Of a stretch of DNA of 26,909 bases, positions 1 to 26,909 are shown in pieces. The notes under the pieces are model-generated. The model worked only from the letters and a program-made list of their open reading frames with translations. It was not told the origin of the DNA and made no database searches. The stretch covers positions 1 through 26,909 of the IMG/VR virus record IMGVR_UViG_3300028844_004637; one strand, written 5' to 3'. Positions within the stretch are counted from its first letter, which is position 1; each line of letters opens with the position of its first letter. This DNA is from a virus. A program made the position numbers and the translations under genes.

Positions 1-2
1 AA

Positions 3-152
3 GAAGATGTTCCAGCCAATAATGTTGGTGGGGGCGCAATTGCTGGTTTAGACGGTGGCCATATGTCAAAAGCCGCCCAGAAAAGATGGGTTGCGAAAAA
101 TAAAACAAAGAAGAAAACTGTAAGAGATATTATGAAAGGTGGATTAACATGA
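3..152 (+). CDS. C-terminal end of an unrecognised phage protein (partial)
   Basis: An open frame enters from the left edge and ends in TGA at 150-152, giving 49 visible residues. They start with a Gly/Ala-rich stretch (NNVGGGAIAGLDGG) and end in a Lys-rich tail. The other two forward frames are closed early by stops. The stop overlaps the ATG of the endolysin gene (ATGA), so the two are probably translationally coupled. Similar Asn-Val-Gly-Gly-Gly tails occur at the ends of several phage structural proteins, but I cannot name this one. Confidence 0.6.
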   Translation, partial: EDVPANNVGGGAIAGLDGGHMSKAAQKRWVAKNKTKKKTVRDIMKGGLT

Positions 153-1000
153 TTACATTAGAACAATTTAGCGCAATGATACCAAAAAATAAAGACCCAG
201 AAGCTTGGTATGAAGCCGCTGTACCTGCGTTTGAAAAATATGATATTACTACAACAAATAGAATTGCTGGATTTATGGCGCAATGTGCTCATGAGTCATT
301 AGATTTTACAAGGCTTGAAGAAAACTTAAACTATAGTGAGAAAGCACTTAATGGTGTATTTGGGCGCTACTTTGGAAAAGGCAAACGAAATGCTGCAGAT
401 TATGCGCGCAAGCCTGAAAAAATTGCAAACTATGTTTACCAGGATGAGTTCCGATCTAAGCGAGGAGCAATGGGTAATGTTAATGACGGCGACGGCTGGC
501 GGTTCCGTGGACGCGGTATCAAGCAGCTCACTGGCCGCAACAATTATACAGCGTTTGGAAAAACGGTCGGGATGACAGCAGAAGAAGCTGCTGAATATGT
601 AGCGACTCCAAAAGGTGCTATTGAGTCCGCGTGTTGGTTTTGGAAAACAAACAAACTTGCTCGCTGGGCTGATAAAGGTGATAATGTCGGATTAACGAAA
701 AAGATTAACGGCGGTACTATCGGTCTTGATGATCGTAATAAAAGATGGAATGCCGCGTTAAAAATTCTTGGTGGTGAAATCCCGGCGTCTGCTCCAAAAT
801 CAAAATCTTCCAGTGTACGTACTTTACGTAAAGGAATGAAAGGTGAAGACGTAGCAAAAATGCAAAAAGCTATTGGCGTTGGCGCTGATGGGGATTTTGG
901 GTTTGGTACTCTTACCGCAGTAAAAAAATGGCAAAAACTAAATGGTTTAACGGCTGATGGTATTGTCGGCCCTGCCACACAATCAAAAATGTTTGGATAA
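149..1000 (+). CDS. Endolysin: GH19 (chitinase-like) glycosidase with C-terminal peptidoglycan-binding domain
   Basis: This 283-residue protein should cut the glycan strands of host peptidoglycan at the end of infection. Residues 1-205 form a GH19 lysozyme/chitinase-like domain: the catalytic Glu lies in AHES (E49), followed by a GRGIKQLTGRNNY segment at 121-133 and a KKINGG segment at 184-189, both typical of phage GH19 endolysins. After a Ser/Lys linker (about 215-225), residues 226-283 are a PG_binding_1 repeat (LRKGMKGEDVAKMQ, DGDFGFGT, DGIVGPAT). There is no signal peptide, so release probably needs a holin. It heads a lysis cassette with the spanin pair downstream. The domain assignment is firm; the exact bond cleaved is inferred from the family. 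Confidence 0.93.
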   Translation: MITLEQFSAMIPKNKDPEAWYEAAVPAFEKYDITTTNRIAGFMAQCAHESLDFTRLEENLNYSEKALNGVFGRYFGKGKRNAADYARKPEKIANYVYQDEFRSKRGAMGNVNDGDGWRFRGRGIKQLTGRNNYTAFGKTVGMTAEEAAEYVATPKGAIESACWFWKTNKLARWADKGDNVGLTKKINGGTIGLDDRNKRWNAALKILGGEIPASAPKSKSSSVRTLRKGMKGEDVAKMQKAIGVGADGDFGFGTLTAVKKWQKLNGLTADGIVGPATQSKMFG

Positions 1001-1003
1001 AAA

Positions 1004-1165
1004 ATGGCAAAAGTAACACCAAAGGTAGTAGACCAATCTAACGATGTATCACCGGTTATGGTGACAGCTCGCGGAGCAAGCGTTATAAATACTAGTATAT
1101 CTGAAGACATAAACACAACAAATGTAAAAGTTACAACTATAAAAGCTTTGCAAAGTAAGGAGTAA
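1004..1165 (+). CDS. Small unknown protein, 53 aa
   Basis: A short ORF starts three bases after the endolysin stop and encodes 53 residues, rich in Thr, Val and Ser with no membrane segment. Its Shine-Dalgarno is weak (GGAT), so it may depend on coupling to the endolysin. It exactly fills the gap before the next gene, and its last codons carry the AAGGAG ribosome-binding site of that gene. A T4-type late promoter octamer lies inside it. Function unknown. Confidence 0.5.
   Translation: MAKVTPKVVDQSNDVSPVMVTARGASVINTSISEDINTTNVKVTTIKALQSKE
1084..1091 (+). promoter_or_regulatory. Late promoter octamer TATAAATA (T4 type)
   Basis: TATAAATACT is an exact match to the T4 late -10 consensus that is recognised by the phage gp55 sigma with gp33/gp45. 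It lies about 80 bases upstream of the 107-aa gene at 1170 and would drive that gene and the spanins late in infection. It sits within the 53-aa coding sequence, so chance is possible, but its lysis-cassette location fits. Confidence 0.55.
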
Positions 1166-1169
1166 TAAA

Positions 1170-1493
1170 ATGCCATTAAAAGATATTGCACAGGCTGCGA
1201 TGGAAAAAAATCCACTCGAAGTAAAAAATGCTGTAGAGGCAGAATTGAGTCAACGAGTGTTTGACGCAATTCAAACAAAAATGACTTCCGCATATGCCGC
1301 AGAGGAAGCAGACGACACTGAAGTGGAAGCTGCGGAAATTGAAGAAGCCGATGACTCAGAATGTGTTGCAGAAATGCAGAAACTTTATGCGTCAAAATGT
1401 TCAAAGACAGAAATGTATAATAAAGTTTCTGAAAAGTATGGTTGTTCCAAAAACAAATTTGAAGCGCTATACGCACAGTATTGTAATAGTTAA
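1170..1493 (+). CDS. Unknown acidic phage protein, 107 aa (prohead-core-like sequence style)
   Basis: The start has a strong AAGGAG seven bases upstream. The N-terminus (PLKDIAQAAMEKNPLEVKNA) resembles in style the short N-terminal helices of T4-type prohead core or internal proteins, which often read 'lkdi..A...n...v..av...l..rv.dal'. A very acidic Ala/Glu/Asp stretch (about 44-68) follows, then a C-terminal part with four cysteines (positions 71-106). It lies just behind a perfect late promoter octamer, consistent with a structural or lysis-time protein. The structural assignment is only a resemblance. Confidence 0.7.
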   Translation: MPLKDIAQAAMEKNPLEVKNAVEAELSQRVFDAIQTKMTSAYAAEEADDTEVEAAEIEEADDSECVAEMQKLYASKCSKTEMYNKVSEKYGCSKNKFEALYAQYCNS

Positions 1494-1498
1494 TAATT

Positions 1499-1942
1499 AT
1501 GACCAAGCTATATCTAACAATTATTGTTGTCGGTATTCTTACTGGTATTGGATATGGCGCAAAAAGTTATTACGAATGGTCTGAAGCAACTATTTCAACT
1601 CTTCGTGAAAATAACGTTAAGCTCGTGTCAGCGGCCGAGACTCTACAAAACACCGTAGATCAAATGGTTGCTGACGCGGCTCGAAACGAACAGTTAAATC
1701 AAAACCTTACAAAACAATTACAACAATCACAAGAGCACCTAAATAAATTAAGAGGTGTATTTGCAAAAATAGACTTAACTATGGAAGCGCTAACAAATGC
1801 GCAAGGACTTGAAGAAAGGGTAGATCGTGCCGTACAAAGACTTATTGACGACATTGCCGATGAAACTACTCCTCCTAGTGATACCACTGACGCTCCTGAC
1901 GGGGTGCCTGGGGAACCAACCGGAGCCGATAGTAGTAACTGA
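1499..1942 (+). CDS. i-spanin-like inner-membrane protein (Rz analogue)
   Basis: The 147-residue protein has one N-terminal transmembrane helix (about residues 4-22, TIIVVGILTGIGYG) followed by a long Gln/Asn/Glu-rich coiled coil (about 28-118) and an acidic Pro/Thr tail. This is the topology of inner-membrane spanins, which span the periplasm and pair with an outer-membrane lipoprotein to fuse the membranes at lysis. The lipoprotein partner is encoded downstream, overlapping its 3' end in another frame. The Shine-Dalgarno is poor; the start was chosen because it gives the intact membrane anchor. Sequence similarity to lambda Rz is not evident; the call rests on topology and gene pair. Confidence 0.75.
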   Translation: MTKLYLTIIVVGILTGIGYGAKSYYEWSEATISTLRENNVKLVSAAETLQNTVDQMVADAARNEQLNQNLTKQLQQSQEHLNKLRGVFAKIDLTMEALTNAQGLEERVDRAVQRLIDDIADETTPPSDTTDAPDGVPGEPTGADSSN

Positions 1943-2204
1943 GACGGATTACGTCAAACAGAATATTCCAATACAAGAAAGGCCTGGAAAAGTTGAATTT
2001 CCGCCTGTTGATTGGTATGTTGTGACTGAAGAAAATTTAGATGCAAAAATAGAAGAACTTAGAACCTCAACTGGAAATGTTGTGTTCTTTGCAATATCCG
2101 CAAAAGGTTATGAAAACCTCGCTATTGGTATTGGAGATCTTCGAAGATATATAAAAGAACAGCAAGCTATTATTGGATATTATGAAAGTGCCGTGAGTGA
2201 GTAA
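1827..2204 (+). CDS. o-spanin-like outer-membrane lipoprotein (Rz1 analogue)
   Basis: A 125-residue lipoprotein: hydrophobic signal LLLLVIPLTLLTGC with a lipobox ending at Cys27 for signal peptidase II. The mature part is short and helical. The first 116 bases overlap the i-spanin gene in a different frame, the classic overlapped spanin arrangement. Start: GTG at 1827 has AAAGGG six bases upstream; an internal ATG at 1860 (MKLLLLVIP) would give a shorter signal but lacks a ribosome site. It would anchor to the outer membrane and bind the i-spanin coiled coil. The mature region is longer than lambda Rz1 and lacks its Pro-richness. Confidence 0.78.
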   Translation: MPYKDLLTTLPMKLLLLVIPLTLLTGCLGNQPEPIVVTETDYVKQNIPIQERPGKVEFPPVDWYVVTEENLDAKIEELRTSTGNVVFFAISAKGYENLAIGIGDLRRYIKEQQAIIGYYESAVSE

Positions 2205-2220
2205 TTAAAAGCCGCATTTT

Positions 2221-2228
2221 TATAAATA
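2221..2228 (+). promoter_or_regulatory. Late promoter octamer TATAAATA
   Basis: This exact T4 late octamer is in the intergenic gap after the o-spanin gene. Predicted initiation about 2234 would put the hairpin at 2244-2264 near the 5' end of the transcript for the gene at 2286. Confidence 0.6.
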
Positions 2229-2243
2229 GTCATAACAGCATGG

Positions 2244-2268
2244 GGCCTCGTGAAAAGCGGGGCCTTTA
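2244..2268 (+). terminator. Terminator-like hairpin
   Basis: GGCCTCG (2244-2250) pairs with CGGGGCC (2258-2264), seven base pairs including one G-U, with a TGAAAAG loop, then TTTAAT. The T-run is short, so termination may be partial. It follows the spanin genes and lies downstream of a late promoter octamer. Confidence 0.55.
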
Positions 2269-2285
2269 ATATTCAAAGGACCAAC

Positions 2286-2753
2286 ATGAACGATAAAGAA
2301 GTATATACTTTAAAAACGGATGTTGCTCTTATAAAGAAAGATATAAGACAAATAGAACGCGTATTCGACAAAGTTGATGGCGCCGTTTCTGATATGTCAG
2401 AATTACACAAAGTGGCGGCTGTACAAGAAACAATATTAGATAGCGCCGAAAGAAGACTCCAAATGCTCGAGGAAACTATATCAAAACAATCAGAAGAAGA
2501 GTTAGCTTATCGTAAAGAGTTGCGCAAATCATTAGAAGATATGCAGCACCATACGATTAAAGAAAGAGACCGCCGTCATAGAGAAGTATTAGATTCTATA
2601 GAAAGTATGCATACAACTCTCGCTGCAAAATTAGATAAGCAAGACAAAAGAGTACGTGCTCTTGAAAATTGGAGATGGTACATTTTAGGTGCTTCAGGCG
2701 GACTAGTATTTCTTCTTACAAAATATAACCTTATTACAGCATTTTTCAGTTGA
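2286..2753 (+). CDS. Coiled-coil protein with C-terminal membrane anchor (XhlA-like topology; possible holin-associated)
   Basis: 155 residues: a long charged coiled coil (about 5-125) and one C-terminal transmembrane helix (about 130-150, YILGASGGLVFLLTK). This order resembles the XhlA haemolysin/holin-associated family of phage lysis clusters, preceded here by the typical 'Leu-Glu-Asn-Trp-Arg-Trp' junction. The start ATG has AAAGGA five bases upstream; an upstream in-frame GTG at 2250 lies in the hairpin and was rejected. Its place after endolysin and spanins suggests a lysis role. Its TGA stop is inside the -35 box of the next promoter. Confidence 0.7.
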   Translation: MNDKEVYTLKTDVALIKKDIRQIERVFDKVDGAVSDMSELHKVAAVQETILDSAERRLQMLEETISKQSEEELAYRKELRKSLEDMQHHTIKERDRRHREVLDSIESMHTTLAAKLDKQDKRVRALENWRWYILGASGGLVFLLTKYNLITAFFS

Positions 2754-2778
2754 CATTTACACCTGTATTGGATAAAAT
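2750..2778 (+). promoter_or_regulatory. Sigma-70-type promoter, TTGACATT family (first of tandem pair)
   Basis: TTGACA (2750-2755), 17 bases, TAAAAT (2773-2778). The -35 contains the stop codon of the upstream gene. It lacks the TAGAAT spacer element. It would start transcription of the primase-DHFR-ThyA operon. Confidence 0.75.
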
Positions 2779-2793
2779 AAACAAATAATTTAG

Positions 2794-2822
2794 TTGACAT
2801 TCTACTACTTATTGGTTAGAAT
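2794..2822 (+). promoter_or_regulatory. Sigma-70-type promoter, TTGACATT family (second of tandem pair)
   Basis: TTGACA (2794-2799), 17 bases, TAGAAT (2817-2822). It lies 44 bases after the first promoter and 33 bases upstream of the primase ATG; here TAGAAT itself occupies the -10 position. Confidence 0.75.
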
Positions 2823-2854
2823 GGTAAAATATTCAATGTGCAAGGCGATGTAAT

Positions 2855-3874
2855 ATGGTAGATTTCGTAGATCTTCATTATGCGACAATGTTATCAGGGA
2901 GACTTGAGCGGTTTCGTGTTAAGTCAACAAATCCTTATAAAATAAATTTTAGATGTCCTGTCTGTGGCGACTCACAAAAGTCACAAGCAAAGGCCCGCGC
3001 ATGGCTGCTTGAAAAAGATAACAGTTTTCGTTTTTATTGTCACAATTGCGGTGCAAGTCAATCCTTTTCATATTTCCTACAGAATATTGATAACCTAGCA
3101 TATAATGATTACGTGGCCGAAAAATTTGTAAGTAAAACAAAAGATGCGCCAAAAGAAGTAAATAACGACGATCAGTTTAAGACTAAAGCACCAAACTTTA
3201 GTAAGAAAAATCCATTATTAAAGATTAAAAAAATAAGTCAGTTAAAAGTAAACCATCCTGTAAAGCAATACATAGTTCGCCGTGGTATCCCACCTGAGCA
3301 TCATTATAGAATGTATCTTGTGAAAAAGTTTAAAACTTGGATTAATGAAATTATTCCTAACAAGTTTGAAAATGTAAAGCAAGATGAACCACGATTAGTA
3401 ATACCGTTCTTTGATGAAAATGGCAAAATGTTTGGTGTCTCTGCACGTAGTTTTGATCCTAATACTTCTTTACGATATATCACAATTATGTTTAAAGAGC
3501 AACCAAAGATATTTGGTCTTGATAAAGTAAATATGAATAAACGGTACTTTGTTGTTGAGGGTGCTCTTGATAGTATGTTTCTTTCAAATGCCGTGGCCAT
3601 GGCTGGTGCGGAAGGAAGCACGTCTGCATTGACTAATATAAAAAATGCAATATTTGTTTTTGATGCTGAGCCCAGGAACAAAGAAATCCATAAAAGAATG
3701 GAAAAGGTAATTTCAAATGGTCATAAGATTTGTATTTGGCCATCTAATGTTCCTGGAAAAGATATAAACGAAATGGTTCTTGCAGGTAAAACAGATGTAG
3801 AACAAACGATAATTAACAATACATATTCTAGCTTAGAAGCAAACTTAAAATTAATGGCCTGGAGAAAAACATGA
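2855..3874 (+). CDS. DNA primase, T4 gp61-like (zinc ribbon plus TOPRIM)
   Basis: This protein makes RNA primers for lagging-strand synthesis at the phage fork, with a replicative helicase not seen here. Residues 34-65 hold a CHC2-type zinc ribbon (C34-P-V-C37 and C62-H-N-C65). The TOPRIM core follows: FVVEGALDS near 231-240 supplies the metal-binding Glu, and IFVFDAE near 266-272 the acidic cluster. The 339-residue length matches T4 gp61. It is served by two tandem early promoters and overlaps the DHFR start by four bases, so priming and precursor synthesis are co-transcribed. Confidence 0.92.
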   Translation: MVDFVDLHYATMLSGRLERFRVKSTNPYKINFRCPVCGDSQKSQAKARAWLLEKDNSFRFYCHNCGASQSFSYFLQNIDNLAYNDYVAEKFVSKTKDAPKEVNNDDQFKTKAPNFSKKNPLLKIKKISQLKVNHPVKQYIVRRGIPPEHHYRMYLVKKFKTWINEIIPNKFENVKQDEPRLVIPFFDENGKMFGVSARSFDPNTSLRYITIMFKEQPKIFGLDKVNMNKRYFVVEGALDSMFLSNAVAMAGAEGSTSALTNIKNAIFVFDAEPRNKEIHKRMEKVISNGHKICIWPSNVPGKDINEMVLAGKTDVEQTIINNTYSSLEANLKLMAWRKT

Positions 3875-4347
3875 TTAGAGCAATATTAGCATGTGACGAT
3901 GATTGGGGTATTGGTAAAGATGGTGATTTGCCATGGCCACATAATCCTGCAGACTTAAAATGGTTCAAAGAAAATACGTCAGGTGGCGTAGTCGCTATGG
4001 GTAAAGCAACTTGGGATAGTCTGCCTACAAAGCCATTGCCTAACCGTAATAACATTGTTATTACAACAAGCGAAAAAGATAAAGATGGACCATACCATTT
4101 CTTGACGTTCAATAAGGCAAAGTCTTATCTTGTAAGCATGAGTCAAATGCAAGACGTATGGGTAATTGGCGGCGCTAAGTTAGTTGAAGGTCTACTACCG
4201 ATTATTGATGAAATTTGGCTGAGTCGTATTAAAGGAACATATGGATGCGATATATTTCTACCTCGTGATATTATTGAATCTACATTTGAATTGTTTAGTA
4301 GCCAAAAAGAAGGCGACGTATATATTGATAAATGGGGAAGTTATTAA
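3871..4347 (+). CDS. frd: Dihydrofolate reductase
   Basis: DHFR reduces dihydrofolate to tetrahydrofolate with NADPH, regenerating the cofactor consumed by thymidylate synthase. The 158-residue protein shows the family landmarks: the WGIGKDGDLPW loop (about 11-22), the acidic active-site residue D28 in the ADLKWF helix, the MGKATWDSLP segment (about 47-56), NIVIT (about 65-69) and the VIGGAKL NADPH-binding turn (about 97-103). It overlaps the primase stop (ATGA) and is followed directly by thymidylate synthase, the same functional pairing as T4 frd-td. Confidence 0.95.
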   Translation: MIRAILACDDDWGIGKDGDLPWPHNPADLKWFKENTSGGVVAMGKATWDSLPTKPLPNRNNIVITTSEKDKDGPYHFLTFNKAKSYLVSMSQMQDVWVIGGAKLVEGLLPIIDEIWLSRIKGTYGCDIFLPRDIIESTFELFSSQKEGDVYIDKWGSY

Positions 4348-4348
4348 A

Positions 4349-5239
4349 ATGGAACAATATAGAACTCTTGTTAAAGATATTCTCTTTAACGGCGAAGATA
4401 TAAAAGATAGGACAGGTGTAGGAACACGCTCTATCTTTGGCTATCAGATGAAGTTTAATCTTGAAGACGGGTTTCCTGCAGTTACATCAAAAAGATTGGC
4501 GTGGAAATCTGTGGTTGGAGAATTACTTTGGTTTCTTGAAGGTAGTACGGACGAACGTAGGTTAGCAGAACTTACATATGGTAAAGATAGAGAAGATTTA
4601 TTAAACAAAACAACCATTTGGACCGCAAATGCAAATAAACAAGGACTTGATCTAGGGCACTACAATGACGAATACATCAAGGAACTAGGCCCTGTGTATG
4701 GATCTCAATGGAGAAAGTTTTCCTACTTCCAGGACGACCCTAGAGGCGTGGATCAAGTTGCAAATGTCATAAACACCATTAAAAATAACCCAGACTCAAG
4801 ACGGATTATAATGTCAGCTTGGAACCCTATGGTGCTACAACATATGACCTTACCACCTTGTCATGTAATGGCTCAGTTTGTAGTTAGAAAAGGAAAATTA
4901 AGTTGTCAGCTGTACCAAAGATCCGCGGATGTTGGCCTAGGCGTACCATTTAATATTGCGTCTTATGCGCTACTTACACACATCATTGCACGGGAATGTG
5001 ATCTTGGTGTTGGTGAATATGTTCATACAATAGGAGATGCTCATATATACGTTAATCATTTAGCTGACATGGCAATTATGCTAGACCGTGAACCGTATTC
5101 TTTACCAACCCTACACATTGACGATTCATTTAACTTAGTGGATAGACTTGCATCTATCTTTAAGAAAGAAGACTCCGCGTTGTTTACATTAAAGGATTAT
5201 CAGTACCACCCTGAAATAAAGATGGATATGGCGGTATAA
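4349..5239 (+). CDS. thyA: Thymidylate synthase (ThyA type)
   Basis: Methylates dUMP to dTMP using methylene-tetrahydrofolate. The 296-residue sequence carries DRTGVGTRSIFGYQM near the N-terminus (folate/phosphate loop), the catalytic Cys171 in LPPCHVMAQF, the QLYQRSADVGLGVPFNIASYA substrate-binding block and HIYVNH near the C-terminus. The start ATG has GGGGAAG upstream and follows the DHFR stop by one base. An internal insert around residues 88-120 relative to the short E. coli form is usual in longer ThyA proteins. No intron is seen, unlike T4 td. Confidence 0.96.
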   Translation: MEQYRTLVKDILFNGEDIKDRTGVGTRSIFGYQMKFNLEDGFPAVTSKRLAWKSVVGELLWFLEGSTDERRLAELTYGKDREDLLNKTTIWTANANKQGLDLGHYNDEYIKELGPVYGSQWRKFSYFQDDPRGVDQVANVINTIKNNPDSRRIIMSAWNPMVLQHMTLPPCHVMAQFVVRKGKLSCQLYQRSADVGLGVPFNIASYALLTHIIARECDLGVGEYVHTIGDAHIYVNHLADMAIMLDREPYSLPTLHIDDSFNLVDRLASIFKKEDSALFTLKDYQYHPEIKMDMAV

Positions 5240-5288
5240 AAAATTGTAAAAAAAAGTATATTTTATGTGCTAGTCACAGTTAGAAGAT

Positions 5289-5296
5289 TATAAATA
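5289..5296 (+). promoter_or_regulatory. Late promoter octamer TATAAATA upstream of nrdB
   Basis: This exact octamer lies in the 167-base gap between thyA and nrdB. No TTGACATT promoter is present here, so nrdB either depends on read-through from the primase promoters or on this element. RNR is normally needed early, which argues for caution. Confidence 0.4.
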
Positions 5297-5350
5297 TTCC
5301 CACAACATATTATCATATATGGTAAAATAATCCTAAGCAAATACAACATA

Positions 5351-5370
5351 TACCATTCATTTGAGTGGTA
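5351..5370 (+). other. Hairpin in the nrdB leader
   Basis: TACCATTC (5351-5358) pairs with GAGTGGTA (5363-5370) around an ATTT loop: eight pairs with one G-U. No T-run follows, so it is not a classical terminator. It sits 36 bases before the nrdB ATG and could stabilise or regulate the mRNA. The rest of the 5240-5406 gap is A/T-rich with nothing else recognised. Confidence 0.4.
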
Positions 5371-5406
5371 GTGTGGTTTATTCACTTAAAAAGAAAGGTT
5401 ATACAC

Positions 5407-6747
5407 ATGCTTGAGAGTAATCTTGCTGAAGTAGAAACTACCCAATACACGAATGGTGTAATACACGGAGAACATCCCTTGGTAAAACCTATTGCGCAAT
5501 ATCACGTTAGATACGTATTGAAAAGAGACGGTACTACAGAAGAATATAATGAATTAAAAATCCAAAATGCCGTTGCAGGAGCAATGAAATCAATAGGTAT
5601 AAAAAGTAAAAAATTAGCAGAAGAAATAAGTAATGATGTAACCCAAGAACTAAATAAAGAGTTCGTTGATGTAGCGGTAAGTGTCGACTCTGTTCATAAG
5701 ACTGTTGAAAACGTAATTATGGACATGGGATTACACGACCTTGCCCGTGAGTATATTCTGTTCCGTTTTAATAACCAACCAAATATCTTTCGTAAAAGAA
5801 CAAACCTTAAGCCATATGAATATCCTCAGGTAGTTGAGTTTACTGACGCCATTCGTCATTCCTATTGGGTACATACGGAATTCAATTATTCTTCTGATAT
5901 TCAAGATATGAAAGTTCGTATGACACCCGAGGAAGTTGATATTGTAAAGAAAGCAATGTTGGCTATTTCGCAGATTGAAGTTGCGGTTAAAACGTTTTGG
6001 TCAAAAATTGGTGATAAGTTTCCAAAGCCAGAAGTACAAGCTGTTGGTGTAACCTTTGGCGAGTCTGAAGTTCGTCATGCCGATGCGTATTCAAACCTTA
6101 TTGAGATTATGGGACTCAATGAAGAGTTTGCAAAAGTTGTTGAAGTGCCTGCAATGAAAAAGCGTATTGCTTATCTTGAGCAGTCAATTGCTGCACCTGT
6201 TGATGATAAAGATTATTTCCATAAAATTATTCTATTCTCAATGTTTGTTGAAAACGTATCACTGTTTAGTCAGTTCCTAATTATGATGGCGTTTAATAAA
6301 CACAAGAACGTACTCAAAGGCATTTCTAATGCAGTTGAAGCAACGTCAAAAGAAGAAGATATCCACGCTCGTTTCGGATTTGAGCTTGTAAACATTATCC
6401 GCGAAGAAAACCCCGAGTGGTTTGATAAAGACACAATTAATGAAGTGAATAGACTTTGTCGTGATGCCTTGAAGGCTGAGTCTGCTATCGTTGATTGGAT
6501 TTACGGCGATTCTGATTTAGACTTTTTGCCAAAAGCAACAGTTAAAGAATTCCTTAAACATCGTTTTAATCAATCACTTAAAGCTATTGAAATGAAACCT
6601 TTATATGAAGTTGATGAAAAAGCAGTACAGAGCACTGATTGGTTTGTTGAGGAAATCCTCAGTACAAAGAATATTGACTTCTTTGTTAAACGCAGTACAG
6701 CATATTCTAAAAAGACTAAAGCTTTCACGGAAGATGACCTTTTTTAG
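5407..6747 (+). CDS. nrdB: Class I ribonucleotide reductase small subunit with N-terminal ATP-cone
   Basis: The radical-generating beta subunit of RNR. Residues about 33-122 form an ATP-cone, normally the activity-control domain of NrdA (VLKRDGTTEEYNELKIQNAV, then VDSVHKTVENVIMD). The ferritin-like core follows with metal ligands E221 and H224, Y228 at the usual radical-tyrosine position, E282, and E317/H320 (EEDIH). The first ligand position appears to be Glu (about E191 in AISQIEVAVKTFW) where most class Ia proteins have Asp; this is my manual alignment. The start ATG has AAAGG eight bases upstream; an earlier in-frame GTG lies in the leader hairpin. The architecture matches NrdB proteins with an ATP-cone, such as the one studied from Leeuwenhoekiella blandensis. 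Confidence 0.94.
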   Translation: MLESNLAEVETTQYTNGVIHGEHPLVKPIAQYHVRYVLKRDGTTEEYNELKIQNAVAGAMKSIGIKSKKLAEEISNDVTQELNKEFVDVAVSVDSVHKTVENVIMDMGLHDLAREYILFRFNNQPNIFRKRTNLKPYEYPQVVEFTDAIRHSYWVHTEFNYSSDIQDMKVRMTPEEVDIVKKAMLAISQIEVAVKTFWSKIGDKFPKPEVQAVGVTFGESEVRHADAYSNLIEIMGLNEEFAKVVEVPAMKKRIAYLEQSIAAPVDDKDYFHKIILFSMFVENVSLFSQFLIMMAFNKHKNVLKGISNAVEATSKEEDIHARFGFELVNIIREENPEWFDKDTINEVNRLCRDALKAESAIVDWIYGDSDLDFLPKATVKEFLKHRFNQSLKAIEMKPLYEVDEKAVQSTDWFVEEILSTKNIDFFVKRSTAYSKKTKAFTEDDLF

Positions 6748-6778
6748 GTTATAATTTATTTTAAAAAAAGGAAAAGAA

Positions 6779-8464
6779 ATGAAACAATTTTATTGGCTAA
6801 ACGATGACTCCCGCACATTTTTATCAAGAGGTTATTTAAGTGAAGGGGAAAAGCCAGAGGGTCGTATCCGTGAAATCGCAAATAAAGCTGAATGGTATCT
6901 TAAAGATATGGGCAACGATAAAGACAATTCTTTATCAAAAGGTTTTGCTGATAAGTTTTATGAATATATGTCACGAGGATATTATTCATTAGCATCTCCT
7001 GTATGGGCAAACTACGGCAAAGACCGTGGATTGCCTGTTTCCTGTTTTGGATCTTTTGTTGATGATAATATGGAATCTATTTTATATGGTCATGCCGAAA
7101 ACGGAATGTTAATGAAAAACGGTGGCGGTACGTCAGGTTACTTTGGTGCAGTACGTGGCCGTGGTGCCGCAATTAAAGATCAAGGTGAATCTTCAGGCTC
7201 TGTGCACTTTATGCAAATGTATGATACTCTTGCATCGGTTGTATCACAAGGTTCAGTCCGTCGTGGCTTCTTCGCAGCATACCAAGATATTGAACATCCA
7301 GACGCTGACGAGTTTTTAGATATAGGCACAGAGGGAAATCCTATTCAAGGCCTTACAACTGGTATAACAGTATCAGACAAATTTATTAGCGATATGAAAG
7401 ATGGTGATCCTGAAAAGAGACGCCTTTGGGCCAAGGTATTACAACGTCGTTCTGAAATTGGATTTCCTTATATCCTATACAAAGATAATGTAAACGGCAA
7501 TAAACCGCAAGTATATAAAGACAAAGAACTCGACATTCATGCATCAAATATGTGTGCAGAAATCGCATTGCCATCTAGTGTTGATGAAACCTTTACCTGT
7601 GTACTATCCTCGCTGAATTTATTACATTGGGATGAAATTGTAGAAACTGATGCTATTGAAACTTTGGCTATATTCCTTGATACAGTATGTGAGGAATTTA
7701 TTCGTAAAACGGAAGGTCAAGAATATATTAAAAGAGCACGTAACTTTGCGAAAAATCACCGGGCGCTTGGTGCTGGTGTATTAGGATGGCATTCTTATCT
7801 ACAATCAAAAATGATTGGTTTTGAAACAAAAGACGCTGCACAGAAGAACCTTGAAATTGCAAAAACATTTCGTGATAGAACACATGCCGCATCAAGTCAG
7901 ATGGCAAAAACTTTTGGTGAGCCTGATCTGTTAAAAGGATATGGAATGCGTAATACAACTACAATGGCAATCGCACCAACGAAATCTTCAAGTTTTATCC
8001 TAGGACAAGTATCACAGTCTATTGAACCGGAGTTTTCAAATTGCTATGTTAAAGATCTCGCAAAAATGAAAGTTACAATCAAGAACCCTTATTTAAGTAA
8101 ACTATTAAAGAAAAAGAAACAAGATACACCAGATGTATGGGAATCAATTAAGAACCGAGATGGATCTGTACAACATCTTGAATTCTTAACACAGGAAGAA
8201 AAAGAAGTATTTAAAACTTTTTCTGAAATTAATCCATACTCGATTGTGGACCAGGCTGCTACACGGCAGCGTTATGTTGACCAAGGTCAGAGTCTTAACC
8301 TTATGTTAGATCCTGATATGACAGTGAGAGAAATCAATCAGCTATACCTATATGCACACGATCTTGGTGTAAAAAGTTTATATTATAGCTATTCAATGTC
8401 TGCAGCACAATCACTTACTCGTAAGCGAGTTATGTCTTCAGAATGCGCGGCCTGTGAAGCGTAA
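6779..8464 (+). CDS. nrdA: Class I ribonucleotide reductase large subunit lacking an ATP-cone
   Basis: Catalytic alpha subunit reducing ribonucleoside diphosphates to deoxy forms. At 561 residues it is much shorter than E. coli NrdA because it starts straight in the catalytic barrel. Visible residues: C89 (VSCFGS) and C274 (CVLSSLN) as the redox pair, N257-C259-E261 (SNMCAEIALP) at the active site, Y535-Y536 (LYYSYS) for radical transfer, and the C-terminal C556/C559 pair (ECAACEA) that exchanges with glutaredoxin. A phage glutaredoxin is encoded at 11908. It follows nrdB by 31 bases with AAAAGG before the ATG. Overall activity control is presumably moved to the NrdB ATP-cone. Confidence 0.96.
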   Translation: MKQFYWLNDDSRTFLSRGYLSEGEKPEGRIREIANKAEWYLKDMGNDKDNSLSKGFADKFYEYMSRGYYSLASPVWANYGKDRGLPVSCFGSFVDDNMESILYGHAENGMLMKNGGGTSGYFGAVRGRGAAIKDQGESSGSVHFMQMYDTLASVVSQGSVRRGFFAAYQDIEHPDADEFLDIGTEGNPIQGLTTGITVSDKFISDMKDGDPEKRRLWAKVLQRRSEIGFPYILYKDNVNGNKPQVYKDKELDIHASNMCAEIALPSSVDETFTCVLSSLNLLHWDEIVETDAIETLAIFLDTVCEEFIRKTEGQEYIKRARNFAKNHRALGAGVLGWHSYLQSKMIGFETKDAAQKNLEIAKTFRDRTHAASSQMAKTFGEPDLLKGYGMRNTTTMAIAPTKSSSFILGQVSQSIEPEFSNCYVKDLAKMKVTIKNPYLSKLLKKKKQDTPDVWESIKNRDGSVQHLEFLTQEEKEVFKTFSEINPYSIVDQAATRQRYVDQGQSLNLMLDPDMTVREINQLYLYAHDLGVKSLYYSYSMSAAQSLTRKRVMSSECAACEA

Positions 8465-8472
8465 AAAAATAG

Positions 8473-8501
8473 TTGACATTCTTTTAGAATCAGTTTATAT
8501 T
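8473..8501 (+). promoter_or_regulatory. TTGACATT-family promoter with TAGAATCAG spacer
   Basis: TTGACA (8473-8478), 17 bases, TATATT (8496-8501). The spacer contains TAGAATCAG with a GANTC site (GAATC, 8487-8491). An AT-only inverted repeat TTATATT/AATATAA (8495-8501 and 8510-8516) covers the -10 and start region. It drives the SleB-like gene. Confidence 0.85.
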
Positions 8502-8525
8502 AAAAAGATAATATAAAAACTAAGG

Positions 8526-9023
8526 ATGAGAGCAGTGAAAAATATATTATGTGTAGCGGCAATTGCCGCGTTGAGTGCAACCGTTTCTTCAGCCGCGTGT
8601 GGTGAAGAAGATCAAGTTCATGCGTTAGCAATGAATATGTATCATGAAGCGCGCGGAGAAGGATACGACGCAATGCAAATGGTGGGAGAGGTTACTCTTA
8701 ATCGAGTTGCTAATAAACACTTTCCAAATACCGTATGTGGTGTTGTATATCAAGCAAGAATGGATAGGAGAGGAAATCCTAAACGTCATCTTTGCCAATT
8801 CTCTTGGTATTGTGATGGTCGTTCTGATAAGCCTTATGATAAAAAATTGTGGTATCAAGCACACGAAATTGCTGCTGGTTTAATTGATAAAAGTATTAGT
8901 TTTATTGGTATATCAGCCACACACTATCATGCTTACCACGTTAACCCGTCGTGGGCAAAGAAATACGAAATGGTCGGAAGGTACGGCGGCCATGTTTTTT
9001 ACGATATGGGAAGTACCTTATAA
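8526..9023 (+). CDS. Secreted cell-wall hydrolase, SleB/CwlJ (Hydrolase_2) family
   Basis: A peptidoglycan hydrolase with an N-terminal signal peptide (NILCVAAIAALSATVSSAA) and a Hydrolase_2 domain: NMYHEARGE (with the expected catalytic Glu), VGEVTLNRVANKHFPNTVCGVVYQ, and CQFSWYCDG. Being exported by Sec, it could act without a holin, unlike the GH19 endolysin. The outer start is given; AAGG abuts that ATG directly, while the in-frame GTG at 8535 has AAGGA at a normal eight-base spacing and gives MKNILC..., so 8535 is the more likely true start. It has its own early-type promoter, odd for a lysis enzyme. A role in DNA entry, cell-wall remodelling or lysis timing cannot be told apart from sequence. 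Confidence 0.9.
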   Translation: MRAVKNILCVAAIAALSATVSSAACGEEDQVHALAMNMYHEARGEGYDAMQMVGEVTLNRVANKHFPNTVCGVVYQARMDRRGNPKRHLCQFSWYCDGRSDKPYDKKLWYQAHEIAAGLIDKSISFIGISATHYHAYHVNPSWAKKYEMVGRYGGHVFYDMGSTL

Positions 9024-9026
9024 ATA
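9019..9026 (+). promoter_or_regulatory. Possible late promoter octamer TATAAATA
   Basis: The exact octamer overlaps the TAA stop of the SleB gene. Expected initiation near 9032 would leave only about a dozen bases before the ATG at 9045 and remove part of its ribosome site, so it may be coincidental. Confidence 0.3.
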
Positions 9027-9044
9027 TAGGAAGGTGATAACGAT

Positions 9045-9236
9045 ATGCCGTTAAATGATTCTACTGAAGCTGAAACGTATAGAAGAATGGTTTTAGCACA
9101 AGCTGATGAGATTGCAATATTAAAACGTCAACTAACAGAAGAAATTAAAGAAAAGTATACGGCATATCGTAGAATTGCTGAACTTACAAACTCAACTCCT
9201 GAGTCGGTTAAAGAAAGCAGGGAATTATGGGAATAA
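9045..9236 (+). CDS. Small coiled-coil protein, 63 aa, unknown
   Basis: The gene has GGAAGGTG eight bases before its ATG. The protein is charged and helical throughout (heptad-like pattern in residues 10-45) with no cysteines or membrane segment. It overlaps the downstream DUF454 gene by ten bases, suggesting one operon. Function not recognised. Confidence 0.65.
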   Translation: MPLNDSTEAETYRRMVLAQADEIAILKRQLTEEIKEKYTAYRRIAELTNSTPESVKESRELWE

Positions 9237-9643
9237 GAAAAGCATTATGGTTTACTTTAGGAATACTATTATTAGGAGTGGCATATGCCGGTGTCATACT
9301 TCCTGGTATTCCTTGGAGTACACCTACGGTTCTCGCAGCAATATGTTTTGCGAAATCAAGTGAAAGAATGCATAAGTGGATTTATAGTCATCCAAGGTTT
9401 GGACCGTTTTTAATTGGGTGGCAGGAAAAAAGGATTTTTCCAACAAAAGCAAAATACCTTATGGTTATAACCATGTGTACATCCCTCTTAGTATTGTGGT
9501 TTACAACGGGTAATCTTAATGCCATTATTTGGTCAGGATCGTTTATGGTCCTTGTAGCTATATGGGGTTGGAGATATCCTGGTTCAGATGAAGAGCATAC
9601 TCGTCGAGTCAATGAAGGAAAAAGAATTGCATGGCTGAGCTAA
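9227..9643 (+). CDS. DUF454 (YbaN-family) inner-membrane protein
   Basis: 138 residues matching the YbaN/DUF454 pattern: a first membrane helix (about 5-24), the LPGIPWSTPTVLAAICFAKS block, SSERMHKWIYSHPRFGPFL, then K-M-V-I-T-M and two further helices (about 78-92 and 98-113). Bacterial members are small inner-membrane proteins of unknown function. It is host-like rather than a typical phage core gene and may have been acquired from the host. It overlaps both neighbours, in the order coiled-coil gene, DUF454, 51-aa gene. Confidence 0.85.
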   Translation: MGIRKALWFTLGILLLGVAYAGVILPGIPWSTPTVLAAICFAKSSERMHKWIYSHPRFGPFLIGWQEKRIFPTKAKYLMVITMCTSLLVLWFTTGNLNAIIWSGSFMVLVAIWGWRYPGSDEEHTRRVNEGKRIAWLS

Positions 9644-9786
9644 CCTTTGAGCCGGATTTTACTCCTGAAATGTGGAGAGAATACGAACTAAAAAGGGCAA
9701 AGCTAATTGCTGAAAACCCAGGATTTGATCCTGAAAAAGATTCTTTTATTATGCCAAAAAATAGTGAAAAAAAATCTAATTCATAA
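9631..9786 (+). CDS. Small unknown protein, 51 aa
   Basis: A short ORF overlaps the end of the DUF454 gene by 13 bases, with AAGGAA about ten bases upstream. The product is hydrophilic, with acidic and aromatic residues at its N-terminus and a Lys/Ser-rich tail. It fills the space exactly up to the next promoter. Unrecognised. Confidence 0.55.
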   Translation: MAELTFEPDFTPEMWREYELKRAKLIAENPGFDPEKDSFIMPKNSEKKSNS

Positions 9787-9796
9787 CATTTTTCTA

Positions 9797-9825
9797 TTGA
9801 CATTTGGCTTAGAATAGTATAGATT
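9797..9825 (+). promoter_or_regulatory. TTGACATT-family promoter
   Basis: TTGACA (9797-9802), 17 bases, TAGATT (9820-9825); TAGAAT in the spacer is followed by A, so this copy has no spacer GANTC. It drives the 126-aa gene at 9860. Confidence 0.82.
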
Positions 9826-9858
9826 GATTCTATAAGGTAAACAAAAAGGAATCAATCT
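9821..9858 (+). repeat. Perfect 10-bp inverted repeat from -10 box to ribosome-binding site
   Basis: AGATTGATTC (9821-9830) and GAATCAATCT (9849-9858) are exact reverse complements separated by 18 bases. The left arm overlaps the -10 and the predicted start; the right arm includes part of the AAAAAGGA ribosome site. Each arm contains a GANTC site. If transcription starts at about 9832 the left arm is mostly outside the RNA, so an operator is more likely than an RNA stem. Confidence 0.7.
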
Positions 9859-9859
9859 T

Positions 9860-10240
9860 ATGAAATACGCAATCTATCAAATCCGTCTCACAGATGCTCA
9901 AATTGACAGAATTAACGAAACTCAAAGCTTTGAGTCAGTTCCTGCCAAAAAAGCAAAGATTGACATGGAAATGGATTTCGCAGGACATAAGATCGGTGGA
10001 TTGGCATACGATGCTTTCGTAGTAAACAACTACTACACCCATGTGGCAAATATTGAAGCTGCTTCAGCAAATGAAGTATTTCATATCGGTAACATGGGAC
10101 CTGAAGAAAGTATTGAACGTTTGAGCCAAATGCATTCTATCTCTGTTGGCGATGTACTCGTTGACGAAGAAGGTCAATGTATTGTAGTTGCTCCAATCGG
10201 TTTTGTTGGCTTTTCGCATGACTGGCGTCTTGCGGCATAA
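9860..10240 (+). CDS. Conserved-looking phage protein, 126 aa, with MHS-x-SVGDV motif
   Basis: Begins MKYAIYQIRLT and ends in a compact beta-rich domain: EVFHIGNMGPEES, then MHSISVGDVLVDEEGQ and VVAPIGF. The MHS-SVGDV segment recurs in small phage and plasmid proteins and is reminiscent of the YodL-like fold, but I cannot assign a function. It has its own early promoter and its own terminator downstream, so it is a single-gene unit that is likely strongly expressed. Confidence 0.85.
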   Translation: MKYAIYQIRLTDAQIDRINETQSFESVPAKKAKIDMEMDFAGHKIGGLAYDAFVVNNYYTHVANIEAASANEVFHIGNMGPEESIERLSQMHSISVGDVLVDEEGQCIVVAPIGFVGFSHDWRLAA

Positions 10241-10293
10241 TAGGCAAATCCCAAGGCAGTATTGCCGCCTACCTATCGCTGAGTTAGACTCGG
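10241..10293 (+). other. Structured 3' region before terminator
   Basis: Directly after the stop, TAGGC (10241-10245) can pair with GCCTA (10267-10271), enclosing GGCA-GTAT-TGCC (10255-10266); a second small hairpin CTGAGT/ACTCGG (10279-10293) follows. The three structures with the terminator suggest a structured 3' UTR or processed small RNA. No tRNA cloverleaf fits. Confidence 0.35.
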
Positions 10294-10317
10294 ATAAACA
10301 ATGGGTGTCACAAAGAG

Positions 10318-10352
10318 GAGAGGGTAGTTTCGGCTATCCTCTCATTTTTTTT
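10318..10352 (+). terminator. Rho-independent terminator between convergent genes
   Basis: GAGAGGGTAG (10318-10327) pairs with CTATCCTCTC (10334-10343), ten pairs with one G-U, loop TTTCGG, followed by A and eight T (10345-10352). It ends plus-strand transcription just before the convergent lipoprotein gene, whose stop codon overlaps the end of the T-run. Confidence 0.9.
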
Positions 10353-10851
10353 ATAAAGTTCGTCTTCTTACGGATATCGCGGTACTTGCTTCAAACTTTT
10401 TGTAAGATACCATATCGTTTTGATTTCCACCAAGGATGATATAGTACTCTATATTGTTTTCTTCATAAGATGCTACGAAAAACCCAACGTGACCCTCCCA
10501 AGGTTCACCTCTTGGAAATACTACAATGTCACCGGGAAGAGGATTATCAGTTTCTTCTCCCCACTTTAAAAAGCTTCTGGCCATGTAAGGATTTTCTACA
10601 TAGAATTCAGAACCGATAATATTTTGAGAATGAAGAATTGCATTTACAAAAGCTGCACACCATTCCATGTAAGCGGGATTAACTTTAAGTAATTTTCTTA
10701 ATTCTCCATTGTCCTGGTTTTCATTCATGCCGACATATTTGTCTGCATATGATATGATATCACTTTCTCTAGATTGTTCTATCATATAATTTAAATCTGT
10801 ACACGCTTGTAGCAATACACACACAATAAATAATAATTTAAATCTCAACAT
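10351..10851 (-). CDS. Lipoprotein with CHAP/NlpC-P60-like peptidase domain (TIGR02594-like)
   Basis: The only minus-strand gene. Residues 1-17 are a lipoprotein signal (LLFIVCVLLQAC, lipidated Cys17). The mature part matches the CHAP-like TIGR02594 pattern: KYVGMNE, the catalytic Cys65 in EWCAAFVNA, PLPGDIVVFPRG, His121 in EGHVGFF and Asn143 in GGNQ as the third residue. Such domains cleave peptide bonds or the amide of peptidoglycan. A lipid anchor would hold it on the inner face of the outer membrane. The start has GAGGGT eight bases upstream. Opposite orientation suggests a moron-like addition, possibly acting on the envelope of infected cells; this role is inferred. Confidence 0.88.
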   Translation of the reverse strand: MLRFKLLFIVCVLLQACTDLNYMIEQSRESDIISYADKYVGMNENQDNGELRKLLKVNPAYMEWCAAFVNAILHSQNIIGSEFYVENPYMARSFLKWGEETDNPLPGDIVVFPRGEPWEGHVGFFVASYEENNIEYYIILGGNQNDMVSYKKFEASTAISVRRRTL

Positions 10852-10863
10852 TTAGGTACCCTC

Positions 10864-11082
10864 ATGTATACTGCACTTCTTATGATATGTTTAATGGATC
10901 AACCATCATCTAATGATAATTGTACAATACTTAGTAATGATAAAATATACAAAACAGAGCTAAAATGTATGGAAGCCGCCGCATATCTACTTAATTCTAA
11001 ATTTTTTCAAACAGTTTACGCAGATTACGAACCAAGAAAGTTAGAATGTTATTCTTGGATAGATAATAAGCCAACAACATAA
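10864..11082 (+). CDS. Small cysteine-containing protein, 72 aa, unknown
   Basis: Divergent from the lipoprotein gene with a 12-base gap. The N-terminus (MYTALLMICLM) is hydrophobic and short; four cysteines (9, 20, 35, 62) are spread through a polar sequence, which would suit a small exported disulfide protein, though no clear cleavage site is visible. AGG lies upstream of the ATG. Start codon and promoter are uncertain, as the intergenic space is very small. Confidence 0.55.
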   Translation: MYTALLMICLMDQPSSNDNCTILSNDKIYKTELKCMEAAAYLLNSKFFQTVYADYEPRKLECYSWIDNKPTT

Positions 11083-11095
11083 TATATTTATTTTG

Positions 11096-11124
11096 TTTAC
11101 ATTCTAAGTAAATTGTGATATATT
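11096..11124 (+). promoter_or_regulatory. Variant promoter TTTACATT, apparently for a leaderless mRNA
   Basis: TTTACA (11096-11101), 17 bases, TATATT (11119-11124). The ATG of the next gene is at 11131, where initiation is expected. The spacer lacks TAGAAT. This is the most divergent member of the series. Confidence 0.6.
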
Positions 11125-11130
11125 ATAATT

Positions 11131-11451
11131 ATGTTAGAATCATTTTTTATAGACGATACACCAGAAGAGCAACCCGCCGCCTGGGGTACTAAAAAAGAAC
11201 AGGAAATACGGCGTAGGATCTTACTGTCTGTAGCAGCTTACGCATACGAAGTAAAGAACGAGTCAATAATATCAGACGCTGAGTTTGATGAACAATGCAA
11301 ATTAGTAGATCTTACAGTGAGCACAGGTAATAGAAAAATAGATAATTTTTTTAAGAAGTACTTTGATGCGTCTACAGGACAATGGATACATAAGCACCCA
11401 GAGCTCCGAAAGGTAAAATGGATTTATGAAAAGTTTTATATAAAGAAATGA
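11131..11451 (+). CDS. Unknown phage protein, 106 aa, LigA-Ia-like segment
   Basis: No Shine-Dalgarno precedes the ATG and the -10 of the promoter ends six bases earlier, so the message may be leaderless. The sequence RILLSVAAYAYE-x4-SIISDAEFDE resembles the N-terminal Ia subdomain of NAD-dependent DNA ligases (which read roughly 'YY..d...isDaeYDeL'); TGQWIHKHPEL follows. The rest of a ligase is absent, so this is at most an isolated fold similarity, not a ligase. Basic C-terminus. Function unknown. Confidence 0.75.
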   Translation: MLESFFIDDTPEEQPAAWGTKKEQEIRRRILLSVAAYAYEVKNESIISDAEFDEQCKLVDLTVSTGNRKIDNFFKKYFDASTGQWIHKHPELRKVKWIYEKFYIKK

Positions 11452-11453
11452 TC

Positions 11454-11618
11454 ATGGAAGAGATAATTCTATTAATAATAATTTTAGTATTATTTGCACT
11501 TTTTGCAAAAGGCCTATTTACTGTTTTTATAGAGCACTTTTGGTTAGCTGCGCTGATGCTAATATGTTTCCTTCCTTTGCTGTTTCTTTGGGCACTTTTA
11601 AGAGGAATATTTAAATGA
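11454..11618 (+). CDS. Small hydrophobic protein, 54 aa, two transmembrane helices
   Basis: Starts three bases after the previous stop and overlaps the next gene by ATGA. Two helices are evident: about residues 4-21 (ILLIIILVLFALFAKGL) and 29-49 (FWLAALMLICFLPLLFLWALL), ending in a basic tail (RGIFK). This is the size of a class II-type holin, but it is not next to the endolysin and may be any small membrane protein. The ribosome site is weak, so expression probably depends on coupling. Confidence 0.6.
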   Translation: MEEIILLIIILVLFALFAKGLFTVFIEHFWLAALMLICFLPLLFLWALLRGIFK

Positions 11619-11911
11619 ATAAGTATTATGTAGTAACGGCGATATCACAACACCGCATGAGATATGTTATCCCTGTTGAAGATTTAAAAGATGAAAACGG
11701 AAACGTTAAACCTGAATGGGCTCTTGATTCTGTTATTATGCATGAAGTGGAAGAATTTTCACAAGAACATTTAGGAGAGACACTTATTGATGTTTTGGAA
11801 GAAAGTGAAGAAGAAGTACTTATTCGGTTTGACAAAGAAAATGCTTATCTAAGATCTTGGCCTAAAGATCAAAAGATTAAACACATTAGAGACTGGAGAT
11901 CTGAAAAATGA
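11615..11911 (+). CDS. Unknown acidic protein, 98 aa
   Basis: Start overlaps the stop of the membrane protein gene, with AGAGGAA seven bases upstream. The sequence begins MNKYYVVTAISQHRMRYVIPVEDL, a beta-rich segment, followed by an acidic region (VEEFSQEHLGETLIDVLEESEEEVL) and a charged C-terminus with two Trp. It overlaps the glutaredoxin start by four bases. Family not recognised. Confidence 0.75.
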   Translation: MNKYYVVTAISQHRMRYVIPVEDLKDENGNVKPEWALDSVIMHEVEEFSQEHLGETLIDVLEESEEEVLIRFDKENAYLRSWPKDQKIKHIRDWRSEK

Positions 11912-12162
11912 TTACGATATACGGAAAAGACGACTGTTATTGGTGCAAACAAGCGGTCAGTATGGCAAAAAGGCATTCTTTAGAATACACATATAAAAAT
12001 ACTACATATGAGACATATCGGACAGAAATGTTTGAACAAGTTCCTGATGCTAAAACAGTACCGCAAATTTTTTGGCATGAAAGATACATTGGTGGATATA
12101 ATCAATTTGCATCAGAAATTGAAAATACCTTAGGTGGGAACTTTGGACAGGAATTATTCTAA
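11908..12162 (+). CDS. grx: Glutaredoxin
   Basis: 84-residue thioredoxin-fold protein with the dithiol site C10-Y-W-C13, the cis-proline loop TVPQIF (T50-V51-P52) and the G62-G63-Y glutathione-binding turn. It is likely to return electrons to the C-terminal cysteines of the phage NrdA, as T4 NrdC does. Near-universal length for phage glutaredoxins. It overlaps the upstream gene (ATGA) and abuts the next gene with no gap. Confidence 0.93.
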   Translation: MITIYGKDDCYWCKQAVSMAKRHSLEYTYKNTTYETYRTEMFEQVPDAKTVPQIFWHERYIGGYNQFASEIENTLGGNFGQELF

Positions 12163-12390
12163 ATGGTTAAACCATCACCATACGAAGAATATTTAATTGA
12201 AATAATGCGTAAGCATGCTACTACTCTTACTGAAGCCCTTGACTTGGATTTTAGAAAGAACAGCATTGATGCTTCAGACATATTAAGCGTATGTGATTAC
12301 CTGGAAGAAAAGTTAACCGATTTAGATAAGGTTCAATATTATATGCTTATCTATACTGGCCAAAAACCAGATCTTGAACTTAAAAGATAA
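12163..12390 (+). CDS. Unknown protein, 75 aa
   Basis: Starts at the base after the glutaredoxin stop. It is mainly helical and acidic, with a SPYEEYLIEIMRKHATTLTEAL N-terminal half split by no obvious linker from DASDILSVCDYLEEKL. One cysteine. It is the last gene of the operon starting at 11131; the next promoter follows in nine bases. Function not recognised. Confidence 0.7.
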   Translation: MVKPSPYEEYLIEIMRKHATTLTEALDLDFRKNSIDASDILSVCDYLEEKLTDLDKVQYYMLIYTGQKPDLELKR

Positions 12391-12399
12391 AATTAACTA

Positions 12400-12428
12400 T
12401 TGACATTTGGTTTAGAATCAGTTATTAT
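12400..12428 (+). promoter_or_regulatory. TTGACATT-family promoter with TAGAATCAG spacer
   Basis: TTGACA (12400-12405), 17 bases, TATTAT (12423-12428). The GAATC in the spacer (12415-12419) lies three bases upstream of the -10. It drives the 12456 gene group. Confidence 0.88.
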
Positions 12429-12455
12429 GGTTATACAAATGAAAAGGAATATATT

Positions 12456-12698
12456 ATGACATACACAGTTGAACTTGATATCTCTTACGAAGCTAAACAT
12501 GAAGAAGTCCTGCAATTTGCAACTGAACATGGTTGCCGTGTAATGCTAAGGATTGAAGAAGGTCCTGCAGGAGGAAATCCTCTTTACACATTTGCATCTG
12601 AAAGTTTTGATATGATTCAAGAATTGACCGAACAAGTACTTGGTGCAGGTCACGGTTTTGATGAGGAAGAAATTAAAACTATGATAGTGGAGGTGTAA
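12456..12698 (+). CDS. Unknown small acidic protein, 80 aa
   Basis: First gene behind its promoter, with AAAAGGAA before ATG. The pattern MTYTVELDISYEAKHEEVLQF followed by ...GNPLYTFASES and a Gly-rich turn suggests a small alpha/beta fold, perhaps ACT/ferredoxin-like, but there is no motif for function. Its 3' end carries the GGAGG of the next gene. Confidence 0.75.
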   Translation: MTYTVELDISYEAKHEEVLQFATEHGCRVMLRIEEGPAGGNPLYTFASESFDMIQELTEQVLGAGHGFDEEEIKTMIVEV

Positions 12699-12701
12699 AA
12701 A

Positions 12702-13043
12702 TTGTCTATGCATATGATACGTGGAGTTCAAGTCCACGGCAATAGTAAAAAACGTAAAAACAAGAGTAAACGGCTGCTTGCCGCCGAGGCTGAATACGAG
12801 GCTTTTCTAGCCCGTGTGGGGTACACTGGCAAGAAGTCAGAACATCGTTATGAGCTACCCAATTATAATACAGGGCCTCGTATGACCTCTGATATCGTCG
12901 CTGGCAATGGAGTCGCGAAGGAACGTAAAGTATATACTGGTAATGAGATTGCTGGGATTGTAACCACACATAAATCTAATCTGATGCCTATTCGTAAAGA
13001 TAACAAACAGGCGGCTGTTGACGCTGCGTCGATGAGGAGATAG
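12702..13043 (+). CDS. Unknown basic phage protein, 113 aa, TTG start
   Basis: GGAGG lies eight bases before TTG 12702, so the non-ATG start is well supported; internal ATGs follow at 12708 and 12714 as alternatives. Residues 14-25 are very basic (KKRKNKSKR). The C-terminal half reads TSDIVAGNGVAKERKVYTGN and EIAGIVTTHKSNLMPIRKDN, ending in AASMRR, an arrangement that recurs in T4-like phages of marine bacteria as far as I remember, without known function. Base composition is a little more GC-rich than neighbours. Confidence 0.8.
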   Translation: MSMHMIRGVQVHGNSKKRKNKSKRLLAAEAEYEAFLARVGYTGKKSEHRYELPNYNTGPRMTSDIVAGNGVAKERKVYTGNEIAGIVTTHKSNLMPIRKDNKQAAVDAASMRR

Positions 13044-13044
13044 T

Positions 13045-13230
13045 ATGTCAGACTATCAACTTGACCGTAGAGTTAAACGTCTTGAAGATAAAGTACAAGA
13101 CTGGGAGAAAGTCATTGATATACTAATGGCAGATCCTACCTTTATGCATACTCTTGGTGTAAAAGATTTGAAAAAGAATCAAAACACAAATATTGATTCG
13201 TCTTATAAAGTAAAGGATCCTTATAAATGA
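13045..13230 (+). CDS. Small coiled-coil protein, 61 aa
   Basis: GAGGAGA lies five bases before ATG. Residues 5-30 form a short coiled coil (RRVKRLEDKVQDWEKVIDIL), then a polar tail. It overlaps the next start by four bases. Function unknown. Confidence 0.65.
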   Translation: MSDYQLDRRVKRLEDKVQDWEKVIDILMADPTFMHTLGVKDLKKNQNTNIDSSYKVKDPYK

Positions 13231-13430
13231 AACTTAAAACTGATATGATTATTGATGATGAGTACATTATGTTTGGTAAAGGTGTTACTAGGTTTGAAGT
13301 TATAGATAATAAAGGTCGTGCATACACAAAGTACAATATTGAAGAAATAAAGTTTCAACTGCAGGATGATGGTAAAACTCTCAAAGCATTTGTTCGTTTT
13401 GAAGAAGAGGAAGAAATATCAGATGACTGA
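13227..13430 (+). CDS. Unknown protein, 67 aa
   Basis: ATGA overlap with the upstream stop. Beta-rich: alternating hydrophobic strands (YIMFGKGVTRFEVID, TKYNIEEIKFQLQDD, LKAFVRF) ending in a run of acidic residues. It overlaps the MazG-like start by eight bases. Not recognised. Confidence 0.65.
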   Translation: MKLKTDMIIDDEYIMFGKGVTRFEVIDNKGRAYTKYNIEEIKFQLQDDGKTLKAFVRFEEEEEISDD

Positions 13431-13749
13431 ATATAAGTATACTCCTTTACGAGATACTGATAAATTCTTTTCTCCTATTAATAAATTTCAGCAGCTCATG
13501 ACAATTACTGCTGAGGAGTGTGGTGAGCTAACTCAGGTATGCATGAAAATTATGCGTAAGCATGATAATCCAATAGACGCGCGTAATAGTAAGTTTCATG
13601 AAAAACTTATTGAAGAAGCAGGCGATGTTTTGTGCATGTTAGAATTGTTGGTATCCAATGGTATTATCAAAGAAGAAGATTTATTGGAAAGGGCTGATTT
13701 TAAAGAAATGAAGCTAAGAAAATGGAGCACTATATTTGATGATAAATAA
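13423..13749 (+). CDS. MazG-like nucleotide pyrophosphohydrolase
   Basis: 108 residues, all-alpha NTP-PPase pattern: E31-E32-x2-E35 in TAEECGELTQVCMK and E64-E65-x2-D68 in EEAGDVLCML, the Mg-binding residues of the MazG/dUTPase-like fold. Such phage proteins hydrolyse (d)NTPs, or were proposed to lower host ppGpp; the substrate is not visible here. The start at 13423 overlaps the preceding gene; a longer frame upstream reads against that gene and was rejected. Confidence 0.85.
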   Translation: MTEYKYTPLRDTDKFFSPINKFQQLMTITAEECGELTQVCMKIMRKHDNPIDARNSKFHEKLIEEAGDVLCMLELLVSNGIIKEEDLLERADFKEMKLRKWSTIFDDK

Positions 13750-13770
13750 TCCTATTACTATGGGGTTATT

Positions 13771-14193
13771 ATGTGGTTTTACAATGGAAAAGAATTCACG
13801 TCTGAAGACATTGGTGAATATATTGGGTTTGTGTATCTTATCACAGACCAGGACAACGGAAAAAAGTACGTTGGCAAAAAGCTACTTAAGTCTAAACGGA
13901 AGCTTAAACCTCTCAAAGGAAAAACACGTCGCAGGACAAAGATCGTTGAGTCTGATTGGAAAACCTATTACGGTTCTTCCGAAGAAGTTAAGCAAATGGT
14001 TGAAGAAAAAGGAGCTGACAACTTCCACAGGGAAATATTACATCTTTGTTTTAAAAAAGGTGAACTTGGCTATCTTGAGCTTCGGGAGCAAATGCTCCGA
14101 GACGTATTATTGCGTGAAGATTACTATAACGGAATCGTTCAAGCAAAAATACACAGAAGCCATGTTAAAAGGTTGACATTCTTGATAGAATAG
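13771..14193 (+). CDS. GIY-YIG-like endonuclease-fold protein
   Basis: 140 residues. Near residues 17-31 the sequence GFVYLITDQDNGKKYVGKK matches the GIY/YIG strands (GFVY...KYVG). A basic loop (KLKPLKGKTRRRTK) follows, then SDWKTYYGSSEE; a conserved-looking Glu in LELREQML and Asn in DYYNG fit the later catalytic positions of the fold. It could be a free-standing homing nuclease or a small DNA-processing enzyme; there is no separate DNA-binding domain of the Seg type. GGGG lies six bases before ATG. Its last seven codons contain the next promoter's -35 and spacer. Confidence 0.75.
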   Translation: MWFYNGKEFTSEDIGEYIGFVYLITDQDNGKKYVGKKLLKSKRKLKPLKGKTRRRTKIVESDWKTYYGSSEEVKQMVEEKGADNFHREILHLCFKKGELGYLELREQMLRDVLLREDYYNGIVQAKIHRSHVKRLTFLIE

Positions 14194-14201
14194 TTTATAC
14201 T
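14173..14201 (+). promoter_or_regulatory. TTGACATT-family promoter, within the end of the preceding gene
   Basis: TTGACA (14173-14178), 17 bases, TATACT (14196-14201), with TAGAAT in the spacer followed by A, so no GANTC there; a GAATC occurs later in the leader (14226-14230). The -35 and spacer encode the last residues of the GIY-YIG-like protein. Confidence 0.84.
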
Positions 14202-14233
14202 AGATACATATAAAGAATTTATGGAGAATCAGT

Positions 14234-14461
14234 ATGATTATTAAACGCAAAAGTGTTATCACAGGAATTATTCGTTCAATGGACATTCCTGTTAATCCTG
14301 ATGATTACGCGGCCTGGGAAAAAGGTCTTGGTGGAATTGAAGAGTTAATGCCTTATATCAACAGCAAAGACTTTCAATTTATTTTATCAGGTATTACACC
14401 TGAGGAATGGGATGATGCATTCTCTGAAGAAATTTTAAATATTGTGTCGGATAATTTTTAA
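14234..14461 (+). CDS. Unknown protein, 75 aa, ITPEEW motif
   Basis: First gene behind its promoter. The pattern NPDDYAAWEKG then ELMPYIN, DFQFILSGITPEEWDDAF occurs in many phages in my memory as a short helical protein, often encoded in arrays of early genes; no function known to me. The TAA stop shares its last base with the next ATG (TAATG). Confidence 0.8.
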   Translation: MIIKRKSVITGIIRSMDIPVNPDDYAAWEKGLGGIEELMPYINSKDFQFILSGITPEEWDDAFSEEILNIVSDNF

Positions 14462-15108
14462 TGATCGTATTATTTAATGGTCCTCCTCGTTCAGGTAAAG
14501 ATGCTGCAGCCGACTACTTTAAAGCAAAAGGTTGGAAACATCTTTCGTTTAAATACCAATTATATAAAGAAACATGCAAATACTTTGGATGCGATTATGA
14601 ATGGTTTATGGAAAGATATGATGATCGTTCCGTTAAAGAACTTCCTCATATGGATCTTGGTCATATGTCTTGCCGTGAAGCAATGATATATGTTTCAGAA
14701 CAGGTGATTAAACCAAAAAAGGGATTAGACTTTTTTGGAAAACAAGTTGCAAACGAAATTGAAGATGATAAAGATTATTGTATCTCGGATGGCGGATTTA
14801 TTGATGAACTCGTTCCAGTTATAAATAGAATTGGTTCCGATAATTTCGTTTTGGTCCAACTTACTCGCGAAGGATGCGATTATTCTACAGACTCAAGACG
14901 CTATTTCGACGGAAACATTGTTCATCAATATGTAAATTCTCACGAAACACGTATTGAAAAGAAATATGTTTTACCTCGTAAATTCAATGTAAGAACATAT
15001 AGAATTCACAACAATGGATCTATCGGAGCTTTTCATGAATCATTAAAAGATATATATGAAAAGGAATACAATGAACAAGCACAAGCAAAAAGGAAGATCG
15101 AAGTCTAG
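14461..15108 (+). CDS. Deoxynucleoside monophosphate kinase-like P-loop protein
   Basis: 215 residues starting with a beta strand and a P-loop, GPPRSGKD (residues 7-14). AADYFKAKGW follows, then helical substrate-binding regions (CREAMIYVSEQVIKP, LDFFGKQVANEI), and ISDGGFIDEL, a Walker-B-like strand. This organisation resembles T4 gp1, which phosphorylates dNMPs, including dTMP from ThyA. It would link ThyA and RNR to the dNTP pool. Substrate specificity cannot be seen. A TATAAATA inside it (14820-14827) is probably coincidental. Confidence 0.78.
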   Translation: MIVLFNGPPRSGKDAAADYFKAKGWKHLSFKYQLYKETCKYFGCDYEWFMERYDDRSVKELPHMDLGHMSCREAMIYVSEQVIKPKKGLDFFGKQVANEIEDDKDYCISDGGFIDELVPVINRIGSDNFVLVQLTREGCDYSTDSRRYFDGNIVHQYVNSHETRIEKKYVLPRKFNVRTYRIHNNGSIGAFHESLKDIYEKEYNEQAQAKRKIEV

Positions 15109-15292
15109 AGTTTTTTGTGAAAACCCTTATGATTTAGAAACTTATTTTGAGTCTTTATCTATAGCATCAACCCACGATAAAGAACTCATATTTGTAGATA
15201 AATTTATAGCATTGTTAAGATTAGATCCACAAGCTGAAGTTTCTGATATAAGCTATAAAATACTGAGGGATTTAAATCTTATAAAATTATAA
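15071..15292 (+). CDS. Unknown protein, 73 aa
   Basis: Overlaps the kinase gene by 38 bases. ATG 15071 has AAAAGGA five bases upstream, preferable to the ATG at 15056. Basic N-terminus (NKHKQKGRSKSR), then a helical region with ENPYDLETYFESL and a hydrophobic C-terminal half. Function not recognised. Confidence 0.65.
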   Translation: MNKHKQKGRSKSRVFCENPYDLETYFESLSIASTHDKELIFVDKFIALLRLDPQAEVSDISYKILRDLNLIKL

Positions 15293-15308
15293 ACTTGGAG
15301 ATTATATT

Positions 15309-15575
15309 ATGACAGAATTGAATAAAGATCAGATCATTGAGGATCTGAAAAACACTATCGGCAAAATAGTATTCACGAAAGTAAACGGTGACGAAAGAGT
15401 CATGTTTGCCACACTCAATGAAAATATGTTACCAAAACAAATTGACGTTGAGGAAGCAATCCAAAAGAAAAAACCAAATCCCGATGTATTGGCGGTGTAT
15501 GATGTTAAAGCACCAGGCTGGCGATCGTTTCGCTGGGATTCATTAAAATCTTTTGAGGTGAGTAGTAATCTATGA
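15309..15575 (+). CDS. Small SH3-like protein, DUF2693/WYL_2-like
   Basis: 88 residues. IVFTKVNGDERVMFATLNENM, followed by LAVYDVKAPGWRSFRWDSL, matches the small beta-barrel family DUF2693 (Sm-like SH3) found in T4-type phages. These are presumed nucleic-acid or protein binding, without firm function. GGAG precedes ATG; the end overlaps the glycosyltransferase start by four bases. Confidence 0.78.
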   Translation: MTELNKDQIIEDLKNTIGKIVFTKVNGDERVMFATLNENMLPKQIDVEEAIQKKKPNPDVLAVYDVKAPGWRSFRWDSLKSFEVSSNL

Positions 15576-16525
15576 GCTGCGTATATAAAGGTAAAATACT
15601 CAACACAGATCTATCTAAAAAATCAAAAGGTGGAACTGAAATGATGCGTACGCGCCTTGTTGAAAATGTCGACGAAGAACTTTTAGAAAGTTGTGCTATT
15701 CATTTTTCAAGACCTCGCGAAATGTATGATGATGTAAAGAATATTATGTACTGTCATGATTTGGCGTTAGATCCTGAAAACAAAATCTTAAAAGATAACG
15801 GATGGGAAAAGTTTGACCATTTTGTATTTGTATCATATTGGCAAAGAGATCAATATATACTCATTTATGGAATTCCATATTCAAGGTGTACTGTAATCCA
15901 TAACGCTATTGAATTAGAATACAGCGGTGGTAAAAAGGATACAGATCAAATTCGTTTCGTATATCATACAACACCGCATCGTGGTTTAGAACTCGTGTAT
16001 CCAATCTTTGATGCTTTATCACAACAATTTGACAATATTCATCTTGACGTTTATTCTTCTTTTGAAATATACGGATGGCCAAAACGCGATGAAACATATA
16101 GTCAATTATTTAAGAACCTTGAAAACCATCCAAATATAACGTATCATGGCGCTAAGAGTAATGAAGAAGTATTAGAATGTTTAGAAAAATCACATATCTT
16201 TCTATTCCCGTCAATTTGGCCTGAAACGTCATGTATTGCTATGATAGAAGCCATACGCTCAGGAGTGCTTGTTATCCATCCGAGCTATGCAGCTTTACCT
16301 GAAACTTCTTCTGGTGCTACTGTTATGTATGATTATACTGAGGTAGCAAATAATCATGCTAATATGGCATATGCCGTGGTTAAGAATTTACTTGATGCAC
16401 AGAAATTAGATCCTGATCTTTTTAATACAATGATGAATAACGAAAGGTGTACTTTGCCTAGAAACAGTATAAATAATTTCACAAACTCATGGAATAACTT
16501 ACTAAGGCGTTTAACTAATGGATAA
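15572..16525 (+). CDS. Glycosyltransferase, GT4-like (GT-B fold)
   Basis: 317 residues. The C-terminal donor-binding half shows an EX7E motif (E-T-S-C-I-A-M-I-E within PETSCIAMIEAIRSG) preceded by IFLFPSIWP and NITYHGAKSNEEVL; RFVYHTTPHRGLELVYPIF is the usual strand after the linker, and CTVIHNAIE ends the N-terminal domain. KGGTEMM near residue 19 is the N-terminal Gly-rich loop. It probably transfers a sugar from a nucleotide-sugar. The acceptor is unknown: modified DNA bases, virion proteins and host glycans are all possible. No partner base-hydroxylating enzyme is seen in the window. Confidence 0.85.
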   Translation: MSCVYKGKILNTDLSKKSKGGTEMMRTRLVENVDEELLESCAIHFSRPREMYDDVKNIMYCHDLALDPENKILKDNGWEKFDHFVFVSYWQRDQYILIYGIPYSRCTVIHNAIELEYSGGKKDTDQIRFVYHTTPHRGLELVYPIFDALSQQFDNIHLDVYSSFEIYGWPKRDETYSQLFKNLENHPNITYHGAKSNEEVLECLEKSHIFLFPSIWPETSCIAMIEAIRSGVLVIHPSYAALPETSSGATVMYDYTEVANNHANMAYAVVKNLLDAQKLDPDLFNTMMNNERCTLPRNSINNFTNSWNNLLRRLTNG

Positions 16526-16859
16526 CATCATAAAGTTTCCTAAAACAAAATTAGGTGCACCACCGCAATCACCAGAAGAACTTGCTGAAAAATTAGAAGA
16601 ATATCGGCGAGGATTTTCGGATGATGTTGCGGAACAATTATGGAATATAGTAATAATAGAAATGGTCAGATCTGGTTGCAGGTTCGAAGAACAACCTGAT
16701 AAGTACTATCCATCTATAATACTTTTACTTGAATCTATTAAATCATTACACCTTCAAGCTCATGGTATTGACCATCCGCTTCAAGAGTTGGCAAAAGATT
16801 TTATAGAAGAGGAAGAATTAGATAAAGAATCAGTTGACATTTCAGAGATTATAGAATAA
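16518..16859 (+). CDS. Unknown protein, 113 aa
   Basis: Overlaps the glycosyltransferase end by eight bases. It begins DNIIKFPKTKLG, then a charged helical region; ESIKSLHLQAHGIDHPLQELAKDFI near the C-terminus is the most conserved-looking part and recurs in T4-like phages without known function. Its final codons form the next promoter's -35, spacer and part of the -10. Confidence 0.75.
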   Translation: MDNIIKFPKTKLGAPPQSPEELAEKLEEYRRGFSDDVAEQLWNIVIIEMVRSGCRFEEQPDKYYPSIILLLESIKSLHLQAHGIDHPLQELAKDFIEEEELDKESVDISEIIE

Positions 16860-16862
16860 AAT
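16834..16862 (+). promoter_or_regulatory. TTGACATT-family promoter inside the end of the preceding gene
   Basis: TTGACA (16834-16839), 17 bases, TAAAAT (16857-16862). The TAA stop of the upstream gene overlaps the -10. A GANTC site lies just upstream of the -35 (16828-16832). ATAAAA/TTTTAT (16856-16861 and 16865-16870) form a short inverted repeat over the -10. Confidence 0.78.
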
Positions 16863-16897
16863 GGTTTTATAACTAATGTAAATAAAAGAGAAACATA

Positions 16898-17758
16898 ATG
16901 GCTATTTTGATAGATTTTAATCAAGTGATGCTAGCATCCTTGTTCGCAGGGATTGGAAATCACACAAACATTGACGTAGACGAAAATTTGTTGCGTCACA
17001 TGTTCCTTAACTCAATTCGAGCAAATCGTAAAAAGTTCCACAAGGACTTTGGCGAGATCGTAATTTGCGCTGATGGCAAAAATACATGGCGTCGTGAAGC
17101 GTATCCTTATTATAAAGGTAATCGTAAAAAATCACGTGATGCGTCTGAATTGGATTGGAACCACCTATTTAATATAATTGGAAAAATTCGTACAGAACTT
17201 CACGAAGTATTTCCATATAAAGTAATTCACATAGAGCACTGTGAAGCTGATGATATTATTGGCACAGTAATCCACAAGTATGGTACAGAACTAAATATAG
17301 GTTCAGAACCATTTCTAATCTTGTCTGGTGACAAAGACTTTATTCAATTACATCGTTATGCTAATGTAAGTCAATTTGATCCGGTTCGTAAAAAATGGAT
17401 TAAAAATTCCGATCCTGATAAATACTTGCGTGAGCATATTCTAAAAGGAGACGCTGGTGATGGCGTTCCAAATATTCTTTCAGCCGATAACTGTCTTGCC
17501 GTTGGAGAAAGACAAAGACCAATGACGCAAAAACGAATATTTGAATTTACCGAAGATCCTTCTTCTATGGATACCCAAACACAAATTCGTTTTGAAAGAA
17601 ATAAACTTATGATTGACCTCGAGCTTGTACCTCAAAAATATAAAGATATTATTATTCAAGAATACGATGCAGAAAAGAACGTTGACCGTTCTAACTTATT
17701 TAACTTTTTTGTTGAAAAGAGGTTAAGAAACTTAATTACTGATATACAGGACTTTTAA
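16898..17758 (+). CDS. rnh: 5'-3' exonuclease / flap nuclease, T4 RNase H-like
   Basis: 286 residues of the FEN/PIN-like family; it would remove RNA primers from lagging-strand fragments made with the gp61-like primase. Metal-binding acidic residues: D6 (LIDFNQ), D59 (CADGKNTWRR), E116, D118 and D119 (CEADDIIG), D145 and D147 (LSGDKDFIQL), D185 and D188 (KGDAGDGVPNIL, the helix-hairpin-helix segment). The length fits T4 Rnh (305). It heads an operon with its own promoter. Confidence 0.93.
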   Translation: MAILIDFNQVMLASLFAGIGNHTNIDVDENLLRHMFLNSIRANRKKFHKDFGEIVICADGKNTWRREAYPYYKGNRKKSRDASELDWNHLFNIIGKIRTELHEVFPYKVIHIEHCEADDIIGTVIHKYGTELNIGSEPFLILSGDKDFIQLHRYANVSQFDPVRKKWIKNSDPDKYLREHILKGDAGDGVPNILSADNCLAVGERQRPMTQKRIFEFTEDPSSMDTQTQIRFERNKLMIDLELVPQKYKDIIIQEYDAEKNVDRSNLFNFFVEKRLRNLITDIQDF

Positions 17759-18220
17759 ATGCTACTATCATTATCTGAAATAATTAATAAAGCATGTGAA
17801 TTAAAAACAAAACAAGAAAAGATTGATTGGCTACAGACGAATGATACAATTCCTCTTAGAACAATTTTAAGATATACTTATGACAAAAGTATTGAGTTTT
17901 TAATTCCAAAATCAGAACCACCATGGAAAAAGAATTCTTATGTTGGTGTTGAAGGAATGCTATTTAAGGAAACACGCCGATTACGAATATTCATTAAAGG
18001 CGGTGGATATGATAATTTAAATCAGGTAAAACGTGAAAATCTTTTTATAAGTTTACTTGAAGACATTGATAATAATGATGCAGAATTACTTTGCAAAATG
18101 ATTGAACAAAAACCGCTTAAAGGTTTATCATTAAAGCAAGTGCAAGCTGCTTTTCCAGATCTCATAGAAAACATAGCAAATGTAGAGGTAAAAGAGAAAG
18201 AAGATGGCAAAGTCATTTAA
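17759..18220 (+). CDS. T4-like phage protein of unknown function (DUF6433-like)
   Basis: 153 residues beginning at the base after the nuclease stop, with AGGA upstream. LRTILRYTYDKSIEFLIP, SEPPW, then KRENLFISLLEDIDNNDAELLCKMIEQKPLKGLSLKQVQAAFPDLI is a pattern I associate with a family in T4-like phages that is usually annotated DUF6433. No function is known. Genomic neighbours suggest a part in DNA replication, which is inference. Confidence 0.75.
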   Translation: MLLSLSEIINKACELKTKQEKIDWLQTNDTIPLRTILRYTYDKSIEFLIPKSEPPWKKNSYVGVEGMLFKETRRLRIFIKGGGYDNLNQVKRENLFISLLEDIDNNDAELLCKMIEQKPLKGLSLKQVQAAFPDLIENIANVEVKEKEDGKVI

Positions 18221-18383
18221 GAGGTTTCGAGAATCATACGACGACGAATGGGAAGACGGTAATGATGATAGCCGTCGCAAAGATAAAAAGAAAAAGAAAA
18301 TCCGCCAGCAAATCCGCCAGCAAAGGCGCCATAAAGCTAAAGAAAAATTTAGTACATTTATAGAAATGAATAAGAGAAAGTAG
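18204..18383 (+). CDS. Very basic small protein, 59 aa
   Basis: Overlaps the previous gene by 17 bases. Acidic patch (DDEWEDGNDD) followed by a Lys/Arg-rich stretch (RRKDKKKKKIRQQIRQQRRHK) broken only by Ile/Gln, then a short helix. Probably binds nucleic acid. The IRQQ repeat comes from a perfect 12-base tandem duplication. Its TAG stop abuts the -35 of the next promoter. Confidence 0.7.
   Translation: MAKSFKRFRESYDDEWEDGNDDSRRKDKKKKKIRQQIRQQRRHKAKEKFSTFIEMNKRK
18299..18322 (+). repeat. Perfect tandem duplication of 12 bases
   Basis: AATCCGCCAGCA occurs twice back to back (18299-18310 and 18311-18322), in frame, adding one IRQQ unit to the basic protein. It is the sort of repeat made by polymerase slippage. 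Confidence 0.85.
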
Positions 18384-18412
18384 TTGACATTCTCATAGAA
18401 TCAGTATATTGT
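18384..18412 (+). promoter_or_regulatory. TTGACATT-family promoter with TAGAATCAG spacer
   Basis: TTGACA (18384-18389), 17 bases, TATTGT (18407-18412). Spacer GAATC at 18398-18402. It drives the HAD nucleotidase gene. Confidence 0.86.
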
Positions 18413-18426
18413 ATAATTACAATATA
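18405..18426 (+). repeat. Perfect 9-bp inverted repeat over the -10 and start site
   Basis: TATATTGTA (18405-18413), TAAT, TACAATATA (18418-18426). The left arm covers the whole -10. It looks like an operator; transcription expected to start near the right arm. Confidence 0.75.
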
Positions 18427-18437
18427 AAGGATATATA

Positions 18438-19019
18438 ATGAAAATAAATGAAAAACTAATTCTCGTAGACTGCGATGGCGTATTACTCGACTGGCAGTAC
18501 TCATTCTATAAATGGATGGCAGCCCGCGATCATCATCCAATCGTAGACGGCGAATATGACATGGGTAAAACATTTAACATGTCATACGATCAAGCCAAAA
18601 TGATGTGTGAATACTTCAATTGTTCAGCAGCTATCGGTTGGTTAACTCCATTCAGAGATGCCGTAAAATACGTACGTAAGTTACACGAGGATCATGGCTT
18701 TGTATTTCATTGCATCACATCATTATCAACAGATAAGTACGCAGGAAAACTGCGTAAAAAGAACCTTGAAGCTATTTTTGGTAAAAAAGTTTTTGAGGAA
18801 GTTATCTGTCTTGAATGTGGTGGTGATAAATACGACGCATTGTTACCTTATGCAAATACAGGCTGTTTCTGGGTTGAAGATAAACCTGAGAACGCGGTCG
18901 TTGGATCAGATCTTGGTCTAAACTCATTATTAATCGAACATGAACATAATAAAGATTTTTCTTATACCGATGTAACAAATGTTAAAAATTGGAAAGAAAT
19001 ATATGAGCTGATTGTATAA
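18438..19019 (+). CDS. HAD-family nucleotidase-like phosphatase
   Basis: 193 residues. Catalytic motif I is D11-C-D13-G-V (LVDCDGVLLDW), motif II is the Ser/Thr in FHCITSLS, and motif IV is VEDKPENAVVG, typical of 5'(3')-deoxyribonucleotidase-like phage HAD proteins. A cap region lies between motif I and II (residues 25-75). The reaction is probably removal of phosphate from nucleotides, perhaps shaping the dNMP pool or salvaging bases. Exact substrate unknown. It is a single-gene unit with its own promoter; a late octamer overlaps its 3' end. Confidence 0.82.
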   Translation: MKINEKLILVDCDGVLLDWQYSFYKWMAARDHHPIVDGEYDMGKTFNMSYDQAKMMCEYFNCSAAIGWLTPFRDAVKYVRKLHEDHGFVFHCITSLSTDKYAGKLRKKNLEAIFGKKVFEEVICLECGGDKYDALLPYANTGCFWVEDKPENAVVGSDLGLNSLLIEHEHNKDFSYTDVTNVKNWKEIYELIV

Positions 19020-19022
19020 ATA
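19015..19022 (+). promoter_or_regulatory. Late promoter octamer TATAAATA
   Basis: The exact octamer overlaps the TAA stop of the HAD gene (19017-19019). Transcription from about 19028 would soon meet the terminator at 19051. Confidence 0.5.
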
Positions 19023-19050
19023 CAGTTATCAGCAGGTCATACATTTATGG

Positions 19051-19084
19051 ATAGGCGGTCTGCGAGGTCGCCTATATTTTTTTT
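19051..19084 (+). terminator. Strong rho-independent terminator
   Basis: ATAGGCGGTCT (19051-19061) pairs with AGGTCGCCTAT (19065-19075): eleven pairs with two G-U, a GCG loop, then A and eight T (19077-19084). It ends the early HAD-gene transcript; the next gene's ribosome site begins within two bases. Confidence 0.9.
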
Positions 19085-19097
19085 AAAGGAGACTTAC

Positions 19098-19331
19098 TTG
19101 CCTAATTATAGTTTTGAAAATACCAAAACAAATGAACAATTTGATGAAACAATGAGTATGTCCGAACGTGAGACGTACCTGTTAGACAACCCTCATATAA
19201 AACAGATATTTAATAAATTCCCGGGAATTGTTGACTCGGTACGCATTGGTGTACGTAAACCTGATGCGGGCTTTCGTGATGTGTTGAAAAAAGCAAAAGT
19301 TCATAAAGATAACACAATAAATGACTTCTAA
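19098..19331 (+). CDS. Small phage protein, 77 aa, FmdB-like N-terminus without zinc cysteines; TTG start
   Basis: AAAGGAG lies six bases before TTG 19098; an ATG at 19047 would begin inside the terminator stem and was rejected. The N-terminus PNYSFENTKTNEQFDETMSMSERETYLLDNPHI resembles the short FmdB-like/zinc-ribbon proteins of T4-like phages, which start MPxYxF, but the zinc-binding cysteines are absent here. The C-terminus is basic. Function unknown; it begins the phoH-PAAR-exonuclease group. Confidence 0.75.
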   Translation: MPNYSFENTKTNEQFDETMSMSERETYLLDNPHIKQIFNKFPGIVDSVRIGVRKPDAGFRDVLKKAKVHKDNTINDF

Positions 19332-19357
19332 CTCCGTTAGGGGTCTAAGGAGGTTTC

Positions 19358-20110
19358 ATGGCACAAAAACAGCGTAGACTATCTCGTAAGGAAAGACTCA
19401 AACAACAAAGAGAAATGGATCACATGGTAGATATCTTAAATTCAAAGTTTTCGATGCGAAAGATATTACCACTAACACGATCCCAGGTAAAGTTGTTTGA
19501 GTCTTATCGTAAGGGAAAAAATCTAGCGGCCATCGGAACAGCAGGTACAGGTAAAACAATGTGCGCCACTTATTTGGCGTTAAATGATGTACTACAGAAA
19601 GGGGAGTATGAAAAGGTCGTCATAATTAGATCTGCAGTTCAGACAAGAGAACAAGGTTTTATGCCAGGTTCTCAGGCACAGAAAGAGGCAGTGTTTGAAG
19701 CACCATACACTGACATTACCAATGATCTATTTGGAAGAAAAGATGCATATCAAGTTTTAAAAACAGAAGGTATGATTGAGTTCAAAACATCATCATTTGT
19801 AAGAGGACTCACATTTGATAACGCAGTCATTATTGTAGATGAATGCCAATCAATGACATACCATGAACTTGATAGTATTATCACGAGAGTCGGAGAATCA
19901 TCTAAGATTATTTTCTGCGGAGATACAAAACAAGATGATCTTCAACAATCTCGAAATAGAGCAGATGTTACAGGTTTGCACGACTTTTTAAGAGTATTAA
20001 AGAACATACCGTCTTTTGCAGTAATAGACTTTACAGTAAATGATATTGTGCGTTCAGGTTTAGTAAAAGAATATATAATGGCGAAAGAACAACTATTAGA
20101 GGTGGCCTAA
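19358..20110 (+). CDS. phoH: PhoH-like ATPase
   Basis: 250 residues of the PhoH family, common in marine phages. Walker A GTAGTGKT (60-67), Walker B VIIVDEC (D161-E162), sensor segment KIIFCGDTKQDD and VNDIVRSGLVKEYI near the end. A basic helix at 1-22 is an extension. The ribosome site is near perfect (AAGGAGGT). PhoH-like proteins are ATPases with suggested roles in RNA handling or phosphate stress; not decided here. The PAAR gene begins at the very next base. Confidence 0.93.
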   Translation: MAQKQRRLSRKERLKQQREMDHMVDILNSKFSMRKILPLTRSQVKLFESYRKGKNLAAIGTAGTGKTMCATYLALNDVLQKGEYEKVVIIRSAVQTREQGFMPGSQAQKEAVFEAPYTDITNDLFGRKDAYQVLKTEGMIEFKTSSFVRGLTFDNAVIIVDECQSMTYHELDSIITRVGESSKIIFCGDTKQDDLQQSRNRADVTGLHDFLRVLKNIPSFAVIDFTVNDIVRSGLVKEYIMAKEQLLEVA

Positions 20111-20410
20111 ATGCCAGAAGCAGCAAGAGTTGGAGATGATGTTGACACAGGACATGGATGCGCAGCTACTACAACTCTTGCTGCTGCGGACCATAAGGTA
20201 AATATTGAAGGCGAAAACGCACTTGTGGTTGGAGATGAAACAGTCTCTCACGCTTTTCCACCAGATCCTCCTTGTGATCCTCATACTGCGCCTATAAACG
20301 AAGGGTCAAGTAAAGTAACAATTGGCGGTGTTGCAGCCGCAAGAAAAAACGATGGTTGTGACGCTGGCATAATTTCATCAGGATCAAGTAAAGTAACAAT
20401 AGGCGGATAA
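20111..20410 (+). CDS. PAAR-repeat baseplate spike-tip protein
   Basis: 99 residues with the PAAR pattern: ARVGDDVDTGHGCA at the N-terminus, then HKVNIEGENALVVGDE, and two repeats GSSKVTIGGVAAAR and GSSKVTIGG. His/Cys-rich (HGC, HAFPPDPPCDPH, DGC) for the metal ion at the cone tip. In T4, gp5.4 of this family sharpens the spike that pierces the outer membrane. It is odd that it sits between two replication/metabolism genes with no gap to phoH, since it should be needed late. Confidence 0.88.
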   Translation: MPEAARVGDDVDTGHGCAATTTLAAADHKVNIEGENALVVGDETVSHAFPPDPPCDPHTAPINEGSSKVTIGGVAAARKNDGCDAGIISSGSSKVTIGG

Positions 20411-20419
20411 TTTTATATT

Positions 20420-21091
20420 ATGTTTAATCATGTAGAGCATGGCGTAGTGCTCCCAAAAATCTCACGTAAAGATACTAAAAGTGGACGTAGATATTTTACA
20501 CCAGAAGGCAAAGCATATCCTTCTATTACAACTGTATTATCTATTTTAAGTAAAGAAGGTATTATTGCCTGGCGCAAAAGAGTTGGTGAAGAAGAGGCTA
20601 ATCGTATTTCTCGACAAGCCGCAACTCGAGGTACCGCAGTTCATAAACTCGCGGAAGATTATCTTGATAATGTAGAGGATTGGAGTAAAGGCGTAATGCC
20701 TGCCAATCTCGCTTCTTTTAATGATTTAAAAAATATCTTAGATGAACGTTTGGATAATATATGGTTTCAAGAAGAATTCTTATATTCTGATAGACTAAAA
20801 TGCGCAGGACAGGTTGACTGCATTGCTGAGTTTGACGGCGAGCTATCTATCGTTGATTTTAAGACATCTCGTAAACCAAAGAAAGAAGAATGGATTACAA
20901 ACTACTTTATTCAGGCGTCTTTTTATGCAGCTGCGTTTTATGAAAGAACTGGCGTACCTATTAAGCAAGGTGTAATACTTATTACCGTAGACGGTTCAGA
21001 ACCTCAGGTATTTAAAATACCAACATACGAATACTTACCTCACTTTTTATCAGTCAGAAAAAAGTACCGATTACTTAATGAAAAAGATTGA
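20420..21091 (+). CDS. PD-(D/E)XK exonuclease, Cas4/MGME1-like
   Basis: 223 residues with the RecB-family nuclease pattern: TRGTAVHKLAEDY (H75), E119, D133 in GQVDCIAEF, D146 and K148 in IVDFKTSRK (motif III), and Q165-x3-Y169 in IQASFYAAA. No Cas4 Fe-S cysteine cluster is visible, so it is closer to MGME1-like phage exonucleases common in T4-like cyanophages. It is likely to degrade or trim DNA ends in replication or recombination. Its TGA stop is inside the next promoter's -35. Confidence 0.88.
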   Translation: MFNHVEHGVVLPKISRKDTKSGRRYFTPEGKAYPSITTVLSILSKEGIIAWRKRVGEEEANRISRQAATRGTAVHKLAEDYLDNVEDWSKGVMPANLASFNDLKNILDERLDNIWFQEEFLYSDRLKCAGQVDCIAEFDGELSIVDFKTSRKPKKEEWITNYFIQASFYAAAFYERTGVPIKQGVILITVDGSEPQVFKIPTYEYLPHFLSVRKKYRLLNEKD

Positions 21092-21116
21092 CATTTGATA
21101 TAGAATCAGATAGAAT
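21088..21116 (+). promoter_or_regulatory. TTGACATT-family promoter with TAGAATCAG spacer
   Basis: TTGACA (21088-21093), 17 bases, TAGAAT (21111-21116); spacer GAATC at 21103-21107. The -35 includes the exonuclease stop (21089-21091). In the leader, TAGTA (21127-21131) can pair with TACTA (21143-21147), holding the AAGGAA ribosome site in the loop. Confidence 0.88.
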
Positions 21117-21146
21117 ATATATATATTAGTAAAAAGGAACGGTACT

Positions 21147-21710
21147 ATGAACATCTTTATTTTATCAAAAGATCCTGTCACTGCTGCCCAGTTGCAGTGT
21201 GATAAGCATGTTGTTAAAATGATTGTAGAGTCAGCACAAATGTTATCTACTGCACATCGTATGCTAGACGGCTACGTGGAAAAAAGACTTAGTAAATCCG
21301 GCAAGCGTATGATTAATTACTGGGTACATAAAGATCCTAGTAAAGAAGAACAGTTATACAAAGCAGTTCACCATAATCATCCTTGCACCGTATGGACTAT
21401 GGAATCAAACGCCAATTATGAATGGCACTATAAACATTTTATTGCGCTGTGTCAAGAGTATCAATTTCGTTATGATAAAATTCATGCTACACAAACTAAA
21501 CTGCAAGAAGTTTTGAAACGTGCACCATCCAATATTCCATGGACTAATTTATATACACAATTTAAATTAGCTATGAAAAACGAACCGCAATGTATCCATC
21601 CTGATGATCCAATTAGATCATATCAAGAATATTATCAAACTAAGCAAGACCGCTTTAAAATGGTTTGGTCTAAACGTCCTATTCCTGAATGGTTTGAGGT
21701 CGCGGCTTGA
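21147..21710 (+). CDS. Conserved phage/bacterial protein of unknown function, 187 aa
   Basis: The pattern is distinctive: MNIFILSKDPVTAAQLQCDKHVVKMIVESAQMLSTAH, then HHNHPCTVWTMESNANYEWHY, RYDKIHAT, and a C-terminal SYQEYYQTKQDRFKMVWSKR-PIPEWF. I recall this family across T4-like phages and some bacteria, with His/Cys/Asp residues (D19, H21, H96, H98, C100) well placed for a metal or catalytic site, but I know no demonstrated function. It is first in its transcription unit, with an overlapping hexapeptide-repeat gene downstream. Confidence 0.85.
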   Translation: MNIFILSKDPVTAAQLQCDKHVVKMIVESAQMLSTAHRMLDGYVEKRLSKSGKRMINYWVHKDPSKEEQLYKAVHHNHPCTVWTMESNANYEWHYKHFIALCQEYQFRYDKIHATQTKLQEVLKRAPSNIPWTNLYTQFKLAMKNEPQCIHPDDPIRSYQEYYQTKQDRFKMVWSKRPIPEWFEVAA

Positions 21711-22243
21711 CTAAAGAATTCTTACACGATTTTAAAGACGGAAACGGATTAGTACTTTCCCATCACCATAAAAATGGAGGCGGGATTGTTGCGAATAGCG
21801 CACACGTAGATGATAGTTGTATCATTGCTCCAACTGCGGTGGTAGGTGGAAATGCAATGGTAGTTGAAAATTGCAAGATACTTGATAAAGTAAGAGTATT
21901 AGGAAACGCTCATATATCAGGAAAAGTAACTCTTGAAGATAATATAGAAATAAATGGAACGGCAGAATTAAAATATGATACTGTGCTATTTGGTGATGCA
22001 AAAGTTACAATTACACCAAAAGTAGTTTTAGGATTTGACCATCCTGTGATAATTACTGACAGTCATATTTTTCTTGGGTGCCACTGTTTTGACATGGAGC
22101 AATGGGATAAAGCTGCTCCTATCATAAAAGTAAATGGCTATCCAACAAAGACGGCGAATAACATTCATCGTATAGTTAGTTTAGTTGCCGATATTCATTT
22201 TAATCTTTTTATCAAGGAAGACGATGAGATACCTAATCATTGA
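21707..22243 (+). CDS. Hexapeptide-repeat (left-handed beta-helix) protein, TTG start
   Basis: TTG 21707 overlaps the preceding TGA (TTGA) and has GAGGT seven bases upstream. Residues about 25-105 show imperfect hexapeptide repeats ([LIV]-G-x4 type): IVANSA HVDDSC IIAPTA VVGGNA MVVENC KILDKV RVLGNA HISGKV TLEDNI EINGTA. This is the fold of acyltransferases and gamma-carbonic anhydrases. The C-terminal part (DMEQWDKAAPIIK...) is not recognised. No CoA-binding or anhydrase histidine trio is clear; an HHHKNGGG segment precedes the helix. It may be a metabolic or surface-modifying enzyme. Confidence 0.82.
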   Translation: MTKEFLHDFKDGNGLVLSHHHKNGGGIVANSAHVDDSCIIAPTAVVGGNAMVVENCKILDKVRVLGNAHISGKVTLEDNIEINGTAELKYDTVLFGDAKVTITPKVVLGFDHPVIITDSHIFLGCHCFDMEQWDKAAPIIKVNGYPTKTANNIHRIVSLVADIHFNLFIKEDDEIPNH

Positions 22244-22523
22244 AGAAGACCTCGGTTTTTTTCTGGGAGTAGTTAATAGTTACGGAATATGGGCTAAGAA
22301 TGATATTTTTGGCCTTCCAAAGGCGTATAGCTTTGCCTCTAAAAAATTGGCTAAAAGATTTATAACAGAAGTTATAGGTTCCGAGATAAGCGATTATAAA
22401 ATAGTGGCAATAAATTCCGAAGATAAGTATATTCATGCGGTTGATCTCATTAAAAGCGGATACGGTAATCATACACATTTAATGTTAGATGCAATACCAA
22501 TGTTAAACGAAACCGTTCATTAA
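22224..22523 (+). CDS. Unknown protein, 99 aa
   Basis: Overlaps the hexapeptide gene by 20 bases; ATG 22224 has AAGGAA four bases upstream, preferable to an upstream ATG at 22185 inside that gene. RYLIIEEDLGFFLGVVNSYGIWAKN then KAYSFASKKLAKRFITEVIG: alpha/beta with a basic helix. Not recognised. A promoter follows eight bases after its stop. Confidence 0.72.
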   Translation: MRYLIIEEDLGFFLGVVNSYGIWAKNDIFGLPKAYSFASKKLAKRFITEVIGSEISDYKIVAINSEDKYIHAVDLIKSGYGNHTHLMLDAIPMLNETVH

Positions 22524-22530
22524 TTTCTTA

Positions 22531-22559
22531 TTGACATTTCGTTTAGAATCAGTTATTAT
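22531..22559 (+). promoter_or_regulatory. TTGACATT-family promoter with TAGAATCAG spacer
   Basis: TTGACA (22531-22536), 17 bases, TATTAT (22554-22559); spacer GAATC at 22546-22550. The first 16 bases are identical to those of the promoter at 23001. Confidence 0.88.
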
Positions 22560-22584
22560 AGTTCTATAAATGGAAGGAACTATA
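22557..22584 (+). repeat. 8-bp inverted repeat from -10 to ribosome-binding site
   Basis: TATAGTTC (22557-22564) and GAACTATA (22577-22584) are exact reverse complements. As at 9821-9858, the left arm starts in the -10 and the right arm lies at the AAGGAA ribosome site. Confidence 0.65.
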
Positions 22585-22585
22585 C

Positions 22586-22774
22586 ATGATTGACTATATG
22601 GTATTCGCAGAACGGCTTCGTAACTTAGCTCGTCGTTGTGACACATTCGGTAAAGACCGTCAAGATATTCTTTGGGAGATTATTGCAATCGCTGAAGACT
22701 ACGAAGAAAAAGTAGAACGTCTTGAGATGGAACAAATTATTCAGATGCAACGTGATCTTGTTGAAGCATCATGA
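22586..22774 (+). CDS. Small helical protein, 62 aa
   Basis: GGAAGGAA precedes the ATG. The product is almost wholly helical and charged (VFAERLRNLARRC... EIIAIAEDYEEKVERLEMEQIIQ), a likely dimeric coiled coil. It overlaps the zinc-protein start by four bases. Function unknown. Confidence 0.75.
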   Translation: MIDYMVFAERLRNLARRCDTFGKDRQDILWEIIAIAEDYEEKVERLEMEQIIQMQRDLVEAS

Positions 22775-22974
22775 TATTCCCAACGTATGTTATCCAAACA
22801 AAAAACCATTGGCTTGTTGGTACACAATGGGCATATGGTAAAGGAACAGTCACAATGCATGACGAAGGGTTTAGTTGTACCTGTAAAAAGAAACCTCGTA
22901 CGGCGTGTAGTCATATCAAGAACGTAAAGCTAAGGTTATACGGAACTTTTGATGAACATTATAATTACTCATAA
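22771..22974 (+). CDS. Small SWIM-type zinc-finger-like protein, 67 aa
   Basis: The C-terminal half FSCTCKKKPRTACSHIKNVKL has the C-x-C-x(n)-C-x-H spacing of a SWIM zinc finger, with an N-terminal beta hairpin (YVIQTKNHWLVGTQWAYGKGTVTM). SWIM modules bind DNA or protein and usually sit in larger proteins; here the module is almost alone. It could be a small regulator of host proteins or DNA. Overlaps its upstream gene (ATGA). Confidence 0.75.
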   Translation: MIFPTYVIQTKNHWLVGTQWAYGKGTVTMHDEGFSCTCKKKPRTACSHIKNVKLRLYGTFDEHYNYS

Positions 22975-23000
22975 TTAATTTTTTATTTTCATTTTAACTA

Positions 23001-23029
23001 TTGACATTTCGTTTAGAATAGGATATATT
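23001..23029 (+). promoter_or_regulatory. TTGACATT-family promoter
   Basis: TTGACA (23001-23006), 17 bases, TATATT (23024-23029). TAGAAT in the spacer is followed by AGG, so no GANTC there; one lies in the leader (23052-23056). TATATTA-T-TAATATA (23024-23038) is a perfect palindrome over the -10. Confidence 0.86.
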
Positions 23030-23058
23030 ATTAATATAACAAATGAAAAGGAATCACA

Positions 23059-23385
23059 ATGGAAAATCAAACTGCAAAATTTTGGACAGAAACTCCTCTT
23101 GACAATGTTGCTTCTTTAGTCGCAACTTTTCGTGGTTACGCTGCCCAGGAGGCTGATCTTGCTGATCTGTATAATTCAGACGCAGATGATTTTCATAAAG
23201 CAATTGTTCTTTTTCGTCAGTCGGACTCTGAAGGTCTTTCACAATACGTTTCAGAAATGGATACTCCTGCTCGTGAAGACTTGGTTGAAGCTTTTTGGTT
23301 TGACTGTGGTAACGATTTCGTTGAAAATGTTCTTGGTTTTTCTGAAAAACCAACAATTCTTGGTTTTTCAATCCGCAACGTTTAA
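23059..23385 (+). CDS. Unknown acidic protein, 108 aa
   Basis: AAAAGGAA precedes ATG. Acidic and helical, with many Asp/Glu (EADLADLYNSDADDF, SEMDTPAREDLVEAFWFDCG), no membrane segment. Strongly acidic small early proteins are sometimes DNA mimics that inhibit host proteins, but nothing here proves that. First of a two-gene unit. Confidence 0.78.
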   Translation: MENQTAKFWTETPLDNVASLVATFRGYAAQEADLADLYNSDADDFHKAIVLFRQSDSEGLSQYVSEMDTPAREDLVEAFWFDCGNDFVENVLGFSEKPTILGFSIRNV

Positions 23386-23406
23386 TAGAATATAAGGAAA
23401 AATATT

Positions 23407-23781
23407 ATGGGTACTTCAGCAAACATCGGCATTTACAATCCAAAAAATGACTCTGTAATCGCAAGCTATTGTCACTATGATGGCTATGTAGATGGAGTTG
23501 GTAAAACTCTCGTAAAATCTTATAACTCACAATACGATGCTGAAATCATAGCAAAAGGTGGATACCTTTCAAGTCTTTCAGATGATTACCTCGAGTCAAA
23601 AATAAACTCGGTAAATTCTGACGCTCCTATTGAATATGAAAACATCAAGCACTTTTTGAAACAATCTTTTAATGATACTGGTGCTGAGTATGCTTATGTA
23701 TGGGATGGCAACACATGGTTTGTAGCTACAGAAATCATGGCATTTGAAGAAGTTGAAATTAATTTGAAAAAAGTTGCATAA
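23407..23781 (+). CDS. Conserved-style phage protein, 124 aa
   Basis: MGTSANIGIYNPKND then CHYDGYVDGVGKTL is a pattern ('...cHwDGYp..vG..L') that recurs in small phage proteins of unknown function, as I remember. The C-terminus has YAYVWDGNTWFVATEI, beta-rich. AAGGAA eight bases before ATG. It ends seven bases before the DUF932 promoter. Confidence 0.78.
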   Translation: MGTSANIGIYNPKNDSVIASYCHYDGYVDGVGKTLVKSYNSQYDAEIIAKGGYLSSLSDDYLESKINSVNSDAPIEYENIKHFLKQSFNDTGAEYAYVWDGNTWFVATEIMAFEEVEINLKKVA

Positions 23782-23787
23782 TAACTA

Positions 23788-23816
23788 TTGACATTCTCTT
23801 TAGAATCAGATAATAT
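23788..23816 (+). promoter_or_regulatory. TTGACATT-family promoter with TAGAATCAG spacer
   Basis: TTGACA (23788-23793), 17 bases, TAATAT (23811-23816); spacer GAATC at 23803-23807. In the leader CATATC (23822-23827) can pair with GATATG (23844-23849), which includes the start codon of the DUF932 gene. Confidence 0.87.
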
Positions 23817-23846
23817 ATAATCATATCAGATAAAAGGAAAACAGAT

Positions 23847-24809
23847 ATGGCACATGAATTAGAAATGATCGACGGTCAAGCCCAAATGGCATACCGCGCA
23901 AGTAAAGGTCTACCTTGGCATGGTTTAGGTACACCAGTCGGAGACGATATGACTCCGCAAGAAATGATGGAAGCAGCAGGACTTGACTGGGATGTTAAAA
24001 AGGTTGAGTCGTTTGTTCGTTGGAACGGAGACAATGTTCTAACTGGACAGCATTCATTAATTCGTTCAACTGACGGAAAAATCCTTACTCAAGTTGGTCC
24101 TGGTTGGAACCCGGTACAGAACTCAGAAGCCTTTGAATTCTTTGCAGATTTCGTATCAAAAGGTGATATGGTAATGGATACCGCAGGATCATTAAATGAT
24201 GGTCGCATTGTATGGGCATTAGCCGACGTACAGGACAGTTTTACTCTGTTTGGTGGCGATGAAGTAAAAGGTTATCTTTTATTCTCAAACCCGCATCAGT
24301 ATGGTAAAGCAATTGATGTTAAATTCGTAATGGAACGAGTTGTATGTAATAACACATTAACCGTTGCTCTTGCTGAATCAGGTCAACCTGCCGTTCGTGT
24401 AAATCACCGTTCTATCTTTGATGCGGATCGTGTAAAAGAACTACTTGGATTATCACATCGTAAAGTTGCAACATTCAAAGAAGCTGCTGAATTTCTTGGC
24501 TCAAAGCAATACGGTCAAAACGACCTTGAGAAATATTTTGGCAATATCTTTGGAGAGTCTACTAAAGAAGATAAAAAACTTTCACCTACTGCCGAACGTG
24601 CTGTTGAAGTTGTAGAAACTCAACCTGGTGCAGAATTTAGAAAAGGTTCATTTTGGCAAATGTTCAATGCTGTTACTTATATGGCTGACCACGAATTAGG
24701 TCGTTCAACTGATAGCCGGATGAATTCTGCATGGTTTGGAGCAAACGCAAAACGTAAAGTTGATGCTCTTAACCTTGCGGTAGAAATGGCGGAGATGGCT
24801 GATGCTTAA
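23847..24809 (+). CDS. DUF932 (TIGR03299) phage/plasmid-like protein
   Basis: 320 residues matching the DUF932 family: AYRASKGLPWHGLGTPV at the N-terminus, then YLLFSNPHQYGKAIDVKFVMERVVCNNTL, VRVNHRSIFDADRV, and FWQMFNAVTYMADHELGRS near the C-terminus. The family is widespread in phages and plasmids. Function is not established to my knowledge; a role in DNA or genome maintenance has been guessed. It has its own promoter and leads the next genes by read-through, as no terminator is seen after it. Confidence 0.9.
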   Translation: MAHELEMIDGQAQMAYRASKGLPWHGLGTPVGDDMTPQEMMEAAGLDWDVKKVESFVRWNGDNVLTGQHSLIRSTDGKILTQVGPGWNPVQNSEAFEFFADFVSKGDMVMDTAGSLNDGRIVWALADVQDSFTLFGGDEVKGYLLFSNPHQYGKAIDVKFVMERVVCNNTLTVALAESGQPAVRVNHRSIFDADRVKELLGLSHRKVATFKEAAEFLGSKQYGQNDLEKYFGNIFGESTKEDKKLSPTAERAVEVVETQPGAEFRKGSFWQMFNAVTYMADHELGRSTDSRMNSAWFGANAKRKVDALNLAVEMAEMADA

Positions 24810-24921
24810 GAAAATTCATAACCATATTAAAAACCTAACACCAGTGGAAGTAGTCTTTTATGGACTATTAGGTGGCCTAATCTTAATTCTCGTTGATCCA
24901 CTTGGAATTATAAGGATGTAA
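24802..24921 (+). CDS. Tiny membrane protein, 39 aa
   Basis: Overlaps the DUF932 end by eight bases and has GGAG seven bases before ATG. One transmembrane helix (about 17-37, VVFYGLLGGLILILVDPLGI) behind a basic N-terminus. Its own 3' end provides AAGG for the next gene. Short, but coding context and ribosome site support it. Confidence 0.55.
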   Translation: MLKKIHNHIKNLTPVEVVFYGLLGGLILILVDPLGIIRM

Positions 24922-24923
24922 TA

Positions 24924-25277
24924 ATGTTCTCGAGGAATAATACGTTTGCAGTGTCAAATGCGATGCTGCAAGCTGGTGCTTTATTGTCCGTAAATCAAAA
25001 TATCTTATGGCCAACTTACATTGTAATGGGTATGATGTGTTATCTTGCCTTTCTCCAAACGATTGGCGCTGCTGCTTTTATTTCTAAAACAAATAAAACA
25101 GAAATAGAACCTCCACCAAGTGATGTAATTTCTTTAAGAATATTAGTAGCAGCTATATATTTAATGTCGGTATACAGTATCTATAAATTAGGATATGATT
25201 TCTTTGCCGGCTTTATGCTTGCACATATAATAATATACTTTTTATCAAGTTTTATGAGGTTAATAAACGATGACTAA
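24924..25277 (+). CDS. Membrane protein, 117 aa, three transmembrane helices
   Basis: AAGG about eight bases before ATG. Helices at about 28-52 (PTYIVMGMMCYLAFLQTIGAAAF), 68-89 (ISLRILVAAIYLMSVYSIYKL) and 92-113 (FAGFMLAHIIIYFLSSFM). Not recognised. It overlaps the P-loop kinase start by eight bases. Confidence 0.72.
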   Translation: MFSRNNTFAVSNAMLQAGALLSVNQNILWPTYIVMGMMCYLAFLQTIGAAAFISKTNKTEIEPPPSDVISLRILVAAIYLMSVYSIYKLGYDFFAGFMLAHIIIYFLSSFMRLINDD

Positions 25278-25773
25278 GATACTTATATTTGGTTTGCCAG
25301 GAAGTGGCAAAAGTACATTAGCAAAACCATTGGCAAACCTATTAGGTGGTGTACATGTTAACGCCGATGACGTGCGATCACGTTATGAAGGATATGATAA
25401 AACCGCGTGGGATTTCTCTCCTGCAGGTAGACTGTTACAAGCTCAAAGAATGAAGTATATTTCAGACGGAGTTACCATGTCAGGCAAAATTGCCGTCGCC
25501 GACTTCGTTTGCCCAACGGATGAATTACGGAAATGTTTTGAACCTGATTTTACAGTGTATATGGATACCATTAATAAAGGAATGTATGAAGACACAAATG
25601 ATTTATTTGAACGCCCTGATACAAGTTGGGGTGGTGTGGATTATCATGTCGCTAAATGGTTTGAAGATACACACGTACAGCTGGTGCCAATTATTGAACG
25701 CTATATGAAAAGAGTTAGTACAACTGTAGTAGGATATAGCGCCTGGAGAATGGAACAATCTGAGGATAAATGA
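25270..25773 (+). CDS. Adenylylsulfate kinase-like P-loop protein
   Basis: 167 residues. P-loop GLPGSGKST (8-16), LANLLGGVHVNADDVR, FSPAGRLLQAQRMKY and IAVADFVCPTDELRKCF resemble APS kinase (CysC), which phosphorylates adenylylsulfate at the 3'-OH. Phage members known from T4-like marine phages keep this pattern but have no sulfate-assimilation neighbours, and none is seen here. It may phosphorylate another adenosine compound or polynucleotide. Overlaps the GapR-like start by four bases. Confidence 0.82.
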   Translation: MTKILIFGLPGSGKSTLAKPLANLLGGVHVNADDVRSRYEGYDKTAWDFSPAGRLLQAQRMKYISDGVTMSGKIAVADFVCPTDELRKCFEPDFTVYMDTINKGMYEDTNDLFERPDTSWGGVDYHVAKWFEDTHVQLVPIIERYMKRVSTTVVGYSAWRMEQSEDK

Positions 25774-26090
25774 TGCAGACATATGAAGCCGTTAACGGCA
25801 TGGGTGATTTAAAATTTACAACAGCAGGAGACTATTTAATGTCACAAGAAAATACAGTAACTTCAGTAACCGCGGATGAGCTGCGGTCATTCATTGAACG
25901 CATTGAGCGTTTAGAACAAGAGAAAAAAGATATCATGGATTCTGTTAAAGAAGTTTATTCTGAAGCAAAAGGATCTGGGTATGAAGTAAAGGTAATGCGT
26001 AAAATCATTTCAATTCGTAAACGCAATCGTGACGATATTGATAATGAGAATGCAATGACTCAAATGTACATGGATGCATTAGGAATGTGA
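25770..26090 (+). CDS. GapR-like nucleoid protein (DUF2312)
   Basis: Residues 35-106 match the DUF2312/GapR family: TADELRSFIERIERLEQEKKDI, SVKEVYSEAKGSGYEVKVMRKIISIRKRNR, then MTQMYMDALGM. GapR in Caulobacter is an essential nucleoid-associated protein that clamps overtwisted, AT-rich DNA and stimulates topoisomerases. Two starts are plausible: 25770/25773 (GAGGA upstream, ATGA overlap with the kinase) gives a 23-residue extension, while ATG 25839 has AGGAG at eight bases and gives 83 residues, close to the family's usual length. The family points to an alphaproteobacterial host. The phage may use it for its own AT-rich DNA or to replace or disturb host GapR. Confidence 0.9.
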   Translation: MMQTYEAVNGMGDLKFTTAGDYLMSQENTVTSVTADELRSFIERIERLEQEKKDIMDSVKEVYSEAKGSGYEVKVMRKIISIRKRNRDDIDNENAMTQMYMDALGM

Positions 26091-26108
26091 ATTAAATTTT
26101 CAAAATAA

Positions 26109-26116
26109 GATAAATA
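26109..26116 (+). promoter_or_regulatory. Degenerate late-promoter-like octamer GATAAATA
   Basis: One mismatch from TATAAATA, located 35 bases before a terminator hairpin, the same arrangement as at 2221 and 19015. Weak on its own. Confidence 0.25.
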
Positions 26117-26150
26117 TTGATCGACATGATTAGATAAAAAACGTACAACT

Positions 26151-26178
26151 GTCAAACCCTATCCTGGGTTTGACTTTT
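26151..26178 (+). terminator. Rho-independent terminator
   Basis: GTCAAACCC (26151-26159) pairs perfectly with GGGTTTGAC (26166-26174), nine pairs, loop TATCCT, followed by TTTT. It should end the DUF932-to-GapR transcript before the gene at 26199. The 26091-26150 stretch before it is A/T-rich with no other feature. Confidence 0.85.
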
Positions 26179-26198
26179 AACACACACGGAGAACTATT

Positions 26199-26555
26199 AT
26201 GAAAAAAGCAAAGCCTATTGGATGGGCAACTACTCTTTCAGAAATCGCCTCAATTCCCAAAGATATGTGGGACAGCGTAATGACAGTTGAAAAATCCCCA
26301 CTACGAAATTTAGACCCTATGGTAGGACACATGATCTTTCAGTGTCTGTTCTTTATTTGGTCTGGTATTTTTGCTCTAATGGTAGGAAGTTATTTGGCGT
26401 TTGGCATTAGTGCAGTATTTCATATTTGTTTAATTACAGGTATTACACTAACAGCGACAGTATTCCGTCAAGCAGAAAACAATCCAGAATCAATTAATAA
26501 AATTGTGCGTGACAATGTGATCAGTGCTCGTGCGCCAGGCGGTGAGCATGAGTAA
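26199..26555 (+). CDS. Membrane protein, 118 aa, two transmembrane helices
   Basis: GGAGA precedes ATG. A polar N-terminal third (SEIASIPKDMWDSVMTVEKSP) is followed by helices at about 45-66 (FQCLFFIWSGIFALMVGSYLAF) and 68-90 (SAVFHICLITGITLTATVF), with a polar tail. Family not recognised. It overlaps the next gene by eight bases, starting a run of three small membrane proteins. Confidence 0.75.
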   Translation: MKKAKPIGWATTLSEIASIPKDMWDSVMTVEKSPLRNLDPMVGHMIFQCLFFIWSGIFALMVGSYLAFGISAVFHICLITGITLTATVFRQAENNPESINKIVRDNVISARAPGGEHE

Positions 26556-26703
26556 GTATTTTACATATATCTATATTGCTCTATTATTAGTAGCAGGCGG
26601 TCTTTTTGTAACAGCAACTAGTGAAATAAAAACAAAAATTCAAGCAATTGAAGGCCGGGTTGGCGAAATAAATATGATGTTAAAGGATATGACTGATGAG
26701 TGA
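26548..26703 (+). CDS. Small single-helix membrane protein, 51 aa
   Basis: N-terminal transmembrane helix (about 5-22, FTYIYIALLLVAGGLFV) followed by a short amphipathic coiled region (ATSEIKTKIQAIEGRVGEINMML). The topology is like a miniature i-spanin or anchor. Overlaps the genes on both sides by eight bases. Unrecognised. Confidence 0.6.
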   Translation: MSKYFTYIYIALLLVAGGLFVTATSEIKTKIQAIEGRVGEINMMLKDMTDE

Positions 26704-26866
26704 GCAGACACAATACTGCACAACTAAAGGCTTAGGTTGGGCATTCTTGGTTATCGTTTTAATGATTGCTGTTGTACCAGTACTAATGCTGATGGCAATG
26801 GTAGGACTTGAAGAATATGGTCGGTATTGTAATGTCAATATCTTGCCTTGTTTTGGTCTGAATTAA
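26696..26866 (+). CDS. Small membrane protein, 56 aa
   Basis: Overlaps the preceding stop. One strong hydrophobic helix (about 13-37, LGWAFLVIVLMIAVVPVLMLMAM) between a polar N-terminus and a C-terminus with two cysteines. Its stop shares one base with the next ATG (TAATG). Function unknown. Confidence 0.6.
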   Translation: MSEQTQYCTTKGLGWAFLVIVLMIAVVPVLMLMAMVGLEEYGRYCNVNILPCFGLN

Positions 26867-26909
26867 TGCATATCATTAGAAAAAAAGACGGTGAAATTAT
26901 TGCAATAGC
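26866..26909 (+). CDS. Start of a further gene (partial)
   Basis: ATG overlaps the preceding TAA by one base and the frame is open to the window edge; 14 complete codons are visible (MHIIRKKDGEIIAI). Too short to identify. Confidence 0.4.
   Translation, partial: MHIIRKKDGEIIAI

Follow-up and report, generated by a model that had tools for sequence, protein, structure and literature searches.

The window, by which we mean the whole stretch of DNA analyzed here, is the complete IMG/VR record IMGVR_UViG_3300028844_004637 (26,909 bases, GC content of 36%). It carries T4-like genes for primase, thymidylate synthase, ribonucleotide reductase, PhoH, and RNaseH, together with the GapR homologue that an initial annotation had named and that we recover as a PF10073 match (Table 1). 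It is probably a fragment of a T4-like phage, the host of which is probably an alphaproteobacterium, a Rhodobacterales species.

The initial annotation described twelve promoters sharing a −35 element and an exact 17-base spacing, and this applies to all 12 plus-strand copies of TTGACATT in the window: each is followed, after exactly 17 bases, by a hexamer that agrees with TATAAT at four or five of six positions. TTGACA, 17 bases, and a TATAAT-like hexamer give these promoters the form recognized by sigma-70, and the family is putatively early. The sole minus-strand copy of TTGACATT, at 26838, has no discernible −10.

Table 1. Promoters and associated features of the window
Feature	Position	Strand	Context or match
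Tandem TTGACATT promoters (2750, 2794), no GANTC	2750..2822	+	ahead of primase gene 2855-3874
TTGACATT promoter, spacer GAATC 8487-8491	8473..8501	+	ahead of SleB-type cell-wall hydrolase gene 8526-9023
TTGACATT promoter, TAGAATAG spacer, GATTC 9826-9830 right after −10	9797..9830	+	ahead of gene 9860-10240
Promoter, GAATC 12415-12419	12400..12428	+	ahead of 80-aa gene 12456-12698
TTGACATT promoter, TAGAATAG, GANTC at neither register	14173..14201	+	ahead of gene 14234-14461
78-aa protein	15056..15292	+	basic tail and predicted three-helix domain
TTGACATT promoter, no GANTC	16834..16862	+	ahead of RNaseH 16898-17758; promoter overlaps 3′ end of preceding gene
Promoter, GAATC 18398-18402	18384..18412	+	ahead of weakly NT5C-like nucleotidase gene 18438-19019
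Promoter, GAATC 21103-21107	21088..21116	+	ahead of gene 21147-21710, which weakly matches pyrimidine dimer glycosylase
Promoter, GAATC 22546-22550	22531..22559	+	ahead of 62-aa gene 22586-22774
TTGACATT promoter, TAGAATAGG, no GANTC	23001..23029	+	ahead of gene 23059-23385
Promoter, GAATC 23803-23807	23788..23816	+	ahead of DUF932 gene 23847-24809
GapR homologue	25770..26090	+	PF10073, E 5e-31

Six of the spacers (8473, 12400, 18384, 21088, 22531, and 23788) contain TAGAATCAG, as had been noted, which starts GAATC 14 or 15 bases past the first T of TTGACA and hence 4 or 3 bases ahead of the −10. A program count of 76 GANTC sites in the window (2.8 per kb) replaces the earlier rough hand count of 70, and the claim that their phasing is beyond chance stands, with six of the twelve promoters carrying GANTC at the spacer registers against approximately 0.1 expected. 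As a feature of the family, spacer GAATC is limited to these six promoters. The spacers at 9797, 14173, and 23001 have TAGAATAG instead of a GANTC site, and those at 2750, 2794, and 16834 have no GANTC. The promoter at 9797 is a seventh with a site, located immediately past the −10, and the site is present in some orthologs of the promoter at 23001.

GANTC is the methylation site that times the cell cycle in Alphaproteobacteria. We gathered loci of relatives through their PhoH, NrdA, and RNaseH proteins, so that they were not selected for promoters, and found 324 nonredundant TTGACA-N17-TANNNT promoters, 205 of which have TTGACATT. In these 205, GANTC peaks at offsets 14/15, here termed spacer sites, and at offsets 29/30, just past the −10, here termed downstream sites. 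The genomes that bear GANTC promoters amount to 1.10 Mb and 135 nonredundant promoters. In these, spacer sites occur in 45 promoters versus 1.2 expected and downstream sites in 30 versus 1.6 expected, whereas 62 promoters have neither. Both occur together in only two promoters (odds ratio, 0.10; Fisher P = 3e-4, indicative only, as promoters of common ancestry make P values overstate independence), so a promoter that has a site generally has it at a single register. When the columns of spacers and leaders were shuffled, the maximum was 11 at offset 15, versus 25 in the real sequences, and 7 at offset 14, versus 20. Seven alternative palindromes of equivalent form are essentially absent from the registers in the GANTC clade (0 to 2 per register), and none of the 91 promoters in GANTC-bearing genomes with one mismatch in the −35, which are probably mostly chance matches, has GANTC. 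The GANTC promoter element is real and selected.

The sites are also more specific than GANTC. Among 78 promoter sites, 56 are GAATC, 21 are GATTC, and 1 is GACTC, versus roughly equal frequencies of the four forms genome-wide, and 75 of the 78 fit YGAKTCK on one strand, versus 32% of all genomic GANTCs. Promoters activated by GcrA have been ascribed this YGAKTCK motif (PMC7987155), although B. subvibrioides GcrA, in that paper, shows no extended-motif preference, a point against the GcrA interpretation. Spacer sites carry the motif on the bottom strand and most downstream sites on the top strand, and its 5′ end thereby points to the −10 in spacer and most downstream sites. Such a mirror layout would be easier to reconcile with a flexible cofactor bound to sigma than with one fixed operator.

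Comparison of orthologous genes reveals that the spacer and downstream positions are exchanged while one site is kept. In the 80-aa family (window gene 12456), six sequences have the spacer site and five the downstream site; every GANTC-bearing ortholog has exactly one, and members with neither are confined to a GANTC-less subclade. The spacer site is present in 10 of 10 GANTC-clade sequences among those listed for DUF932, and the downstream site in 8 of 8 members of a 129-aa family, one of which has the spacer site as well. The element is not universal, as RNaseH and primase have the same promoters without GANTC: the 17 RNaseH promoters contain one incidental GACTC and otherwise no site, and there is no GANTC site in any of the primase orthologs compared.

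Some lineages have kept the promoters without the element. RNaseH trees place a supported clade (L189, L181, L292, L305, L307, L317, and others), which retains TTGACATT promoters, as nested within a background of GANTC phages; in this clade together with L182 and L326, GANTC at the spacer or downstream registers is found in 0 of 55 promoters. L182/L326 and L190/L197 are two small groups, also without GANTC sites, the branching order of which relative to the nested clade is not settled by the RNaseH trees. Other lineages that keep TTGACATT have GANTC in 0 of 10 and 0 of 5 promoters. The genome-wide density of GANTC is similar in the two sets (3.01 per kb with the element and 2.94 per kb without), so the loss is confined to promoters. 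An additional set without the element comprises G287, G288, G024, L173, L177, L179, and L185; GANTC occurs in 0 of 5 TTGACA promoters of G287 and 0 of 6 in its kin G288.

Over the matched part, the window GapR shares 47 to 70% identity with GapR proteins of bacteria, most of them Rhodobacteraceae, and all nine genomes examined among those with the nearest GapR encode GcrA and a RAMA-domain (CcrM-type) protein; the host assignment derives from this one gene. GapR presence was considered as a host proxy and set aside, as it tracks the element loosely, with exceptions in both directions: G287 carries GapR yet has no GANTC promoter sites, an argument against a simple host rule, and G001 and G002 have the element and no GapR. 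As clues to the hosts of the GANTC-less clade, matches of SHMT, peroxiredoxin, and NrdB are scattered over many groups. A phage-encoded GcrA or N6/N4 methylase was considered and rejected, with zero matches to PF07750 or PF01555 in 42 phage records. A scan for TTGACA-N9-GANTC-N3-TANNNT, thus for a single exact register and a perfect −35, returned 0 matches in 249 Rhodobacteraceae genomes that may not include the host, versus 3 for the reversed-pattern control; within this scope, the result weighs against use of the host CcrM/GcrA switch.

The initial annotation proposed that these promoters use the host CcrM/GcrA switch. What stands of this is a selected GANTC element that matches the GcrA motif, as seen in the fixed registers, the single site per promoter, the exchange of position between orthologs, YGAKTCK, the loss in some lineages, and the Rhodobacteraceae-like GapR; the host, methylation of the DNA, and dependence on GcrA/CcrM are what we infer. 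The phages may thus switch genes on through the methylation-reading system of the host, and we consider it the best explanation, and on balance a probable one, that host GcrA boosts the promoters at CcrM-methylated GANTC. TTGACATT-N17-TATATT would form strong sigma-70 promoters served by host RNA polymerase, a subset of which has a single GAATC or GATTC within YGAKTCK, located either 3 to 4 bases ahead of the −10 or immediately past it. This site would be methylated by host CcrM, and sigma-70-bound host GcrA would read the methylated site beside the −10 and aid promoter opening, while the RNaseH and primase promoters, which have no element, would fire independently. It is conceivable, although rather doubtful as a whole, that methylation also acts as a timer: virion DNA that already bears methylation from the preceding host would make the GANTC promoters GcrA-responsive at entry, daughter genomes, left hemi- or unmethylated by phage replication, would lose the boost, the early-to-late switch would need no phage regulator, and the element would be abandoned where hosts have no CcrM/GcrA.

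The main rival, weakened and in our estimation unlikely, is the alternative that the initial annotation had already raised, a phage operator. In this version, [AC]GAATC[AG] would be an operator, with TAGAATCA as the candidate bound sequence, for a regulator blind to methylation, either one that the phage encodes or another one of the host. The spacer and downstream sites occupy classical repressor positions, the former lying between −35 and −10 and the latter between −10 and the start, so that promoters could be shut off later in infection. Flanks are conserved past GANTC, with TAGAATCAG in 34 of 45 spacers and TTGATTCTA in 16 of 30 downstream sites, and in one group without GANTC, another palindrome spans the −35 of the orthologous promoter. 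The 78-aa protein is a possible alternative reader, as it is encoded in 25 of 25 GANTC-promoter loci and is absent from three GANTC-less lineages. However, other GANTC-less lineages retain it, no significant match was obtained for its predicted fold, and we set it aside as the reader after finding no PHROG, PDB-fold, or phage match. A core of exactly GANTC plus YGAKTCK would moreover be unexpected for an arbitrary regulator, and the site is found at two positions and in either orientation.

Methylation might instead act without GcrA, with m6A located in the spacer or around the start altering melting or blocking a repressor, so that promoters answer DNA replication and methylation state directly. 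GANTC would then be kept whatever the reader, and both positions touch or flank the melted region, but the sites match the GcrA-activation motif rather than GANTC at large, which points to a reader with a flank preference and makes this version improbable. Least probable of all is an intrinsic core-promoter element contacted by RNA polymerase in the spacer, in which GANTC is incidental: site-less spacers do often have AGAATA or AAATA near the same place, yet a contact at one register would not account for the alternative downstream site, the mutual exclusion, or the change of strand, and related lineages retain strong TTGACATT promoters without GANTC.

Phage phiCbK encodes a GcrA homologue, and in T4, the middle promoters served by MotA/AsiA have a MotA box in place of the −35. 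The promoters described here resemble the latter in being a repeated T4-like phage family that adds a motif next to the core elements; unlike in T4, no MotA box replaces the −35, TTGACA is perfect in all promoters, and the extra motif is in the spacer or past the −10. Promoters of the more distant OM43 phage Melnitz, a T4-like marine phage of Methylophilales, likewise have TTGACATT-N17 but differ in that 0 of 10 have GANTC at either register. Caulobacter GcrA/CcrM promoters of the mipZ, podJ, and ftsN type share sigma-70 dependence, GANTC near the −10, and YGAKTCK, and the candidate hosts have gcrA and ccrM; here, by contrast, it is phage genomes that carry the sites, each in many copies placed at two strict registers relative to a perfect −35, and GcrA dependence is putative. 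In Caulobacter, a single temporal class is made up of the transcription start sites that have GANTC in the interval from −35 to −10 (PMC4287350), and mutation of GANTC cripples several GcrA-dependent promoters (PMC3667746, PMC3885167), with activity reduced by 60 to 80% (PMC3667746). Phage use of host CtrA is established; in CtrA lytic deferment, too, a cell-cycle regulator of the host is proposed to be read by phage promoters, although the regulator and the site are different. The same study found GcrA sites to be without skew in the isolated alphaproteobacterial phages surveyed (PMC9437464), which speaks against the GcrA/CcrM reading. In the literature searched, no phage promoter family centered on the CcrM methylation site is described. 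The family is absent from phages Cr30, phiM9, and phiM12, likewise a point against that reading, and the possibility of the same motif in unrelated phages was rejected, with 118 of 119 pattern matches falling within this clade and the other, L055, resembling chance. If the GcrA/CcrM reading is true, there is epigenetic input into phage gene expression, and promoter sequence could help to predict the host group of uncultured phages; the related lineages without the element make the GcrA/CcrM idea directly testable.

Recent dispersal of the promoters as repeats was considered and rejected, as the sequence upstream of the −35 is barely more alike than background. Promoter-plus-leader cassettes are alike within one genome. 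GANTC also occurs further downstream in leaders, in smaller counts; GAATC is present at 14226 in the leader of the promoter at 14173, and GAATC is common in the leader region of the 75- to 82-aa family to which window gene 14234 belongs.

At the promoter of the nucleotidase gene, the window carries GAATC, whereas relatives that lack GANTC at the two promoter registers (GANTC-less relatives) carry an inverted repeat that spans the -35 and that looks like a different operator. In the family of 75- to 82-aa proteins, which comprises one window gene and its orthologs, a GAATC within the leader replaces the site at these registers, and its distance downstream of the start site varies.

Positions of the features discussed in the window and in compared phage loci (L)
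Feature	Position
Leader GAATC, 75- to 82-aa family	window 14226
Gene of the 75- to 82-aa family	window 14234-14461
Gene for 78-aa protein	window 15056-15292
Inverted repeat AAAAGGGG / CCCCTTTT	L176:2340, L132:3806, L305:12067, L312:12031, L317:12064 and others

The 78-aa protein, which combines a basic tail and a predicted three-helix domain, had no matches in PHROGs, PDB folds, or INPHARED. It was found in all tested loci with GANTC promoters; three GANTC-less lineages lack it, and other such lineages retain it.

No GANTC depletion like that of the Pelagibacter phage HTVC008M was seen in the window clade; in HTVC008M (loci L428-L435), GANTC falls approximately tenfold below the base-composition prediction (ratio, 0.10). 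GANTC methylation has been reported in Pelagibacter.

The loci of three GANTC-less genomes, G004, G005, and G018 (L449-L458 and L436-L438), encode serine hydroxymethyltransferase, peroxiredoxin, and several radical-SAM-like genes, all absent from the GANTC-clade set compared, as is their different NrdB, the top match of which is Cronobacter jumbo phage GAP32 (63%).
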